Below the pieces are notes generated by a model. The model was not told the origin of the DNA, did not search any database, and saw nothing but the letters and a program-made list of their open reading frames with translations. From contig NZ_JOAK01000031.1 in NCBI RefSeq assembly GCF_000720455.1, positions 1 to 64,000 of the forward strand: DNA of 64,000 nt, written 5' to 3'. Shown one piece after another: positions 1 through 64,000 of the stretch; position 1 is the stretch's first letter, and the number at the start of each line of letters is the position of its first letter. Both the position numbers and the translations under genes were made by a program. The stretch is from Streptomyces virginiae (GTDB lineage: Bacteria; Actinomycetota; Actinomycetes; Streptomycetales; Streptomycetaceae).

Positions 1-9
1 GCCCCCGCC

Positions 10-1014
10 CTACCCCGGCACCTGGCCCGTCGAGCCCCGCACCACCAGTTCCGGCTGGAAGACGTACTCCGTGCGCTGGACCGGGGTTCCCGAGACCGCC
101 TCCAGGAGGGCTCCGACCGCGGCCGTCGCCATCGCCCGTACCGGCTGGCGGACCGTGGTCAGCGGCGGGTCCGTGAAGGCGATCAGCGGCGAGTCGTCGA
201 AGCCGACCACCGACACGTCCTGCGGCACCCGCAGGCCGCGCTCGCGCGCGGCCCTTATCACCCCGAGCGCCATCGGGTCGCTGCCGCACACGATGCCCGT
301 GCAGCCGCGGTCGAGGAGCGCGCCGCCCGCGGCGTGCCCTCCCTCGACCGTGAAAAGGGTGCGCTGGATGCGCCCCTCGTCCTCCGCGTCCGGTACGACG
401 GACCGGAAGCCCTGCTCCTTGCGGGCCGACGGCACGTAGCGGGTCGGCCCGATGGCCAGGCCGATCCGTTCGTGACCGAGGTCCTGCAGGTGCCGTACGG
501 CCATCTCGGCGGCCGCCCGGTCGTCCGGGGAGATGAAGGGGGCGTTCACATGCTCGTTGAAGCCGTTGATCATCACGAACGGCAGCCCTCGCGAGGCGAG
601 GCGCTGGTAGCGGGCGGGGTCGGCGTGGGAGTCCGCGTGCAGCCCCGACAGGAAGACGATGCCGGTGACCCCCCGCTCCTCCAGCTGCTCCACCAGCTCG
701 TCCTCGGTGGCCCCGCCCGGTGTCTGCGTGCACAGCACCGGCGTGTAACCGTGCCCGGCCAGGGCCTGTTCGATGACCTGGGCGAACGCCGGGAAGATCG
801 GGTTGGTCAGCTCCGGGATGAGCAGGCCGACCAGGCCGTTGCTGCGGCGCTTGAGCCGGACGGGCCGCTCGTAGCCGAGCAGGTCCATCGCGGCCAGCAC
901 CTTGTGCCGGGTGCCGGCCGCGACGCCCGCCTTGCCGTTGAGCACGCGGCTGACCGTCGCCTCGCTGACCTGGGCCTGCGCAGCGATGTCCGTCAGCCGC
1001 AGCGCGGAGGTCAC
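10..1014 (-). CDS. LacI-family transcriptional regulator (MalR paralogue)
   Basis: A 334-residue LacI-type repressor expected to bind an operator through an N-terminal helix-turn-helix and to sense a sugar through a periplasmic-binding-protein-like core. The HTH is visible at the start (LTDIAAQAQVSEATVSRVLN), followed by the hinge, and the C-terminal core has the usual GFDDSPLIAFTDPPLTTVRQ stretch. I start it at the GTG whose last two bases belong to the stop of the upstream glucosidase gene (4-base overlap), which implies translational coupling; two more GTGs lie 9 and 12 bases further upstream. It is clearly a paralogue of the plus-strand LacI gene at 8120-9160, so which of the two is the true MalR cannot be settled from sequence alone. 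Confidence 0.9.
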   Translation of the reverse strand: MTSALRLTDIAAQAQVSEATVSRVLNGKAGVAAGTRHKVLAAMDLLGYERPVRLKRRSNGLVGLLIPELTNPIFPAFAQVIEQALAGHGYTPVLCTQTPGGATEDELVEQLEERGVTGIVFLSGLHADSHADPARYQRLASRGLPFVMINGFNEHVNAPFISPDDRAAAEMAVRHLQDLGHERIGLAIGPTRYVPSARKEQGFRSVVPDAEDEGRIQRTLFTVEGGHAAGGALLDRGCTGIVCGSDPMALGVIRAARERGLRVPQDVSVVGFDDSPLIAFTDPPLTTVRQPVRAMATAAVGALLEAVSGTPVQRTEYVFQPELVVRGSTGQVPG

Positions 1015-2600
1015 CCCTGCCACCACACCGTGGTGTCGGCGGGCAGGACGTCGGGCTCGGCGAGTTCACCGCTGGTGAGCAGGACGGTGCCCGGGGCGGG
1101 CAGGCGTACCGGCTCGCCGGTGGTGTTCGCCGTGCAGACGAAGTCTCCGCGGCGGAAGGCGAGGACGCCCTCGGGCGCGGGCAGCCACTCGACGGCGTCG
1201 CCGGCGCCGAGCTGCGGGTGGGCGCGGCGCACCCGCAGGGCCGAGCGGTACAGCTCCAGGGTGGAGGCCGGGTCGCCGGTCTGCGCCTCGACGCTCAGGC
1301 CGGCCCATTCGGCGGGCTGGGGCAGCCAGCTGCCGCCGGTGCCGAAGCCGTACGGGGCCTGGTCGCCGGACCACGGGATCGGCACGCGGCAGCCGTCGCG
1401 CAGCCCGTCCTGGCCGTTCTCCTTGAAGAAGGAGGGGTCCTGGCGGACCTCGTCGGGCAGGTCGGTGACCTCGGGCAGGCCGAGTTCCTCGCCCTGGTAG
1501 ACGTACGCGGATCCGGGCAGGGCCAGCATCAGCAGCGCTGCGGCCCGCGCACGGTCCAGACCGCCGAAGCGGGTGCGGTGGCGGACCACGTCGTGGTTGG
1601 ACAGCACCCAGGTGGTGGGCGCGCCGACCGTCCGCATCGAGTCGAGGGATTCGTCGATGGTGGCGCGCAGCGCCGGCGCGTCCCAGCCGGTGGTCAGGTA
1701 GTGGAAGTTGAAGGCCTGGTGGAGCTCGTCGGGCCGCAGGTACAGGGCGGTCCGGTCGGCGCTGGGGGTCCAGGCCTCGGCGACGCCGATGCGGTCGCCG
1801 GCGTACTCGTCGAGGACCTTGCGCCAGGTGCGGTAGATCTCGTGGACGCCGTCCTGGTCGAAGAACGGGAGCACCTGGTTGCCGAGCAGCTTCAGCTGCT
1901 CGTCGCGCCCGAGGTCGGGGAGGCCGGGCGCCTTGACGAGGCCGTGGGCCACGTCGATGCGGAAGCCGTCGACGCCGAGGTCCAGCCAGAAGCGCAGTAC
2001 GGAGCGGAACTCGTCCTGGACGGCGGGGTGCTCCCAGTTGAAGTCGGGCTGCTCGGGGGCGAAGAGGTGCAGGTACCACTCGCCGTCGGCGACGCGGGTC
2101 CAGGCGGGGCCGCCGAAGATGGACTCCCAGTCGTTGGGCGGGAGTTCGCCGCTCTCGCCCTGGCCCGGGCGGAAGTGGAACCGCTCGCGCAGCGGGCTGC
2201 CGGGGCCTTCGCGCAGTGCCTGCTTGAACCATTCGTGCTGGTCGGAGCAGTGGTTGGGGACGAGGTCGACGATGATGCGCAGGCCGAGTTCGTGGGCTTC
2301 GCGGATCACGGCGTCGGCGTCGTGCAGGGTGCCGAACATGGGGTCGATGGCCCGGTAGTCGGCGACGTCGTAGCCGGCGTCGGCCTGCGGGGAGGCGTAG
2401 AAGGGGCTCAGCCAGACGGCGTCGACGCCCAGCTCCTTGAGGTAGGGCAGGCGGCTGCGGATGCCTTCGAGGTCCCCCATGCCGTCTCCGTTGGAGTCGG
2501 CGAAGCTGCGCGGATAGACCTGGTAGATCACCGCGTCTCTCCACCAGCCGGGCAGGGTGCCGGTGGTGGTGGGAAGTGCGTCGGCGAGGTGCTGGGTCAT
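1011..2600 (-). CDS. aglA: GH13 alpha-glucosidase, maltodextrin operon
   Basis: A 529-residue cytoplasmic glycoside hydrolase of family GH13 (oligo-1,6-glucosidase/alpha-glucosidase type), predicted to hydrolyse imported malto-oligosaccharides. The four conserved regions are present: VDLVPNH near residue 111, GFRIDVAHG with nucleophile Asp about 216, GVAEAW with acid/base Glu about 275, and VLSNHDVVRH with Asp about 337. There is no signal peptide, as expected for an enzyme acting after uptake. It is the fourth gene of a malE-malF-malG-aglA-lacI operon and lies 51 bases after malG. A divergent paralogue at 6054-8093 has the same core but an extra insert. In S. coelicolor the enzyme in this position is called AglA (from memory). 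Confidence 0.92.
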   Translation of the reverse strand: MTQHLADALPTTTGTLPGWWRDAVIYQVYPRSFADSNGDGMGDLEGIRSRLPYLKELGVDAVWLSPFYASPQADAGYDVADYRAIDPMFGTLHDADAVIREAHELGLRIIVDLVPNHCSDQHEWFKQALREGPGSPLRERFHFRPGQGESGELPPNDWESIFGGPAWTRVADGEWYLHLFAPEQPDFNWEHPAVQDEFRSVLRFWLDLGVDGFRIDVAHGLVKAPGLPDLGRDEQLKLLGNQVLPFFDQDGVHEIYRTWRKVLDEYAGDRIGVAEAWTPSADRTALYLRPDELHQAFNFHYLTTGWDAPALRATIDESLDSMRTVGAPTTWVLSNHDVVRHRTRFGGLDRARAAALLMLALPGSAYVYQGEELGLPEVTDLPDEVRQDPSFFKENGQDGLRDGCRVPIPWSGDQAPYGFGTGGSWLPQPAEWAGLSVEAQTGDPASTLELYRSALRVRRAHPQLGAGDAVEWLPAPEGVLAFRRGDFVCTANTTGEPVRLPAPGTVLLTSGELAEPDVLPADTTVWWQG

Positions 2601-2651
2601 GTCGTCCTTGAAGAGGTCGGGCCGGGAGGTGGAACGGGCAGGCTCGGGTGG

Positions 2652-3494
2652 TCAGCCCTTGGTGGCGCCTGCCGTCATCCCGGCGACGAGGTGACGCTGG
2701 GCGAATACGAAGAAGATCGCCGCGGGGATGGCGATGAGGACCGAGGCGGCGCTCATGGCTCCCCAGTTGGATGTGTACTGGGTGACGAAGGTCTGCAGGC
2801 CGCCGGCCAGGGTGAGGTTCTCGTCGCCGACCATGAAGGCGGAGGCGTAGGCGACCTCGCCCCAGGCGGTGATGAAGGCGTAGAAGCCGGTGACGGCGAG
2901 GCCGGGCTTGGCGAGCGGGAGGATCAGCCGCCAGAAGGTGCCGAAGGGGTTGAGTCCGTCGACGCGTCCGGATTCGTCGATCTCGACGGGGATGGTGTCG
3001 AAGAAGCCCTTCATCATCCATGCGCAGAACGGCACGGCGATGGTGAGGTAGGTGATGATCAGGCCGACGGGCTGGTTGAGCAGCCCGAGCTGTCCCATCA
3101 GGTTGTAGAGCGGGACGATCAGGATGGCCATGGGGAACATCTGCGTGATGAGCAGGGTCCACATGAGCGGCTTCATGCCGGGGAACTTGAAGCGGCTGAC
3201 CGCGTATCCGGTGGTGGCGGCGATGAAGACACCGAGGACGGTGGTGACGCCGGCGACCAGGACGGAGTTGAGGAACCAGTCGAGGAAGTGGCTCGACTCC
3301 AGCAGGTACGTGTAGTTGCTGAGGGTGGGTTCCTTGACGAAGTCCGTGGTGATCGCGTGCTGCGCGGGCTTGAGCGAGGTCAGCAGGATCCACAGGACCG
3401 GGAAGACGGCGATGACGGACGCGACGACGAGCGTCGCGTGCAGGCCGACGGAGGCGAGTGGGGAGCGGCTGCCCCGGGTACGCGTGCTGGTCAT
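2652..3494 (-). CDS. malG: Maltodextrin ABC transporter permease MalG
   Basis: A 280-residue inner-membrane permease of the carbohydrate-uptake CUT1 family. It has about six hydrophobic segments and the cytoplasmic EAA-type loop (EIDESGRVDGLNPFGTFWRL, about residue 190) that docks on the ATPase. The ATG at 3494 lies 2 bases after the malF stop, so the two permeases are translated together. No ATP-binding subunit is encoded in the operon; Streptomyces CUT1 importers normally share the multipurpose ATPase MsiK encoded elsewhere, so its absence here is expected. Confidence 0.93.
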   Translation of the reverse strand: MTSTRTRGSRSPLASVGLHATLVVASVIAVFPVLWILLTSLKPAQHAITTDFVKEPTLSNYTYLLESSHFLDWFLNSVLVAGVTTVLGVFIAATTGYAVSRFKFPGMKPLMWTLLITQMFPMAILIVPLYNLMGQLGLLNQPVGLIITYLTIAVPFCAWMMKGFFDTIPVEIDESGRVDGLNPFGTFWRLILPLAKPGLAVTGFYAFITAWGEVAYASAFMVGDENLTLAGGLQTFVTQYTSNWGAMSAASVLIAIPAAIFFVFAQRHLVAGMTAGATKG

Positions 3495-3496
3495 GG

Positions 3497-4552
3497 TCAC
3501 CACACCTCTCCCTGCTTGCGCAGCGAGCGCCGGTAGACCAGCGCGAAGATCATGAGCAGCAGGAGGATCAGTACGCCCCACGTCGCGGAGACGGCGAAGT
3601 CGCGCGGGCTCGTGATGAAGGCCTCCCGGAAGGCCTGGGTCACCAGGATCTCGGTGGAGTCTCCCGGGCCGCCGCGGGTGAGCAGGAAGATCACCGGGAA
3701 CATGTTGAAGGTCCAGATGGTGGAGAGCAGGATGACGGTCATGCTCACCGCGCGCAGTCCGGGCAGGGTGATGTGCCGGAAGCGCTGCCAGGCGCTGGCG
3801 CCGTCCATCTCGGCGGCCTCGTAGAGCTCGCCGGGGATGGACTGCAGGCCGCCGAGGAGGGCGACCATCATGAAGGGGATGCCCAGCCAGACGTTGACGG
3901 CGATGACCGAGAACTTGGCCCAGGTCGGGTCGTCGAGCCACGGCACGGCGGCGATGCCGCCGCCGTCGAGGACCTTGTTGAGGATGCCGTTGTCGCGGTT
4001 GAAGAGGAACCGCCAGGCGAAGACGGAGACGAAGCCGGGCACGGCCCAGGGCAGGATGAGCGCCATGCGGTAGGCGGCACGGCCCCGGAACTGCCGGTTC
4101 AGCATGTTGGCGAGGGTCAGTCCGAGCACGAACGTGATGGACACGCACGCGACGGTCCAGACCACCGTCCACACCAGCCGCTGCAGGAACACCGGGTCGC
4201 CGAGCACCGCCGTGTAGTTGTCGAGTCCGATGAACTCGTACGTGGCGTCGATGTGGCGGGCGCCGATGTCACGGGCGACGTTGCGCTCGTTGGCGTCGGT
4301 CAGCGACAGGTAGACGCCGCGCACCAGCGGCCAGCCGATGATCACGCCGAGGACGAGCACCACCGGGGCGACCATGGCCCAGGCGTACCAGTGGGTGGCG
4401 AGGGCGCGCCTCAGGCCACCTGTGTTCCGGGTGTTCCCCGTGTTCCCTGTGTTCCCGCTGTCAGTCCAGCGGCTCCGGCCGCGGACGGCGGAGTCGTTCC
4501 CGACTCCGTCGTCCGCGGCCTTCACCACAGACTGGCTGGTGTCAGCAGCCAT
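3497..4552 (-). CDS. malF: Maltodextrin ABC transporter permease MalF
   Basis: A 351-residue CUT1 permease partnering MalG. It has a polar N-terminal tail of about 50 residues, a first membrane helix near residues 57-78, several further helices, and the EAA loop (EAAEMDGASAWQRFRHITLP). The tail contains a short Asn-Thr-Gly repeat encoded by a 9-base DNA repeat (about 4421-4458), a likely slippage-prone and non-conserved part. It follows malE by 7 bases and touches malG, fitting a single transcript from the malE promoter. Confidence 0.92.
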   Translation of the reverse strand: MAADTSQSVVKAADDGVGNDSAVRGRSRWTDSGNTGNTGNTRNTGGLRRALATHWYAWAMVAPVVLVLGVIIGWPLVRGVYLSLTDANERNVARDIGARHIDATYEFIGLDNYTAVLGDPVFLQRLVWTVVWTVACVSITFVLGLTLANMLNRQFRGRAAYRMALILPWAVPGFVSVFAWRFLFNRDNGILNKVLDGGGIAAVPWLDDPTWAKFSVIAVNVWLGIPFMMVALLGGLQSIPGELYEAAEMDGASAWQRFRHITLPGLRAVSMTVILLSTIWTFNMFPVIFLLTRGGPGDSTEILVTQAFREAFITSPRDFAVSATWGVLILLLLMIFALVYRRSLRKQGEVW

Positions 4553-4559
4553 CGTTTCG

Positions 4560-5831
4560 TTACTTCCAGCCCTTGAGGATCTTGCGGAACTCGATGCCGG
4601 CCGCCTTGGCCGCGTCCTCCGGGCTCGACGCCCCGGTGATCGCCTTGGTGTATTCGACCTTCAGCGGCTCGAAGAGGGAGCCGTTCTCCGGGATCCAGGC
4701 GCGCTCGACGGCCTTGTCCACGGCCGGCTTGAAGAACTGGACCATCTCGCTGCTCTTGACGTCCGGCTGCTCGTAGGCGGCGGTACGGGTCGGCAGCAGG
4801 CTCAGCTCCTTGGCGGACTGGACCTGGACCTCCTGGGAGGTCATGTACTCGACGAAGGCGTGGGCGGCGGCGCGGTTCTTCGAGCCGGCGTAGACGCCGA
4901 GGTCGTGGCCGCCCTGCGGGGCGCCGGCCTTGGCCGAGCCGGCCGGGACGGCGGCGATGCCGAGGTTGGCCTTGTCCTTGAACTGGTCGCCGGCGTAGGT
5001 GTCGGCGACGGCCCACGGACCGTTGATCATCATGGCGGCCTCGCCGGTCTTGAAGGCCGTCTGCATGTTCGCGTAGCCGTCGGTGGCGTTGGTGACCGCC
5101 GCACCCGAGGCGACCAGGTCGCGGGCGGTCTTGAAGGCCTTGACGCCCGCCTCGTTGTCGACGGTGACCGTCTTGTTCTTCGCGTCGACGAGGTCGCCGC
5201 CCTCGCCGTAGATCAGCGGGAGGAACCAGTAGGAGTCGTCGCCGCGCAGGTAGAGGGCGGCCTTGCCGGTCTTGCCCTTGATGGCCTCGGCGGCGGTCTT
5301 CAGCTCCGCCAGGGTCTTGGGGGGCTGGACGCCGGCGTCGGCGAGCATCTTCTTGTTGTAGAAGAGGCCGAGGGTGTCGATGACCTGCGGGACGGCGTAG
5401 GTCTTGCCCTCGTACTTGCCGCTGGCGGCGGCCTGCGGCAGGAACTCGCTGTCGACCTTCTTCGCCATGTCCGCCGGGACCTCGTCGAGGTAGCCGAGGG
5501 AGGCGAAGTCCGCGACCCAGCCGACGTCGGCGCGGATCACGTCAGGCGCGTCGGAACCGCTGCTGAAGGCGTTCTTGACCTTGTTCTGCGCGTCGCCGTA
5601 CGGGACGTTGACGTACTTGACGGTCACCTTCGGGTGCTTCGCGGTGAAGCCCTCGGCGATCTTCTGGAAGCTCGCCTTCTCGGCGTCGTTGGCGGTGTCC
5701 CACCACGTGACCGTGCCGGAAAGCTCGCCACCGGCGTCGGTCCCGCCGTCGCCCTTGTCGTCACCGCCGCAAGCCGTCGCCGCGAGCGCCAGGGCCGCGA
5801 CCAGCGCGGTGGCCGCTATGCCACGCCGCAT
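4560..5831 (-). CDS. malE: Maltodextrin-binding lipoprotein MalE
   Basis: A 423-residue extracellular substrate-binding lipoprotein of family 1 that captures maltose/maltodextrin for MalFG. The N-terminus is a lipoprotein signal (MRRGIAATALVAALALAATAC, hydrophobic core then Cys about 21) followed by an acidic Gly/Asp linker. The ATG at 5831 is chosen because a GGAG Shine-Dalgarno core lies just upstream and the signal peptide begins there; the frame stays open further upstream without signal-like sequence. First gene of the operon, facing the divergent glucosidase gene across an intergenic region with LacI-type inverted repeats. Confidence 0.93.
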   Translation of the reverse strand: MRRGIAATALVAALALAATACGGDDKGDGGTDAGGELSGTVTWWDTANDAEKASFQKIAEGFTAKHPKVTVKYVNVPYGDAQNKVKNAFSSGSDAPDVIRADVGWVADFASLGYLDEVPADMAKKVDSEFLPQAAASGKYEGKTYAVPQVIDTLGLFYNKKMLADAGVQPPKTLAELKTAAEAIKGKTGKAALYLRGDDSYWFLPLIYGEGGDLVDAKNKTVTVDNEAGVKAFKTARDLVASGAAVTNATDGYANMQTAFKTGEAAMMINGPWAVADTYAGDQFKDKANLGIAAVPAGSAKAGAPQGGHDLGVYAGSKNRAAAHAFVEYMTSQEVQVQSAKELSLLPTRTAAYEQPDVKSSEMVQFFKPAVDKAVERAWIPENGSLFEPLKVEYTKAITGASSPEDAAKAAGIEFRKILKGWK

Positions 5832-5915
5832 ATGAACTCCTTCGATGATCCCGGCCGCGCCCTCGCGGTCCCGAGTTGCCAGGAACGTAACAAGACTGAA
5901 AGAGGACCGAAAGGC

Positions 5916-5936
5916 CTTGCGCAAACTTTCTGCAAG
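5916..5936. promoter_or_regulatory. Candidate MalR/LacI operator upstream of malE
   Basis: Inverted CTTGC/GCAAG half-sites lie 21 bases end to end, about 85 bases upstream of the malE start; the minus-strand half reads CTTGCAG. As I recall, Streptomyces MalR-type repressors bind CTTGCAG-like heptamers. A further CTTGCTG sits at 5980-5986. Operator function is inference. Confidence 0.6.
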
Positions 5937-6053
5937 CGGAGGGGATCGTTACATCCGTGTGTCCGTACGGTTGCCGCAGCTTGCTGTTAGTTCGAATGTT
6001 CTTCGACTGCTCGGGCCCGCAACCAGGGGGCATGTAGCCGCGTTGACCCCGAT

Positions 6054-8093
6054 ATGACCCACGAGTCGACGGCCGTCGGCCTTGCAAGCGCTTACAGCAA
6101 CGCGACGACTGCGAGCGGTGACTGGTGGCGCGATGCCGTCATCTACCAGGTGTACGTACGCTCCTTCGCCGACAGCGACGGCGACGGGATCGGCGACCTG
6201 CGCGGGGTCCGCTCCCGCCTGCCCCACCTCGCCCGCCTCGGGGTCGACGCCGTGTGGCTCACCCCGTTCTACGTCTCCCCGCAGGCGGACGGCGGCTACG
6301 ACGTCGCCGACTACCGGGCCGTCGACCCGCTCTTCGGGGACCTCGCCGACGCCGACGAGCTGGTCCGCGCCGCCCATGAGCTGGGGCTGCGGGTCATCGT
6401 GGACGTGGTGCCGAACCACACCTCCGAGCAGCACCCGTGGTTCCGGGCCGCGCTCGCCGGGGAGCCGGGGGCCCGGGAGCGCTACCTCTTCCGCCGCGGG
6501 CGGGGCGCGGACGGGAGCCTCCCGCCGAACGACTGGGAGTCGATCTTCGGCGGCCCGGCGTGGACGCGGGTCGCGGACGGCGAGTGGTACCTGCACCTCT
6601 TCGCGCCCGAGCAGCCGGACCTCGACTGGACCCACCCGGAGGTCACGGCGGAATTCGACTCGGTCCTCCGCTTCTGGCTCGACCTGGGCGTCGACGGCTT
6701 CCGCATCGACGTCGCCCACGGCATGGTCAAGGCCGACGGCCTGCCGGACATCGGCCGCGGCGCCCAGGCCACGCTGATCGGCACCGAGCCGCTGCCGTTC
6801 TTCGACCAGGACGGGGTCCACGAGATCCACCGCGCGTGGCGGCGCCTCCTCGACTCCTACGAGGGGGCGCGCATCGGGGTCGCCGAGGCCTGGGCCCCGT
6901 CGTCGGAGCGGCTCGCCCTGTACGTGCGCCCGGACGAACTCCACCAGGCCTTCAACTTCCGGTTCCTCAACTGTCCGTGGGATCCGGGGGCGATGCGGAC
7001 GGTGATCGACGAGTCCCTGTCCGCCACCACGGCAGTGGGCGCCCCCACCACGTGGGTCCTGTCGAACCACGACGTGGTCCGCCACGTCACCCGCTACGGC
7101 GGCGGCGCCCAGGGCCTGGCCCGAGCCCGGGCCGCGGCCATGCTGATGCTGTCCCTGCCGGGCTCGGCCTACCTCTACCAGGGCGAGGAACTGGGCCTCC
7201 CGGAGGTGGCGGACCTCCCTCCGGAATCCCGCCAGGACCCGGCCTTCCGCCGCGGGCGCCGCCAGCAGATCCCCGTGCCCGCGGTTGACCCCGCCCCCGG
7301 ACCGGGGCCTGCGGCCCCCGGCATCATCGCCCCCCGCCCAGGCGAACCCACCCCACCGCAGTCGGCGCCAAGCCCCCACTCCCAGCCCGAATCCGGCGCC
7401 GGGCCGCAGCCCCGGGCGTGCTGCGTGCCGCAGGCCCAGGCCGGCACCGGGCCGGAGGCCGAACCAGGGGCCGGGCCCGCGCCCGAACCATGCACCGCGC
7501 CGCAGGCGCACGGCCCCACCCGGCCGCAGGCCGAAACCGGCACCGGGCCGCAGGCCCAAGCGTGCTGCGGGCCGCAGGCCGTAACAGGGGCCGGGCCGGA
7601 GGCCGAAATGGGGGGCGGGGCCGGGGGTGATCCGCTGACCGCGCCGGAGGCGGACGGGCAGGACGGGTTGCGTGACGGCTGTCGCGTCCCCATCCCCTGG
7701 GCGGGGGCCGAGCCCCCGTACGGGTTCGGGCCCGTCGGCAGCTGGCTGCCGCAGCCCCCCGAGTGGGCCGGCCTCAGCGTCGCCGCCCAGACCGGCGACC
7801 CCCACTCCACGCTGGAGCTCTACCGCGCCGCCCTGGAACTGCGCCGGGCCATGCCCGGCCTCGGCGCCCCGGAGGCCGGTCCGTCCCCCGACCCCTGCGG
7901 GATGCGCTGGCTCCCCTCCCCCGACGGGGTCCTCCTCTTCACCCGCCCCGGCTTCGCCTGCACCCTCAACACCCGCCCCGAGCCCGTCGAACTCCCCGCG
8001 CCCGGTCGCCCCGTACTCTCCAGCGCCCCTGTCGAGACCGACGGCCGCACCGTCCGTCTTCCCCCGGATTCGTGCACGTGGTGGGCATTTTGA
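6054..8093 (+). CDS. GH13 alpha-glucosidase with large low-complexity insert
   Basis: A 679-residue paralogue of the minus-strand AglA, predicted to cleave alpha-glucosidic bonds of malto-oligosaccharides in the cytoplasm. The conserved GH13 regions are intact (VDVVPNH, GFRIDVAHG, GVAEAW, VLSNHDVVRH). The odd feature is a stretch of about 133 residues (about 401-533) rich in Pro, Gly, Ala, Gln and Glu, inserted between RQDPAF and DGQDGLRDGC, where the paralogue has only a few residues. The frame is kept. The ATG at 6054 is the only plausible start near the conserved N-terminus but lacks a good ribosome binding site. A LacI-type palindrome falls inside codons 10-15. The LacI gene starts 27 bases after its stop. 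Confidence 0.88.
   Translation: MTHESTAVGLASAYSNATTASGDWWRDAVIYQVYVRSFADSDGDGIGDLRGVRSRLPHLARLGVDAVWLTPFYVSPQADGGYDVADYRAVDPLFGDLADADELVRAAHELGLRVIVDVVPNHTSEQHPWFRAALAGEPGARERYLFRRGRGADGSLPPNDWESIFGGPAWTRVADGEWYLHLFAPEQPDLDWTHPEVTAEFDSVLRFWLDLGVDGFRIDVAHGMVKADGLPDIGRGAQATLIGTEPLPFFDQDGVHEIHRAWRRLLDSYEGARIGVAEAWAPSSERLALYVRPDELHQAFNFRFLNCPWDPGAMRTVIDESLSATTAVGAPTTWVLSNHDVVRHVTRYGGGAQGLARARAAAMLMLSLPGSAYLYQGEELGLPEVADLPPESRQDPAFRRGRRQQIPVPAVDPAPGPGPAAPGIIAPRPGEPTPPQSAPSPHSQPESGAGPQPRACCVPQAQAGTGPEAEPGAGPAPEPCTAPQAHGPTRPQAETGTGPQAQACCGPQAVTGAGPEAEMGGGAGGDPLTAPEADGQDGLRDGCRVPIPWAGAEPPYGFGPVGSWLPQPPEWAGLSVAAQTGDPHSTLELYRAALELRRAMPGLGAPEAGPSPDPCGMRWLPSPDGVLLFTRPGFACTLNTRPEPVELPAPGRPVLSSAPVETDGRTVRLPPDSCTWWAF
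6081..6100. promoter_or_regulatory. Candidate LacI-family operator inside 5' end of second GH13 gene
   Basis: CTTGCAAGCGCTTACAG contains a near-palindrome with a central CG, typical of LacI-family operators, and its left half matches the CTTGCA core seen upstream of malE. It lies within the first 16 codons of the gene at 6054, so a repressor here could block elongation, or the true start could be misjudged. Function is inferred. Confidence 0.55.
7254..7652 (+). repeat. Low-complexity in-frame insertion in GH13 gene
   Basis: About 399 bases of degenerate G+C-rich repeats built on units such as gggccgcaggcc and accgggccggaggcc, encoding imperfect GPQA/GPEAE/ACC-type peptide repeats. The length is a multiple of three, so the reading frame continues into the conserved DGQDGLRDGC segment. 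No transposase or terminal inverted repeats are visible; it looks like repeat expansion rather than a mobile element. Confidence 0.8.
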
Positions 8094-8119
8094 CGTGGCG
8101 GCCGGTACAGTCCAATCCC

Positions 8120-9160
8120 GTGACCGCACGGCTAGCCGACATCGCAGCCCAGGCGGGGGTCAGCGAAGCCACAGTCAGCCGCGTGCTCAACGGCAAGCCC
8201 GGTGTGGCCGCGGGCACCCGCGAGTCCGTGCTGGCCGCGCTCGACGTCCTCGGCTACGAACGCCCCGTCCGGCTGCGCCAGCGCAGCGCCGGCCTCGTCG
8301 GACTGATCACGCCCGAGCTGGACAACCCCATCTTCCCGGCGCTCGCCCAGGTCATCGGCCAGGCACTGACCCGCCAGGGGTACACGCCGGTACTGGCCAC
8401 GCAGACGCCCGGTGGGTCCACCGAGGACGAGCTGACGGAGATGCTCGTCGACCGCGGGGTCTCCGGGATCATCTTCGTCTCCGGCCTGCACGCCGACACC
8501 ACGGCCGATATGGGCCGTTATGACCAACTCCGCGGGCAGGGCGTCCCCTACGTCCTGATCAACGGCTTCTCCGACAAGGTGCAGGCCCCCTTCGTCTCCC
8601 CCGACGACCGCGCCGCGATGCACCTCGCCGTCACCCACCTCGCCGCGCTCGGCCACACCCGGATCGGCCTCGCGGTCGGACCGAAGCGGTTCGTTCCGGT
8701 CCTGCGCAAGATCGAGGGCTTCCGTGCCGGGATGAAGGAGCGCCTCGGACTCGACGAGGCCGAGACCGAGGAACTGATCCAGCACTCCCTCTACTCCCTC
8801 GAAGGCGGCCAGGCGGCCGCGTCCGCGTTGATCTCGCGCGGCTGCACGGCCGTGGTGTGCGCGAGCGACATGATGGCGCTCGGTGCGATCCGGGCGGCCC
8901 GCCAGCAGGGACTGCGGGTGCCGCAGGACGTCTCCGTCGTCGGTTTCGACGACTCCCCGCTCATAGCGTTCACCGACCCGCCGCTGACCACCATCCGCCA
9001 GCCCGTGCAGGCGATGGGGCAGGCGGCGGTTCGGACCCTGCTGGAGGAGATCGGCGGTACGCCGGCCCCGCACAGTGAGTTCGTGTTCCTGCCGGAACTG
9101 GTGGTGCGCGGCTCCACGGCCTCGGGCCCCGGTCAGCGGCGCGGCCCGTCTCGTACCTGA
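8120..9160 (+). CDS. malR: LacI-family repressor, probable MalR
   Basis: A 346-residue LacI-type repressor with an N-terminal HTH (RLADIAAQAGVSEATVSRVLN) and a sugar-binding core ending in GFDDSPLIAFTDPPLTTIRQ. The GTG at 8120 puts the HTH at the very N-terminus. It follows the plus-strand GH13 gene by 26 bases, probably in one transcript, and is a close paralogue of the minus-strand regulator at 10-1014. By position on the malE-promoter side it is the better candidate for the maltose repressor MalR, which in Streptomyces controls malEFG; the assignment between the two paralogues remains inference. Confidence 0.88.
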   Translation: MTARLADIAAQAGVSEATVSRVLNGKPGVAAGTRESVLAALDVLGYERPVRLRQRSAGLVGLITPELDNPIFPALAQVIGQALTRQGYTPVLATQTPGGSTEDELTEMLVDRGVSGIIFVSGLHADTTADMGRYDQLRGQGVPYVLINGFSDKVQAPFVSPDDRAAMHLAVTHLAALGHTRIGLAVGPKRFVPVLRKIEGFRAGMKERLGLDEAETEELIQHSLYSLEGGQAAASALISRGCTAVVCASDMMALGAIRAARQQGLRVPQDVSVVGFDDSPLIAFTDPPLTTIRQPVQAMGQAAVRTLLEEIGGTPAPHSEFVFLPELVVRGSTASGPGQRRGPSRT

Positions 9161-9234
9161 GACGGACCGGCTGCGCCGAAGACCGTCCCGAGGGATGATC
9201 GGAGGCGAGAGCTCATCTGGCAGACTCTCTCCCC

Positions 9235-10125
9235 ATGGGTGAATCGAGCGTGAAGACACTGGAAACCCGGACGGACGTCTCCTCACCCGAAGTGGTCGAG
9301 ACCGAGACCCGCCCGGCGTCCGACCGCGCCCTGCTCTCCCGGCTGCGCGTCCCGCGCCGGCCGCGGATCTGGTTCGAGATCGTCCTGATCGCGGTCAGCT
9401 ACTGGACCTACTCGCTGATCCGCAACGCCGTGCCCGAGCAGAAGTCGATCGCCCTCGCCAACGCCGACTGGATCTGGGGTGTCGAGCGGACCCTCGGCAT
9501 CGCCGTCGAGCAGTCGGTCAACCACGCCGTCAATTCCGTGACGTGGCTGATCGTGGGCATGAACTACTACTACGCCACGCTCCACTTCGTCGTGACCATC
9601 GGCGTGCTGGTGTGGATCTACCGCTTCCATCCGGGCCGGTACGCCGCCACGCGCCTGGTCCTCTTCGCCACCACCGGCGTCGCCCTGGTCGGCTACTACT
9701 TCTACCCGCTCGCGCCGCCCCGGCTGATGAACGGGCAGGACTTCATCGACACCGTGCTGGTCCACCACACCTGGGGCTCCATGGCCTCCGGGAACCTCAA
9801 GCACATGTCGAACCAGTACGCTGCGATGCCGTCCATGCACATAGGGTGGTCGCTGTGGTGCGGCCTGACGATCTTCGCGGTCGCCTCGGCCCCCTGGGCC
9901 CGGATCCTGGGCCTGCTCTACCCGACGGCGACCCTCGTCGTCATCGTCGCCACCGCCAACCACTTCTGGCTCGACGCCGTCGGCGGGATGATCTGCCTGG
10001 CCTTCGGCTACACCGTCTCGCGCACCTGGTACGGCGCGATGCCGCACCGCCTGCCCCGCCACCCCGAGCACACGGGCCCGCACCCCGCGGCGCAGCTGCT
10101 GAACCGCTTCCGCACCCCCCGCTAG
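9235..10125 (+). CDS. PAP2-superfamily membrane phosphatase/inositol-phosphotransferase-like
   Basis: A 296-residue integral membrane protein with about five or six hydrophobic helices. It carries the C-terminal PAP2-type signature pair: PSMHIGWS near residue 200 and NHFWLDAVGG near residue 242, including the catalytic histidines. This arrangement fits the PAP2_3 group, whose members include actinobacterial inositol-phosphoceramide/phosphatidylinositol-related enzymes. Substrate cannot be told from sequence. It stands alone on the plus strand and ends in a strong hairpin shared with the convergent phospholipase gene. Confidence 0.85.
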   Translation: MGESSVKTLETRTDVSSPEVVETETRPASDRALLSRLRVPRRPRIWFEIVLIAVSYWTYSLIRNAVPEQKSIALANADWIWGVERTLGIAVEQSVNHAVNSVTWLIVGMNYYYATLHFVVTIGVLVWIYRFHPGRYAATRLVLFATTGVALVGYYFYPLAPPRLMNGQDFIDTVLVHHTWGSMASGNLKHMSNQYAAMPSMHIGWSLWCGLTIFAVASAPWARILGLLYPTATLVVIVATANHFWLDAVGGMICLAFGYTVSRTWYGAMPHRLPRHPEHTGPHPAAQLLNRFRTPR

Positions 10126-10166
10126 GGCGCATCCGCCCTGCCACACGCCCGTCGCCGCCCGCGTCC

Positions 10167-10206
10167 GAGCGCCCGTGTCCCGGAACCTTCCGGGGCACGG
10201 GCGCTC
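10167..10206. terminator. Bidirectional hairpin terminator
   Basis: Inverted repeat with 19-base arms (one G-T wobble) closing on a very short loop, between the convergent stops at 10125 and 10212. No long T-tract, as is usual in Streptomyces. Confidence 0.8.
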
Positions 10207-10211
10207 TCGCG

Positions 10212-12284
10212 TCAGGAGGAGGACTGGTCCGTGAGGATCGCCGGGTCCGAGAGGCCGGCCGCGCCGGTCTCCACCTTGCCGGCGAAGCGGCGGCCGAAGT
10301 CCGCGGTCTCGGACGAGGTGACGCTCACGTCGTACCAGCGCCGCGTGTTCTTCAGGGAGACGCTGTGGGTGACGGTGGCGCCCTTGGCGACGGTGAGCCG
10401 CTTGGCTCCTCCGCCGTAGGCGTTGGTGACCGTGAGGGTCGCCGTCGACGCCCCGGCATTGGTGAGGGTGAGGTCCAGGTTGCCCGTGGTGGCGTTGTGG
10501 CGGGCGGTGACCTCGGGGCCGGGGGTGGTGCCGGGGTTGCGGAAGCCGCGCAGGAAGCCGTTGGGGCCGTGGACGGTCAGGTCGGTGACGCCGGCCGAGT
10601 AGCGGGTGTTCCAGGTGTCCGAGATCGACTTGCCGGCCTCGGTGGTGTACGTCCAGGGGGCGTCGGTGCGGTTGGCGGAGGTGACGTAGAACTGCGCGCC
10701 CAGGTCCGCGCCGCCGCTGAAGGTCAGCCGGAACGTGCCCTCGGCCGTGCGGGCCGCGCCGTCGACGTACGGGGCGTACTTCAGCGGGCGGGTGCGGCAC
10801 TGGCCCTTCTCCTGGCGCGGCATGGCCCCCACCGCCGGCGGGGTGGCCCGGAAGTCGGGGTGCCGCTCGCGGTCCTGCGGCTCCCACGGGCCGGTGTCGG
10901 GCAGCGACACCGTGGCGGTGTCCTTCCGGGCGAAGTCGAAGGCCGAGGTCAGGTCACCGCAGACGGCGCGCCGCCAGGGCGAGATGTTGGGCTCCTGCAC
11001 CCCGAAGCGCTTCTCCATGAAGCGGACCACCGAGGTGTGGTCGAAGGTCTCGGAGCACGAGTAGCCGCCGGTGCTCCAGGGCGAGACGACGAGCATCGGG
11101 ACGCGCGGGCCCAGTCCGTACGGTCCGGCGACGTAGCCGGCCTTGCCGGGGAAGACGTCGAGGGCGGTCGGCGTGGTCGACAGGCCCTGGCCCGCGTCGG
11201 CCGGGGCGTACGGCGGGACGACGTGGTCGAAGAAGCCGTCGTTCTCGTCGTAGGTGATGAACAGGGCGGTACGGGCCCACACGTCGGGGTCGGACGTCAG
11301 CGCGTCCAGCACCTGTGCGATGTACCAGGCGCCGAAGTTGGACGGCCAGTTCGAGTGCTCGCTGAACGCCTCCGGGGCGGCTATCCAGGACACCTGCGGC
11401 AGGGTGCCGGCGGCGACGTCGGCGCGCAGCCGGTCGAAGTAGCCTTCGCCGGCCTTGGCGTTCGTGCCGGTGCGGGCCTTGTCGTGGAGCGGGTCGCCGG
11501 GCTGGGCGTTGCGGTACTTGTTGAAGTAGAGCAGCGAGTTGTCGCCGTAGTTGCCGCGGAAGGCGTCGTTGATCCAGCCCCAGGAGCCGGCGGCGTCCAG
11601 GCCGTCGCCGATGTCCTGGTAGACCTTCCAGAAGATCCCGGCCGCTTCCAGGCGCTCGGGGTAGGTGGTCCAGTCGTAGCCGGCTTCGGCGTTGTTGAGG
11701 ACCGGGCCGCCGCCCTTGCCGTCGTTGCCGGTGTGGCCGGACCAGAGGTAGTAGCGGTTGGGGTCGGTCGAGCCGATGAACGAGCAGTGGTAGGCGTCGC
11801 AGATGGTGAACGCGTCGGCGAGGGCGTAGTGGAAGGGGATGTCCTCGCGCGTCAGGTGGGCCATGGTGGCGGGCGTCTTGGCGGGCACCCAGTTGTCGTA
11901 CTTGCCCTTGTTGAAGGCGCTCTGTCCGCCGGCCCAGTCGTGGTTGAGGCCTTGGAGGTACTCCATGCCGAGGTCGTCGGACGGCGGGCGGAAGGGCAGC
12001 GTCTCCTTGCCCGCGTTGTCGGCCTGGTGCCAGACGGACTTGCCGCTGGGCAGGGTCACGGGGCGCGGGTCGCCGAAGCCGCGGACGCCGCGCAGAGCGC
12101 CGTAGTAGTGGTCGAAGGAACGGTTCTCCTGCATCAGGACCACGATGTGCTCGACATCGGCGATGGTGCCCGTCGTCCCCTGCGCGGGGATGGCGGCGGC
12201 GCGCGCGATGCTGTCGCCCAGCAGGGTCAGGGCGGCTGCGCCCCCGGTGAGCTGGAGGAACCGGCGGCGGTTGAGTTCTGCCAT
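10212..12284 (-). CDS. Secreted phosphocholine-type phospholipase C
   Basis: A 690-residue exported phospholipase C of the acid-phosphatase/PlcN-like superfamily, predicted to cleave phosphatidylcholine or sphingomyelin outside the cell. The N-terminus has a twin-arginine signal (NRRRFLQLTGGAAA). The catalytic domain opens with EHIVVLMQENRSFDHYYG (about residues 45-62), containing the conserved Glu-Asn metal ligands, and extends to about residue 440. Two C-terminal beta-rich domains (about 470-690, DUF756-like) follow. Length and layout match full-size family members. It is transcribed alone. Confidence 0.92.
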   Translation of the reverse strand: MAELNRRRFLQLTGGAAALTLLGDSIARAAAIPAQGTTGTIADVEHIVVLMQENRSFDHYYGALRGVRGFGDPRPVTLPSGKSVWHQADNAGKETLPFRPPSDDLGMEYLQGLNHDWAGGQSAFNKGKYDNWVPAKTPATMAHLTREDIPFHYALADAFTICDAYHCSFIGSTDPNRYYLWSGHTGNDGKGGGPVLNNAEAGYDWTTYPERLEAAGIFWKVYQDIGDGLDAAGSWGWINDAFRGNYGDNSLLYFNKYRNAQPGDPLHDKARTGTNAKAGEGYFDRLRADVAAGTLPQVSWIAAPEAFSEHSNWPSNFGAWYIAQVLDALTSDPDVWARTALFITYDENDGFFDHVVPPYAPADAGQGLSTTPTALDVFPGKAGYVAGPYGLGPRVPMLVVSPWSTGGYSCSETFDHTSVVRFMEKRFGVQEPNISPWRRAVCGDLTSAFDFARKDTATVSLPDTGPWEPQDRERHPDFRATPPAVGAMPRQEKGQCRTRPLKYAPYVDGAARTAEGTFRLTFSGGADLGAQFYVTSANRTDAPWTYTTEAGKSISDTWNTRYSAGVTDLTVHGPNGFLRGFRNPGTTPGPEVTARHNATTGNLDLTLTNAGASTATLTVTNAYGGGAKRLTVAKGATVTHSVSLKNTRRWYDVSVTSSETADFGRRFAGKVETGAAGLSDPAILTDQSSS

Positions 12285-12431
12285 GGGGTGACGACCTCTG
12301 CTTCGTTCGCGGGTGTTCGAGCGCTCCCAAGAACAGCGCGCCCGGAGGACCGGAGAGGGAGCCGGACGTGACGTCGGCGGGTACGCAGGGCGAACGGCAG
12401 GCGGATTCCCACGGAGTTCGGCGCGCCGCCC

Positions 12432-12932
12432 TCAGCACCCCCGTTCGTACTCGACCTGGGCGAGGGGGTTGCCGTCGCCGAAGTCGTAGGTGCGCGCGGC
12501 GCCGCTCTCGGCGAAGCCGCACTTGGTGTAGAAGCGGCGGGACTGGTGGGTGTCGCGCAGGGTCCACAGGTGCGCCGTGGTGAAACCGTCGCCGCGCAGG
12601 TGCCGCAGCGTCCCGGTCATCAGGACTGCGGCGACGCCCGTTCCCCAGCTGTCGGGGTGACTGTAGAAGGAGAGGATCTCCGCGAGGCCGGGCCGGGTCG
12701 AGGACGAGCGGTAGACGGACATGGCCGTCGGCCGGCCGTCCCCCTCGGCCAGCAGGATCGTGGAGTCCTGCGCCGCGAGCCGTGCGTGCCAGCGGGTACG
12801 TCTGCTCGAAATCCCCGCCGCGGCGAACCCGGGAGCGAAGAAGGGTGCGTACGCCGTTTCCCAGGCGGCGGCGTGGATCCCGCCGAGGACGTCTCCGTCA
12901 CCCGGGCCCGCGCGACGCACCGCGAACTTCAC
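12432..12932 (-). CDS. GNAT-family N-acetyltransferase
   Basis: A 166-residue GNAT acyltransferase using acetyl-CoA on an unknown substrate. The acetyl-CoA loop is PDSWGTGVAAVLM (about residue 105), followed by LWTLRDTHQSRRFYTKCGF, the usual beta-bulge and C-terminal part of the fold. I start it at the GTG overlapping the stop of the HEAT-repeat gene by 4 bases; an alternative GTG lies 9 bases upstream. It is the last gene of a four-gene coupled series starting at 15062. Confidence 0.85.
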   Translation of the reverse strand: MKFAVRRAGPGDGDVLGGIHAAAWETAYAPFFAPGFAAAGISSRRTRWHARLAAQDSTILLAEGDGRPTAMSVYRSSSTRPGLAEILSFYSHPDSWGTGVAAVLMTGTLRHLRGDGFTTAHLWTLRDTHQSRRFYTKCGFAESGAARTYDFGDGNPLAQVEYERGC

Positions 12933-14017
12933 TTCCCCCACCCGTCGATCCCTTCCAGCGCTTCGGTGAGCGTACGGACGCAGGCCTGGTCGGCGAGGAT
13001 CCGTACGCCGCGCCAGGGCCGGCTGAGCCGTTCCTCCTGCGCCAGGATCCTGCGCAGCAGCGGCGCCGCCGAAACGGCCGGGGCGCCGATCTTCCCGAGG
13101 ATCCGGACGGCCTCCCGCACTGGCATGGCGGGATCGCCGGCCCAGGCCGGGTCCGCCTCCGCGAGCAGCACCGGTATCGCGGGCCCGGGGTCGCCGGTGA
13201 TCCGCCAGTACGCGTGCGCGGCGTAGGTCCTGGTCCACGCTCCGGGCGACTCCATCAGGCGGCGCACGGCGTCCGCGTGTGCGGCAGCCAGGGGACCGAG
13301 GTCGGCGAGGAAGGGCAGGCCGTGGCTCGCCGTACCGGATCGCACGGCGGTTCCGCACACGTCGAGGGCGAGGGTGGGGTCGCCGGTCACCTTCCAGTGC
13401 GCCCAGGCGGCCACCCGCGTGTGGGGTCGGCGGGCTCCCGGGTCCCGACCGGTGGCGTACGCGGCCAGCCGGTCCGCCGTGGCGGCGGCCGGCGGGCCGA
13501 TCCGCCCGAGCACGCGCAGGGCGTCGTAGGTGTCGGCCGTCCCCAGGAACCGGATCACCTCGGACACGGCGGGCGCGGACGCCGGGCCCCAGAGGGCGAG
13601 GAGTTCGAGGAGGGCAGTGGTGGAGTCGTGCTGCTCCGGGTTCTGCCGCAGGACGGGCAGCACCACGGGGAGCAGCTCCGCTGCGGGTAGGACGGCCAAG
13701 ATGCGTGCGCGGGGACGGTCGGACGGCAGCCGGTTGTCGTCGGCAACCCGCTGCAGGGCGGGCAGCGCACGAAGATCGCCCATCCCGGCGAGGGCGAGCG
13801 TGAGCAGTCGGTCGGTGTACGCGGAGCCGTGGCCGAGGGACTCGGCGATCAGGTCGGCGTGCGCGGCGATGTCTCCGTCGGCCTGGAACACCGCGTGGTC
13901 GGCGGCCCAGCTGGTGTGCGCATCGCCGCAGACGGCTTTGACCACGACCTCCCAACACCACGGCTCGGGCCGCCGGTATCGGTAGACGGCCTCGGTGGCT
14001 TCGCCGAGTGGGCTCAC
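12929..14017 (-). CDS. HEAT-repeat (PBS-lyase type) protein
   Basis: A 362-residue alpha-helical repeat protein. Repeated segments such as GDLRALPALQRVAD, GPASAPAVSEVIRFLG, GPPAAATADRLAAYATG and GKIGAPAVSAAPLLRRIL show the alternating helices of HEAT/PBS-lyase repeats, a protein-interaction scaffold without catalytic residues. The start is the GTG overlapping the stop of the DUF397 gene (GTGA); an upstream extension in the same frame would overlap that whole gene and has non-coding character. Its partner is unknown; coupling to the WhiJ-type regulator suggests a role in the same response. Confidence 0.78.
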   Translation of the reverse strand: MSPLGEATEAVYRYRRPEPWCWEVVVKAVCGDAHTSWAADHAVFQADGDIAAHADLIAESLGHGSAYTDRLLTLALAGMGDLRALPALQRVADDNRLPSDRPRARILAVLPAAELLPVVLPVLRQNPEQHDSTTALLELLALWGPASAPAVSEVIRFLGTADTYDALRVLGRIGPPAAATADRLAAYATGRDPGARRPHTRVAAWAHWKVTGDPTLALDVCGTAVRSGTASHGLPFLADLGPLAAAHADAVRRLMESPGAWTRTYAAHAYWRITGDPGPAIPVLLAEADPAWAGDPAMPVREAVRILGKIGAPAVSAAPLLRRILAQEERLSRPWRGVRILADQACVRTLTEALEGIDGWGK

Positions 14018-14217
14018 GCGGTGGCGTGCGCCACGAAACCGGTCCAGGCGTCCGGGGTGACGGCGAGGCGCGCGCCCTCGGGCCGCTTCGAGTCCCGGAC
14101 GAGGACCGTGCCGGGGGTGTGGGCGACCTCGACGCAGTTCGGGCCGTCGTTGGTGCTGTAGCTGCTTTTGACCCATACCAGTTCGGAGAGGTCAGCGGCC
14201 GACGCTTTGATGCTCAT
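14014..14217 (-). CDS. DUF397 small protein
   Basis: A 67-residue DUF397 protein (LVWVKSSYSTNDGPNCVEVA, then VLVRDSKRP). These short proteins in Streptomyces are encoded next to WhiJ-type XRE/DUF5753 regulators and are thought to modulate them. It starts with an ATG overlapping the regulator stop (ATGA) and ends in a GTGA overlap with the HEAT gene. Confidence 0.92.
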   Translation of the reverse strand: MSIKASAADLSELVWVKSSYSTNDGPNCVEVAHTPGTVLVRDSKRPEGARLAVTPDAWTGFVAHATA

Positions 14218-15062
14218 GTCTCCCCTAGTACCTTCTCGATGAACGTCAGCGATGCGCGAGGCGTCAGAGCCTGTGCCCGGATCATGCCATAGCGCATGTC
14301 CAGGATCTGGACCTCTTTCGGTTCAGTGATCAAGCGGCTGACCAGCTGAACTTCGTTGTGCCCGACGGTCGTTCCATCCCTGAGCCGCATGACCGTGAGG
14401 GACCCGGCGAGCCCAGCATGCTCCTCGACGAGGGTAGGCATCACCTGGATTTCCACGTTGCGCAACTGGCCGACCTCCAGCAGGTGTTCCAGTTGGCGAC
14501 GCATGACCATCTTGCCTCCGATGGGCCGCCGCAGGACAGCCTCGTCCTGCACCACGGTCAGCAAGGGAGCAGGATGCTGCCGGAGGATGTGTTGACGCGC
14601 CTGCCTCGCCGCGACCAGGCGCTCGGTCTCGTCTTCCGAGTAGGCGGGGCGCCGCACCGCATAGAGCGCTCGCGTGTACTCCTCGGTCTGGAGCAGGCCC
14701 GGCACCACGCCGTTGTCGTACGACCCGATCTCCACCGCCTGGGACTCCAACTTGGCCAGATCCCGGACCTTCTTGGGATAGCGGGCCCTTTCGACATCGG
14801 CCTTCATGGCGGCGATTTTCCCGCCCGCCCCGAGGACCTCGTCCGCCTTGTCCAGGAACTCCGGGCGCGGAATACGGGCTCCGCGTTCGATCTTGTAGAT
14901 CAGGTTCGCCCCGTATCCCATCCGCTCACCGAACTTGGCCCGGTCAAGGCCTACCGCCTCGCGCCACATCTTCAGCTGGCGTCCCACCGTGGCGATGACC
15001 GCTCCGGATTCGTCCTCCGGGTCGAGTTCCCAGCTCGACTCGTCGGCCCCGTCCGTGTTCAC
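14214..15062 (-). CDS. WhiJ-type XRE regulator (DUF5753)
   Basis: A 282-residue DNA-binding protein: an N-terminal XRE helix-turn-helix (about residues 20-75, including MGYGANLIYKIERGARIPRP), then a DUF5753 domain (YDNGVVPGLLQTEEYTRAL to the C-terminus). The GTG at 15062 is preferred because a strong AGGGGAGG ribosome binding site stands 5-6 bases upstream; the frame is open to 15152. In S. coelicolor, WhiJ and many paralogues sit beside a DUF397 gene and an AbaA-like ATPase gene, exactly the set seen here, and repress development or antibiotic genes. It leads the coupled series running to 12432. Confidence 0.9.
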   Translation of the reverse strand: MNTDGADESSWELDPEDESGAVIATVGRQLKMWREAVGLDRAKFGERMGYGANLIYKIERGARIPRPEFLDKADEVLGAGGKIAAMKADVERARYPKKVRDLAKLESQAVEIGSYDNGVVPGLLQTEEYTRALYAVRRPAYSEDETERLVAARQARQHILRQHPAPLLTVVQDEAVLRRPIGGKMVMRRQLEHLLEVGQLRNVEIQVMPTLVEEHAGLAGSLTVMRLRDGTTVGHNEVQLVSRLITEPKEVQILDMRYGMIRAQALTPRASLTFIEKVLGET

Positions 15063-15154
15063 ATCCGCCTCCCCTTGGACCGCGAGGACACCACGGGACC
15101 GCTCTGGACAACCGTCGTACACAGGGCCCTCAACTCTGTTCAGGGTACGCACGG

Positions 15155-15637
15155 ATGGCCACTCTGAGTCACGTGAATCAGGAAATCTCCCTCGTCGCCG
15201 CGCTCCCTTCCACCCCGCGCGGCGCCCGCGCCGCCCGCGCCCTCGCGGTGGCCCAACTCATGGAACGCAAGCTTCCGTTCGAGGATGCGGCCCAGGTCGT
15301 CGCCGAACTCGCCGCGAACGCCGTGACCCACGGCAGGGTGCGCGGGCGGGACTTCCGGCTCGCGCTGCTCCTCACGCAGGGCCCTACGCTCCGTATCGAA
15401 GTGTCCGACACACGAAGGGAGTTCGCGCCGCCCGTCGCCTGCCAGGCGCCCGATGCCGAGGTGGAGTCGGGGCGGGGGCTGGTGCTGGTGTCCGCGCTCG
15501 CCTCGCGGTGGGGGACGGATCTTGGTCCGGCGCCGCTGAAAACGGTGTGGGCGGAAATTGATGTGGCGAGTCCGATTTCACCGGATCGAGGTTTCCACGA
15601 CCCGGTGGATCAATATCCGGTCCCGCACGACACCTAA
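15155..15637 (+). CDS. HATPase_c anti-sigma/AbaA-like ATP-binding protein
   Basis: A 160-residue GHKL-fold ATP-binding protein of the RsbW/anti-sigma-like type: VVAELAANAVTHGRV (N-box, about residues 47-61) and ESGRGLVLVSALASRWG (G-box, about 104-120). It is divergent from the WhiJ-type regulator across about 90 bases, the arrangement common to the whiJ/abaA paralogous loci of Streptomyces. Its target is unknown. Confidence 0.88.
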   Translation: MATLSHVNQEISLVAALPSTPRGARAARALAVAQLMERKLPFEDAAQVVAELAANAVTHGRVRGRDFRLALLLTQGPTLRIEVSDTRREFAPPVACQAPDAEVESGRGLVLVSALASRWGTDLGPAPLKTVWAEIDVASPISPDRGFHDPVDQYPVPHDT

Positions 15638-15841
15638 AGACTAACCACCGGGAGAAACGACCTTCCACACCTCCCCCCCTCCCCTCTCACACGGTCGGGT
15701 GAATCACCCCAACCGGACTGGCGCATAAGCCAATTCGCCGGGCACTCTGACTCCCGACAACCCCATAAAACGCATTCGGCCCCCGGCCGGGACGGCAATC
15801 CCGGGCGAGGGCCTGACCACAGCGGAAGCGACACCTTCCCC

Positions 15842-16696
15842 ATGGCTGACCAGCAGCTTAGCGCGCCCTCGCGCGTCCCGTCGGGTATCCGGCACGTCAA
15901 CCACGACCACCGCCGCGGCTACGTCAAGATCGGCAACCATCTCGCCCAGCACCGCGCGCTGAGCCTGGCGGCGATCGGCCTGGCCACGCACATCCAGTCG
16001 CTCCCGACCGGCTCCAGGGTGACCATCAAGGCCCTTGCCGAACGCTTCCCGGAGGGCGAGGTCCGCATCGCCGCCGCCCTGCGCGAGCTGGAGCGATACG
16101 GCTACCTGGCCCGCTTCCAGGAGCGGCTGCCGACGGGGCGCGTCGTGACCTGCACGGTCTCGTACAACAACCCGCCTGAGATGGCCGAGGCGAGCCGCGA
16201 ACGGCGGGACCCACCCCGGCGGCCCGAGCCGAAGCCGACCCCCCAGCCGGACCCGGAGCCTGAGCCCGAACCGGAACCCGCGGCCGAAAGCGTCACCCCC
16301 GAGGCCGAGTCGGAGGCGCGGGAACTGCTGGCCCGGCTGCGCCTGCGCGATCCGCGGCTGACGCTGTCCGAGCGGGACACCGTACGACTGGCGCCCGCCG
16401 CGGCGGAATGGCTGGAGCGCGGGCTGGCCCCGAGCGCCGTCACCGCGGCCCTCACGCGCTCGCTCCCGACGCAGACGATCCACTCCCCCGCCGCGCTGCT
16501 CGCCCACCGCCTGCGGGAACTGCTGCCGCCCCGCCTGCCGGATCCCTGGGCACCCCACCCGGCCGGCCCGGACCGTACCGTCCACCCCCTCCGCACGTGC
16601 GACGGCTGCGAACGCGCCTTCCGCTCCCCCACCCCCGGCCACTGCCGCAGCTGCGCGCCACCGCCGACGGCCGGGACGACCACCGCCGCCGCTTGA
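15842..16696 (+). CDS. Winged-helix protein with Pro/Glu linker and CxxC motifs
   Basis: A 284-residue protein of a Streptomyces-specific group. Residues about 20-105 resemble a replication-initiator-like winged helix (YVKIGNHLAQHRALSLAAIG, then a second helical part ending VTCTVSYNN). A Pro/Glu spacer follows (about 120-150), then a helical region, and the C-terminus has CDGCERAF...HCRSC, a possible zinc ribbon. A DNA-binding role is likely but no target is visible. Its stop is only 8 bases from the end of the convergent gene at 16705, with no terminator hairpin between. Confidence 0.7.
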   Translation: MADQQLSAPSRVPSGIRHVNHDHRRGYVKIGNHLAQHRALSLAAIGLATHIQSLPTGSRVTIKALAERFPEGEVRIAAALRELERYGYLARFQERLPTGRVVTCTVSYNNPPEMAEASRERRDPPRRPEPKPTPQPDPEPEPEPEPAAESVTPEAESEARELLARLRLRDPRLTLSERDTVRLAPAAAEWLERGLAPSAVTAALTRSLPTQTIHSPAALLAHRLRELLPPRLPDPWAPHPAGPDRTVHPLRTCDGCERAFRSPTPGHCRSCAPPPTAGTTTAAA

Positions 16697-16704
16697 GCCG
16701 TGCG

Positions 16705-17274
16705 CTAGAGCGCTTCGTCGGCGGCCCGGTCCATGAACGACTGGAGCGCGGCCAGCTGCGCCCGTACCGCTTCGGCGAATTCGGCATCGGCCTTCGCCGT
16801 GTCGACACCTTCGGGGCCCTTGCCGTACCAGTCAGTCGCCAGCTCCCCCACGCGCGCGGACCGGGCGCCGATCGCCGCCAGGTCCTTCCTGCCCTCGGGC
16901 GGCGCCACGAGGCGCGCCGTCGTGACGGCCCGCGCGAGGTCGGTATTGGCCGGTGCGTATCCACTCTCGAACTGGCGCCGCCTCTCCTGCGGGGTCTTGG
17001 CCGGGTCGAGGCTCACGGTCAGCAGCTGGGTGGCCTGCTGCACGTACTTGTTCGCGGTCGCCGCGAGTTCCACGTAGGCGGCCCGGCGGATGTCCGACCG
17101 GCGGGCCTGGGCCTCCTCCCGGCGCGTGTCCTTGGCCTCGAAGTAGGCGAGCGTGCTCCCGGTGAGGCCGGCCAGGGCGCCGATCAGCGCCCCCGCCAGC
17201 GCGGCGGTCGTCGTACTCGGCTGCCTCCGGCGCCCATTCGCCCCGCCATCGGCCTTGTCCTTCTTCTGCGTCAT
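16705..17274 (-). CDS. Predicted membrane-anchored protein of unknown function
   Basis: A 189-residue protein. A basic N-terminus (MTQKKDKADGG) is followed by one hydrophobic Gly/Ala-rich helix (about residues 23-45), then a long helical, charged region (residues about 46-189) without recognised motifs. It resembles other small actinobacterial proteins with one membrane anchor and a helical domain. I do not recognise the family. Confidence 0.7.
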   Translation of the reverse strand: MTQKKDKADGGANGRRRQPSTTTAALAGALIGALAGLTGSTLAYFEAKDTRREEAQARRSDIRRAAYVELAATANKYVQQATQLLTVSLDPAKTPQERRRQFESGYAPANTDLARAVTTARLVAPPEGRKDLAAIGARSARVGELATDWYGKGPEGVDTAKADAEFAEAVRAQLAALQSFMDRAADEAL

Positions 17275-17509
17275 GCATTACCCGTACCGCGGCCGACCCG
17301 GCCCGGCACCTGCAACCACCTGGAGGCACGAACACGCCGGGACCGCTCGAACGAATTACCCCGGGCGATCACGCCCACCCTCACCCTCGCCCTGATCATT
17401 CTCAGGTTCGGCAATTCCTCCGAATGGGCCGCGGGGAATGCGGGCAGGTTCTCGCCGCACCCTTCGCGGATGGTGCGGGCCCCGACGCCACGATCCGGCG
17501 CCCGGTTGC

Positions 17510-17523
17510 GTGACATGCGTCAC
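17510..17523. promoter_or_regulatory. Candidate Crp-type binding site
   Basis: GTGACATGCGTCAC is a perfect inverted repeat of GTGA/TCAC spaced by 6, matching the CRP pattern and, as I recall, the Streptomyces Crp consensus GTG-N6-GNCAC. It lies in the 608-base gap between 17274 and 17883, about 240 bases upstream of the minus-strand gene and 360 bases upstream of the CAP gene. The rest of the gap holds three TCGACATT units (17569, 17577, 17599) and a 14-base palindrome TTCCGGCGCCGGAA (17841-17854); no gene is evident. Confidence 0.4.
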
Positions 17524-17882
17524 GACGGGAACCTCGGCGCCGGAGGGCTTCCCGGGCGCGCCACCCCATCGACATTTCGACATTTGTCCGTTTTGGATTC
17601 GACATTCCCCTCTCCTACGGGAACGGAATCCCGGCTACCGCCTTACCTGCCCCCTACTTCCCTGGTCACGGCCGCTCCTGAATACGCATCACATGGTTGT
17701 GCCAGTGACCAGATCGTGACCATGCACGATCAACGGCCCGTTTCAAGCCGCGTGCCGAATCCCCCGTGTGAGCGCGAAAGGGAAACTTGCCAGGCCAATG
17801 GCGGGCTTCTAAGAATGTCGACCATTCCGGCGTCCCGCAGTTCCGGCGCCGGAAGCTTCGCGATCACCGAATGAGGTCACGC

Positions 17883-18662
17883 ATGCAGAAGCATCGGAAG
17901 AAGAAGCAGTACCGGAAAATAATCATCGGCGTCAGCGCTCTCGGAATCGTGGGTGTCCCCACGGCCGCCATGGCCTGCTTCGACACGGGCGGCGACGACA
18001 CCGGCCGGACCCGCACCGCGAGCCACCAGGCGCAGCGCCCGTGGAGTTACGTCCCCACGGCCGTCCCGAACACCGCGGTCCCGGTGGACGTCCCGACGAC
18101 GCCGAGCAGCACCCCGGCGCCCGAGCAGCCGGCCGCGGAAGCCTCCCGGCCCGCCGCCCAGCCCCCGCAGGCGCAGCCCTCTCAGGCGCAGCCGCCGCAG
18201 GCCGCGCCGCAGCCCGCGAAGCCGCCGGTCACCAAGAAGCCCCAGGCGCCCCAGCCGCCGAAGACCTCGCCCGCGCCGGCCGCCTCCGGCTCCGTCGCCG
18301 CCGTCCTCGCCCTGGTCAACCAGGAGCGCGCCGCCGCCGGATGCCAGGCCGTCACCCTGAACGCGAAGCTCACGAAGGCCGCGCAGGACCACAGCGCGGA
18401 CATGGCCGCCAACGGCAACATGTCCCACACGGGCTCGGACGGCTCGGACCCCGGCGCCCGCATCACCCGCGCCGGCTACGCGTGGAGCACGTACGGCGAG
18501 AACGTCGCCTACGGCTACAGCACGCCCGAGAAGGTCATGGAGGGCTGGATGAACAGCCCCGGCCACCGCGAGAACATCCTGAACTGCTCCTTCAAGGAGA
18601 TCGGCATCGGCCTCGCCCAGCCGAACTACTACTGGACCCAGGACTTCGGCACGGCCCGCTGA
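17883..18662 (+). CDS. Secreted CAP/SCP-domain protein
   Basis: A 259-residue exported protein. A very basic N-terminus (KHRKKKQYRK) precedes a hydrophobic segment (about residues 12-33), then a Pro/Ala/Gln-rich linker (to about residue 135), then a CAP/SCP domain (LVNQERAAAGCQAVTLNAKL to YYWTQDFGTAR). The CAP cavity residues are seen in HSADMAANGNMSHTGSDG, YGENVAYGY and SPGHRENIL. The family acts outside the cell; enzymatic role is unproven. The ATG at 17883 has GAGG 6 bases upstream; an ATG at 17871 is in frame. Confidence 0.88.
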   Translation: MQKHRKKKQYRKIIIGVSALGIVGVPTAAMACFDTGGDDTGRTRTASHQAQRPWSYVPTAVPNTAVPVDVPTTPSSTPAPEQPAAEASRPAAQPPQAQPSQAQPPQAAPQPAKPPVTKKPQAPQPPKTSPAPAASGSVAAVLALVNQERAAAGCQAVTLNAKLTKAAQDHSADMAANGNMSHTGSDGSDPGARITRAGYAWSTYGENVAYGYSTPEKVMEGWMNSPGHRENILNCSFKEIGIGLAQPNYYWTQDFGTAR

Positions 18663-18675
18663 AGCCCGCGCCAGT

Positions 18676-18726
18676 CCGCAGCGGCGGAGCGCTGACCCTT
18701 CACGGGTCCGCGCTCCGCCGCTGCGG
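18676..18726. terminator. Bidirectional hairpin terminator
   Basis: Perfect 17-base arms (18676-18692 and 18710-18726) with an inner GACCC/GGGTC stem between the convergent CAP and glnE genes; it ends 3 bases before the glnE stop codon. Confidence 0.88.
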
Positions 18727-18728
18727 GT

Positions 18729-21700
18729 TCAGCCCCCGTAGAAGAGTTCCTCGACCACCGCGCGGGCGCGGCGCGTGATGCGGCGGTAGTCGTCCAGCAG
18801 CTCGCCGACCGTGCCTTCGGCGTAGCCGAGGTAGCGGCCCACCGCCGCCAGCTCGCGGGCCTCGGAGGGGAAGGTGTCCCCGGCGCGGCCCCGCACCAGC
18901 ATCACGGCGTTGCGGACCCTGGTCGCCAGTACCCAGGCCTCGTCCAGGATCTGCGCCTCGTCGGTCGGGATCAGCCCGGCCGCGTGGGTGGCCGCGAGGG
19001 CCTCGCGGGTCCGGGTGGTCCGCAGGCCCGGTTCGGCCCAGGCGTGCCGCATCTGCATCAGCTGCACGGTCCACTCGACGTCGCTGAGACCGCCGCGACC
19101 CAGCTTGGTGTGCAGGGTCGGGTCGGCGCCGCGCGGCATCCGCTCCGACTCCATCCGTGCCTTCAGCCGGCGGATCTCGCGTACCGCGTCCTCGCCGAGG
19201 CCCTCCGCCGGGTAGCGCAGCGGGTCGATCAGCTCGATGAAGCGGCGGCCCAGCTCCTCCTCGCCCGCCACCGGCTCGGCCCGTAGCAGCGCCTGGCTCT
19301 CCCAGGTCAGCGACCAGCGCCGGTAGTAGGCGGCGTAGGAGGCCAGGGTGCGCACCAGCGGGCCGGAGCGGCCCTCGGGGCGCAGGTCGGCGTCGATGAG
19401 CAGCGGCGGGTCCGCGGTGGGCAGCTGGAGCAGCCTGCGCATCTCGGCGATGACGGTCTGGGCGGCCTTGGCGGCCTCCTGCTCGTCGACGCCCTCGCGG
19501 GGTTCGTGGACGAAGAGGACGTCGGCGTCGGATCCGTAGCCGAGTTCGTGGCCGCCGAAGCGGCCGACGCCGATGACGGCGAAGCGGGTGGGCAGGGTGT
19601 CGCCGAAGTGCGCCTGCACGGCGGCGCGCAGGGCGCCCGCGATGGTCGCGGCGGTGAGGTCGGAGACGGCCCCGCCGACCCGGTCGACCAGGGCTCCGTG
19701 GTCCTCCTCGGCCGGGCTGTCCTCCGTACCGTAGGAGCCGATGATGTCGGCGGCGGCGGTGCGGAACAGCTCGCGGCGGCGTACCCCGCGGGCGGCGGCG
19801 ACGGCGGTCTCCGGGTTCTCGGCGCGGCCGACGGCGGCGAGGACCTCCTGGACGAGGGCCTCGTACGTACGCGGCGCCAGGCCCTCGGGGTCGCCGAGCA
19901 GGGCCACCGCCTCCGGGGCCCGCATCAGCAGGTCGGGGGCGAGGCGGCCGGCGGACAGTACCCGGGCGAGGTTCTCGGCGGCGGCGCCCTCGTCGCGCAG
20001 CAGGCGCAGGTACCAGGGGGTCTTGCCGAGGGCGTCGGAGACCTTGCGGAAGTTCAGCAGGCCGGCGTCCGGGTCGGCGGAGTCGGCGAACCAGCCCAGC
20101 ATCACCGGCAGCAGGGTGCGCTGGATGGCGGCCTTGCGGGTGACGCCGGAGGCGAGGGCTTCGAGGTGGCGCAGGGCGGAGGCCGGGTCGGCGTAGCCGA
20201 GGGCTTCGAGGCGCTGGCCGGCGGCGCGCGGGGAGAGCCGGGTCTCGCCGGGGGTGAGCTGGGCGACGGCGTCGAGCAGCGGCCGGTAGAAGAGCTTCTC
20301 GTGCAGCCGCCGGACCACGGAGGCGTGCCGGCGCCAGGCCTTGTTGAGCTCGGCGACCGGTTCGGTGCGCAGGCCCATGGAGCGGCCCAGGCGGCGCAGG
20401 TCGTTCTCGTCCTCGGGGACGAGGTGGGTGCGGCGCAGCCGGTAGAGCTGGATGCGGTGCTCCATGGCGCGCAGGAAGCGGTACGCGTCGTGCAGCTGGG
20501 CGGCGTCGGCGCGGCCCACGTACCCGCCGGCGGCGAGCGCGTGGAGGGCGTCGAGGGTGGTGCCGGAGTGCAGGGTGGCGTCGCTGCGGCCGTGGACGAG
20601 CTGGAGGAGCTGGACGGCGAACTCGACGTCGCGCAGGCCGCCGGGGCCGAGCTTGAGTTCGCGGTCGACCTGCGCGGCGGGGATGTTGTCGACGACGCGG
20701 CGGCGCATCTTCTGGACGTCGGGGACGAAGTTCTCGCGTTCGGCCGCCTGCCAGACCAGGGGCGTTATGGCGTCGATGTAGTCGGCGCCCAGGGCTTCGT
20801 CGCCGGCGACGGCGCGGGCCTTGAGGAGCGCCTGGAACTCCCAGGTCTTGGCCCAGCGCTGGTAGTAGGCCAGGTGGGAGGCGAGGGTGCGGACGAGGGG
20901 TCCGTTGCGGCCCTCGGGGCGGAGGTTGGCGTCGACGGGCCAGATGGTGCCCTCGACGGTGGTCTCGGAGCAGATCCGCATCAGGTGCGAGGCGAGGCGG
21001 GTGGCGGCCTGGAGCGCCTTGCCCTCGTCCGCGCCGCCGGCCCCGCCGGCCCCGTTGGCGGTGGTGGCCGCGTCCCCGACGAAGATCACGTCGACGTCGG
21101 AGACGTAGTTGAGCTCGTTGCCGCCGCACTTGCCCATCGCGATGACGGCGAGGCGGCAGAGCGCCGCGTCCTCGGGGGCGGCGGCGGTGGCGATCCGCAG
21201 GGCCGCGCGGAGGGTGGCGGTGGCGAGGTCGGCCAGCTCGGCGGCGGTCTGGGCGACGTCGATGGTGCCGCAGACGTCGCGGGCCGCGATGGAGAGCAGG
21301 CAGCGGCGGTAGGCGACGCGCAGGGCGACGGGGTCGTGGGCGTCCGCGAGGCCGCGCTCGAACTCGGGGAGTCCGGGGTGCAGGTCGGCGGCCTCGTACG
21401 TGACGAGGTCGATCCAGTCGCGGGGGTGGCGGGCGAGGTGGTCGCCGAGGGCCTCGGAGGCGCCGAGTACGCCGAGGAGGCGGTCGCGGAGGGGTTTGGC
21501 GCTGACGAGGGTGTCGAGGAGCCCGGGCAGCTCGCCGTCGGGCTGCGCCTCGGCGAGCCGGACCAGCCCGCGCAGGGCCAGGTCGGGATCGGCGGTCGCC
21601 CCGAGGGCGTCGAGCAGCACGGGATCGGCGCGGACGGCGGCGAGCGCCTCGGAGTCGAGCAGCCGGGCGGCTGCGGAGGGGTCGGTGAAACCGCTGCGGA

Positions 21701-21743
21701 GCAGCCGGATGAAGGTGCTGCTCCTGCGTCCCGGGACCGTCAT
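18729..21743 (-). CDS. glnE: Bifunctional glutamine synthetase adenylyltransferase/deadenylylase
   Basis: A 1004-residue two-headed enzyme that adds AMP to, and removes it from, glutamine synthetase I, controlling nitrogen assimilation. Both nucleotidyltransferase domains show their metal-binding signatures: GKCGGNELNYVSDVDVIF (about residue 205, adenylyl-removing half) and GVGRFGGHELGYGSDADVLF (about residue 725, adenylylating half), each followed by a helical GlnD/GlnE accessory domain. I use the ATG at 21743 (MTVPGRRSST) with GGGAGG upstream; the frame is open to 21794. In Streptomyces glnE lies between the mal locus and glnA2, as here. Confidence 0.96.
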   Translation of the reverse strand: MTVPGRRSSTFIRLLRSGFTDPSAAARLLDSEALAAVRADPVLLDALGATADPDLALRGLVRLAEAQPDGELPGLLDTLVSAKPLRDRLLGVLGASEALGDHLARHPRDWIDLVTYEAADLHPGLPEFERGLADAHDPVALRVAYRRCLLSIAARDVCGTIDVAQTAAELADLATATLRAALRIATAAAPEDAALCRLAVIAMGKCGGNELNYVSDVDVIFVGDAATTANGAGGAGGADEGKALQAATRLASHLMRICSETTVEGTIWPVDANLRPEGRNGPLVRTLASHLAYYQRWAKTWEFQALLKARAVAGDEALGADYIDAITPLVWQAAERENFVPDVQKMRRRVVDNIPAAQVDRELKLGPGGLRDVEFAVQLLQLVHGRSDATLHSGTTLDALHALAAGGYVGRADAAQLHDAYRFLRAMEHRIQLYRLRRTHLVPEDENDLRRLGRSMGLRTEPVAELNKAWRRHASVVRRLHEKLFYRPLLDAVAQLTPGETRLSPRAAGQRLEALGYADPASALRHLEALASGVTRKAAIQRTLLPVMLGWFADSADPDAGLLNFRKVSDALGKTPWYLRLLRDEGAAAENLARVLSAGRLAPDLLMRAPEAVALLGDPEGLAPRTYEALVQEVLAAVGRAENPETAVAAARGVRRRELFRTAAADIIGSYGTEDSPAEEDHGALVDRVGGAVSDLTAATIAGALRAAVQAHFGDTLPTRFAVIGVGRFGGHELGYGSDADVLFVHEPREGVDEQEAAKAAQTVIAEMRRLLQLPTADPPLLIDADLRPEGRSGPLVRTLASYAAYYRRWSLTWESQALLRAEPVAGEEELGRRFIELIDPLRYPAEGLGEDAVREIRRLKARMESERMPRGADPTLHTKLGRGGLSDVEWTVQLMQMRHAWAEPGLRTTRTREALAATHAAGLIPTDEAQILDEAWVLATRVRNAVMLVRGRAGDTFPSEARELAAVGRYLGYAEGTVGELLDDYRRITRRARAVVEELFYGG

Positions 21744-21934
21744 CCCGCCGCCTCCCGCGGTCGTCGCTGCCACTGCCTTGGCTCTGCGTTGCACTGCCCT
21801 GACCTGCCTGGGTCGAGCCTAGCCGGAGCAGGCGTTCGACTCACCGGGACGTACCATGGCGTGGATTATCGGATTATCTGAATACTTATCGCGTGATGGG
21901 GCCCGCTCCCCGCCGACCGGCCACGAGGAGCCCC

Positions 21935-24900
21935 ATGTCCGACGGACACCCCCGCCCCGGCCCCCCGGCGGGCGGAGCGCCGGGCCCCGGGCCGGGCGCT
22001 GACCCGACGTACCTGTACGGGCAGTACGGGCAGTACAGGCAGCCCGATGCGTACGCGCAGCCCGATGCGTACGGGCAGTACGGGCCGTACGGGCAGTACG
22101 CGGGGAACCAGCAGCCCCAGCAGTACCACCAGGCGCACCTGCCCCACCAGCACCAACACCCCGAGCCCGTACGTGAGTTTCACCATGCCCCGCAGCAGGG
22201 CTGGAACGGCTGGCCGCCCGAGCAGTACGCCCCCGTCGTGCCGCAGCAGGCCTACGAGTTCCGGCACACGGCTGACGCCGACCCCGCCCGCGCTCTCGGC
22301 GAACCCGAGGCCGCGGGGCCGCCCGCCCCCTTCGTGCCGCAGCAGGCACAGGCGCACTCGCCCCGGCAGTCGGAGCCGGCCCACGGCTTTCGGCACCCGG
22401 GGCACCCCGGGTCCCCGGAACACCTCCACCCGGCCGAGGCCGAATCCGCGGTCCGGCCCGCCCCTGCCCGGAACCACGACCGCGAGGCGGACGCCCCGGC
22501 CGGCCCCACGGACCCATCCACCGCGGCCCCTGACGCGGCCGACGGCCGCAAGGCCGCGCGGCTCGCCCGCAGAGCCGGAACCCCCGACGCATCCACCGCT
22601 GCCCCTGGCGCAACCGACGGTCGCACCGGCGGGGCAACGCCGCAGGGCCGCAAGGCCGCGCGCCTCGCCCGCAAGGGCGGAGTCCCGGACCGCGCCCCAG
22701 GCGCATCGACCGCCACCCGGGGCGCGGCCGACGGCCGCACCGGCGAGGCAACGCCACTGGGCCGCAAGGCCGCGCGACTCGCCCGCGAGGCCGGGGGCCC
22801 GGACGGCCCCACCGGCGCATCCACCGCCGCCCGGGATTCGGCCACGCGCCCGGCCGGCGGGGCAACACCGCAGGGGCGCAAGGCCGCGCGGATGGCCCGC
22901 AAGGGCGGGGCGGCTCCCGACGGGGCCGTACCAGCGGCCGGGGCGCGACCGCGGCGCGGCGGCGGGCAGGGGCCGCAGCGGAACCACCGGTGGGCCGGCC
23001 TCGTCAAGGGCGTCGCCCTCTGCGCGGCCGTCGCCGCCGCCGGGATGCTCGTACTCCGGGCCGGCGCAGCCGTCGAAGGCCTGGGCGGCTCCCCCGCACA
23101 CCCGGGCGGCGGCGGCCCGGGCAGCGCAGCCGTGGCCGTCGGAGCCGGCGCCGTGCCCGACCCCGGCCGCGTGGTCCAGATCGTCGCGCACCCCGACGAC
23201 GACCTGTACTTCATGAATCCGGACCTGCGTTACTCCATATCCGCCGGCCACCCCGTGACCTCCGTCTACCTCACCGCGGGCGAGGCCGACGGCGTCAACG
23301 CCACCCCCGCCAAGGGCGCGACCACCGCACCCAACAAGCCCGCCTACGCCGAGGCCCGCCAGAACGGCATCCGCGCCGCCTACGCCAAGATGGCCACCGG
23401 CGACCGCAGCAGCGCCTGGAAGCGCACCGTCGTCCCGACGAAGGGCGGCGGCCACGCCGAGGTCGACGTCCTCGTCGCCAACCCCAAGGTCAACCTGGTC
23501 TGGCTGCAACTGCGCGAAGCCGGCCACGGCTACGCCGACGTACCCGACAGCCTGCACGGGCTCTGGGACGGCAAGGTCGCCCGCCTGGAGTCGATGCTCT
23601 CCTCCGGCACCCCGGTCAAGCAGCGGTTCGCGTACTCGAAGGACCAGGTCGTCCAGACCCTCGTCGGCGTCCTGGAGCAGTACACGCCGACCACCGTCCG
23701 CTTCCAGGACCCGACCCCCGGCCGCTACCCGGACACCAAGCAGTACACCGACCACCAGGACCACTTCTACGGCGCCCGCTTCGTGCAGATGGCCACGGCC
23801 GCCTACGCGAAGGACGTCAAGGACCGCCCGCACTTCGCGGTGCAGAACTACGTCGGCTACTTCAACGGCTCCCTCCCCAGCGCACTGGACCCGAAGGAGG
23901 CGAAGGAGAAGCTGGACAGCCTCGACACCTACGCCTGGCTCGACCGGCAGAACCACTGCGGCAGCGACGCCGGCTGCGGCGACCTCAAGGTCTCCGACCA
24001 CCCGGCGGGCAACCGCTGGACCGACTCCATCAACTACGCCCGCGGCACCGGTACGAACTGGCTGACCTCCGACAAGGACCACGGCCTGTGGGCCTTCAAG
24101 GTGCTCGACGGCCAGATCGCCGTCTGGCACCGGCCCGGCCCGGTCGGCGCCTGGCGGGGCCCTGACCTGCTGCCCGGCACCGGAATGGACCCCGGTGCCT
24201 CCGCCGTGACGCTGAAGGACGGCCGCATCGCGGTGTTCAGCACCCGTACCTCCTTCGGGGCGCGGCCCGCCGACTACGAGCGCGAGGTCGTCTACGCGGT
24301 CCAGAAGGGCCCCGGGACGGACGGGTTCGGGGAATGGCAGTCGCTCGGCACCCCCGAGACCGCGGACGAGACGTGGACCTCCGACATCAGCGCACCGGCC
24401 GTCTCGGTCGACGGCACCGGCCAGCTGGCGGCGTACGTCCGCGACGGCGCGTACGGCCTGCGCGGCCGGGTGCAGCAGGCCGACGGCGGCTGGGGTCCCT
24501 GGGAGAAGCACGGCGGCGAGGACCTGCACGGCGCGCCGGTCACCGCGACCGACGGCGCGGGGCGGCGCATGGTGCTGTCCGCGACGTCGAAGTCGGTCGT
24601 CGGCTGGGCGCAGCCGAAGCCGGGCGCCCCGCTGGGCCGGGTCACGGCCACCGGGCTGCCCGACACCACGCTCCCGCTGACGGCGGAGGGGCGCGAGGGC
24701 GGGGTACGGCTGTGGTTCCGCAAGCCCGGCTCGGGCAACGTGCGTACGGCCCTGATGACGGCCGACGGCGGGCTGAAGGTCAACCACATGACCGACCTCG
24801 GCGGGCTGAACGGCTTCGGCTCGGTGACGGCGAGCGGGCACGTGCTGGCGGGCCGCGCGGCGGGCGGACAGCTGGGCTCGGAAGTCGGGCCGGGACGGCC

Positions 24901-25081
24901 GTGGGGGCGGTCACCGCTGATGTTCGTCGGTGCGCCCTCGTCGACGATGACCGGGAAGAACATGGTCAGCCTGGCGGTGGTGGGGCTCGACGCCCGGCTG
25001 TACGTGACCTCGTCGGCGGACGCCCCGGACGCGTACCTGGCGCCGTGGCAGCCGGTGGGCCCGCGCAACGCGGCTCCGTAG
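21935..25081 (+). CDS. Membrane-anchored PIG-L deacetylase with beta-propeller-like C-terminus
   Basis: A 1048-residue protein in four parts. Residues 1-200 are disordered, rich in Gln, Pro, Tyr and His. Residues about 204-325 hold four imperfect repeats ending in GRKAAR(L/M)AR, strongly basic and cytoplasmic. One membrane helix follows (about 357-377). The outside part starts with a PIG-L/LmbE deacetylase domain (VVQIVAHPDDDLYFMNPD, about residue 414), whose zinc motif AHPDD is intact, and ends in a repeat domain (about 700-1048) like a lectin-type beta-propeller. PIG-L enzymes remove N-acetyl groups from GlcNAc-containing substrates. The ATG at 21935 has GAGGAG upstream. Its tandem paralogue follows at 25391. 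Confidence 0.88.
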   Translation: MSDGHPRPGPPAGGAPGPGPGADPTYLYGQYGQYRQPDAYAQPDAYGQYGPYGQYAGNQQPQQYHQAHLPHQHQHPEPVREFHHAPQQGWNGWPPEQYAPVVPQQAYEFRHTADADPARALGEPEAAGPPAPFVPQQAQAHSPRQSEPAHGFRHPGHPGSPEHLHPAEAESAVRPAPARNHDREADAPAGPTDPSTAAPDAADGRKAARLARRAGTPDASTAAPGATDGRTGGATPQGRKAARLARKGGVPDRAPGASTATRGAADGRTGEATPLGRKAARLAREAGGPDGPTGASTAARDSATRPAGGATPQGRKAARMARKGGAAPDGAVPAAGARPRRGGGQGPQRNHRWAGLVKGVALCAAVAAAGMLVLRAGAAVEGLGGSPAHPGGGGPGSAAVAVGAGAVPDPGRVVQIVAHPDDDLYFMNPDLRYSISAGHPVTSVYLTAGEADGVNATPAKGATTAPNKPAYAEARQNGIRAAYAKMATGDRSSAWKRTVVPTKGGGHAEVDVLVANPKVNLVWLQLREAGHGYADVPDSLHGLWDGKVARLESMLSSGTPVKQRFAYSKDQVVQTLVGVLEQYTPTTVRFQDPTPGRYPDTKQYTDHQDHFYGARFVQMATAAYAKDVKDRPHFAVQNYVGYFNGSLPSALDPKEAKEKLDSLDTYAWLDRQNHCGSDAGCGDLKVSDHPAGNRWTDSINYARGTGTNWLTSDKDHGLWAFKVLDGQIAVWHRPGPVGAWRGPDLLPGTGMDPGASAVTLKDGRIAVFSTRTSFGARPADYEREVVYAVQKGPGTDGFGEWQSLGTPETADETWTSDISAPAVSVDGTGQLAAYVRDGAYGLRGRVQQADGGWGPWEKHGGEDLHGAPVTATDGAGRRMVLSATSKSVVGWAQPKPGAPLGRVTATGLPDTTLPLTAEGREGGVRLWFRKPGSGNVRTALMTADGGLKVNHMTDLGGLNGFGSVTASGHVLAGRAAGGQLGSEVGPGRPWGRSPLMFVGAPSSTMTGKNMVSLAVVGLDARLYVTSSADAPDAYLAPWQPVGPRNAAP
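22544..22910 (+). repeat. Coding tandem repeat, GRKAARLAR units
   Basis: Four imperfect units of about 102-114 bases within the PIG-L gene, each carrying ggccgcaaggccgcgcg or a close variant and encoding GRKAAR(L/M)AR plus an Ala/Thr/Gly linker. The basic cluster lies on the predicted cytoplasmic side of the membrane helix. Confidence 0.8.
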
Positions 25082-25159
25082 CGCGGCTCCGTAGCGCTGC
25101 TCCGTAGCGCGGCTCCGTAGCGCGGCTCCGTCGCGCGGCTCGGCAACACGGCTCCGTAG
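25069..25159. repeat. Seven 13-bp tandem repeats spanning a stop codon
   Basis: Seven consecutive 13-base units with consensus CGCGGCTCCGTAG. The first unit contains the last codons and the TAG stop of the PIG-L gene, and four later units repeat the TAG. Two longer units (25160-25179, 25180-25198, cggggcggga...) follow. The remainder of the gap to 25391 shows no gene. Confidence 0.9.
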
Positions 25160-25390
25160 CGGGGCGGGATTTTCTGGAGCGGGGCGGGATTTCCGTAGCG
25201 GCGCGCCATAGCACCCCGCACCCGCGCCACGCCCGGGGCGGACGAATTGCCTCCACTTTGGCGGCACTTACCCGGTCTTTTCCGGAAAGCAGGAGTCATC
25301 GGCCGCTTCGGTGAACCAAGTTCGCCGATTCCGCCTCTCTCTGACTGCTCAGCGTTTTCTCCTGCCCGGAACGAACCCAAGGCGTGCCCG

Positions 25391-27460
25391 ATGCCCGTGA
25401 CCCGCCGCCGCTTCGCGGCCCTGCTCACCGTGCTGACAGCCGGCACCACCGGCGTGCTCTCCGTACTCTCCGTGGCTTCCGGCCAGCAGACCGCCGCCGG
25501 GGCCGCCCAGGAGAAGAACCCGACCGTCGTCCAGCCCGCGAGCGTCACCTCCGGGTCGGTCGTCCAGGTCGTCGCGCACCCCGACGACGACCTGTTCTTC
25601 ATGAACCCCGACCTCAGCCGCTCCCTGAGCTCCGGCACCCAGGTCACCACCGCCTACCTCACGTCCGGCGAGTCCGACGGCCGCAACGAGGCGCACGGCA
25701 ACGCCGCCAAGGACCCCGAACAGCCCGCCGACCGCGCCCACTACGCGGAGGCCCGGCAGAACGGCATACGCTCCGCCTACGCCCAGATGGCCACCGGCGA
25801 CCGCACCAGCGCGTGGCGGCGTACGGTCGTGCCCACCGCCGGCGGTGGCCGCGCCGAGGTCGACGTCCTCATAGCGAAGCCGCAGGTCAACCTGGTGTGG
25901 CTGATGCTGCGCGAGGCCCGCACCACCGGCGAGGACACCCCCGAGAGCCTGCGCGGCCTGTGGAACGGCCGGATACCCGCGCTGGAGTCCCAGCTGACCA
26001 CCGGGACCCCGGTCAAGCAGGGCTTCTCGTACACGAAGGACCAGCTGGTACAGGCGATAGCCGGGGTCCTGGAGCAGTACCGGCCCACGACGGTACGGAT
26101 GCAGGACCCGACGCCCGGCCGGTACGGGGAGAACGGCCGCTACACCGACCACCAGGACCACATGTACGGCGCCCGCTTCGTGCAGGCCGCCACCGCCGCC
26201 TACGCCCAACAGGTGCAGCGGCGGCCGCACTTCTCGGTGCAGAGCTACCTCGGCTACCACAACAGCACGCTCCCGCACTCGCTGGACCCGCAGACGGCCG
26301 AGACGAAGACCGGCTACCTGCGGACCTACGCCTGGCAGGACCACCAGGACTACTGCGGCAGCCCCTCGGGCTGCGGCGACCGCAAGGTCGCGGGCAACCC
26401 GACCGGGCGCAACTGGGCCCAGTCGCTGCGCTACACCCGCGCCGACAACGCGTCCTGGCTGACGGAGGGGACCCCCGGCCGGCTCTGGGCGTTCACGGTG
26501 CTGGACGGCCGCATGGCGTACTGGACGCGCGGCGCGGGCGGCGTCTGGGAGAAGCCGGTCTTCCTCGCGGGCACGGGCATCGACCCGGGCGCGACCGCCG
26601 CCCGGCTGCCCGACGGCCGCGTCGCCGTCCTCGCCACCCGTACCGTCCTCGGCCCCGCCCCCTCGGACTACCGGCGCGAGGTCGTGTACGCCGTCCAGGT
26701 CGCGCCCGACGGGCCGTTCGGCGCGTGGCAGTCGCTCGGCACCCCCGAGAAGGGCGACGACGACGGCACCTCGGCGATCAGCGCGCCCGCGGTCGGCGTG
26801 GACGGACGGGGCCTGCTCACGGTCTACCTCCGCGACTCGCGGCGCACGCTGCGCGCCACCGCCCAGCAGCCGGACGGCGGTTTCTCGCCCTGGCAGCGAC
26901 TGGGCGGCGAGGACCTGCAGAGCGACCCGGTCACGGCGGTCGACTCCGCCGGGCGGCGGCACGTGTACGCGACGACCACGACATCGGTGCTGGCCTGGAC
27001 CCAGGCCGGCCCGGACGGCCCGCTGCGCGGGCCCTCCCCGACGGGCCTGCCGGCCACGACGGTCCCGCTGACGGCGTCCCCGGACGGCGCGGGCGTCCGC
27101 CTGTACTTCCGGCGGCCCGACTCGGGTGTGGTGCGTACCGCCGTGGTCACGGCGGGGCCCGCGACCAGGCCGCAGGTGTCCAGCGTCACGGAGGCGGGCG
27201 GCCGGGCCGGCTACGGCGCGGTCGGCGCGGCGGGCCGCCACGTGGCGGGCCGCGCGGACAGCGGCACGGTCAGCACTTCGGGCCTCGGCGGCCCGCCGGC
27301 CTGGGCGGAATCCCGCATGCTCTTCGCGGGCGCCCCGGCAGCCGTCCGGGAACCCGACGGCACCACCACCACGACGGTCCTCGGCCTGGACGCCGAACTC
27401 CACACCTCCACCACCCCCGCCACCCCCACCCGCCCCACCTGGCACCGCGCGACCCGCTGA
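25391..27460 (+). CDS. Tat-exported PIG-L deacetylase with beta-propeller-like C-terminus
   Basis: A 689-residue paralogue of the preceding protein without the cytoplasmic repeat region and membrane anchor. The N-terminus is a twin-arginine-type signal (TRRRFAALLTVLTAGTTG). The PIG-L domain starts about residue 57 (VVQVVAHPDDDLFFMNPD), keeps YTDHQDHMYGARFV with its conserved histidines, and is followed by the same repeat domain (about 350-689). It should be free in the extracellular space, whereas the neighbour is anchored. The start ATG has a weak ribosome binding site; the stop is only 4 bases from the convergent gene at 27465. Confidence 0.88.
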   Translation: MPVTRRRFAALLTVLTAGTTGVLSVLSVASGQQTAAGAAQEKNPTVVQPASVTSGSVVQVVAHPDDDLFFMNPDLSRSLSSGTQVTTAYLTSGESDGRNEAHGNAAKDPEQPADRAHYAEARQNGIRSAYAQMATGDRTSAWRRTVVPTAGGGRAEVDVLIAKPQVNLVWLMLREARTTGEDTPESLRGLWNGRIPALESQLTTGTPVKQGFSYTKDQLVQAIAGVLEQYRPTTVRMQDPTPGRYGENGRYTDHQDHMYGARFVQAATAAYAQQVQRRPHFSVQSYLGYHNSTLPHSLDPQTAETKTGYLRTYAWQDHQDYCGSPSGCGDRKVAGNPTGRNWAQSLRYTRADNASWLTEGTPGRLWAFTVLDGRMAYWTRGAGGVWEKPVFLAGTGIDPGATAARLPDGRVAVLATRTVLGPAPSDYRREVVYAVQVAPDGPFGAWQSLGTPEKGDDDGTSAISAPAVGVDGRGLLTVYLRDSRRTLRATAQQPDGGFSPWQRLGGEDLQSDPVTAVDSAGRRHVYATTTTSVLAWTQAGPDGPLRGPSPTGLPATTVPLTASPDGAGVRLYFRRPDSGVVRTAVVTAGPATRPQVSSVTEAGGRAGYGAVGAAGRHVAGRADSGTVSTSGLGGPPAWAESRMLFAGAPAAVREPDGTTTTTVLGLDAELHTSTTPATPTRPTWHRATR

Positions 27461-27464
27461 CGGC

Positions 27465-28130
27465 CTAGCTGGCGGCCGGCAGGAGGGCGTGGATGCGGTC
27501 GGGGGTCCAGGTGCCGGCGGCGCCGGGGCAGGTGGAGAGGTATTCGGCGGTGTCCTGTCGCGTCCAGGGGCCGGAGTCCAGGAGGCCGGTGGCCAGGTGG
27601 CGCAGGTACGCGGCGGACGGGGTGCGCAGTTCGACGTCGCGGAGGGTCCACGGCGCGGTGAAGGTCACCACGGGGATCCCGTCGATCGTGCCCGGGCAGA
27701 CGAGGGTCTCGTAGCGGCCGGGGCCGAGGGCGTGGCGGCCGTCCCGCAGGACGGTCGTGAGGTCGAGGTCCGCGCACGGTTCCCGGGCCATCTCCTGCGC
27801 GGCGATGTCGGACAGCTGGCCGGTGGTCACCAGGTGGGCCCGCCCGCGGAGCCGGCCGGGGGCGGTGGGGTCGTAGTAGCCGCGTCCGCCGGTCCACACC
27901 AGGGACTCGGTGGCGAAGTACAGCCGGCCGTCGAGCTCGACCGGGACCGAGCGCTCGGGCGCCCGCCGGTCGCGGCAGCCCGGGTGGGCGTGCGTCGCCC
28001 CCGGCGGGGTGCCGCCGGCGATGTACGCGGCGAGGCGGTCCATGTGCATGTTGGAGCCGTAGGAGGCGTACCAGACGTGCTCGGGGGCGGGGATCGCCCG
28101 GGTGAGCGGACGAACGGTGTGTACGGCCAT
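27465..28130 (-). CDS. Gamma-glutamylcyclotransferase-fold protein
   Basis: A 221-residue protein with the signature of the gamma-glutamylcyclotransferase superfamily at its N-terminus (VWYASYGSNMHMDRLAAYI, about residues 19-37). A C-terminal part with RDVELRTPSAAYLRHLATGL is typical of a Streptomyces family often misannotated as histone deacetylase. The reaction is uncertain. The ATG at 28130 has AGGA 9-12 bases upstream. It is transcribed alone. Confidence 0.75.
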   Translation of the reverse strand: MAVHTVRPLTRAIPAPEHVWYASYGSNMHMDRLAAYIAGGTPPGATHAHPGCRDRRAPERSVPVELDGRLYFATESLVWTGGRGYYDPTAPGRLRGRAHLVTTGQLSDIAAQEMAREPCADLDLTTVLRDGRHALGPGRYETLVCPGTIDGIPVVTFTAPWTLRDVELRTPSAAYLRHLATGLLDSGPWTRQDTAEYLSTCPGAAGTWTPDRIHALLPAAS

Positions 28131-28293
28131 GCACGGGTCCTCGGGGCTGCGCGGTACGGCTTCCACCCGTTCGCCTGCACGCGCCGGGCGGATCGTATGC
28201 GACGTACCGGGCAAAGTTCTCCCCAAGGTCTGGGCACGCCGCGGGGGCGGCCGACGTCTCCGTCGGGCCGCCCCCGCGCCACGGGCCGCCGGA

Positions 28294-28548
28294 TCAGGCA
28301 CCCAGGTGGTTGCCCTTCGCCCACTCGTGCTCGCCGTCCGTGACGCAGCTGGAGGTGTAGACCGGGCCCGTGAAGCCGGGCTTGGTGGCGGGCACCGCGG
28401 CGAGCGAGGAGCAGTTCGACGAGAAGCCCGCGCGACCGCCGGAGAAGTAGTCGATGTCGACCCCGTCGTTGGCCAGAGCGGCACCGGCCCCGCCCAGCAG
28501 GATGCCGGCGGCCAGGACGGACGCGGTGACAGCAGAACGAATACGCAT
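28294..28548 (-). CDS. Small secreted protein
   Basis: An 84-residue exported peptide. The signal peptide (MRIRSAVTASVLAAGILLGG, cleavage expected after GAALA) leaves a mature part of about 58 residues with two cysteines that could form a disulphide (SSNCSSL and TSSCVTDG). AGGGGAG lies close to the ATG. The family is common in Streptomyces but has no function I know. Confidence 0.78.
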   Translation of the reverse strand: MRIRSAVTASVLAAGILLGGAGAALANDGVDIDYFSGGRAGFSSNCSSLAAVPATKPGFTGPVYTSSCVTDGEHEWAKGNHLGA

Positions 28549-28684
28549 GACTCCCCTAAGGATCTGTGGAACGACGACGCGCTGGTCGATGTGCGCGTCG
28601 GCCGGTCCAACGCCTGGGGGCACCGCCGGGAACGGCAGTTCACTCCAATGCCTGCGGCTTTATCGTTTCGACAATTCGCGCCCC

Positions 28685-29509
28685 CTACGCGCCCCCCTTG
28701 TGCGCCCCCTGGGGCCGGGGGTGGAGCGCCACCGGCAGCCGGTCGAGCGCGATGCCGAACTCGGCGCGGTAGGCGGCCCGTACCTCCTCGTCGGTGGCCA
28801 GCTCCTCCTCCGTGCGCTCGCCGTCCGCGGAGGTGCTGATGAGGGTGCGGTCCCGCAGGGTGATCCGGCCGCCGTCCTCGGTGAGCCGGGAACAGACCGG
28901 GCCCCTGGTGAAACCGGACTCCGGGCTGGTGCCGTGCCACCAGGCGCCGGTCCGGAAGTCGGCGAGCACCCGGGGGCGCGCCTCCAGCCGGTACGCGGGC
29001 ACGCCGTCGCGCAGCACGTCGAGATCCCCCGCCGCAGCGTCCCCGGCCGCCGCCCTGACGAGGAACACCCCGCCGGGGTCCTTCTGCTCGCCCGGATCGT
29101 CCAGGTCGAGCGGGTGCACACTGTGCTCGCCGAAGCCCACGTCGGCGAGCCAGCGCCCGTCGACGCGCAGCGCGAGGTGGTCGTACGGAATGCCCGGCAC
29201 ACCGTCCTTGCCGTACACCCGCGCCTGGAGGAGCTCCACCCGGTACCCGAGGGTGCCCAGCAACCGGGCGAACCCGGCGTTCAGTTCGTAGCAGATGCCA
29301 CCACGCCCGCCGGTCACGAGCTTGTCGAACACGGCGTCCGGGGTGAGCGCGATGTCCTCGCCGAGGTGGATCGCCAGGTTCTCGAACGGCACGGTGCGCA
29401 GATGGCGCAGGTGCAGCTCGCGCAGCGATGCGGCCGTCGCCCGCGCGGGCCGCGCCACCCCCAGTCGCCGCAGGTAGGCATCGGTCCGGACGTCGTCGAG
29501 AGGCTCCAT
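28685..29509 (-). CDS. nat: Arylamine N-acetyltransferase
   Basis: A 274-residue NAT-family enzyme transferring acetyl from CoA to arylamines, hydrazines or an amide-forming intermediate. The catalytic triad is visible: Cys in RGGICYELNAGF (about residue 72), His in YDHLALRVDG (about 110) and Asp in WLADVGFG (about 125). Length fits the family. The ATG at 29509 begins MEPLDDVRTDAYLRRLG. Before element integration this gene would have been the immediate downstream neighbour of glnA2. Confidence 0.93.
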   Translation of the reverse strand: MEPLDDVRTDAYLRRLGVARPARATAASLRELHLRHLRTVPFENLAIHLGEDIALTPDAVFDKLVTGGRGGICYELNAGFARLLGTLGYRVELLQARVYGKDGVPGIPYDHLALRVDGRWLADVGFGEHSVHPLDLDDPGEQKDPGGVFLVRAAAGDAAAGDLDVLRDGVPAYRLEARPRVLADFRTGAWWHGTSPESGFTRGPVCSRLTEDGGRITLRDRTLISTSADGERTEEELATDEEVRAAYRAEFGIALDRLPVALHPRPQGAHKGGA

Positions 29510-29577
29510 GCCCCCACTCTCCCCACCCCACGGCCCCGACACCATGCGCCATTGGACCTAGGCCCCGCCCCGAACGA

Positions 29578-29612
29578 CTCCGGGCCGGCGGTCGACGACC
29601 ACCGGCCCGGAG
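29578..29612. terminator. Original glnA2 terminator, left flank
   Basis: CTCCGGGCCGG/CCGGCCCGGAG arms with an inner GGTC/GACC stem, 18 bases beyond the stop of the truncated glnA2 fragment. A diverged copy at 47624-47660 follows intact glnA2. Confidence 0.8.
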
Positions 29613-29629
29613 CATCGGATGCCCTGCCC

Positions 29630-29717
29630 CTACAGCACCGGGAGGTTCTTGCGGAGTTCGAAGGCCGTGACCTCCGAGCGGTATTCCTCCCACTCCTGCT
29701 TCTTGTTGCGCAGGAAG
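29630..29717 (-). pseudogene. Displaced 3' end of glnA2 (left attachment site)
   Basis: Encodes only the last 28 residues of a type-I glutamine synthetase (LRNKKQEWEEYRSEVTAFEL plus the last eight residues, then TAG). It matches 47696-47782 over 87 bases with two mismatches, including 51 identical bases (29667-29717). The sequence stops matching abruptly at 29717. It is the chromosomal tail cut from glnA2 by integration; it has no start and is not expressed as a gene. Confidence 0.92.
29631..29717. repeat. Attachment-site direct repeat, left (att core)
   Basis: Left copy of the att repeat; mismatches to the right copy at 29636 and 29666 only. The crossover most likely falls in the 51-base identical block 29667-29717. 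Three perfect 11-base units GACGGCCCGGG (29822-29854) just inside the element may be integrase arm sites. The rest of 29718-29930 shows no gene. Confidence 0.88.
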
Positions 29718-29930
29718 TCATACGGCGCATTGGCCACCTGCGAGGTCGGCCTCCGGCTCCCCGCGGACCAGGGTCAAGCTGTCCGCTGTTGGTCGTTGGT
29801 GGTGGCCCCGGGCCGCCTCTCGACGGCCCGGGGACGGCCCGGGGACGGCCCGGGATCAACCGCCTCGTCGGCGGATTTCAGGTGACAAGACAGCCTGCCG
29901 ATCACAGCACGCCAGGGCACGCGCCCCGCA

Positions 29931-30230
29931 TCACTCGGCGTCGCTGCGCTCCAGAACCAAGCCAACGGACCCGTCTTCCAGACCGTTGCTGTCCTCAAGG
30001 TGGAGATGGCTTCCATCGGGAACGCCGTCTTTGGCCAACACGAGCAGATGGCCGGCCAGCGTCCTGAGCCCAGCGGCGTTCGCCTCGATGACGATCTCGC
30101 TGCCTAGGTTCCGTACCTCGATCCGCGCATCCTCCTCCCACGTGAAGACCTGCGCTACACCGTCGGTCAGGGCCCTGACGTGAGTGCTCTCGATTGGCAC
30201 GCTAGGTTCGAAGGTCATGCCAGACATCAT
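29931..30230 (-). CDS. Imm32-like immunity protein candidate
   Basis: A 99-residue acidic protein. The segment NAAGLRTLAGHLLVLAKDGV followed by GSHLHLEDSNGL and a Gly-Ser-Val ending resembles the Imm32 family of polymorphic-toxin immunity proteins, judged from memory. No toxin gene is recognisable beside it; the upstream neighbour on the same strand is the restriction endonuclease. Starts at 30230, 30227 and 30218 are all possible. The family call is tentative. Confidence 0.5.
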   Translation of the reverse strand: MMSGMTFEPSVPIESTHVRALTDGVAQVFTWEEDARIEVRNLGSEIVIEANAAGLRTLAGHLLVLAKDGVPDGSHLHLEDSNGLEDGSVGLVLERSDAE

Positions 30231-30352
30231 GCTGCTTCCCAGACACGGCTCCAGAAGCCCCGTACGCTCACGGCATAGCAGCAGTTGAGCGGCTTTGCGA
30301 TGGCCTGGATGGGCTCCCCAGTCCACGGACAGGCCGCGCGCCGCATCGGCAC

Positions 30353-31654
30353 CTACTCCAGCAGGATCTCCTCTGGCCGGCGGTTGGTGACCGAGGTTTC
30401 ACGGACACGCAGTATGTGCACGATGCAGGCTTCAAGGTCGCCACCGTGACCGTCACGGGCCATGCTCCTCAGCTCTCGCGCCAAGTCCAGCCCGTTGACC
30501 AGAACGATCGGGTACTGATCCTCAACCATCTCGGTCTGCGCCGGTACGGAGTAGGCCCCGGTCGTGACGTAGACGCCGATCCAGCCGCGCCGGAGGCGGG
30601 CCACGACACGAGCGATTTGGTCGGCAGACACGACGTGGTCGAGACGGACGCACTTCGCCTGACCAAGGACAACGAGGCTCGTGCCAGCCAGTCCACTGCC
30701 GATGTCGAGCCTTCCGACGAAGTCAGCCCCTCCATCACCAGACCGCTGGGTCAGCCACCCTTCGAGATAACTGTTCCCTGCACCCCGCAGAACGCGCGCG
30801 GCGACCGCGGAGGCAACAGCCTCAAAATCATGCTTGCGCCCGTCGAAGTATTTATAGATCAGCTCCAGATCCTTGGCTTCGGCAGTACCCGGCTTCGGCC
30901 GCTGCTCGGGCACCTTGGTCACCTTGGCCCGAGCAACCCGCCGGCGGAGTCGCGGAAGCTCCGAGCTACCATTCTTGACCCACTCCCGCCATGCTCGTGG
31001 AGCCAGTTCGAGCGCCTTGGCGTCGCTCAGATCTTTGTCCCGGCGGGAGTGGATCCACTCCCAAGAGACCTTGTCGTCCTCGTCGGTGAGGTCGAGCAGG
31101 GCGATGTCGTACACGTAGTTGGTGAACGTGGTGTGGTCACTGCCACCCCACTGCACCAGGCGTTCGGCACGCTCGATGATGCCCAGCCCGCAGAACTCGA
31201 CGTGCCCCTTGACCTTCCCGCTGCGCGACACTGCCCGGAACAGCAGCAGGGGGACAGCGCCAGCTCGTTCCTCAGGGGTGTGCCCCTGGTGTCCTGCGAA
31301 AGCATCGAGCAGGGCGGCGTTCCCGATGGTCCTACCCGGCTCGACTGTGGTGGTGGCCTTTTGATCGCCGAAGTAGCGGACGTGCCCGTTGTCCATGTCA
31401 AACACGTCGTGCCAGGGCGTCTGCTCGGTACCGGCCTTCCAGGGGCTTGACCGCACAAGGATCACAGGTCGCCTCTCTCCATCAGGAGCACGAACCTTCG
31501 CCATGCCGTTGATGCCGGCCTCCAGCAGAGCCCGTGGCAGGTTGGGTGAGTGGGTCACGTGGTGGAAGTTGGGGTATCCCTCCAGCTCCGCTGGCTTCGG
31601 GTCCTTCCCCGTGGCGTACCGAAAGACCTGACCAACACGCAACTGACCACCCAC
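30353..31654 (-). CDS. Methylation-dependent restriction endonuclease, AspBHI/Mrr type
   Basis: A 433-residue nuclease. The N-terminal half (SPNLPRALLEAGINGMAKVR, then WHDVFDMDNGHVRYFGDQK) resembles the AspBHI-type recognition domain that reads modified cytosine. The C-terminal half is a Mrr-like catalytic domain: GDGGADFVGRLDIG (metal-binding Asp) and VVLGQAKC (the QxK motif), about residues 308-338. Such enzymes cut DNA carrying 5-methyl- or hydroxymethyl-cytosine and act as type IV defence. The GTG start has AGGGGG upstream. It is divergent from the DUF262 gene across 279 bases without other genes. Confidence 0.75.
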   Translation of the reverse strand: MGGQLRVGQVFRYATGKDPKPAELEGYPNFHHVTHSPNLPRALLEAGINGMAKVRAPDGERRPVILVRSSPWKAGTEQTPWHDVFDMDNGHVRYFGDQKATTTVEPGRTIGNAALLDAFAGHQGHTPEERAGAVPLLLFRAVSRSGKVKGHVEFCGLGIIERAERLVQWGGSDHTTFTNYVYDIALLDLTDEDDKVSWEWIHSRRDKDLSDAKALELAPRAWREWVKNGSSELPRLRRRVARAKVTKVPEQRPKPGTAEAKDLELIYKYFDGRKHDFEAVASAVAARVLRGAGNSYLEGWLTQRSGDGGADFVGRLDIGSGLAGTSLVVLGQAKCVRLDHVVSADQIARVVARLRRGWIGVYVTTGAYSVPAQTEMVEDQYPIVLVNGLDLARELRSMARDGHGGDLEACIVHILRVRETSVTNRRPEEILLE

Positions 31655-31933
31655 GTGTCCCCCTTGGCAGTGATATGACGATCGTCGACACGGTAGTGGC
31701 CCTCACTGACAAGAGCGCACTGAGGCCGCGCCTGTCGCTACGGACGGTGATACGTGCGGATAGATGCGGGGGCTGCTGTGCCTCTCGGTCATCTCCGAGT
31801 TCCCTCGCACGGCACACAGACGCAGCCAGGCTGGGTTCAGCAACTACCTGCAAGCAGCTCCGTGGATGACTACCATTCACCCCACCAAGCAGTCGCGCAG
31901 GTTGCGAACGCACCTTCAGGGCGGGGAGAGTAA

Positions 31934-33436
31934 ATGAAAATGGAGCCGCGCAGCATGGCGCTCGATAAGGTATTTAAGCGCCGCGGCCGATACGACATCC
32001 CTGACTGGCAGCGGGATGAGGTGTGGTCGCCTCAGCAAAAGAGACTGCTTATCGACTCCATCCTGAACGGCTGGAAGCTCCCGAAGTTCTACTTCGCCAA
32101 GACGTCTAGCGATCCCGATGAGTTCGATGTCGTGGATGGGCAGCAGCGTCTTGCTACGATCTGGGAGTTCTTCGAGGACAAATTGCAACTCTCGGAGGAT
32201 TCCGCTAAGCGCTTCGGAGGTTCCACCTACTCAGGCCTCCCCGACACCATCACCGACGACTTCGATGATTTCGAGATCCAGTACGACGAGATCACCGAAG
32301 CTTCCGATAATGACATCCAGGAATTCTTCCAGCGACTCCAGGCTGGAAAGAGCCTTACGGCCGCCGAGCGACTCAACTCGGTAAACAGCAATCTGACGCG
32401 TTTCGCGCGCAAGTTGGCCACCCATGAATTCTTCTCCAAAAAGGTGGCGAGCAACAACACGCGGAAAGCCTACTTCGACATGTCACTGAAGGCCCTCGCT
32501 CTTGAGCTTGAGGGATTCGACGTAAGCCTCCGCTACGACGAACTTAAGGCCCTCTCTGATTCGCAGAGCAGCTTCGGGGAGACCTCCGAAGTAGCCAAGA
32601 GGCTTCTCAACACACTCGACTACCTGAACCGCGCCTTCCCCGAAAAGAGTTCCTCGCTTCGCAACAGAAGCACAATTCAGTCGTTCATCACCTTGGCAGC
32701 CGTAATCGTGGCCCGGGGGAATTCTACGGGAACCGAGCAGAAGCTCCACGCGTTTTGCAATGACTTCATTACGGAGCTGGCTAAGCAGAACGAGCTGGGA
32801 ACGAAGGCGACAGATACCTCGTACCTTAAATACCAGCGCACACTTTCCGCCAACGTCAAGTCTGGCGCAAAGGAACGGCATGAAATCCTGTTGCGAAAGC
32901 TGCTGATCTCCGATCCGTCATGGATGAACATCCTGTCCTTGCAGGAGACATCGGCCACGACCCTGCGTGAAGAGATCGATAACCTGGGGAAGCGGATTAG
33001 CGACCTCATCTCACTCAAGAACGATCAGTACTCCGCCAAAAATGGGAGCGACTTCTTCAAGCCCACAAATAGGACCTTTGGCGCGATGACTTCAATTCGC
33101 CAACCAATCGAGAACTTCGAGGCATATTCGAAGCTCATCGGAGATCTATACTTCACACTGCGAGAGGGTCCTGGGAGTAGGCTCCCCAACGATGTCGCGC
33201 CTGCATCATTCATCGATGTGAATCTCCTGCGCACTGGCCTCCAGCACGATGTCGACCACGGTAAGGCGGGAGCGGTTGCCAGTAAGCGGCGGAAAATCGG
33301 CGAAGCCTTTGCCCGCTACGCCTCCGGGGAAACGGCTCCTGGCGCGCTAGCTCCCGAACGATTCCCTCTAGTCCAGGCTGCGCTCCTTCGGGCTATTGCC
33401 GACGACCTTGAAGCGCTTGACGTAGAAGTGCTCTAG
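31934..33436 (+). CDS. DUF262 (ParB/Srx-like fold) defence-type protein
   Basis: A 500-residue protein with an N-terminal DUF262 domain: YDIPDWQRDEVWSPQQKRLL, then FDVVDGQQRLATIWEFF, whose DGQQR motif is the nucleotide-binding/nuclease signature of GmrS- and BrxU-related proteins. The rest (about 200-500) is helical and lacks an obvious DUF1524 HNH nuclease, so a GmrSD-type second activity is not seen. Base composition is clearly lower in G+C (some 60-base lines about half) than the neighbours, with less Streptomyces-like codon use, a sign of recent transfer. GGGGAG lies 5 bases before the ATG. The gap 33437-33904 after it contains no convincing gene. Confidence 0.82.
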   Translation: MKMEPRSMALDKVFKRRGRYDIPDWQRDEVWSPQQKRLLIDSILNGWKLPKFYFAKTSSDPDEFDVVDGQQRLATIWEFFEDKLQLSEDSAKRFGGSTYSGLPDTITDDFDDFEIQYDEITEASDNDIQEFFQRLQAGKSLTAAERLNSVNSNLTRFARKLATHEFFSKKVASNNTRKAYFDMSLKALALELEGFDVSLRYDELKALSDSQSSFGETSEVAKRLLNTLDYLNRAFPEKSSSLRNRSTIQSFITLAAVIVARGNSTGTEQKLHAFCNDFITELAKQNELGTKATDTSYLKYQRTLSANVKSGAKERHEILLRKLLISDPSWMNILSLQETSATTLREEIDNLGKRISDLISLKNDQYSAKNGSDFFKPTNRTFGAMTSIRQPIENFEAYSKLIGDLYFTLREGPGSRLPNDVAPASFIDVNLLRTGLQHDVDHGKAGAVASKRRKIGEAFARYASGETAPGALAPERFPLVQAALLRAIADDLEALDVEVL

Positions 33437-33904
33437 GCGCGAGTTCCCGCCGGCCAGCGGGTAGCGATTCGGTGGAACCTTAGCTTTCGATCCCACGGTC
33501 CCGCCCAGAATTGACCCCTGCTCCCTATCCCGTCTGCCGCCGACCCGAACGACAGGACGCCAGGACCCGTATCTGCTCGCTCTGCCTGGGTCGACGGCAG
33601 GCGGGATGGGGGCCCTACCTTCACCACGATGCTGCCCCCAGTCGCCCATGGCTCCTCCATTCCGGAGCCTGAGCCCGCCACCGGAGGCATCGTCCTGCCC
33701 TGCACCTCGCAGACCCATCCTGGTCGCGTCGTGTTTCTTCCTGCCCATCAACCCAACCGTTGTGGGCGGTCAACCGTGATCTCTGGAAGCCTCTAAGAAG
33801 GGGCCCACAATCGGCGTTCTTCCCTCTGAACAGTGACGTGCGAAGCTGGAGCGCGCGAATGCGACCAGGCGCCACCGCGCATGCGGCGGAAGAAGGAGGA
33901 AAGC

Positions 33905-34342
33905 GTGACGAACCCCAGCCCTCGCGGGACGTACTTGACGATCTCTGAGGCTCTGCGGGCAAGAATCGCCGAGGGAGCATACCCCGATGGCCTTCCGTCC
34001 GAAGCGGAGATCGGGCGGGAGTTCGGCGTGGCCCGGACGACCGTCCGTCGCGCGCTTCGCACTCTGGAGGAAGCCGGCGACGTGACCACCGTCGCCGGGG
34101 TCGGCCGCCAGGTCGGCGGTGGGACACAGGTGGCGCCGTACAAGCGGATCATGACGGACCTGCTGGACCGCATCCGGACGGGCGAACTGCCCGCCGGCGC
34201 TCGTCTCCCAAGCGAGGCAGAACTCTCCGAGTCCTACGGCGTCGCGCGGGGCACTGTTCGTCGCGCCGTGCACGAGCTGGAAGCCGCAGGACACATTCAA
34301 GCTAGGCACGGAGTCGGGCGGTTCGTGAGCCCGACGTCCTGA
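33905..34342 (+). CDS. GntR-type regulator with two tandem winged helices
   Basis: A 145-residue protein made of two GntR winged-helix domains in series: residues about 10-70 (PSEAEIGREFGVARTTVRRA) and about 78-145 (LPSEAELSESYGVARGTVRR). No effector-binding domain (UTRA/FCD) follows, so it may bind paired operators constitutively. In Streptomyces plasmids and AICEs a GntR protein (KorSA, TraR) represses transfer and replication genes. The GTG at 33905 is fixed by a near-perfect AAGGAGG 5 bases upstream. Confidence 0.85.
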   Translation: MTNPSPRGTYLTISEALRARIAEGAYPDGLPSEAEIGREFGVARTTVRRALRTLEEAGDVTTVAGVGRQVGGGTQVAPYKRIMTDLLDRIRTGELPAGARLPSEAELSESYGVARGTVRRAVHELEAAGHIQARHGVGRFVSPTS

Positions 34343-34368
34343 ACCTCGACAGCTGGGAAGGCACTGAC

Positions 34369-34932
34369 ATGCACTTGGCCAAGTGGGCTCACGACCTCGC
34401 AGAGTCCTTGCTCGCCGAGAGTCTGCCAAAGCGGTGGGCTCATTCGCAGCGTGTCTATTCGCAAGCCCTGATGCTGGCCCCGGCTCTGGGCGAGGATGCG
34501 GAGCTGCTAGCTGCGGCGGCCATTACGCATGACGTCGGGTACGCGCAGGCTGCGGTCGACACGGGGCAACACATGATCGACGGGGCGCGCTACCTACGCG
34601 ACGTGGTGGGTGCCGATCCCCGGCTGTGCAGTGTCGTGGCCTTCCATACGTCTTCCCCTTGGGAAGCCTCCGAACTGGCACTGAGCGAGGCACTGGCGGA
34701 GTTCGGCCCCGCAGAGCCTGACCTGGTGGACGCGATCACGTACTGCGATCTGACCAGCAGCCCAGTGGGCGCTCTCGTGGATCCAGCGGACCGGTTGGCT
34801 GAGGTTCTGGACCGGTACGGCCCGGATCACGTCGTGTTCCGGGCCGTGTCCGCGGCGCGGCCGGAGCTGCTGGCCCGTGTTGCTCGGGTGCGTCAGCGCA
34901 GCTTCGCGACAGAGCGGTCCAAGCTCAGCTGA
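34369..34932 (+). CDS. HD-domain phosphohydrolase
   Basis: A 187-residue HD-superfamily metal-dependent phosphohydrolase. RWAHSQRV (about residue 22) and AAITHDVGYA (about 50) give the first His and the HD pair; further histidines occur in AFHTSSPWE. The substrate is unknown; nucleotides are likely. It follows the GntR gene by 26 bases and its 3' end overlaps the convergent Nudix gene by 8 bases. HD-Nudix-XRE sets are common in Streptomyces AICEs. Confidence 0.85.
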   Translation: MHLAKWAHDLAESLLAESLPKRWAHSQRVYSQALMLAPALGEDAELLAAAAITHDVGYAQAAVDTGQHMIDGARYLRDVVGADPRLCSVVAFHTSSPWEASELALSEALAEFGPAEPDLVDAITYCDLTSSPVGALVDPADRLAEVLDRYGPDHVVFRAVSAARPELLARVARVRQRSFATERSKLS

Positions 34933-35398
34933 TTCGGGGAATCGGTGAGTCGCGGAAGCCTTCCTCCATCCGCCGGCGGGTAGTGGGCGATACGTCGAGG
35001 GACTCGATTTCGGCCCTCGGAATCCACCGAACCTCCAGGGATTCCGAACTCACCTTGATCTCACCGCTGACCGGTCGGGCCCGGAAGCAGAGCGAGAACT
35101 CTTGCCGCACCTCGCCGTCCGCGAACGCGATGACATGCCCGGGATCGGTGAAGATGCCCACCAGGCCGACGACCTCGACCAGGATCCCGGTTTCCTCCAG
35201 GACCTCGCGGACCACCGTTCCTGCGATGTTCTCCCCGACCTCCTGAACGCCCCCCGGCATGCCCCAGCGGCCGTTGTCCGATCGCCGCTCCAGCAGCACA
35301 TCTCCCGCATCGTTCACGACGAACGCCGTGACCGCGGGCACGATGCTGTTGGCTTTCGGCGCGTCGGGATCGTTGAAGTAGTCAGTGCGGCGACTCAT
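34925..35398 (-). CDS. Nudix hydrolase, Pif-like
   Basis: A 157-residue Nudix hydrolase with a complete Nudix box (GGVQEVGENIAGTVV followed by REVLEETGI), needed for Mg2+-dependent cleavage of a nucleoside diphosphate linked to X. In pSAM2 the Nudix protein Pif prevents redundant transfer into cells that already carry the element; position in an AICE control block suggests the same role here. The ATG at 35398 has AAAGG upstream and lies 2 bases after the XRE gene's stop codon. Confidence 0.85.
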   Translation of the reverse strand: MSRRTDYFNDPDAPKANSIVPAVTAFVVNDAGDVLLERRSDNGRWGMPGGVQEVGENIAGTVVREVLEETGILVEVVGLVGIFTDPGHVIAFADGEVRQEFSLCFRARPVSGEIKVSSESLEVRWIPRAEIESLDVSPTTRRRMEEGFRDSPIPRIS

Positions 35399-35400
35399 GC

Positions 35401-36141
35401 TCACCTTTCGACGGAGACAGCTTCGGACCAGACCTTTTCGAAGCTCTGCTGATACGTGGAAACCAGCTCAGCACCGGCGACCTTGCGCAGGTGGAGAACC
35501 GGTGTCAGGGGTGCGCTCACCCCGTACACCTGCGTGTTCACCAGCCACTCGTCATCCGACCGGTAGAGCGAGTTGTGCAGGGTCGACCGGTGGAGACGGA
35601 ACTCGATCCCCGGAACCGAATAGAGGGGGCGATAGAGCTTCATTACCTCGCGGACCTTGTAGGCCACCCCCTCGCCGATTTCCTCCTCCTCGCCTCGGCG
35701 CCGGATCTCCGGGCTCTCCGGGTCGCCGAGCAGGATGCGGGACCGAACGCCACCAGCCGCTTTCAACCTGAGCAACTGGGCCCAGCGAGGATTCTCGGCG
35801 AGGAAGACGCCAGCGTGGACCAGCACACCAATCTCGCGTTCCGCCCGCCCGAACAGCTGGAGCCATAGGTCCGCCGGCACGTAAGAGCGATGCGGATAGA
35901 CCTTCAGAACCTCGGCGTCGGCAGCGTCCTTACGCTGCCCGTCCGGCAGGCCGTCCGGCCAGAGATATCCCTCGTCTTCCCGCAGGAAGGCCGAGATGGC
36001 AAGGCGGTGTCGCCTGTACGGTGCTCGCCCCTTGGTGATCCAGCGCTCCACTGTCTTGGGATCGACCCCAAGGTGCTCCGCTAGGGAATCCGCCGTGACG
36101 CCTTGCGTCAGCATCGCGGACCTTAACCGCTCGTTCGCCAT
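35401..36141 (-). CDS. XRE-family regulator (DUF5919-like)
   Basis: A 246-residue DNA-binding protein: an N-terminal HTH (VTADSLAEHLGVDPKTVERW, about residues 15-34) and a C-terminal domain (about 85-246) with RSYVPADLWLQLFGRAEREI and VHAGVFLAENPRWAQLLRLK, which fits DUF5919, a phospholipase-D-like ligand-sensing fold. It is transcribed with the Pif-like gene. Four GGGACG/CGTCCC motifs crowd its promoter (36151-36232), suggesting autoregulation. Confidence 0.85.
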   Translation of the reverse strand: MANERLRSAMLTQGVTADSLAEHLGVDPKTVERWITKGRAPYRRHRLAISAFLREDEGYLWPDGLPDGQRKDAADAEVLKVYPHRSYVPADLWLQLFGRAEREIGVLVHAGVFLAENPRWAQLLRLKAAGGVRSRILLGDPESPEIRRRGEEEEIGEGVAYKVREVMKLYRPLYSVPGIEFRLHRSTLHNSLYRSDDEWLVNTQVYGVSAPLTPVLHLRKVAGAELVSTYQQSFEKVWSEAVSVER

Positions 36142-36150
36142 CCAACCCCC

Positions 36151-36232
36151 AGGGACGTCTAGGGACGCATTCGCCCGTCAGAACGCTATCGAGGACGTCC
36201 CAAGTCGTCCAGCGACGCGGTGACTTCGTCCC
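36151..36232. promoter_or_regulatory. Candidate promoter/operator of XRE-pif operon
   Basis: Two head-to-tail GGGACG copies (36152, 36162) and two in the opposite orientation (36196, 36227). On the minus strand a TGGACG and a TAGCGT element are spaced 17 bases with one motif between them. Typical of a repressed promoter; inferred. Confidence 0.45.
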
Positions 36233-36317
36233 ATCGTTCGACGGCACTCTGATGACACATCGCACGGCGGACTGGCTGAGGCGCGGAGCTTGACAGCCTC
36301 AACCAGAACCGCCACTG

Positions 36318-36350
36318 TGAGATACACGTTCAAGCATGTATCTCATGCTT
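36318..36350. promoter_or_regulatory. Overlapping inverted repeats, operator candidate
   Basis: TGAGATACA (36318-36326) and TGTATCTCA (36337-36345) form one perfect inverted repeat; AAGCATG (36332-36338) and CATGCTT (36344-36350) form another that overlaps it. It is A+T-rich within a G+C-rich gap (36142-36842) that has no convincing gene, and could be the operator for the GntR regulator. Confidence 0.45.
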
Positions 36351-36698
36351 CGAGGGCGGCTATTTCGCGCTGACCTGCATGGATGCCTGCAACGAGCTGT
36401 GTGCGCAAGGCAAGGGGCCCGGAACTGCGTGGGCTCACAGCTGAGGGCGGGGACGCTGCAATCCCGCTAAAGGCCAGGGGACAGGGCTTCGGCCCGACTG
36501 GCGAGGTGGCCCGGTGACCGCGAGCAACGGCCGGCGTGTGGGGACGAGTTCCCCCTTGCAGTGAGTGTCCTGTGCCCACCCGTTTCTGGAGGTTCGAAGT
36601 GATCCGCTTAAGACCCTTGGCCGCCACCGCGCTGGACCGGCGTTGCGGCGTTGCCCATCGCGTCGCCTGATCTGCCGCGCATGCCGCGGCGGTTGCCT

Positions 36699-36733
36699 CC
36701 CCGCCCGTCCGGCCTGCGGCCGTACGGGCGGGG
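36699..36733. terminator. Strong hairpin upstream of transfer operon
   Basis: Arms CCCCGCCCGT/ACGGGCGGGG with an inner CGGCC/GGCCG stem. A smaller hairpin follows at 36783-36802. Either a terminator or a structured leader before the gene at 36843. Confidence 0.5.
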
Positions 36734-36842
36734 TCGCAGGGAGCCGAGTACATCCGCTCCACCCCTCCAACGCAGTACAGCCCCCGGCGCTCGAACGCCG
36801 GGAGCTGCTGAGTCCCGTTCCTCTGCAGAAGGAGCAAGACCC

Positions 36843-37118
36843 ATGAAGTCCATCGCCGCACTTCACGACGTTGTTACCCCGTGGTCCGACGGCCTGGAGC
36901 CAACGGACGCGGACCTGGACGCGATCGAGTGGGAGATGCCGCTGATCGAGGCGGACCTCGACCTGCTCGACGCGGAGATCGCCGTCCTGGACCGCACTCC
37001 GTCCGAGCTGGACGAGCGGCGGATCCGCCGGGCCCGCCGCAAGGCGCTGGCCGCCCGCCGGGCCCTGCTGAACCAGTCCGCCGCCGCTGCGGCGAGCATG
37101 CCGGGCGGTGCCGCGTGA
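36843..37118 (+). CDS. DUF6284-like small AICE protein
   Basis: A 91-residue protein, largely helical, with EPTDADLDAIEWEMPLIEAD followed by LDRTPSELDERRIRRARRKA. It resembles the DUF6284 family, found in Streptomyces integrative elements (from memory); function unknown. GAAGGAG precedes the ATG by 9 bases. It opens an operon of overlapping genes running to traB and shares a TGATG junction with the next gene. Confidence 0.75.
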   Translation: MKSIAALHDVVTPWSDGLEPTDADLDAIEWEMPLIEADLDLLDAEIAVLDRTPSELDERRIRRARRKALAARRALLNQSAAAAASMPGGAA

Positions 37119-37459
37119 TGACCCGGGAGATGCCCCTCGCGGCCATGGCCTCGCCGCTGATGGCGCTGCGGATCTTCGAGGGCATGTACCGGCACCTGCC
37201 GGCGCCGTGTGTGTCAATCTCCACGGTCTGCCCGAACCTCCTGGAGCTGTCCTTCTATGAGGACGCCGACGGGTTCGAGACGTGGTGCCAGGCCCTCGGG
37301 ATCCCGCTCGGGAAGGTGGCGCACAGCGTTCACGCCGACGGTCACACCAGCGTCATGAAGGCCGTGACCAACTACTCCGGCGGCCCGGTGAAGCTGATCT
37401 GTTTCACCACGATCCCCGCCTCGGAGGAGGCGCGTTCATGGGCGGAGGTCGCCTCGTGA
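37118..37459 (+). CDS. Hypothetical AICE protein
   Basis: A 113-residue protein (MTREMPLAAMASPLMALRIF...). No domain is recognised; the central part (VSISTVCPNLLELSFYED) alternates strands and helices. The ATG overlaps the previous stop by one base and its end overlaps the DUF2637 gene, so it belongs to the transfer operon. Confidence 0.68.
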   Translation: MTREMPLAAMASPLMALRIFEGMYRHLPAPCVSISTVCPNLLELSFYEDADGFETWCQALGIPLGKVAHSVHADGHTSVMKAVTNYSGGPVKLICFTTIPASEEARSWAEVAS

Positions 37460-38451
37460 ACCGCGTTCAGATCCGTTCATCCGAGCGTGCCCTGTCGGTC
37501 GGGACGTGGCTGATCGTGGGCGGGGCGATGCTCTACTCCGTCCTCACCGTCACACCCCTGATGGCCGCACACACTCCCGCCGCATGGGGGTGGACGGCAC
37601 CGATCCTGCCGCTCGTCGTGGACGCCGCGGTGGTCATCGTGGTCCGGCTCGACTCCGTCCTGGCCCGTCTCGGAGGGCACGGCGGGGCCTGGCCGGTGGC
37701 CCTGCGGTGGATGACCGGCACCATGACCCTGGCCCTGAACGTCGGCGTATCGGCCCTGGCCGGAGACCTGGTCGGGGTCGCCGTGCACTCCGTCGCCCCG
37801 CTCCTCCTCATCGTCACCGCCGAAGCGGGACTCGCCTACCGGCGAGCCCTGACCGCGGCTGTCCTGGCTGTCGAAGCCCGTAAGCAGGCCGAGCAGGACA
37901 CCCGGGACCGCGCGGCGGCGGAGCGGGAGGAAAACCAGCTCCGCGCCGCTCGTGAACAGCGCGAGCACGAGGCAGCCCTCGCCCGTGAACAGCGTGAACA
38001 CCAGACCCGTCTGGCCGCCGAGGAAGCCGACCGACAAGACCGCATCCGGCGTGAAGATCGGGAGCGGGCCGAGGCGGCGGAGCGGGCGGAGCGCGAGGCC
38101 CGTGAACGCCGTGAACACGAGCGTGAACAGGCCGAGGCCGAGCGTGAACGCCTTGACCGCCAGGCCGCCCAGAAACGCGACCTGGAGGCACAGCAGCAGG
38201 CCGAGCGTGAACGCCGTGAGAAGGCCCTTGAACAGGAGCGGATGGAGCGTGAACGGGCCGCCCTCCTCGCCGCTGGCCCGCCACCGGTGAAGCTGCCCGA
38301 GGATCAGGCCCGTGCCACGGTCGCCGCAGCGTTCGCAGCCGGGGTGCCGGTGCGGGTCGCCGCAGAGCTGTCCGGCTGGTCCGTCGGCTGGGCCTCCGCC
38401 CGCTACCAGGAACACCGCGAAGCCATCACCTCCGCTCCGGCCGTCGGCTGA
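37438..38451 (+). CDS. DUF2637 membrane protein with charged coiled coil
   Basis: A 337-residue protein. Four membrane helices span residues about 20-130, followed by a very long Arg/Glu-rich coiled coil (about 135-280) and a C-terminal winged-helix-like segment (LPEDQARATVAAAFAAGVPV...WASARYQEH). DUF2637 proteins of Streptomyces plasmids and AICEs are linked to intramycelial spread. Two starts are equally good: ATG 37438 after GGAGGAGG, or GTG 37456 after GGAGG with a 4-base overlap. The coiled-coil DNA repeats the heptamer CGTGAAC nine times. Confidence 0.8.
   Translation: MGGGRLVNRVQIRSSERALSVGTWLIVGGAMLYSVLTVTPLMAAHTPAAWGWTAPILPLVVDAAVVIVVRLDSVLARLGGHGGAWPVALRWMTGTMTLALNVGVSALAGDLVGVAVHSVAPLLLIVTAEAGLAYRRALTAAVLAVEARKQAEQDTRDRAAAEREENQLRAAREQREHEAALAREQREHQTRLAAEEADRQDRIRREDRERAEAAERAEREARERREHEREQAEAERERLDRQAAQKRDLEAQQQAERERREKALEQERMERERAALLAAGPPPVKLPEDQARATVAAAFAAGVPVRVAAELSGWSVGWASARYQEHREAITSAPAVG
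37951..38254 (+). repeat. CGTGAAC heptamer array inside coding sequence
   Basis: Nine exact CGTGAAC copies (37951, 37984, 37993, 38101, 38110, 38122, 38143, 38206, 38248). They encode Arg-Glu with CGT and GAA, both disfavoured codons in Streptomyces, hinting that the DNA itself is under selection. Confidence 0.7.
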
Positions 38452-38807
38452 TGAGCACGCTGCCCGTTTACCGGTGGCGCCTTGCACCTGAGGGTCTGGC
38501 CACCCGTCGTCAGCTCCGTGCCGCTGGCCTCCGGCCCGGCGGTCAGGACGTCGTCGCCCAGTTGGAGCGGCCCCGCCAGCGGCGGGGCCCGCTGGTCGCC
38601 TACCTGTACCGGATCGATCTCGCGAAGCCGGTCCGGCCGATGACCCCGAACCGGTGGGCGGCCCTCGCCAAGGCGGATGCCGCCCGCCGCCGGTGCCCGG
38701 TCTGCCGCGATCACCTCCCGTACGTGATTCCGACCTCGCTCGGCATGTGCGTGGCCTGCCACGACTTCCCTGAACAGCGCGCCGCCCGAACCCTCTCTGC
38801 CGCCTGA
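38451..38807 (+). CDS. Zinc-ribbon AICE protein (RRQRL-type)
   Basis: A 118-residue protein with an N-terminal ATRRQLRAAGLRPGGQD segment and a C-terminal zinc-ribbon pattern CPVCRDHLPY...MCVACHDF. Proteins of this type recur in Streptomyces AICEs between spread and tra genes; no function is established. Its ATG overlaps the DUF2637 stop by one base. Confidence 0.75.
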   Translation: MSTLPVYRWRLAPEGLATRRQLRAAGLRPGGQDVVAQLERPRQRRGPLVAYLYRIDLAKPVRPMTPNRWAALAKADAARRRCPVCRDHLPYVIPTSLGMCVACHDFPEQRAARTLSAA

Positions 38808-38819
38808 AGGAGTTCTGCT

Positions 38820-39344
38820 GTGTCTCGCCGTACCCGCACACACACCGCGAGGGGCGCCGCGCCCACCATCCACGTCCCCCGCCAGCGCGGCAACCGCCAG
38901 GGGCCGCAGGTCATCGTGGTCGTCTCTGACGAGCCGCCCACCCTGACCCAGCGGGCCGCGGCCGCGACGGGCCGCTGGGTGTGGAAGCACCGCCGGACCT
39001 GGGCCCCGACCGCCCTCGCGATCCTTCTCCTGCCCGTCACGGGCATCGTCCACCTGATCACCCCGTGGGCCGCGCTCGTCGCAGGCCCGGCCGCCGCCAT
39101 CCCGCTGGCAGTCCTGGGGTGGAAGGCCAAGGGCCGCCCCGTCCTGAACCACGCCGCCGGCGCCCGCCGGATCGCGTCGGCGGTCCTCGCGCTGGCCGCG
39201 CTGACCTGGCTGTGCCTGGCGCTGTGGTTCGGGCCGGCCGAGCCGGTCCTGATGGGCCTGTGGTCGCTGATCACCCTCGACGCGCAGATCACCTGGCTGT
39301 TCGCCCGCCTGCGCTCCACCCTCACCGCTAAGGGGACCCGCTGA
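38820..39344 (+). CDS. Membrane protein of the transfer operon
   Basis: A 174-residue protein with a basic N-terminal tail and about four hydrophobic segments (residues about 60-80, 85-100, 118-138, 140-155). It probably belongs to the spread (Spd) class of membrane proteins that help plasmid passage through septa, but the family is not recognised with certainty. GTG start with AAGGAG 7 bases upstream; the stop overlaps the TraA-like start by one base. Confidence 0.72.
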   Translation: MSRRTRTHTARGAAPTIHVPRQRGNRQGPQVIVVVSDEPPTLTQRAAAATGRWVWKHRRTWAPTALAILLLPVTGIVHLITPWAALVAGPAAAIPLAVLGWKAKGRPVLNHAAGARRIASAVLALAALTWLCLALWFGPAEPVLMGLWSLITLDAQITWLFARLRSTLTAKGTR

Positions 39345-39988
39345 TGTCGAACAACACCTGGATGCCCAACAACAGCACCCCCAGGCCTCGCCGTCCGCAG
39401 AACGCCACCGGTCAGCAGCAGGGTGGCTGGCAACAGGGCCCGTGGCAGCAGCCCGGCCAGGCCGGCCCTGCCAGCGGCGGGCAGGGTGGGACGAGTCGGT
39501 CCCGGACGACGAACCGCAACAGGTCGCGTTCGTACCACTTCCACATCAGCGACCCGGGCGTGCAGGCCGGTGGCGGGGGGCCGCGGAACGGCCGTGGCCA
39601 GCAGCAGGGCGGCGGACAGGGCCAGGGACAGCGGGGCGGGCGGATGCACTCGCCGCTTGGTGACCCGGAGTTCTTCTCCAACGTGGACATCCGCAACTAC
39701 TGCGAGTCCGGCCGCGGCCTGTTCCTGCAGATGTCGTTCGAGCTCGCCAACGCCGCCGAGATGCTCAACGCCGTGCTGAAGGAGGTCCCCGACCCCGAGG
39801 GCCGCCCGTTCGGTTCCCGGGCGAGGGCGCGCCGGGTGTCGAAGCGGATGAAGAAGGCCGCCGAGGACGCCCTCGGCACCGCGAAGAACCTCGCTGCGAC
39901 GTATGCGGCGTTCCAGCGGGAGTTTGATCCCCAGCTCGCCCCGCACGCCCGCCCGCGCCAGGGCCGCCGTTTCGACTTCAACGGCTAA
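39344..39988 (+). CDS. traA: TraA-like plasmid transfer protein
   Basis: A 214-residue protein. The first 100 residues are Gln/Gly/Asn/Arg-rich and disordered; the rest is a conserved helical domain (GDPEFFSNVDIRNYCESGRG, then ASNVK-like helices rich in Arg/Lys near SKRMKKAAEDALGTAKNL). Homologues directly upstream of traB in Streptomyces elements are annotated as transfer protein TraA (from memory). Exact role unknown. Confidence 0.72.
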   Translation: MSNNTWMPNNSTPRPRRPQNATGQQQGGWQQGPWQQPGQAGPASGGQGGTSRSRTTNRNRSRSYHFHISDPGVQAGGGGPRNGRGQQQGGGQGQGQRGGRMHSPLGDPEFFSNVDIRNYCESGRGLFLQMSFELANAAEMLNAVLKEVPDPEGRPFGSRARARRVSKRMKKAAEDALGTAKNLAATYAAFQREFDPQLAPHARPRQGRRFDFNG

Positions 39989-40017
39989 CCGACACCGATA
40001 CGTAGGGAGGTCAGAAC

Positions 40018-42087
40018 ATGCCCCGCACCATCACGACCGACGACACCCGGCAGCAGTACGACGTCCACGGCGAGGGCGGCGGGATCGGCGAGTACCTGCT
40101 CCACCGTGCCAAGCCCCATCTGCCGCCGTGGCTCGCCGGAGCCGGTGCGGGCCTGGCCTCCCTGCCCGCCCACTACTTCTGGTCCGGCGAACCCGGCGTC
40201 ACCGCCGGCCTCACCCTCGCCTCCGTCGCGCTGACCGGCCTGACCTGGTGGGCTGGCAAGTCGACCACCCAGCAGCGCCGTCTGCACTCCGCCGTCACCG
40301 TCGCCGCCGCATCCACCTGGTTCACCGCCGCGGCGATCGCCGGGCCCGGGGCGGGGCCGCTGGGGGAGCTGTACTTCATCGGCGCCCCCGCGCTCGCCCT
40401 CTCGTGGAACATCCGCCAGATCCTCCGCAAGAACGTCGAAGGCCTCGCCGCCGGCGCGGATGGCGGGTTCCTGGAGAAGGTCGGCCTGGCCAAGACACAG
40501 GTCATCCGCACGGAGGTCGGCCCGAACAAAGCTGCCTTCGACCTCCAGCTCCCCCGCGGCGAACTGACCAGTACCGATGTGTCGAAGAATCTGGAGCGCA
40601 TCGCCGGCGCGCTGGACGTGCCGAAGACGGCGGTTCGGATGACGGAGGACCCGGAATCCGCGTCCCGGGTCACCCTCACGGTCGTGCCGCTGGACCTGCT
40701 GAAGAACACCGTCCCCTGCCCCGGACCCTCCCACCCGGGAGGCTCCATCGCCGACCCGGTCCACGTCGGGATCTACGAGGACGGCACTCCGGCCGTCATC
40801 TACTTCCCCGGCGACCCGAAGGCCGGCCGGAACGCCGCGCACTTCCTGGTCATGGGGATGACCGGCTCCGGCAAGTCCGAGGGCGGCCTGACCGCCCTCG
40901 CCGAAGTCGTCACCCGCCGCGACGTGATCGTGTGGGCGTCTGACCCCGCCAAGGCGGAACAGACGCTCGGCCCGCTCCTGCCGGCGATCGACTGGGCCGC
41001 CCTTGACATGCCGTCCACCAAAGCCATGATCGAAGCTCTCAAGGCCGCGATCCCGGTGCGGACGGCGTGGCTGGCCAAGTACGGCTACAAGCAGTGGGAA
41101 CCCGCGTGCGCCGAGACCCAGGCGGACGGCTCGCCGGGCATGCCGTACCTGATCGGCTGGTTCGAAGAGGCCGCGAAGGCGATCCGCGAGATCGATGACG
41201 ACGTGTTCACCGGGATCTCCCAGGAAGCCCGCTCGGCTGGCGTCTCCCTGGTCATCTCCATGCAGCGTGCTTCCGGCAACCAGGTCTCCACCGACACCCG
41301 CGCCTCCCTCGGCTCCTCCTGGGTCCACGGCGTCCGCAGCGAGGGAGATGCCCGCTTCGCCCTGGACGACGAGGTCCTCGACGCGGGGGCGGCCCCGCAC
41401 GTGTGGAAGGACAAGAAGCCCGGCTACTCCTACCTCGTCGCCAACGGCGTCAACGACGCACTGTGGGCCACGCCGCTGCGCGACTACCTGACCGGCGTCG
41501 ACTACCTGAACTGGGCCGTCATCAACTTCGCCGACATCCGGGCAAGCATCGACCCCACCACCGCCGGAGTCGCCGCCCGGACCGTGGACCGGGCGTTCAC
41601 CGCCCGCACCCGGTACCCGATTCCCGGCACCACCGACCAGCCGGAGACCACCATGCTCAACGGCTACGGCCCGGACGAGGACGAGGAGAACGGCTACTAC
41701 CCCGACGAGGACGACTACGACATGCGCCCGCCGTACGGGGCCGACCAGGACGACGACTACGAGGAAGGGGAGTTCATCGACGCAGAGCAGGAACTCCCCC
41801 AAGTCGAGCAGGTCGTCCAGCTCGCGGCCCGGCCGCCCGCCGATGAACCTCGCCCGAAGATCAGCACCGCGGACGCGCGTGCCGCGATGGAGGAAGTCCT
41901 CGAAGAGTTCGAGGAGGAGGGCCGGGACGTGGTCGGCCCGGCGGACTTCATGGCCTACTGCGACCGCTACGGACGGGGCCGTTCCTGGGTCTCCGGACAG
42001 GTCGCGCAGTTCGTCCTGGCGGGCCGTCTGGCCGAGACCAGCGAGGTCGGCCGCTACCGGATCGTGCCGTACGAGGTAGCGGCCTGA
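40018..42087 (+). CDS. traB: TraB FtsK/SpoIIIE-type DNA translocase
   Basis: A 689-residue conjugative DNA pump. Two to four membrane helices lie in residues about 40-140; the RecA-like motor has Walker A GMTGSGKSEGGL (about residue 280) and Walker B-like MPYLIGWFEEAAKAI; the C-terminus (about 620-689) is a winged helix that should read the 8-bp-type repeats of the clt locus. In Streptomyces a single TraB protein moves double-stranded DNA between hyphae, unlike classic single-strand conjugation. GGGAGG precedes the ATG. The repeat region that follows (42088-42284) is the expected place for clt. Confidence 0.93.
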   Translation: MPRTITTDDTRQQYDVHGEGGGIGEYLLHRAKPHLPPWLAGAGAGLASLPAHYFWSGEPGVTAGLTLASVALTGLTWWAGKSTTQQRRLHSAVTVAAASTWFTAAAIAGPGAGPLGELYFIGAPALALSWNIRQILRKNVEGLAAGADGGFLEKVGLAKTQVIRTEVGPNKAAFDLQLPRGELTSTDVSKNLERIAGALDVPKTAVRMTEDPESASRVTLTVVPLDLLKNTVPCPGPSHPGGSIADPVHVGIYEDGTPAVIYFPGDPKAGRNAAHFLVMGMTGSGKSEGGLTALAEVVTRRDVIVWASDPAKAEQTLGPLLPAIDWAALDMPSTKAMIEALKAAIPVRTAWLAKYGYKQWEPACAETQADGSPGMPYLIGWFEEAAKAIREIDDDVFTGISQEARSAGVSLVISMQRASGNQVSTDTRASLGSSWVHGVRSEGDARFALDDEVLDAGAAPHVWKDKKPGYSYLVANGVNDALWATPLRDYLTGVDYLNWAVINFADIRASIDPTTAGVAARTVDRAFTARTRYPIPGTTDQPETTMLNGYGPDEDEENGYYPDEDDYDMRPPYGADQDDDYEEGEFIDAEQELPQVEQVVQLAARPPADEPRPKISTADARAAMEEVLEEFEEEGRDVVGPADFMAYCDRYGRGRSWVSGQVAQFVLAGRLAETSEVGRYRIVPYEVAA

Positions 42088-42092
42088 CGCGT

Positions 42093-42248
42093 CAGACGCG
42101 CCAGACGCCCCTGACAGGCGAGCAGCCCAAAACACAGGTCATACGTGCGCGCGAGGGGTGTCAGACGGGTGTCTGACGCGTCAGACACCCCCGCCAGACA
42201 CCCGCCCTGACACCCCAGACACCCCCTCCCGTGGGGCCCGCACCAGAC
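42093..42248. repeat. CAGAC repeat cluster, candidate clt/TRS
   Basis: Seven CAGAC and one inverted GTCTG within about 156 bases directly after traB, centred on a perfect 24-base palindrome (42167-42190, core GTCTGACGCGTCAGAC). Location and repetition fit a cis-acting locus of transfer bound by TraB. Confidence 0.6.
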
Positions 42249-42263
42249 CGGTGCGGGCCCCAC
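42231..42263. terminator. Hairpin terminator after traB/clt region
   Basis: Perfect 14-base arms (42231-42244, 42250-42263) with a 5-base loop, followed by a pyrimidine-rich stretch; separates the transfer operon from the gene at 42285. Confidence 0.75.
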
Positions 42264-42284
42264 TCCTCTTCCCTGGAGGCCCGC

Positions 42285-42749
42285 ATGCCCGACTACCCGG
42301 CCCGCCCGACACTCCCCGAACCGCTCCGGTACGAGGACGCGATCCTCTACCCGCCGGCCGTCGTCGAACGGCGGATGCTGCCCGCCGAGATACCGCCCGG
42401 CGTCCAGTACGTCACCCTCCCCGACGGCACCCGCACTCTCGCCTACACCCCCCAGCCGCAGACCCCGCCCGCGCGTCCGGTCCCCACATGGGCCAAGACC
42501 ACCGCGCTCCTCGCCCCGACCGTCGGTGGAGGTATCGCGGCCGCCTCCGCCGGGCTCGCCTACGCCGCCCCGGGACTGATTGCCCTAGCCGAAGCCCTCT
42601 GGGCCACCGTCGCCCTCATCGCCGCTGGCGCCGTCGTTGTCCTGGCCCGCCCCCGCCGAGCCACCAACCGACCGACCACCCACATCACCCAGCACGTCAC
42701 CGCAACCGGACTCTTCGGCCGCGCCACCGGAACCATCAACCACCGCTGA
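42285..42749 (+). CDS. Small membrane protein (DUF6251-like spread protein)
   Basis: A 154-residue protein with a Pro-rich N-terminus, two adjacent membrane helices (about residues 75-97 and 100-118) and a polar tail with THITQHVTATGLFGRATG. It looks like the SpdA/SpdD-type spread proteins or DUF6251 of AICEs, judged from memory. GGAGG lies 6 bases before the ATG. It may be transcribed separately from traB. Confidence 0.7.
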   Translation: MPDYPARPTLPEPLRYEDAILYPPAVVERRMLPAEIPPGVQYVTLPDGTRTLAYTPQPQTPPARPVPTWAKTTALLAPTVGGGIAAASAGLAYAAPGLIALAEALWATVALIAAGAVVVLARPRRATNRPTTHITQHVTATGLFGRATGTINHR

Positions 42750-42830
42750 AACACGGAAGGGCGGCCCCCGTCTCGCCAAAGCCTGGGGCCGCCCTGTTCT
42801 CCCGATCCACATGACCTGGAGGTCTTCAGC

Positions 42831-43559
42831 ATGACCCATCCCATCCCGATCCGGCGAGTGCCCGGCGACCGCCCCTGGCTGTTGGACCTGTTCTCCTGCG
42901 CCGGCGGCGCCGCCATGGGCTACCACCGAGCCGGGTTTGACGTCGTCGGAGTCGACATCGCCCCTCGTCCCAACTACCCGTTCACCTTCCACTGGGCCGA
43001 CGCGCTGGAGTTCCTGGCGGACCTGATCGCCACGGGGGAGATCGAGCGGTTCGCGTTCGTCCACTCCTCGCCGCCGTGCCAGGCCAAGTGCAATCTGTCC
43101 GTCGGCACCAATCGGTCCCGTAACTGGGGCGGCATCCACGTCGACCTGGTGGCCCCCACGCGCCTGCTGCTCCAGGCGTCCGGACTGCCGTACGTGATCG
43201 AGCAACCCAACGGCAAGGCGGAGATCCGCAAGGACGTATGGCTGTGCGGGGAGATGTTCTCCCTCGACGTCCTACGCCACCGCAACTTCGAACTCGGCGG
43301 CTGGACCGCCCCACAGCCGCCACACCCCAAGCACCGGGGCCGCGTACGGGGGTGGCGCCACGGCGAGTACCACGACGGCCCGTACGTCGCCCCCTACGGC
43401 AACGGCGGCGGCAAGCCCACCGTCCCCGAGCTTCAGGCCGCCATGGGCATCACGTGGACCGACGTCCGCGAGGAGCTGACCGAGGCCATCCCGCCGGCGT
43501 TCTCCCAGTGGCTCGGCACCGCGTTCCTCACCCGCACCCGCACGGGGGTGGCCGCGTGA
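42831..43559 (+). CDS. DNA cytosine C5-methyltransferase-like protein
   Basis: A 242-residue protein with C5-methyltransferase motifs: SAM-binding LLDLFSCAGGAAMGYHRAGF (motif I, about residue 17), VGVDI, and the catalytic SSPPCQ (motif IV, about residue 80), then YVIEQPNGK (motif VI-like). It is short for the family and has a small recognition region, like methylases of actinophages and AICEs. It ends in a GTGA overlap with the primase gene. Whether it protects the element from the methylation-dependent nuclease also on board, or creates its target, is an open question. Confidence 0.82.
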   Translation: MTHPIPIRRVPGDRPWLLDLFSCAGGAAMGYHRAGFDVVGVDIAPRPNYPFTFHWADALEFLADLIATGEIERFAFVHSSPPCQAKCNLSVGTNRSRNWGGIHVDLVAPTRLLLQASGLPYVIEQPNGKAEIRKDVWLCGEMFSLDVLRHRNFELGGWTAPQPPHPKHRGRVRGWRHGEYHDGPYVAPYGNGGGKPTVPELQAAMGITWTDVREELTEAIPPAFSQWLGTAFLTRTRTGVAA

Positions 43560-44485
43560 GTGACCTGTCGTCCATCGACCTGCCGGGCCTGAACCTGCTT
43601 GCCCACGCAGTCCTTGCCACCGAGCGCGGCTGGCACGTCTTCCCCCTCCGCCCCCGCGACAAGCGGCCCGCCGGCCACCCCGAACGCGCCTGCCCCCGCA
43701 CCGGCCGGTGCACGGACGGACACCGAACACCGGAGCAAAGGGCCACCACCGACCCCGACCTCTTGGCCGCGGCATGGACCCACGCCCCGTACAACATCGG
43801 TATCGCCACGGGCCCGTCCGGGCTGCTCGTGATCGATCTCGACACGCTCAAAGCCAAGGACAAGAAGGGAACGCCTGACGGCGTCGCCCTCTTCGAAGCG
43901 CTCTGCGAGCGAGCCGGGCACGCCGTCCCCCTCACCCACCGAGTGCGGACCGCGCGCGGCGGGGTGCATCTGTACTTCACTCAGCCCACCGGTGCCCGGC
44001 TCGGGAACACGGCCGGACATCTCGGCAAGCACATCGACACCCGGGGGTGGGGCGGCTACGTCGTCGCCCCAGGCAGCAGCACCCCGGACGGGGCGTACGA
44101 GATCCTCGACAGCCGCCCGCCCGTACCACTGCCTGACTGGCTCCACATCGCACTAACCGCCCCGCGCGAGCCCAACCGCTCCCCGATCCCGGCTCCGGCC
44201 GTGGTCCTGGGCAGCGGGACCCGCGCCGCCGAGGCAGCGCTGGAGCGCGAGACGGCCACCGTCAGGGCGACCCAAGAGGGTGGCAGGAACGCTCAGTTGC
44301 TCACCTCAGTGCGGGCGGTGGGGCGATTCGTCGCGTGGGGCGACATCCCCCGGCACGTGGCCGAGGAGGCTTTTCAAGCGGCGGGGGAGGCGGCCGGACT
44401 GTCGGCGGCCGAGTGCCGGGCCACGATCCGTAGCGCGCTCGACTGGTCCATCCGCACGGCCCGCCCCCGGTCGGCCGCCGCGTGA
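43556..44485 (+). CDS. Bifunctional DNA primase/polymerase (prim-pol)
   Basis: A 309-residue prim-pol domain protein (AEP superfamily) predicted to prime element replication. Features: GWHVFPLRPRDKRPAGHP (about residue 27), the acidic pair in GPSGLLVIDLDTLK (about 95), then RTARGGVHLYF and IDTRGWGGYVVAPGS (about 150-170). The C-terminal helices may contact the next protein. GTG start in a 4-base overlap with the methyltransferase; its stop overlaps the DUF3631 gene likewise. Confidence 0.88.
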   Translation: MSDLSSIDLPGLNLLAHAVLATERGWHVFPLRPRDKRPAGHPERACPRTGRCTDGHRTPEQRATTDPDLLAAAWTHAPYNIGIATGPSGLLVIDLDTLKAKDKKGTPDGVALFEALCERAGHAVPLTHRVRTARGGVHLYFTQPTGARLGNTAGHLGKHIDTRGWGGYVVAPGSSTPDGAYEILDSRPPVPLPDWLHIALTAPREPNRSPIPAPAVVLGSGTRAAEAALERETATVRATQEGGRNAQLLTSVRAVGRFVAWGDIPRHVAEEAFQAAGEAAGLSAAECRATIRSALDWSIRTARPRSAAA

Positions 44486-45852
44486 CCAGCCCCGGAACCT
44501 ATCCCTTGAAAAGCCCCACCCCCACCGCTCCCCGGCCCGCAGCCGCCGAAGCGGCCCTGCCGCAGGACGCCGTGGGCGCCCAAGAGGTCGTCGCCGAAGG
44601 CGTCCCTCCTGGCTCTGACCCGCACCCGGCCGACCACACGGACCACACCCCCGCTCCCCCACGGAGGGAAACCCGCATGCCCGAGCCCATGGACGGCGCC
44701 GCCCTGCTCGACGAGATCGAGCGCTTCCACCGCCGCTTCAACATCTTCCCCATGGAGGCCGCCTACGTCGCCGTGACCCTGTGGGACGCACACGCCCACC
44801 TCCTGGACTGCTTCGACGCGACACCCCGCCTGGCATTCCTCTCCCCGGAGCCCGCCAGCGGCAAGAGCCGGGCCCTGGAGATCGTCGAGACACTCGCCCC
44901 GTACCCGATGGTCGCGGTGAACGCCTCCGCCTCCGCCCTCTTCCGCGCCGTGTCCGGGATGGATGCTCGCCCCACGATCCTCTTCGACGAGATCGACACC
45001 GTCTTCGGCCCCAAGGCCGGAGAGAACGAACAGCTCCGCGGCTTCCTCAACGCCGGACACCGCCGCTCCGGAGTCATGTACCGGTGCGTCGGCGACGGAT
45101 CCAACCAGCAGGTACAGGAGTTCCCCTCCTTCTGCGCGGTCGCCGTCGCCGGACTCGGCTCCCTCCCGGACACGATCCTCACCCGCTCCGTCATCGTCCG
45201 CATGCGCCGCCGGGCCCCCAACGAGCACGTCGAACCCTTCCGACAGCGCTTCCACGAGAAGGAAGGCCACGCGCTCCGCGACCGCCTCGCCGCCTGGGCC
45301 GACAGCGTCCGCCACCTCGTCGAAGGCTCCTTCCCGCAGATGCCTGAAGGCGTCACCGACAGGCCCGCCGACGTGTGGGAGCCGCTCCTCGCGATCGCCG
45401 AGGCTGCTGGCGGGACTTGGCCCGAGCGGGCCCGCGCAGCGTGCTCCGAGATGGTCAACGAACTCGCCGCCGACGACAAGGGCTCCACCGGGATCCGGCT
45501 CCTCACCGACCTTCGCGACCAGGTCTTCGGCGACGCCGACAAGCTCCCCACTGTCATCATCCTCGACCGGCTCAACGCCCTCGAAGACGCACCCTGGGCG
45601 GACATGGGCGGCAAGCCGCTCGACTCCCGCTCCCTCGCCCGGATCCTGCGCGAGTACACCACCGGCGGCAACAAGCCCATCGCCGCCCGCCCCGTCCGCA
45701 CCGGCGCCGGCGTCGTCCGCGGCTACTACGCCGAAGACCTCCACGACGCGTGGACCCGGTACTGCCCTCCCCGGACGTCCGCTACATCCGCTACATCCGC
45801 TACATCCGCTAAGTCGTCGCTCGACACCGCCCTGACCAGCGGCAACACGTAG
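44482..45852 (+). CDS. DUF3631 P-loop ATPase, replication protein
   Basis: A 456-residue protein. After a Pro/Ala-rich leader (1-65), it has a P-loop ATPase core: Walker A SPEPASGKSR (about residue 120) and Walker B PTILFDEIDTVF (about 167), and a DUF3631 helical C-terminus. Paired with prim-pol it likely acts as the helicase/initiator of AICE replication. The tail SATSATSATSA is encoded by the first iterons of the origin, so gene and origin overlap. GTG start overlapping the prim-pol stop. Confidence 0.86.
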   Translation: MTSPGTYPLKSPTPTAPRPAAAEAALPQDAVGAQEVVAEGVPPGSDPHPADHTDHTPAPPRRETRMPEPMDGAALLDEIERFHRRFNIFPMEAAYVAVTLWDAHAHLLDCFDATPRLAFLSPEPASGKSRALEIVETLAPYPMVAVNASASALFRAVSGMDARPTILFDEIDTVFGPKAGENEQLRGFLNAGHRRSGVMYRCVGDGSNQQVQEFPSFCAVAVAGLGSLPDTILTRSVIVRMRRRAPNEHVEPFRQRFHEKEGHALRDRLAAWADSVRHLVEGSFPQMPEGVTDRPADVWEPLLAIAEAAGGTWPERARAACSEMVNELAADDKGSTGIRLLTDLRDQVFGDADKLPTVIILDRLNALEDAPWADMGGKPLDSRSLARILREYTTGGNKPIAARPVRTGAGVVRGYYAEDLHDAWTRYCPPRTSATSATSATSAKSSLDTALTSGNT

Positions 45853-46012
45853 CGGGCGCGGCGAATTCGTCCGCTACACCCACTCACCACATCCGCTACA
45901 TCCGCTACACCTCTGGGCTCGTGTAGCGGACCGATCCGCTACACGAGCACCCATCCGCTACACCCAACGGGGCTCTGACCTGCGATGTAGCGGATGTAGC
46001 GGATGTAGCGGA
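45778..46012. repeat. Iteron array, candidate replication origin
   Basis: Twelve exact copies of the 9-mer TCCGCTACA: eight on the plus strand (45778, 45787, 45796, 45870, 45892, 45901, 45935, 45954) and four inverted (45922, 45986, 45995, 46004), plus two degenerate copies. Three tandem forward units at the left end mirror three tandem inverted units at the right. A 13-base-arm inverted repeat (45918-45947) lies in the centre. Between rep and xis genes this is the expected oriV of the element. Confidence 0.85.
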
Positions 46013-46045
46013 CCTCCCAGAGAACCCGACCTCGCTGGAGAACAC

Positions 46046-46282
46046 ATGGCCGATCGCTCCGACCCCCGCGCCACCCTCCGGCGCGGGCTCCCCGACCGCT
46101 ATCTCACTCCCGACGACATCGCCGCCCTGCTCGGCGTCCCGCTGGAGACCGTCTACCAGTGGCGCAAGAAGCGGACCGGACCGCCCGGATTCCGCGTGGG
46201 CAAGCACCTGCGGTACGACCCCGACGCCGTGCACAGCTGGATCGCCGAGCAGATGCAGGCGGACATCAGCCAAGCCGCCTGA
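46046..46282 (+). CDS. xis: Excisionase (MerR-like HTH)
   Basis: A 78-residue DNA-binding protein: YLTPDDIAALLGVPLETVYQ, then a Trp-Arg-Lys-Lys segment and GFRVGKHLRYDPDAVHSWI, the helix-turn-helix-17/excisionase fold. It directs the integrase to excision. GGAG precedes the ATG. It sits between the iterons and int, as in most AICEs. Confidence 0.9.
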   Translation: MADRSDPRATLRRGLPDRYLTPDDIAALLGVPLETVYQWRKKRTGPPGFRVGKHLRYDPDAVHSWIAEQMQADISQAA

Positions 46283-46299
46283 CCGACCACCACAACCGC

Positions 46300-46329
46300 C
46301 GAGGGCGGGCCCGCCAGAGCCCGCCCTCG
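46300..46329. terminator. Hairpin between xis and int
   Basis: CGAGGGCGGGC/GCCCGCCCTCG, 11-base perfect arms, between the xis stop and the int start; may reduce read-through into int. Confidence 0.65.
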
Positions 46330-46353
46330 CTGCGTTCCCAGAAAGGCCCACAC

Positions 46354-47619
46354 GTGGCAGGCCACATCCAAGACCGCTGGTACAAGACCGAACCCGGCCC
46401 CTCCGGAAAGCCGGCGCGGGTAAAGACCGACCGGTACGGCACCGGCCTTCGCTACCGCGCCCGGTACATCGGGCCCGACGGCACCGAGAAGAGCAAGTCG
46501 TTTCGCGACCGTGAGAAGCGCCTCGCCGAACAGTGGCTCGCGAACATCGAGGCGGACATGTCCCGCGGCGCCTACGTCGACCCGTCCGCCGGCCGCACCA
46601 CGTTCCGCCAGTACGGGGAGAAGTGGATCGCGGCGCAGACGACCGACATGACGACGCGCACGACGGTGGAGGTACAGCTCCGGCTGCACGCGTTCCCGCA
46701 CATCGGCCCACGCCCCCTCGGCTCGTTCAAGCCGGAACACATCCGGGAGTGGCTCGGCACCCTGGAGAACGTGCTGCCGAAATCCTCATATCGGCGCGTC
46801 ATCTTCAACACCGTGTCGGCCGTGCTGACCGCGGCCGTGGAGGACGGGCACCTCCTCAAGAATCCGTGCCGCGCCACATCAGTCCGGGCGCCGCTTCCTG
46901 CTACTCCCCGCGTACGTCCGTGGACCGCCGAGCGAGTCTTCGCCGTTCGGTCCGCGCTCCCCGCGCGGTACCGGGCGATGGCTGACGTCGGTGGCGGGTG
47001 CGGGCTCCGACAGGGCGAGATCTTCGGGCTCGCCGAGGACGCGGTGAGCCGCGCGACAGGATGGCTGCACGTCGATTGCCAGGTGAAGGTGGTCAACGGG
47101 CACCTTGTGTTCTCGCCGCCCAAGCGCAGCAAGGAGCGGGATGTTCCTCTCCCCGATCGTGTCGCGCGCGTCCTCAAGCAGCACAGCAAGGAGTTCGCGC
47201 CCGTGGACGTCACCTTGCCCTGGCTACGGCCGGACGGGCCTCCCGTCACCAAGCGACTACTCTTCTCGCTCGCTGGCGGTGGAGCCGTGCGGCGGACCGA
47301 CTTCAACACGCGTGTGTGGAAGCCCGCCCTCGTCGAGGCCGGGGTGATCGAGGAGCCGAAGCCCGGACAGCGGCACGAGGCCGCGCGTGAGCACGGAATG
47401 CATGCGCTGAGGCACTTCTACGCCTCGGTGCTGCTGGACGCCGGGGAGAACATCAAGGCGCTCAGCACTTACCTGGGGCACGGCGACCCCGGCTTCACGC
47501 TCCGGACCTACACGCACCTCATGCCGAGCAGTGAGGGGCGGACCCGGAAGGCCGTGGACGGGATGTATGAGGCATCGGATTCTGCGGCTGACGGCCCACA
47601 GACGGCCCAGGGCCAGTGA
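46354..47619 (+). CDS. int: Tyrosine site-specific integrase
   Basis: A 421-residue phage-type integrase that recombines attP with the glnA2 3' end. An N-terminal arm-binding part (GHIQDRWYKTEPG to about residue 70), a SAM-like core-binding domain (about 80-180) and the catalytic domain follow. Catalytic residues: Arg in GCGLRQGE (about 219), HALRH (about 350), the LGH box and Tyr in RTYTHL (about 387). GTG start gives VAGHIQDRWY; no strong ribosome binding site. Its stop is 76 bases from the glnA2 stop, i.e. at the right att site. Confidence 0.93.
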   Translation: MAGHIQDRWYKTEPGPSGKPARVKTDRYGTGLRYRARYIGPDGTEKSKSFRDREKRLAEQWLANIEADMSRGAYVDPSAGRTTFRQYGEKWIAAQTTDMTTRTTVEVQLRLHAFPHIGPRPLGSFKPEHIREWLGTLENVLPKSSYRRVIFNTVSAVLTAAVEDGHLLKNPCRATSVRAPLPATPRVRPWTAERVFAVRSALPARYRAMADVGGGCGLRQGEIFGLAEDAVSRATGWLHVDCQVKVVNGHLVFSPPKRSKERDVPLPDRVARVLKQHSKEFAPVDVTLPWLRPDGPPVTKRLLFSLAGGGAVRRTDFNTRVWKPALVEAGVIEEPKPGQRHEAAREHGMHALRHFYASVLLDAGENIKALSTYLGHGDPGFTLRTYTHLMPSSEGRTRKAVDGMYEASDSAADGPQTAQGQ

Positions 47620-47623
47620 GACG

Positions 47624-47660
47624 ACTCAGGGCCGGCGGTCGATGACCACCGGCCCTGAGT
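47624..47660. terminator. Element-borne glnA2/int terminator
   Basis: ACTCAGGGCCGG/CCGGCCCTGAGT with an inner GGTC/GACC stem, a diverged homologue of 29578-29612. It separates convergent int and glnA2. A second inverted repeat GTCAGAAAATTCTGAC follows at 47661-47676 and may be an integrase/excisionase site. Confidence 0.8.
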
Positions 47661-47694
47661 GTCAGAAAATTCTGACAGTGGCGCTGACCTGCGA

Positions 47695-49056
47695 TTACAG
47701 GACCGGGAGGTTCTTGCGGAGTTCGAAGGCGGTGACCTCCGAGCGGTATTCCTCCCACTCCTGCTTCTTGTTGCGCAGGAAGAAGTCGAAGACGTGTTCG
47801 CCGAGGGTTTCGGCGACCAGTTCGCTGCGTTCCATCAGGGAGATGGCCTCGCCGAGGTTCTGCGGGAGGGGTTCGATGCCCATCGCGCGGCGTTCGGCGT
47901 CGGAGAGGGCCCAGACGTCGTCGTCGGCGCCCGCCGGGAGTTCGTAGCCCTCCTCGATGCCCTTGAGGCCGGCCGCCAGGAGGACGGCGTACGTGAGGTA
48001 GGGGTTGGCGCCCGAGTCGATCGAGCGGACCTCGATGCGGGAGGAGCCCATCTTGCCCGGCTTGTACATCGGGACGCGGATCAGGGCCGAGCGGTTGTTG
48101 TGGCCCCAGCAGATGTACGAGGGGGCCTCGCCGCCCGCGCCGGCGCTGCGCGAGGAGCCGCCCCAGATGCGCTTGTACGAATTGACCCACTGGTTGGTGA
48201 CCGCGGCCGTCTCGGCGGCGTGCTTGAGCAGGCCCGCGATGAAGGAACGGCCGACCTTCGAGAGCTGGTACTCGGCGCCCGACTCGTAGAAGGCGTTGCG
48301 GTCGCCCTCGAAGAGGGAGAGGTGGGTGTGCATGCCCGAACCCGGGTACTCCGAGAACGGCTTCGGCATGAAGGTGGCCTGGACGCCCTGTTCCAGGGCG
48401 ACCTGCTTCATGACCAGGCGGAAGGTCATGATGTTGTCGGCCGTGGAGAGCGCGTCGGCGTAGCGCAGGTCGATCTCCTGCTGGCCCGGGGCGCCCTCGT
48501 GGTGGCTGAACTCCACCGAGATCCCCATCGATTCGAGCATGGTGATCGCCTGGCGGCGGAAGTCCATGCCCACGTTCTGCGGGGTGTGGTCGAAGTAGCC
48601 GGAGTTGTCGGCCGGGACGGGGCGGGTCCCGTCCAGCGGCTTGTCCTTCAGCAGGAAGAACTCGATCTCCGGGTGGGTGTAGAAGGTGAAGCCCAGGTCG
48701 GAGGTCTTGGCGAGGATGCGCTTGAGGACGTAGCGCGGGTCCGCGAAGGACGGCGAGCCGTCCGGCATGAGGATGTCGCAGAACATGCGGGCGGTGCCGG
48801 GGGCCTCGGCGCGCCACGGCAGTATCTGGAACGTGCTCGGGTCCGGCTTGGCGATCATGTCGGACTCGTAGACCCGTGCGAAGCCCTCGATGGCGGAGCC
48901 GTCGAAGCCGATGCCCTCGTCGAAGGCCTGCTCCAGCTCCGCGGGGGCGACCGCGACGGACTTGAGGAAGCCCAGTACGTCGGTGAACCACAGGCGCACG
49001 AAGCGGATGTCGCGCTCCTCAAGCGTCCGGAGGACGAATTCCTGCTGCTTGTCCAT
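47695..49056 (-). CDS. glnA2: Glutamine synthetase-like enzyme GlnA2
   Basis: A 453-residue type-I glutamine synthetase-fold protein. The N-terminal beta-grasp part (EERDIRFVRLWFTDVLGFLK) and catalytic region are complete (FFLLKDKPLDG, the GSGMHTHLSLFEGDRNAF loop, RIEVRSIDSGANPYL). In S. coelicolor the gene at this place, GlnA2, is a gamma-glutamylpolyamine synthetase rather than a true glutamine synthetase (from memory). The adenylylation-region consensus of GlnA is not evident near the C-terminus. Its last 28 codons, its stop codon (TAA, not the TAG of 29630) and its terminator were supplied by the integrated element, so the present gene is a hybrid of nearly identical protein sequence. AAGG precedes the ATG. 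Confidence 0.9.
   Translation of the reverse strand: MDKQQEFVLRTLEERDIRFVRLWFTDVLGFLKSVAVAPAELEQAFDEGIGFDGSAIEGFARVYESDMIAKPDPSTFQILPWRAEAPGTARMFCDILMPDGSPSFADPRYVLKRILAKTSDLGFTFYTHPEIEFFLLKDKPLDGTRPVPADNSGYFDHTPQNVGMDFRRQAITMLESMGISVEFSHHEGAPGQQEIDLRYADALSTADNIMTFRLVMKQVALEQGVQATFMPKPFSEYPGSGMHTHLSLFEGDRNAFYESGAEYQLSKVGRSFIAGLLKHAAETAAVTNQWVNSYKRIWGGSSRSAGAGGEAPSYICWGHNNRSALIRVPMYKPGKMGSSRIEVRSIDSGANPYLTYAVLLAAGLKGIEEGYELPAGADDDVWALSDAERRAMGIEPLPQNLGEAISLMERSELVAETLGEHVFDFFLRNKKQEWEEYRSEVTAFELRKNLPVL
47696..47782. repeat. Attachment-site direct repeat, right (att core)
   Basis: Right copy of the 87-base repeat, inside the 3' coding end of glnA2. Identical to the left copy over 47732-47782 (51 bases). 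Confidence 0.9.
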
Positions 49057-49228
49057 GCCTTCATCCTCGCAGTTCAGACGGCCTGTGCACCACCGCCTGA
49101 AGGGTCGCGGCACAGTCGGGTCGGCCCAGTATCGCCAGTGGTGGTTTCCGCCACATTACGCACCCGCGAAAGCTCACGGCACCCCCGCACTGACCTCGGC
49201 CCGGTCATGAGCATTACCATCTGCGCCC

Positions 49229-49642
49229 ATGGGGGGCCGGCAGTACACGCAGCGGGGGCGTCGGGGACGCTCCGTGCTCCGCCGCGCCGTCGTGCTGACC
49301 GTGCTCGGAGTGCTGGCCGGCGCGCTGTTCCTCTGCGCGCGATCCGGTGATCCGCACTCCGCATCCACGTCCGCATCCACGTCCGTCTCCGCCGCCGCCG
49401 CCGCCGAGGCTCGGGCGCACGGTACGGAGCACGCCGTCTGCGTGTCCCCGTACGACCTGCCCGGCTGCTCCCCTCTCGCGCACGTGACCCCGGCCGTGCT
49501 GCCCGTGCCGCCGCCCGCCGTGACCGTGACGGGCGGAGGGCCGCTGCCCTGCGCCCACGCGTCGGCCGCGGGGCGGATCCGGCCGCCCGAGCCGCTGACG
49601 CGCGCCCCCGACCTGCACGTTCTCCAGGTGCTGCGGACCTGA
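49229..49642 (+). CDS. Small membrane/secreted protein, unknown
   Basis: A 137-residue protein with a basic N-terminus, one hydrophobic segment (about residues 17-37, VVLTVLGVLAGALFLCA) and an Ala/Ser/Pro-rich outside part with four cysteines. No domain is recognised. It is divergent from glnA2 across 172 bases and precedes the DUF3105 gene, with which it may be co-transcribed. Confidence 0.62.
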   Translation: MGGRQYTQRGRRGRSVLRRAVVLTVLGVLAGALFLCARSGDPHSASTSASTSVSAAAAAEARAHGTEHAVCVSPYDLPGCSPLAHVTPAVLPVPPPAVTVTGGGPLPCAHASAAGRIRPPEPLTRAPDLHVLQVLRT

Positions 49643-49698
49643 CGGGTCCGGTTTTGCGTTCCGTCCACCCCCCTCATCACAAGAAGGAACCAGGGCAC

Positions 49699-50400
49699 AT
49701 GGCCAGCAACTCCGGCAGGACCCCCCAGCACACCGACCCGAACTCCCGCCAGGCGCGGATAGCCGAGATGCGCCGCGCCGAGAAGGCCCGGGAGCGGCGC
49801 AACAAGGCGATCGCGATCACCGTCTCGTCGGCCGTCGTCGTCGGTCTCGTCGGTTTCGGCGCCTGGGTGCTGATCGACCAGAAGCAGACCGAGCAGCGCA
49901 AGCAGGAGGCCGCGGAGCAGCTCCGCAAGGAGGCCGAGGAGATCCGCAAGCAGCCGGTCGAGGGCGAGCAGCTCTGGGACGCGAAGAAGCTCGGCCGCAA
50001 CCACGTCGAGACGCCGGTGAAGTACGAGATGAACCCGCCGGTCGGCGGTGACCACCACCCCCGCTGGATGAACTGCAACGGCGACGTCTACAAGACCCCG
50101 CTGCCCGAGGTGAACGCCGTCCACTCGCTGGAGCACGGCGCCGTCTGGGTGACGTACAACGAGAAGGCCGCCCCGGCCGACGTGGACAAGCTCGCCGCGA
50201 CCGTCGGCAAGACCCCGTACACGCTGATGAGCCCGGTCAAGGAGCAGACCGGTTCGATCATGCTGAGCGCGTGGGGCAAGCAGCTCACGGTGGACAGCGC
50301 GGACGACCCCCGCGTCACGCAGTTCTTCACCAAGTACGTGCAGGGCGAGCAGACCCCGGAGCCGGGCGCGGCCTGCACGAACGGGCTGGCCGCCAAGTGA
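49699..50400 (+). CDS. DUF3105 membrane protein
   Basis: A 233-residue protein: basic N-terminus, one membrane helix (about residues 36-57), a charged helix, then the extracellular DUF3105 domain with GGDHHPRWMNCNGDVYKT and HSLEHGAVWVTYN (conserved His and Cys residues that could bind metal). Function unknown. It is coupled by a GTGA overlap to the DUF305 gene, a pairing common in Streptomyces. ATG 49699 chosen for AAGGA upstream and the start of the conserved region. Confidence 0.88.
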   Translation: MASNSGRTPQHTDPNSRQARIAEMRRAEKARERRNKAIAITVSSAVVVGLVGFGAWVLIDQKQTEQRKQEAAEQLRKEAEEIRKQPVEGEQLWDAKKLGRNHVETPVKYEMNPPVGGDHHPRWMNCNGDVYKTPLPEVNAVHSLEHGAVWVTYNEKAAPADVDKLAATVGKTPYTLMSPVKEQTGSIMLSAWGKQLTVDSADDPRVTQFFTKYVQGEQTPEPGAACTNGLAAK

Positions 50401-51074
50401 GCCGCGCGATCCCCCGGACGTACTGGGTCGCGGGTACGGCCGTGCTGCTGGCGCTGCTGTTCGCGGCGGCGGCCACGGTCGCCGCCGCGAACGGCGGATC
50501 GGCGGCTCCGGCCCCGGCCGCGCCCCGGACACCGGGACTGCACTCCGCCGACGCCGGCTTCGCCCGGGACATGGCGGTCCATCACCAGCAGGCGGTGGAG
50601 ATGTCCTTCATCGTGCGGGACCGCACCCAGGACGAGGCGGTACGCACCCTCGCCTACGACATCGCCAACACTCAGGCCAACCAGCGGGGCATGCTGCTCG
50701 GCTGGCTGGACCTGTGGGGACTGCCGAAGGTGGTGGCCGACGAGCCGCCGATGTCGTGGATGGGGAGCGCCGCGGGCCACGGCGGGCACGCCGGGCACGG
50801 CCCCGCCAAGCCCGGCGCGCTGATGCCCGGCATGGCCACCAAGGAGGAGCTGGAGCAGCTCGGCGCCGCTTCCGGGCGGGACGCGGAGGTGCTGTTCCTG
50901 CAGCTGATGACCGACCACCACAAGGGCGGCGTGACGATGGCCGAGGGGTGCGCGCAGCAGTGCGGGACCCCCGTCGAGCGGGATCTGGCGCAGGGCATGG
51001 TCGACGCGCAGCGCTCGGAGCTCACCCTGATGGCGGACATGCTGAAGCAGCGCGGAGCCACACCGCGCGGGTGA
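50397..51074 (+). CDS. DUF305 secreted ferritin-like protein
   Basis: A 225-residue exported protein. A hydrophobic N-terminal segment (about residues 9-30) is followed by two DUF305 halves: FARDMAVHHQQAVEMS (about 59) and LQLMTDHHKGGVTMAEG (about 165), each with paired histidines and methionines typical of metal-binding four-helix bundles. A His/Gly-rich loop (GHGGHAGHG) lies between. Family members are linked to copper and oxidative stress. GTG start overlaps the DUF3105 stop. Confidence 0.88.
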   Translation: MSRAIPRTYWVAGTAVLLALLFAAAATVAAANGGSAAPAPAAPRTPGLHSADAGFARDMAVHHQQAVEMSFIVRDRTQDEAVRTLAYDIANTQANQRGMLLGWLDLWGLPKVVADEPPMSWMGSAAGHGGHAGHGPAKPGALMPGMATKEELEQLGAASGRDAEVLFLQLMTDHHKGGVTMAEGCAQQCGTPVERDLAQGMVDAQRSELTLMADMLKQRGATPRG

Positions 51075-51252
51075 CGGGACACGCTCGTACGGTGGGGGGA
51101 GGCGCCCTCTCACCCGTACGGGCGTGTACTGGCGCCGTCCGGGGGTCGTCGCATCGGCCGAACGGCCCGCCCCGCGACGGCGCACCGCGATGGGGACGCC
51201 GGCCGGGCGCGCCCGCACCCGGCTGTGAACGGCGTGCTCAGGAGGTTCAGTC

Positions 51253-51672
51253 ATGACCACCGCCGCAGACATCATGCACCCCGGGGCCCAGTGGATACCG
51301 GCGCACGAGACGCTCGACCGGGCGGCCGAGCTGATGGCCCGGCTCAATGTGGGTGCGCTGCCCATCAGTGACACCGAAGAGCGGTTGTGCGGGATCATCA
51401 CCGACCGCGACATCGTCGTGAACTGCGTGGCCAAGGGCCTGGACCCGTCGAAGATGACGTGCGGGGACATGGCCCAGGGCACTCCGCGCTGGATCGACGC
51501 CGACGCGGACGTCACCGCGGTGCTCGACGAGATGGAGAGCCACCAGATCAAGCGACTGCCCGTGATCAAGGACAAGAAGCTCGTCGGGATGATCAGCGAG
51601 GCCGACCTGGCCCAGCACCTGTCCGACGACCAGATGGCCGGCTTCGTCGAGAAGGTCTACGCCCGGCGCTGA
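51253..51672 (+). CDS. CBS-domain protein
   Basis: A 139-residue protein made of two CBS motifs (TAADIMHPGAQWIPAHETLD to GIITDRDIVVNCVA, and CGDMAQGTPRWIDADADVTA to GMISEADLAQHLS). Tandem CBS pairs bind adenine nucleotides; no catalytic domain is attached, so it is a stand-alone sensor. CAGGAGG lies 7 bases before the ATG. Confidence 0.92.
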   Translation: MTTAADIMHPGAQWIPAHETLDRAAELMARLNVGALPISDTEERLCGIITDRDIVVNCVAKGLDPSKMTCGDMAQGTPRWIDADADVTAVLDEMESHQIKRLPVIKDKKLVGMISEADLAQHLSDDQMAGFVEKVYARR

Positions 51673-51736
51673 CCAGGACCGGGACCCGTCGGCCGGCTCG
51701 CTCCGGCGTTCGCTCGTCCCAGCCGGCGCTCGCCCG

Positions 51737-52633
51737 TCAGCGCTCGCTCGTCTCCATGACCGCCCGGGCCACCTGGTCCGGGCGGTCCAGCATGACCAGG
51801 TGCCCGGCGGGCTCGGCGACCTCGAAGCGGGCGCCGATCCGGTCGGCGAGGTCCGCCTGGCGGCCCAGCCAGCGCAGCGCACCGCGGCCGGCCGACCCGT
51901 CGTGACCGGCGAGGACGGTGGTGGGGGCGGTCAGCGGGCGGGTCCGGCGCAGCGCCGCCAGCTCGGCGGCCATGTCCGGGTAGCGGGAGTTCTCCAGCAG
52001 GGCGCCGCGCCAGACCCGGCCGGTGCGGTAGCAGCGGCGTACGAGGTCCCGCGCGGCCGGATCGCCGCCGCCGGTGCGGGAGGCCCGTACGGTGGCGCGC
52101 CGGGCCGTGGGGCCCAGCGCGGCCGGCAGTCCGGCGGCGGTCACGGCCCGGCCGAGGGCGCGGGCCGCGCCGGTGCGCAGCGCGGCGGGCAGGACCGTGC
52201 GGGGGTCCTCCTCGACGCTGGCGTCGAGGAGGACGAGACCTGCGGTGCGCAGCGGGTAGAGGCGGGCGAAGCCTTCGGCGTGGAAGGCGGCGATGGAGTG
52301 CCCGACCACGGTGACCGGGTCGGCGGCGGGCCCGCCGTACCCCAGCGCGTCGAGCAGGCCCGCGATCCGGTGGGCTTCCCCGGCGGTGGTGGGCGGTGCG
52401 GTGAACGGGCCGCTGAGGCCGTGTCCGGGGCGGTCGAAGCGGACGACGGTACGCCCTTCGGCGGCGAGCAGCGCGGCGACCGCGTCCCAGTCGAACCAGG
52501 CCATGGCCAGTCCGGCGCTCAGGACGCAGACGGGGCCCCGGCCCTCGACGAGGACGTGCAGCGGAACACCGTCGACGCGGACGAACAGGCCCGTTCCTCC
52601 GCTTCCGGGGTGCGGCGGCTCGTGCACGGTCAT
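51737..52633 (-). CDS. Alpha/beta hydrolase
   Basis: A 298-residue alpha/beta-hydrolase-fold enzyme. The nucleophile elbow is VVGHSIAAFHAEG (Ser about 115, GHSxA form), an oxyanion segment precedes (VCVLSAGLAMAWFDW), and AGHLVMLDRPDQV near the C-terminus supplies the catalytic His. Substrate unknown. Its ATG overlaps the stop of the DUF998 gene (ATGA). Confidence 0.86.
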   Translation of the reverse strand: MTVHEPPHPGSGGTGLFVRVDGVPLHVLVEGRGPVCVLSAGLAMAWFDWDAVAALLAAEGRTVVRFDRPGHGLSGPFTAPPTTAGEAHRIAGLLDALGYGGPAADPVTVVGHSIAAFHAEGFARLYPLRTAGLVLLDASVEEDPRTVLPAALRTGAARALGRAVTAAGLPAALGPTARRATVRASRTGGGDPAARDLVRRCYRTGRVWRGALLENSRYPDMAAELAALRRTRPLTAPTTVLAGHDGSAGRGALRWLGRQADLADRIGARFEVAEPAGHLVMLDRPDQVARAVMETSER

Positions 52634-53331
52634 GTGCGGCGTTCCTTGTGGACGGAGTGGGCGAGCAGACCCAGCCAGATTGCCACGAGCAGGACCTGGA
52701 GCCGCTGACCGGCGCCCAGGGCCCAGGTGCCGCGTCCGGCGGTGAACATCGCGATGGCGGACAGGGTCCAGGCGGTGGCGAGCAGCTCCATGGCGACCAG
52801 CGCGGGCCCGTAGCGGGCGAGCGGGGCGAACCAGCCGTAGCGGCGGGCGGCGACGGTCAGGGCCACCAGCCCCACGAGGGCCCCGGTCATGGCGAGGGTG
52901 CTGCTGACGGCGTGGGCCTGGTGGGTGGCGGGCACGAGTCCGGCGGTCTCGCGGGCGGCGCATTCGGGGTCCGCGGTGGGGGTGCAGCTCAGCGGGAGCC
53001 AGGCGTCGGCCGCGGTGGCCGCGCCGAAGAGGGTGACCCCGGCCCAGCCGACGACCGCCCAGAGGCGGCGGGACTCGGCGTACTTCAGCAGCCGTACCAG
53101 GGCCAGCAGGCCGCCGGCGAAGGCGAGCAGCCCGGCGGTGAAGTCGGTGGCCCGGAAGAGGCCGCCGAGCGGCTGGTCCTGGGCGGCGAGTTCGCTGACG
53201 TACGTCTCGATGGGGTTGAGGCCCGTGGAGAGGACGACTTCGAGCACCCAAGCGGTGTAGGCCGCGCCGGCGAGGCCGATCAGGAGGGCGACCGGCCAGG
53301 CGGTGCGCGTGGTGAGCCCATGTGGGGACAT
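52630..53331 (-). CDS. DUF998 membrane protein
   Basis: A 233-residue protein with about six membrane helices, beginning WPVALLIGLAGAAYTAWVLE, with NPIETYVSELAAQDQPLGGL after helix one and THQAHAVSS between helices three and four, as in DUF998. Function unknown. First gene of a two-gene unit with the hydrolase. Confidence 0.84.
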   Translation of the reverse strand: MSPHGLTTRTAWPVALLIGLAGAAYTAWVLEVVLSTGLNPIETYVSELAAQDQPLGGLFRATDFTAGLLAFAGGLLALVRLLKYAESRRLWAVVGWAGVTLFGAATAADAWLPLSCTPTADPECAARETAGLVPATHQAHAVSSTLAMTGALVGLVALTVAARRYGWFAPLARYGPALVAMELLATAWTLSAIAMFTAGRGTWALGAGQRLQVLLVAIWLGLLAHSVHKERRT

Positions 53332-53403
53332 AGTGCGACTAATCCTAGGCAAGCCCGGGGTCGTTCCTCCGATCGGATACCCACCCCGGGTAGGGTTCCG
53401 GCC

Positions 53404-53805
53404 ATGACGCGCAGTGCTCAGCGAGCCGCCCCGGGGTCCCGGCTCCTGCCGCTCGCCGCGCTGCCGCTCGCCGCGCTGCTGCTGGGCGGGCTGCTGCTGG
53501 GCGCCGTCACCGTGCTGTCCCCGGGCCGTCCGACTGAGTCCCACGCCATGGAGGACGTGTCGGCGAGCCGGTGCGTTGCCTCGGCCGGGGCTCCCGGTGC
53601 GGCTGTGCGCGGTGGTGCTCACCACACTCCGGCTGCCCCGCCGCAGACGCGGGGGCCGGCCCAGGAACCGGTTCCGGAGCCGGCGCAGGCCGCCCGGGCG
53701 GCGCTGTCCGAGGCCGGTGCGTGCCCCGGGTCCGGCCGCCCCGCCGCGCCCGCGGCGACCGCTGCCCGCGATCTGCTCCTGCGGCCGGCGGTACTGCGGA
53801 TATAG
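53404..53805 (+). CDS. Small membrane protein, unknown
   Basis: A 133-residue putative protein with a Leu/Ala-rich helix (about residues 15-38) and a Pro/Ala-rich tail with several Cys and His. Codon bias in this frame is acceptable and it lies just before the multicopper oxidase gene, but no domain is recognised and the ribosome binding site is weak. It may be a copper-related small protein or a chance frame. Confidence 0.48.
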   Translation: MTRSAQRAAPGSRLLPLAALPLAALLLGGLLLGAVTVLSPGRPTESHAMEDVSASRCVASAGAPGAAVRGGAHHTPAAPPQTRGPAQEPVPEPAQAARAALSEAGACPGSGRPAAPAATAARDLLLRPAVLRI

Positions 53806-53918
53806 GCGGGCCCCGGCGTCGCCGCAGCCCCCTTCACCTTCTCGCGCCCGGTCTTCCGCGCGGGGTGACGCCGAACCGCGCCCGTGAACCCGTCACACCA
53901 CACCCCCGAGGTGCTCCC

Positions 53919-55511
53919 TTGCGCTGTCTCCCCACCCGCCGCGCCGTGCTCGGCGCCGCCGCGGCCGCCGTAGGCTCCGGGCTGCTCGCCGCCTGCTCCG
54001 GATCCGAGGGCTCCGCCGCGGGCTCCCGTACGGGCCACGGTCACGGCTCCGCCCAGGGCTCCGGCTCCGGCCCCATGCATCACGGCGGCTCGAAGGCCGA
54101 CGGGCCCGCGGGGTACGTCGACCCGGCCGGGCCCGAGGTCCGGGCCGCCGAGGCCGCCCGCAGGGCCACCGGCCCGGTCACCGAGGTCAAGGTCACCGCG
54201 ACCGCCACGACGCTCGACCTCGGCGGCGGACGCACGGTGCGCTCCTGGGCGTACGGCGACAGGCTGCCCGGCCAGGAGGTCCGCGCCACCGCCGGCGGCA
54301 CCCTCTCCCTCACCCTGGCCAACAACCTCCCCGAGGCGACCTCCATGCACTGGCACGGCCTCGCGCTGCGCAACGACATGGACGGGGTTCCGGGGCTGAC
54401 CCAGCGGGACATCGCCCCCGGCGGGTCCTTCGCGTACAAGTTCGCCGTCGCGCACCCGGGGACGTACTGGTTCCATCCGCACACCGGGGTCCAGCAGGAC
54501 CGCGGCCTGTACGCCCCCCTGATCGTCGAGGACCCGAAGGAGCCGCTCTCCTACGACAAAGAGTGGGTGGTGGTCCTCGACGACTGGATCGACGGGGTGG
54601 ACGGCGCCACCCCGGACGCCGTACTCGCCGAACTCCGCAAGGGCATGAGCGCGCAGAGCGCGGGCGGCGCCCACGGGCGCAAGTACGTCCACATGGGCGG
54701 CGAGAGCGACGTCCTCGGCAAGGACGCGGGCGACGTCGTCTACCCGCACTACCTGGTCAACGGGCGGGTGCCGGAGGACCCGTCCGTCTTCACCGCCCGC
54801 GCCGGGGACCGGATCAGGCTGCGGATCGTCAACGCCGGCGGGGACACCGCCTTCCGGATCGCGCTCGGCGGCCACGAACTGACGGTCACCCACACCGACG
54901 GCTTCCCGGTCGAGCACACGACGACCGGTTCGCTGCTGCTGGGCATGGGCGAGCGCTACGACGTCCTGGTCACCGCCCAGGACGGGGTGTTCCCGCTCAC
55001 CGCGCTGGCGGAGGGCAAGGACGGGTCGGCGCTCGCGGTACTGCGCACCGGTTCGGGCACGGCGCCCACGGCGGCGACCCGGCCGGCCGAGCTTCAGGCA
55101 CGGCCGCTGACGGCGGACTCGCTGCGGGCCGCAGGGGAGGCCGTACTGGCCCCGCGCGAGCCGGACCGTACGGTGCAGATCCGGCTGACCGGCTCCATGA
55201 CCCGCTACAACTGGGCCTTCGACGGCACCCCGTACACGCCGGACCAGCGGCACCCGGTCAAGGCGGGCGAGCGGGTCCGGCTGGAGTTCCGCAACGCGAC
55301 GCCGATGTGGCATCCGGTGCACCTGCACGGGCACACCTTCGCCGTGGGCACGGCGCCCGGCGGGGCGCGCAAGGACACCGCCGTCATCCTGCCGGGCGGG
55401 CGGCTGACGGCGGACTTCGACGCCGACAACCCGGGGCTGTGGATGGCGCACTGCCACAACGTCTACCACTCGGAGTCCGGGATGATGACGGTGATCGGCT
55501 ACCAGCTGTAG
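53919..55511 (+). CDS. Secreted multicopper oxidase
   Basis: A 530-residue laccase/copper-oxidase-type enzyme. The Tat-lipoprotein-like N-terminus is TRRAVLGAAAAAVGSG ending in LLAAC. All four copper-binding clusters are intact: HWHG (about 143), WFHPHTG (about 186), HPVHLHGH (about 465) and HCHNVYHSESGM (about 511, with the axial Met). It oxidises phenols or Cu(I) outside the cell. The TTG at 53919 places the RR motif near the N-terminus and has GAGG upstream; GTG 53865 is an in-frame alternative. Confidence 0.9.
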   Translation: MRCLPTRRAVLGAAAAAVGSGLLAACSGSEGSAAGSRTGHGHGSAQGSGSGPMHHGGSKADGPAGYVDPAGPEVRAAEAARRATGPVTEVKVTATATTLDLGGGRTVRSWAYGDRLPGQEVRATAGGTLSLTLANNLPEATSMHWHGLALRNDMDGVPGLTQRDIAPGGSFAYKFAVAHPGTYWFHPHTGVQQDRGLYAPLIVEDPKEPLSYDKEWVVVLDDWIDGVDGATPDAVLAELRKGMSAQSAGGAHGRKYVHMGGESDVLGKDAGDVVYPHYLVNGRVPEDPSVFTARAGDRIRLRIVNAGGDTAFRIALGGHELTVTHTDGFPVEHTTTGSLLLGMGERYDVLVTAQDGVFPLTALAEGKDGSALAVLRTGSGTAPTAATRPAELQARPLTADSLRAAGEAVLAPREPDRTVQIRLTGSMTRYNWAFDGTPYTPDQRHPVKAGERVRLEFRNATPMWHPVHLHGHTFAVGTAPGGARKDTAVILPGGRLTADFDADNPGLWMAHCHNVYHSESGMMTVIGYQL

Positions 55512-55624
55512 GGGCGGCCCCCGGAGCGGCCCGGGGCCGGGCGCGAATTCGGAAGGGCGTTCGTCACCGGCATGGCACCCTTGCTCTGATCACGACAGCC
55601 GCGACAAAGGACGCTTCCGCCGGT

Positions 55625-56860
55625 ATGACCACCCCGCCGAACCCGCCCAGCACCCCCACCGGCCCGCCGACGGAACCGGCGGGCACGCCCGCTCCCGAGG
55701 CGGCCCCGATACCGGCGCCCGCGCAGCCGCTCTCGCTCGAGAAGACCCCCGCCGCCGCACCCGCCGCCGCCGAGGCTCCCGTCGCGCCGGAGGCTCCCGA
55801 GGCTCCAGCCGCTCCCGCGGCCCCCGCCGCAGCCGAGGCTCCCGTCGCGCCGGAGACTCCCGAGGTCCCCGCCGCTCCCGCGGCCCCCGCCGCCGAACCG
55901 GCTCCGGCCGCCTCGGCGTTCGCCCCGCCCGCCCCGGCTCCCGCGGCCCCGGCCGCGCCGTTCGGCGCGTACGCCGCTCCGGGTGCTCCCGGCCCCGGCG
56001 GTCCCGGCGGCCCCGGCGACCCGTGGGGACGGCCGGGCGCCGGCTTCGGCGCCGGCCCGTACCCCGGCTACCCGCAGGCCACCGCCCCGACCACCAACGG
56101 CCTGGCCGTCGCCGCCCTGATCGTCGGCGGCTTCGGCATCCTCTTCGGCTTCGTGCCGCTGCTCTTCTGGCTCGGCGGCATCCTCGCCCTGACCGGCGTG
56201 GGCCTCGGCATCGGCGCCATCGTGCGCGCCAACAAGGGCGCCCCGAACAAGACGATGGCCATCGTCGGCACCGTGCTCGCCGGGGTGGGCATCCTCGCCT
56301 CGATCGGCGGCTTCTTCCTCACCGTCGCCTTCGTCGAGCGGGCCTCCGACCGCGTCGAGGCGGGCATCGACGAGTACGAGCCGGACACGGACGGCCTGTA
56401 CCCCACCAGTGAGCCCCGGCCGTCGGCGTCCCCGTCGCCCTCCCAGGTGCCCGGCCTGACCAGCGCGCTGGTGTTCGGCGAGACCTTCACCTACCCGAAC
56501 GGCGTCAAGGTGAGCCTGTCGAAGCCGACGAAGTACGAGCCGAAGGGCATCATCGCCCGCGAGCAGGTCAAGAACGCCGTCCAGCTCACCATCACCATCA
56601 CCAACGGCTCGAACGCACCGCACGAGGTGATCTACGCCGTGCCCAACGTCCGCGACGACAAGGGCATGACGGCCGAGATGGTCTTCGACAGCGGCGGCGG
56701 GAGCAGCGTCCCGAAGATGGTGAAGGGGTCCATCCTGCCCGGCGAATCCGCCAGCGGCGTCGTGGCGTTCGAGATCCCCGAGGGCACCAAGAGCATCACC
56801 GCGGACATCTCCGCCGGAACACTCCTCGAAGACGTGAAGTACGTCGGTCCCATCGGCTGA
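55625..56860 (+). CDS. DUF4190-type membrane protein with DUF4352-like domain
   Basis: A 411-residue protein. Residues 1-155 are Pro/Ala/Glu-rich with a near-perfect double repeat (AEAPVAPE...APAAPAAPAA, about 50-95). Two membrane helices follow (about 160-200 and 215-240, TTNGLAVAALIVGGFGILFG), as in DUF4190. The outer C-terminal part (about 290-411) is a beta-rich, DUF4352/telokin-like domain. Function unknown. Confidence 0.82.
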   Translation: MTTPPNPPSTPTGPPTEPAGTPAPEAAPIPAPAQPLSLEKTPAAAPAAAEAPVAPEAPEAPAAPAAPAAAEAPVAPETPEVPAAPAAPAAEPAPAASAFAPPAPAPAAPAAPFGAYAAPGAPGPGGPGGPGDPWGRPGAGFGAGPYPGYPQATAPTTNGLAVAALIVGGFGILFGFVPLLFWLGGILALTGVGLGIGAIVRANKGAPNKTMAIVGTVLAGVGILASIGGFFLTVAFVERASDRVEAGIDEYEPDTDGLYPTSEPRPSASPSPSQVPGLTSALVFGETFTYPNGVKVSLSKPTKYEPKGIIAREQVKNAVQLTITITNGSNAPHEVIYAVPNVRDDKGMTAEMVFDSGGGSSVPKMVKGSILPGESASGVVAFEIPEGTKSITADISAGTLLEDVKYVGPIG

Positions 56861-56955
56861 CACAGCCTTACGGCGAGCCCGCGCGGCACGCCGAAAACCC
56901 GGGAAACACACGGGGCCCAGGACATCGCGTCAGAAAGACGATTAGACTGGGCCCC

Positions 56956-58710
56956 GTGCCTCAACTACGCCTCGCTCTGAATCAGATCGACTCGCACGTC
57001 GGCAACATCGCCGCCAACGCCGACTCGGTCGTCCACTGGACCCGGCACTCCGCCGAGCAGGGCGCCCACCTGGTGGCGTTCCCCGAGATGGTGCTGACCG
57101 GGTACCCCGTCGAGGACCTCGCCCTGCGCGGCTCCTTCGTCGAGGCCTCCCGCAGCGCACTGCGCGAACTCGCGGAGCGGCTGGCCGCCGAGGGGCTCGG
57201 CGAGCTGCCGGTCGTCGTCGGCTACCTCGACCGGACCGAGAAGGCCACGCCCCGCCTCGGGCGCCCGGCCGGCTCCCCGGAGAACGCGGCGGCCGTCCTG
57301 CACGGCGGCCGGGTGGTGCTGCGTTTCGCCAAGCACCACCTGCCCAACTACGGCGTGTTCGACGAGTTCCGGTACTTCGTGCCGGGCGACACGCAGCCGG
57401 TGATCCGCGTGCGCGGCGTCGACGTGGCCCTGGCCATCTGCGAGGACCTCTGGCAGGAGGGCGGCCGCGTCCCGGCCACCCGCTCCGCCGGGGCCGGGCT
57501 GCTGGTCTCGATCAACGCCTCCCCGTACGAGCGCAACAAGGACGACGTACGCCTCGAACTGGTGCGCAAGCGCGCCCAGGAGGCCGGCTGCACCCTCGCC
57601 TACCTGGCGATGATCGGCGGCCAGGACGAGCTGGTCTTCGACGGCGACTCGATCGTCGTCGGAGCCGACGGCGAGGTCATCGCGCGCGCCCCGCAGTTCT
57701 CCGAGGGCTGCGTGCTGGTCGACCTCGACCTGCCGGCCGCTCGCACCGACGCCCCCGAGGGCGTGGTGGACGACGGACTGCGCATCGACCGCGTCGTGCT
57801 GTCCGCGGAGCCGGTGGAACCGTACGAGCCGGTCGTACCCGGCGGCTACGCCGACCGGCTCGACGACGACGAGGAGGTCTACGACGCGCTGGTCGTGGGC
57901 CTGCGCGCGTACGTGAAGAAGAACGGATTCCGCTCGGTCCTGATCGGGCTCTCCGGGGGCATCGACTCCGCGCTCGTCGCCGCCGTCGCCTGCGACGCGA
58001 TCGGCGCGCAGAACGTGTACGGCGTCTCGATGCCCTCGAAGTACTCCTCGGAGCACTCCAAGGGCGACGCGGCCGACCTGGCCGAGCGCACCGGCCTGAA
58101 CTTCCGCACCGTGCCGATCGAGCCGATGTTCGACGCCTACATGGGCTCGCTGGGCCTCACCGGTCTGGCCGAGGAGAACCTCCAGTCCCGGCTGCGCGGC
58201 ACCCTGCTGATGGCGGTCTCCAACCAGGAGGGCCACATCGTGCTGGCCCCCGGCAACAAGTCGGAGCTGGCCGTCGGCTATTCCACCCTGTACGGCGACT
58301 CGGTGGGCGCGTACGGCCCGATCAAGGACGTCTACAAGAGCGACGTCTTCCGGCTCGCCCGGTACCGCAACCGGGCGGCCGCCGAGCGCGGCGAGACCCC
58401 GCCCATCCCGGAGAACTCGATCGTGAAGCCGCCGAGCGCCGAGCTGCGCCCGGGGCAGGTGGACACCGACTCGCTGCCGGACTATCCCGTGCTCGACGCG
58501 ATCCTCGCCCTGTACGTGGACCGGGACCAGGGGCTGGACGAGATCGTGGCCGCCGGCTTCGACGCCGAGCTGGTCGCGAAGACGCTGCGGATGGTCGACA
58601 CGGCCGAGTACAAGCGCCGCCAGTACCCGCCGGGCACGAAGATCTCCGCGAAGGGCTTCGGCAAGGACCGCCGGCTGCCGATCACGAACGGCTGGCGCGA
58701 ACAGGCGTAG
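56956..58710 (+). CDS. nadE: Glutamine-dependent NAD+ synthetase
   Basis: A 584-residue enzyme making NAD+ from nicotinate adenine dinucleotide, ATP and glutamine. The N-terminal nitrilase-type glutaminase has its triad: Glu in FPEMVLTGYP, Lys in FAKHHLPNYG and Cys in LAICEDLW (about 160). The C-terminal synthetase has the PP-loop GLSGGIDSAL (about 332) and SVGAYGPIKDVYKS. The gene starts with GTG and no ribosome binding site is visible; a TAGACT -10-like hexamer ends 7 bases upstream, so the mRNA may be leaderless. Confidence 0.96.
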   Translation: MPQLRLALNQIDSHVGNIAANADSVVHWTRHSAEQGAHLVAFPEMVLTGYPVEDLALRGSFVEASRSALRELAERLAAEGLGELPVVVGYLDRTEKATPRLGRPAGSPENAAAVLHGGRVVLRFAKHHLPNYGVFDEFRYFVPGDTQPVIRVRGVDVALAICEDLWQEGGRVPATRSAGAGLLVSINASPYERNKDDVRLELVRKRAQEAGCTLAYLAMIGGQDELVFDGDSIVVGADGEVIARAPQFSEGCVLVDLDLPAARTDAPEGVVDDGLRIDRVVLSAEPVEPYEPVVPGGYADRLDDDEEVYDALVVGLRAYVKKNGFRSVLIGLSGGIDSALVAAVACDAIGAQNVYGVSMPSKYSSEHSKGDAADLAERTGLNFRTVPIEPMFDAYMGSLGLTGLAEENLQSRLRGTLLMAVSNQEGHIVLAPGNKSELAVGYSTLYGDSVGAYGPIKDVYKSDVFRLARYRNRAAAERGETPPIPENSIVKPPSAELRPGQVDTDSLPDYPVLDAILALYVDRDQGLDEIVAAGFDAELVAKTLRMVDTAEYKRRQYPPGTKISAKGFGKDRRLPITNGWREQA

Positions 58711-58715
58711 CGGAA

Positions 58716-58755
58716 CGGAAGGGGCCCCACCGCATCACCGGTGGGGCCCCTTCCG
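58716..58755. terminator. Bidirectional hairpin terminator
   Basis: Perfect 17-base arms (58716-58732, 58739-58755) with a 6-base loop, between convergent nadE and the EEP gene. Confidence 0.9.
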
Positions 58756-58775
58756 CGCTCCTGGGGTGCGCGCCG

Positions 58776-59804
58776 CTACTTGTTCACCGTCAGCCGTGCG
58801 GCGACCGGCAGGTGGTCGCTGCCCGTGCGGGGCAGGGTCCAGGAGGCCTCGGGCCGGATCCCGCGGACCATGATCTGGTCGATGCGTGCCATCGGGAACT
58901 GCGCCGGCCAGCTGAAGCCGAAGCCGTCGCCCGCCGCGCCCTGGGTGGAGCGCATCTGCGAGGTGACCTCGGACAGGGCTCGGTCGTTCATGGTGCCGTT
59001 CAGGTCGCCGAGGAGGACGACCTTCTTCAGGGGCTCGGCGGCGAGCGCGGCGCCCAGCGCGTCGGCGCTGTCGTCGCGCTGGTTGGCGGTGAAGCCGGCG
59101 TTCAGCTTGACGCGGACCGAGGGCAGGTGGGCGACGAAGGCCGCGACGTCGCCCTCGGGGGTGGCGACGGTGGCCCGCATGGCCCGGGTCCAGCCCATCC
59201 TGATGTCGACGGGGGCACTGCCGCTCAGCGGGTACTTGCTCCACAGTCCGACGGTGCCCTCGACCGAGTGGTACTTGTACGTGCTCGCCAGGGCCTTCTC
59301 GTAGACGGGGACGACACCGCCCTTGAGCTCGGTGAGGGCCAGGACGTCGGCCCCGGAGCGGGCGACCGAGGCGGCGGTGCCGCGCGGGTCGGGGTTGTCG
59401 GCGTCGACGTTGTGGGTGGCGACGACGAGGTTGCCGCCGGTGCCGGACTTGTCGAAGACCAGACCGCCGAAGAGGTTCAGCCAGACCACCGCGGCCAGCA
59501 CGACCGCGATCAGCGCGGTGGCCGACCGGCGGTAGACGGCGCCGCCCACCAGTACCGGGACGGCCAGGCCCAGCCAGGGCAGGAAGGTCTCGGTGAGGCT
59601 GCCGAGGTTGCCGACGTCGTTGGGCAGCTCCGCGTGGAAGATCATGACCAGCGACAGCAGCGCCGCGATCGAGGCCAGCAGCCATCCGCGCCGCCAGACC
59701 CCGGAGTCCCCGCGCAGTTCGGCCAGCCGGCGCCGGAAGCGGGATTCGGAGGGCTCGGGCTCCGAGCCGCCGTTCCCCGATTCCGTCCTGTACGCCTGTG
59801 CCAT
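58776..59804 (-). CDS. Membrane-anchored endonuclease/exonuclease/phosphatase family protein
   Basis: A 342-residue EEP-superfamily phosphodiesterase. Three membrane helices (about residues 40-115) precede the catalytic domain: VVATHNVDADN (about 127), LALTEL (about 152), LGDLNGTMNDR (about 260), RIDQIM (about 310) and the C-terminal GSDHLPV (about 328). The domain should face outside. Substrate unknown. The 288-base gap before panB holds the divergent promoters. Confidence 0.87.
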   Translation of the reverse strand: MAQAYRTESGNGGSEPEPSESRFRRRLAELRGDSGVWRRGWLLASIAALLSLVMIFHAELPNDVGNLGSLTETFLPWLGLAVPVLVGGAVYRRSATALIAVVLAAVVWLNLFGGLVFDKSGTGGNLVVATHNVDADNPDPRGTAASVARSGADVLALTELKGGVVPVYEKALASTYKYHSVEGTVGLWSKYPLSGSAPVDIRMGWTRAMRATVATPEGDVAAFVAHLPSVRVKLNAGFTANQRDDSADALGAALAAEPLKKVVLLGDLNGTMNDRALSEVTSQMRSTQGAAGDGFGFSWPAQFPMARIDQIMVRGIRPEASWTLPRTGSDHLPVAARLTVNK

Positions 59805-60092
59805 GCCACTGCCCTCACTGCCGTGCTCGCGCTCCGTCCCCGCCCCTTGACCCTAGGCGATGAAGCGGAGCCTTCCGTGCCGTACGTCACGACCGTCCGT
59901 CACGGTCGCACGTCCGGGAGGACGAACGGCTGAACGCAAGGGGTTCCGCTTGTCACGAAACGCGCACATTGGCGCCCCCGGACCGGCGGGCCCTGCGGAC
60001 CACTTCCGCCCACACCCCCGGGGATGCCACCATGGTGGGTGAGTCCGGGGACACCGTGAGGGTGCCTCGAGATGACACAAGGAGCAGTTGCA

Positions 60093-60962
60093 ATGACGCA
60101 CGCCGTTTCGCCTGCCCGCGAACCCGCAGCCGCGGCCTCCCCCACCCTGTACGGAGGCACGGGCACCCGGCGCATCACCGTCCGCGACCTGACCCTCGCC
60201 AAGGAACGCGGCGAGAAGTGGCCCATGCTCACCGCCTACGACGCGATGACCGCGTCCGTCTTCGACGAGTCCGGCATCCCGGTCATCCTCGTCGGCGACT
60301 CGATGGGCAACTGCCACCTCGGGTTCGACTCCACCGTCCCGGTGACGATGGACCACATGACCATGCTGTCGGCGGCCGTCGTACGCGGCACCAGCCGTGC
60401 GCTGGTCATCGGCGACATGCCGTTCGGCTCGTACCAGGAAGGCCCCGTGCAGGCGCTGCGCAGCGCGACCCGCCTGGTCAAGGAGGCCGGTGTGGGTGCC
60501 GTGAAGCTGGAGGGCGGCGAGCGCTCGCTGGCCCAGACCGAGCTGATCGTGCAGTCGGGCATCCCCGTCATGTCCCACCTGGGTCTGACCCCGCAGTCGG
60601 TCAACGCCATGGGCTACCGGGTGCAGGGCCGCGGCGACGAGGCCGCGCACCAGCTGCTGCGCGACGCGAAGGCCGCGCAGGACGCGGGCGCCTTCGCTGT
60701 GGTGCTGGAGCTCGTCCCGGCCGAGCTGGCCGCCGAGGTCACCCGCTCCCTGCACATCCCGACGGTCGGCATCGGCGCGGGCGCGGAGTGCGACGCGCAG
60801 GTCCTGGTGTGGACCGACATGATGGGCCTGACCGGCGGGAAGATGCCCAAGTTCGTCAAGCAGTACGCGAAGCTGCGCGAGACGATGACCGACGCGGCGA
60901 AGGCCTTCGCCGAGGACGTCGTCGGCGGAACGTTCCCGCAGGAGCAGCACGCCTTCCACTGA
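60093..60962 (+). CDS. panB: 3-methyl-2-oxobutanoate hydroxymethyltransferase
   Basis: A 289-residue TIM-barrel enzyme, first committed step of pantothenate synthesis (ketoisovalerate plus methylene-tetrahydrofolate to ketopantoate). Conserved: MLTAYDAMTASVFDESGIP, LVGDSMGNCHLG (metal site), GAVKLEGG, MSHLGLTPQS, and LELVPAELA with catalytic Glu. The ATG at 60093 has AAGGAG 8 bases upstream; ATG 60072 is in frame but unsupported. Confidence 0.95.
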   Translation: MTHAVSPAREPAAAASPTLYGGTGTRRITVRDLTLAKERGEKWPMLTAYDAMTASVFDESGIPVILVGDSMGNCHLGFDSTVPVTMDHMTMLSAAVVRGTSRALVIGDMPFGSYQEGPVQALRSATRLVKEAGVGAVKLEGGERSLAQTELIVQSGIPVMSHLGLTPQSVNAMGYRVQGRGDEAAHQLLRDAKAAQDAGAFAVVLELVPAELAAEVTRSLHIPTVGIGAGAECDAQVLVWTDMMGLTGGKMPKFVKQYAKLRETMTDAAKAFAEDVVGGTFPQEQHAFH

Positions 60963-60993
60963 GGCGCCCCGCTGATGTGAGGTGAACCGCTCC

Positions 60994-61026
60994 GACAGCC
61001 CGCCGACCGCGCGTCGGCGGGCTGTC
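60994..61026. terminator. panB terminator
   Basis: Perfect 14-base arms (60994-61007, 61013-61026), 5-base loop. Its right arm runs into the 11-bp direct repeats that follow. Confidence 0.82.
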
Positions 61027-61076
61027 GTACGTCTGTCGTACGTTTGTCGGTCGGCTGTCGGTGCTTTGTCAGTGGC
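61022..61076 (+). promoter_or_regulatory. Five 11-bp direct repeats upstream of ABC exporter
   Basis: Five contiguous units of 11 bases: CTGTCGTACGT twice, then TTGTCGGTCGG, CTGTCGGTGCT and TTGTCAGTGGC, ending 10 bases before the first possible start codon of the exporter. One-turn spacing is the architecture of SARP and PhoP/AfsR operators, though the heptamer matches neither published consensus that I remember. Confidence 0.55.
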
Positions 61077-61086
61077 GCCTGGTCCC

Positions 61087-62105
<1,019 letters not shown>

Positions 62106-62109
<4 letters not shown>

Positions 62110-62957
62110 GCACCGTAACCACGACGAAGCCCGCTCCCACCGCGCCCGGTCGGCCCTCGGTGCCCGCCCCGCGCGGGGAGGGCCGGATCGGCCTGCGGGG
62201 CAACCTGCGGCACATCGGCGCCCTGGTGCGCCGCAACGCCCTGCAGATCAAGCAGGACCCGGAGTCGATGTTCGACGTCCTGTTCATGCCGATCATCTTC
62301 ACGCTGCTGTTCGTGTTCGTCTTCGGCGGCGCGATCTCCGGCAAGGGCAACCAGGCGGACTACGTCAACTACGTGGTGCCGGGCCTCATGGCCATGATGG
62401 GCATGAACATCGCCATGGCGGTGGGCACCGGTGTCAACGACGACTTCAAGAAGGGCGTGATGGACCGGTTCCGGTCCATGCCGATCGCCCGTTCGTCCGT
62501 GCTCCTCGCCAAGATCGTCGTCGAGCTCGGCCGCATGATGGTGGCCATCGCCATCCTGCTCGCCGTGGGCTTCATCCTCGGTCTGTCGATCAAGTCCTCG
62601 GTGCTGGACCTGTTCCTCGCCATCGGACTGTCCGCGGTCTTCGGCAGCGCCCTGATGTGGATCTTCATCCTGCTCGGTCTCACCATGCAGAGCGCGCAGG
62701 CCGTCCAGGGCATGGCCATGCTGGTCCTGATGCCGCTGCAGTTCGGCAGCTCGATCTTCGCCCCGCCGTCCACGATGCCGGGCTGGCTCCAGTCCTTCAC
62801 GGACTACAACCCGCTGTCGAACCTGGCCGACGCGGCCCGGGCCCTGATCAACGGGACGCCCGTGGGCGACTCGGTGTGGATGACCCTGGCCTGGTCGCTG
62901 GCGATCACGGCGGTCACCATGCCGCTCGCGGTGCGCAAGTTCCGCCAGAAGACCTGA
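62106..62957 (+). CDS. ABC transporter permease, DrrB-like
   Basis: A 283-residue ABC-2-type permease with about six membrane helices and the DrrB-type stretch FRSMPIARSSVLLAK and SSIFAPPSTMPGWLQ. With the upstream ATPase it forms an exporter of a hydrophobic compound or lipid. Start overlaps the ATPase stop by 4 bases. Confidence 0.93.
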
Positions 62958-63014
62958 CCCGCGGACCGGTCCATTCCGGATCGCGTCCCGGACGGGCACC
63001 GGCCGGGGGCCGGG

Positions 63015-64000
63015 TCAGATGAAGGCGGTGGCCTCCTCCAGGGTGAGGCCGCCGCCTTCGGCGTACGCCGCCTCGTAGGCGGTGTCGCCGAGCGCCGACC
63101 GCGCCAGCTTCTCGGCGAGGGCGAAGTCCTCGCGTTCCGTGGACACCGGGACGTGCTGGGGCGGCAGCAGTGCGCGGTAGGCGCCGAGCAGCCGGGCGCC
63201 GTCGTACTCCCGCCGCGGGCCGCCGGGCGACACGAGGGAGACCGCCGCCGTCAGCAGGAAGGTGGCGGGCAGGTGCGGGGCGACCATCAGCGCCAGCGGG
63301 TGCCGGAAGGAGGCCGCGGCGTCGCGGATGCCCTGCAGGGCGTCCGCGTGGCGGCCGTCCTGGTTGTCCAGCCAGGCCGTGGTGGCCAGCAGGAACACGT
63401 CGAAGATGGCGTACGCGCCGTAGGCGAACTCCTCGCGCAGCACCTGGATCTGGAGACGGGCCTCGGCGATCCGGCCGGTGCGGCCGAGGATGCCCGCGAG
63501 GAACATCCGGGCCGCGGGCATCGCCTCGTTGCCGAACCGCTGCACCGTGGCGGTGATCTCGGTGAGGATCCGCTCGGCCTCCGCCATCTCGCCGTTCTCG
63601 GTGAGCGTGCCGGCCATCCGGACGCGCAACACGGTCACCTGCGCCTTCGCGCCGAGGCGTTCGGCGTACGCGATCGCCTCGCGGTAGTCGCGGGCGGCCA
63701 GGGCGTGCTCACCGCGCCGCTCCCGGGACTCGGCGCGGGCGGACAGCGCCTCCGCGCAGCCCCAGTCGTCGCCCAGATCCCGGAAGATTTCCAGGCTCTC
63801 GTCGGCGTCGCGGGAAGCGTCGCCCGCCCAGTCGGCGCGGTTGGCGAGGATGTTGGCACGCAGCTGGAGCGCGGAGGCGAGTTCCCAGTCGTAGCCGAGC
63901 GTGCGGGCGGTGGTCACGGTCGCGTCGACGACCCGTTTGAGCAGCCCGGCATCGCCCGCGATCATGACGGCGTAGATCCACAGGGAGGCCGGCGTGCGGC
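63015..64000 (-). CDS. C-terminal TPR part of a probable SARP/BTAD regulator
   Basis: At least 327 residues with no upstream stop before the window end, so the gene is cut. The visible part is all-helical with tetratricopeptide-like units (ALQLRANILANRADWAG, AESRERRGEHALAARDYREA, ILGRTGRIAEARLQIQVL). It resembles the C-terminal region of large AfsR/SARP regulators (BTAD-NB-ARC-TPR). The N-terminal DNA-binding part would lie outside, so the call is tentative. It is convergent with the ABC exporter genes. Confidence 0.72.
   Translation of the reverse strand, partial: RTPASLWIYAVMIAGDAGLLKRVVDATVTTARTLGYDWELASALQLRANILANRADWAGDASRDADESLEIFRDLGDDWGCAEALSARAESRERRGEHALAARDYREAIAYAERLGAKAQVTVLRVRMAGTLTENGEMAEAERILTEITATVQRFGNEAMPAARMFLAGILGRTGRIAEARLQIQVLREEFAYGAYAIFDVFLLATTAWLDNQDGRHADALQGIRDAAASFRHPLALMVAPHLPATFLLTAAVSLVSPGGPRREYDGARLLGAYRALLPPQHVPVSTEREDFALAEKLARSALGDTAYEAAYAEGGGLTLEEATAFI

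Follow-up and report, generated by a model that had tools for sequence, protein, structure and literature searches.

Gene content and ends of the element

Within the 64-kb window (the whole stretch of DNA analysed), the 3' end of an intact glnA2 gene and an orphan copy of that end enclose genes for integration, excision, replication, DNA transfer, regulation and cargo functions (Table 1). The first-pass annotation had described a segment with int, xis, rep, tra and regulatory genes and with int beside the right copy, and family matches for Xis, RepAM, Prim-Pol, TraB and the regulators bear this out. Its 87-base repeat of the glnA2 end, with two mismatches and 51 identical bases in a row, was reproduced by a repeat search and by alignment of the two copies (29631-29717 and 47696-47782, 98% identity; uninterrupted identity over 29667-29717), and in the repeat search itself the matching segments were 29620-29717 and 47685-47782 (98 nt, 94% identity). 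Across the entire 8.3-Mb genome, these two copies were the only ones found, the other glutamine synthetase-like genes of the genome being 35% and 39% identical to glnA2. The 46-nt terminator-like hairpin next to the gene end, absent from the first-pass annotation, is also duplicated (87%). The end of int lies 75 nt ahead of the glnA2 stop codon.

Table 1. Features of the element and of its target gene, with positions in the window
Feature	Position	Strand	Evidence
Terminator-like hairpin adjoining orphan glnA2 end	29574..29619		87% repeat of 47621-47666; fold -54.2 kcal/mol, z -5.2 for 29560-29630
attL: orphan copy, glnA2 codons 426-453 + stop	29630..29717	-	Repeat search, alignment, genome search
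Candidate integrase arm-type sites, left arm: three GACGGCCC, 11-nt period	29823..29851	+	TRF 29822-29854
Imm32-domain protein, cargo	29931..30326	-	Pfam PF15566 1.7e-16
AspBHI-like methyl-directed restriction enzyme, cargo/defence	30353..31654	-	PF18062 1.1e-34, PF04471 1e-7; PADLOC mREase_II 5.9e-218
GmrSD_N/DUF262 protein, cargo, possible defence	31934..33436	+	PF03235 1.4e-19; PADLOC NsnA 6.3e-30
GntR regulator, two winged-helix copies	33899..34342	+	PF00392 3.6e-33, 2 stretches
HD-domain protein	34369..34932	+	PF01966 1e-9
Nudix protein, candidate Pif-like exclusion protein	34925..35404	-	PF00293 1.7e-18; Pif by analogy with a passage in PMC3218068
HTH regulator	35401..36141	-	Weak HTH matches; beside GntR/HD/Nudix in G070, G250, G063, G058
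Membrane/coiled-coil protein, candidate spread (Spd) protein	37462..38451	+	Position ahead of TraB suggests the function
RRQRL zinc-binding protein	38451..38807	+	NF041638 9.3e-45
TraB DNA translocase (mycelial transfer, predicted)	40018..42087	+	NF041214 plasmid TraB, 880.6 bits, cut-off 800
Short repeats 3' of traB, candidate clt transfer locus	42088..42220		TRF 42082-42108, 42182-42216
Prim-Pol primase/polymerase	43559..44485	+	PF09250 4.2e-45
RepAM-type replication protein (DUF3631)	44482..45852	+	PF12307 4.7e-62
Twelve TCCGCTACA/TGTAGCGGA iterons, candidate replication origin	45778..46012		TRF + motif count
Xis, recombination directionality factor	46046..46282	+	HTH_17 9.4e-13; TIGR01764 3.3e-7
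Tyrosine integrase (int), glnA2 clade	46354..47619	+	PF00589 5.1e-11; tree
Candidate integrase arm-type site, right arm, ACGGCCC-N4-ACGGCCC, within int 3' end	47591..47608	+	Motif search
Terminator-like hairpin between int and glnA2	47621..47666		Repeat of 29574-29619; -47.6 kcal/mol, z -6.2 for 47612-47694
attR: final 28 codons + stop of intact glnA2	47695..47782	-	Repeat search, alignment
glnA2, intact, 453 aa, target gene	47695..49056	-	PF00120/PF03951

Three hallmarks of an AICE are present: an integrase with flanking direct repeats (attL/attR), an FtsK/SpoIIIE-type Tra (NF041214 above its cut-off) and, from the replication modules RepSA, RepAM and Prim-Pol, the last two (PF12307 and PF09250). 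No Pfam family matched the TraB reading frame at 0.01, and none matched the candidate spread protein, the first 184 residues of which have 77-78% matches in G026 and G179. Relaxase and type IV secretion families did not appear among the matches of the 18 larger element ORFs scanned. Within the window the iterons are confined to the single cluster of Table 1; G213 and G179 have nine copies each. ARAGORN found no tRNA gene in the 64 kb, and Rfam gave no match at gathering score between 27 and 51 kb.

The integrase sites are described here in the usual vocabulary of core and arms. The motif ACGGCCC-N4-ACGGCCC occurs three times in the window, always at the ends of the element (29823, 29834 and 47591), where 200 mononucleotide shuffles of 1-kb blocks gave an expected mean of 0.025. 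Its spacing is shared by 19 of 20 two-ended elements on either side: the left-arm motif stands at an offset of +104 to +106, and the right-arm motif 107-108 nt before the last glnA2 sense codon (95 in G280). Judged from sequence and placement, the GACGGCCC direct-repeat pairs flanking the core are likely arm-type sites of Int. A similar layout, an identity segment with tandem short direct repeats on both sides, is described for pSAM2 and pACPL in passages of PMC3364876. The repeat there is GTCACCCAG, whereas it is GACGGCCC here; the pACPL core comprises 43 nt in tRNA-Pro as against about 87 nt in a protein gene, and pSAM2 and pACPL carry RepSA instead of RepAM/Prim-Pol. The tandem motif of 11-nt period flanking the core at a fixed distance is a new detail.

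Integrase lineage and choice of site

In 392 genomes of the genus, all 21 integrases of at least 71% identity, namely the element's own and its 20 best matches, occurred together with two copies of the glnA2 end, compared with at least 28 of the remaining 371 genomes (Fisher p 1.2e-21). When G058, whose integrase (68%) lies between two glnA2 ends, was moved into the glnA2 group, the counts became 22 and 27. Four integrase candidates and two glnA2 ends were scored per genome, and the numbers given for weaker integrases and for copies are minimum values. A tree of 62 integrases from the 66 highest-ranked matches listed (G090, G338, G034 and G265 omitted), with one distant sequence on a very long branch as outgroup, placed the glutamine-synthetase-site integrases in one clade (support 100/98). 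Among named loci, which come partly from the same genomes, a glnA2 end stood beside int in 31 of the 38 with at least 70% identity, and glnA2 appeared within the 4 kb examined in none of the 42 below 70%. These results support what the first-pass annotation had proposed, an AICE that uses the 3' end of glnA2 as attB and belongs to an integrase lineage directed at this gene, and the search of close homologues for glnA2-adjacent sites that it recommended was positive for the 20 best matches in the genus.

Three of the 38 loci (70-71% identity) lie beside nusG, and four are without a glnA2 end in the stretch examined, one of them being cut by a contig end. Less similar integrases are found mostly at pmt, upstream of ettA or beside nusG; site specificity is not sharply tracked by integrase identity. 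The 20 two-ended elements that were mapped measure 10.6-26.2 kb, and a distance of 1-5 kb separates the integrase from the glnA2 end in G280, G026 and G058, a point against the main reading. An ARAGORN scan of 51 loci, about nine of which are the same places twice, called tRNA-Trp near nusG in L025, L124 and L129. In L138 it placed a tRNA-Ala at a distance of 1.6 kb from int, and in L144 it called a tRNA-Gly of 96 nt that overlaps the end of int next to the pmt repeat and is probably spurious. Among the plasmid-record matches listed (25 of 57), the best integrase is 62% identical and that of pSLS was not seen; all 919 phage records matched by the integrase are below 60% identity.

The chances appear even that a single AICE integrase family has kept its arm-type sites and int-xis while core specificity switched repeatedly among pmt, nusG, the region upstream of ettA and glnA2, that the glnA2 elements carry the host-matched last 28 codons and terminator, and that repeated arrival and decay have overwritten the 3' end of the gene in up to 60 of the 392 sampled genomes.

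Empty sites, remnants and alternative origins

We estimate at roughly 0.93 the probability that an AICE of about 18.07 kb, with attB in the 3' end of glnA2, occupies 29.63-47.78 kb, excision and transfer being predicted from its sequence. It is barely credible that the region is ancestral core genome lost by relatives: no point was found in favour, the flanks (compared by whole-flank synteny) are 0.4-5.3 kb apart in seven relatives versus about 20 kb here, and in 343 of the 392 genomes no more than one glnA2 end was seen at the scoring depth used. The first-pass annotation had named a shared core region as an outcome that would overturn its reading, and the seven relatives contradict such sharing. 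They also provide the comparison with uninterrupted glnA2 that it had called for, by means of other flanking genes; its expectation that nat directly follows glnA2 does not match the gene order of relatives. Of the 20 searched, 12 had a nat match, always distant or on a separate contig, and eight had none at 1e-40, and nat was unusable as a marker of the empty site.

The other outcome named there, the duplication without int and tra, does occur. Two glnA2 ends were found in at least 27 genomes that lack an intact glnA2-type integrase; among 21 such loci mapped, nine contain int fragments between the repeats, which decay explains, and 12 have no int match. Of these 12, G007 has the right-arm signature, Nudix and HTH genes of the present AICE type occur in G126, and the remaining ten are not individually explained. 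The glnA2-end copy is inverted in G206 and G349. The right-end signature is kept in nineteen further genomes without a glnA2-type integrase, which we read as scars. The 27 genomes, and among the mapped loci the 12 with no int match, could favour an origin of the duplication by homologous recombination or tandem gene duplication, to which the integrase would be incidental. This is very improbable, as the duplication accompanies every integrase of at least 71% identity, attL begins at codon 426 in 16 of the 20 two-ended loci, the arm motifs hold fixed offsets on both sides of the core, and the sister integrases at pmt have a repeat of their own in all five genomes searched. The frequency of decay at this site, together with several ORFs of the element that have no family match, would also fit an AICE that once integrated at glnA2 and is now immobile, like the short remnants elsewhere. 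We regard this as unlikely, since the reading frames of int, xis, traB, Prim-Pol and RepAM are open over their full length and have family matches, and the att copies and arm motifs of both ends are present.

Known systems and the proposed route of integration

AICEs such as pSAM2 and SLP1 use tRNA genes as attB. The present element departs from the pSAM2 type in having DUF3631 with Prim-Pol in place of the RepSA initiator, and attB in glnA2. The first-pass annotation had stressed an insertion "rather than a tRNA gene", which agrees with the absence of tRNA genes from the window, but the site is less unusual than implied, as sites outside tRNA genes have been published (PMC9513070, PMC3218068). 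According to passages of these papers, chromosomal conjugative elements had 36 tRNA, 14 protein-coding and one intergenic insertion site (PMC9513070), and the vast majority of tyrosine-integrase AICEs surveyed were in tRNA genes, pSLS representing a tyrosine-integrase subfamily that is not (PMC3218068), a description that the present element shares. The 12 AICEs with RepAM beside Prim-Pol (PMC3218068) share with this element, as described there, FtsK-type Tra, tyrosine Int, Xis, adjacent DUF3631 and Prim-Pol, and a Nudix protein, and differ in the integration site. AICE03 of Streptomyces strain RLB3-6, which sits in rlmN, likewise has a protein-coding target and a divergent integrase and excisionase; its repeat measures 11 nt, compared with about 87 nt covering 28 codons of glnA2 here (PMC9513070). 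Since that paper already documents AICE insertion into protein-coding genes, the glnA2-site element adds a member with its own specific site to a known kind. The word "glutamine" is absent from the main text of both PMC3218068 and PMC9513070, whose supplementary Table S1 or Table S5 (14 protein-coding sites) may list glnA2, and the passage of PMC11755657 that mentions glnA2 has nothing to do with AICEs.

We infer the following route. The tyrosine integrase, bound to the arms, would recombine attP, consisting of the last 28 glnA2 codons, the stop codon and the terminator-like hairpin, with the matching chromosomal glnA2 end, and Xis would serve excision. After integration glnA2 remains whole, with a second gene-end copy as the attL orphan. 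Most likely, the end now in use came with the element and the host's own end was displaced to become the orphan; this assignment depends on the side of the core at which crossover is presumed to occur. The runs without mismatch between attL and attR are mostly invariant between genomes as well (20 elements), and the crossover position is not derivable from mismatches. Once excised, the circular form would be replicated by Prim-Pol/RepAM at the cluster of iterons, and TraB would transfer the element as double-stranded DNA.

The glnA2 end was found in at least 385 of the 392 genomes. The conserved attB and its integrase clade, together with the two att sites and the candidate arm sites, supply what is required for another Streptomyces site-specific integration vector, and the sister integrases with a common arm motif at nusG, pmt and upstream of ettA form a natural data set on the change of core specificity in tyrosine integrases. 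GlnA2 is a gamma-glutamylpolyamine synthetase in S. coelicolor (from a passage of PMC8998196), and the C-terminus of this conserved enzyme has been duplicated by a mobile element with its protein sequence almost unchanged.

Visual inspection of the inner core edge had pointed to a CTTC-N11-GAAG inverted repeat, which was dropped, as it is not kept in G363. Over the 20 elements, attL and attR differ by 33 synonymous and 3 non-synonymous codon changes.

Target gene and its state in relatives

The repeat flanking the element has copies of 98 nt with 94% identity, and sequence alignment reproduced within them the 87-nt repeat of the first-pass annotation, with 2 mismatches and 51 identical nucleotides in a row. 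A genome-wide search found these two copies only. The right copy is, as proposed, the end of an intact 453-aa glutamine synthetase-like gene, and the left one consists of codons 426-453 plus the stop codon and nothing more. Since this gene is only 35% and 39% identical to two other glutamine synthetase-like genes found in its own genome, and 90-100% identical to full-length counterparts in the fetched loci, it was named glnA2 by similarity class. According to PMC8998196, S. coelicolor GlnA2 has 32% identity to GlnA and 94% to the S. tsukubaensis orthologue.

Features of the element and its borders
Feature	Position	Strand	Remark
Stretch including nat	27465-29573		outside the left repeat
Hairpins	29574-29619 / 47621-47666		at attL / between int and glnA2
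Flanking repeat	29620-29717 / 47685-47782		left / right copy
attL	29630-29717	-	orphan glnA2 end
Imm32 protein, AspBHI-like methyl-directed restriction enzyme, GmrSD_N/DUF262 protein	29931-33436		cargo, left (attL) end
GntR-HD-Nudix-HTH block	33899-36141
Short repeats	42082-42216		downstream of traB
Iterons, TCCGCTACA	45778-46012		12 copies of 9 nt
int	46354-47619	+
attR	47695-47782	-	end of intact glnA2

The glnA2 surroundings were taken from eight genomes, of which G070 provided the left flank only because it has an element. The flanks compared (left up to ~27.46 kb, right from ~47.6 kb) lie ~20 kb apart in the window versus 365 bp in G133, and they are separated by 1.8 kb in G268, 2.4 kb in G226, 2.5 kb in G038, 3.1 kb in G053, 5.1 kb in G198 and 5.3 kb in G039. 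In G198 the site is still occupied by a remnant of 3.9 kb, which includes the two repeats and pieces of int, and a short int remnant adjoins glnA2 in G039 (locus L041). Close flanks (365 bp-5.3 kb) were seen in all seven relatives, those with remnants included, but the expected nat neighbourhood was not: the stretch including nat had no match of at least 150 nt between glnA2 and the next conserved gene in the seven relatives and is perhaps a further insertion beside the hot spot.

An AICE in a protein-coding gene is a kind already known, because PMC3218068 and PMC9513070 give non-tRNA sites. According to the former, the vast majority of tyrosine-integrase AICEs, other than those of the pSLS subfamily, reside in tRNA genes; the latter counts 51 sites at which chromosomal conjugative elements insert, 14 of them within protein-coding genes such as rlmN, and proposes that integrase exchange changes the insertion site. 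The literature searched, supplements excepted, was not found to name glnA2 or nusG as an AICE site, nor pmt or ettA, which the queries did not include.

The glnA2-type integrases and their elements

At least one copy of the glnA2 end was present in 385 of 392 genus genomes and two in 49, with two candidates scored per genome; a deeper re-run of 39 of the 49 revealed a third end in G206 only. The proposed glnA2-targeting integrase family was recovered: the best 20 matches (71-79%) and the window's own integrase all come from two-copy genomes. G058 (68%) was added since its integrase lies between two glnA2 ends, and its membership is therefore by construction. In a 63-row tree these 22 integrases form one side of a 100/98 branch, a split matched by 0 of 500 label shuffles. 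Both ends share a contig in 18 of the 22 genomes and lie on two contigs in 4; int ends within ~100 nt of glnA2 in 19 and 1-5 kb off in G280, G026 and G058. In a second collection of 80 loci with named organisms, overlapping the first (for example L166/G213, L167/G356 and L176/G070), the glnA2 end adjoined int in 31 of 38 loci at 70% integrase identity or more, one of them from Kitasatospora. In 30 of these it lies within 94 nt of int and in L182 at 1175 nt; L179 and L181 show glnA2 as a fragment only. The other seven have nusG (3) or neither gene (4, L191 being cut by a contig end), and below 70% no glnA2 was seen beside int in 42 loci within the stretch examined. The closest integrase from a named strain (93%) belongs to Streptomyces sp. 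NRRL F-2580.

All gene classes assigned to the segment by the first-pass annotation were found between the repeats: int and xis, a RepAM-type DUF3631 protein with a Prim-Pol, a TraB above the cut-off of its NCBIfam equivalog, and GntR, HD, Nudix and HTH proteins; an RRQRL zinc protein is also encoded. The GntR-HD-Nudix-HTH block, whose order is kept in the elements of G070, G250, G063 and G058, looks like a regulation/exclusion module. Among mapped elements G070 has the closest regulators (86-96%; TraB 79%). The iterons, found nowhere else in the window, are grouped about the end of repAM, ahead of xis, and are a candidate origin; G213 and G179 have a similar cluster. The short repeats downstream of traB are a candidate clt locus. 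The cargo is defence-like and falls within a stretch of reduced G+C (0.55-0.64 in 30-34 kb versus 0.66-0.79 in 1-kb bins outside the element).

Attachment-site anatomy and putative scars

Twenty two-ended elements of 10.6-26.2 kb were mapped, including G179 and G090, in which int is truncated or damaged. The motif ACGGCCC-N4-ACGGCCC lies 104-106 nt inside the attL inner edge in 19 of 20 (one mismatch in G322). At attR it precedes the last sense codon by 107-108 nt, again in 19 of 20 (95 in G280). Whatever the target, 69 of the 80 named loci also have the motif between -200 and +300 nt relative to where the int alignment ends. By eye, a TTGGTCGTTG-like repeat was seen between the core and the left motif in most rows. 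The pACPL identity segment has two tandem-repeat arms resembling those of pSAM2, which pSAM2 Int binds (PMC3364876); as the glnA2 elements likewise carry repeat motifs on both sides of the core, arm-type sites would be the natural reading of these motifs.

Within a genome, attL and attR share on average 97.3% identity over 84 nt versus 88.8% between genomes, a similarity reached by 0 of 10,000 permutations, and the own partner was the best or equal best match in 16 of 20. Codon differences were synonymous in 33 of 36 cases in the 20 elements and in 18 of 20 in nine remnants. This likeness even at synonymous sites is compatible either with elements that move chiefly between close relatives or with conversion of one copy by the other.

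A strict right-end signature (arm motif, 60-85 nt, conserved GACCTG, gene end) occurred in 39 of 392 genomes, 20 with and 19 without a glnA2-type integrase, and its reversed control in none; it missed G280 and G335, both among the 22. Duplication without int and tra, named beforehand as evidence against an element, does occur: of 27 two-copy genomes lacking an intact glnA2-type integrase 21 were mapped (all except G236, G298, G338, G374, G384 and G390), and 12 of these show no int match. Signature and two-copy genomes together give some element trace in up to 60 of 392 genomes, an upper figure because it includes the six genomes outside the mapping, these 12, inverted copies and 11 signature-only genomes judged from the pattern alone. 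In G206 and G349 the extra glnA2 end is inverted, ~8 kb from glnA2 (loci L104 and L105), which simple integration does not explain. The attL hairpin resembles that between int and glnA2 and also occurs in some single-copy genomes, including G133; it is perhaps an old scar, or else a host terminator taken along by elements. A second integrase-like match (25% identity) near attL inside the G345 element (L108) is perhaps a stacked element.

Sister integrases at other sites

The tree also includes 40 more distant integrases (62-70% identity), for 10 of which no site was recognised. The nusG 3' end adjoins two, and nusG is suggested as a site by adjacency, as no second full repeat was found in the two genomes. 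For eleven the site precedes ettA by some tens of bases (at L291, the sole locus checked, the gene scored above the cut-off of the EttA model); G387, G048 and G260 each have two copies of its repeat, separated by 11-20 kb, with a weak second copy (E 0.002) in G097 and three copies within 10 kb in G132. The pmt 3' end, recognised by its C-terminal residues, is the site of 16, and all five genomes searched contain two copies of its repeat at a distance of 13-19 kb. At their opposite end these elements have an intact gene that scored above the Pfam PMT cut-off and below that of the NCBIfam protein O-mannosyltransferase model. One further pmt-group integrase, at L132, adjoins a pmt-like core from which the sequence continues in another reading frame, perhaps a secondary site.
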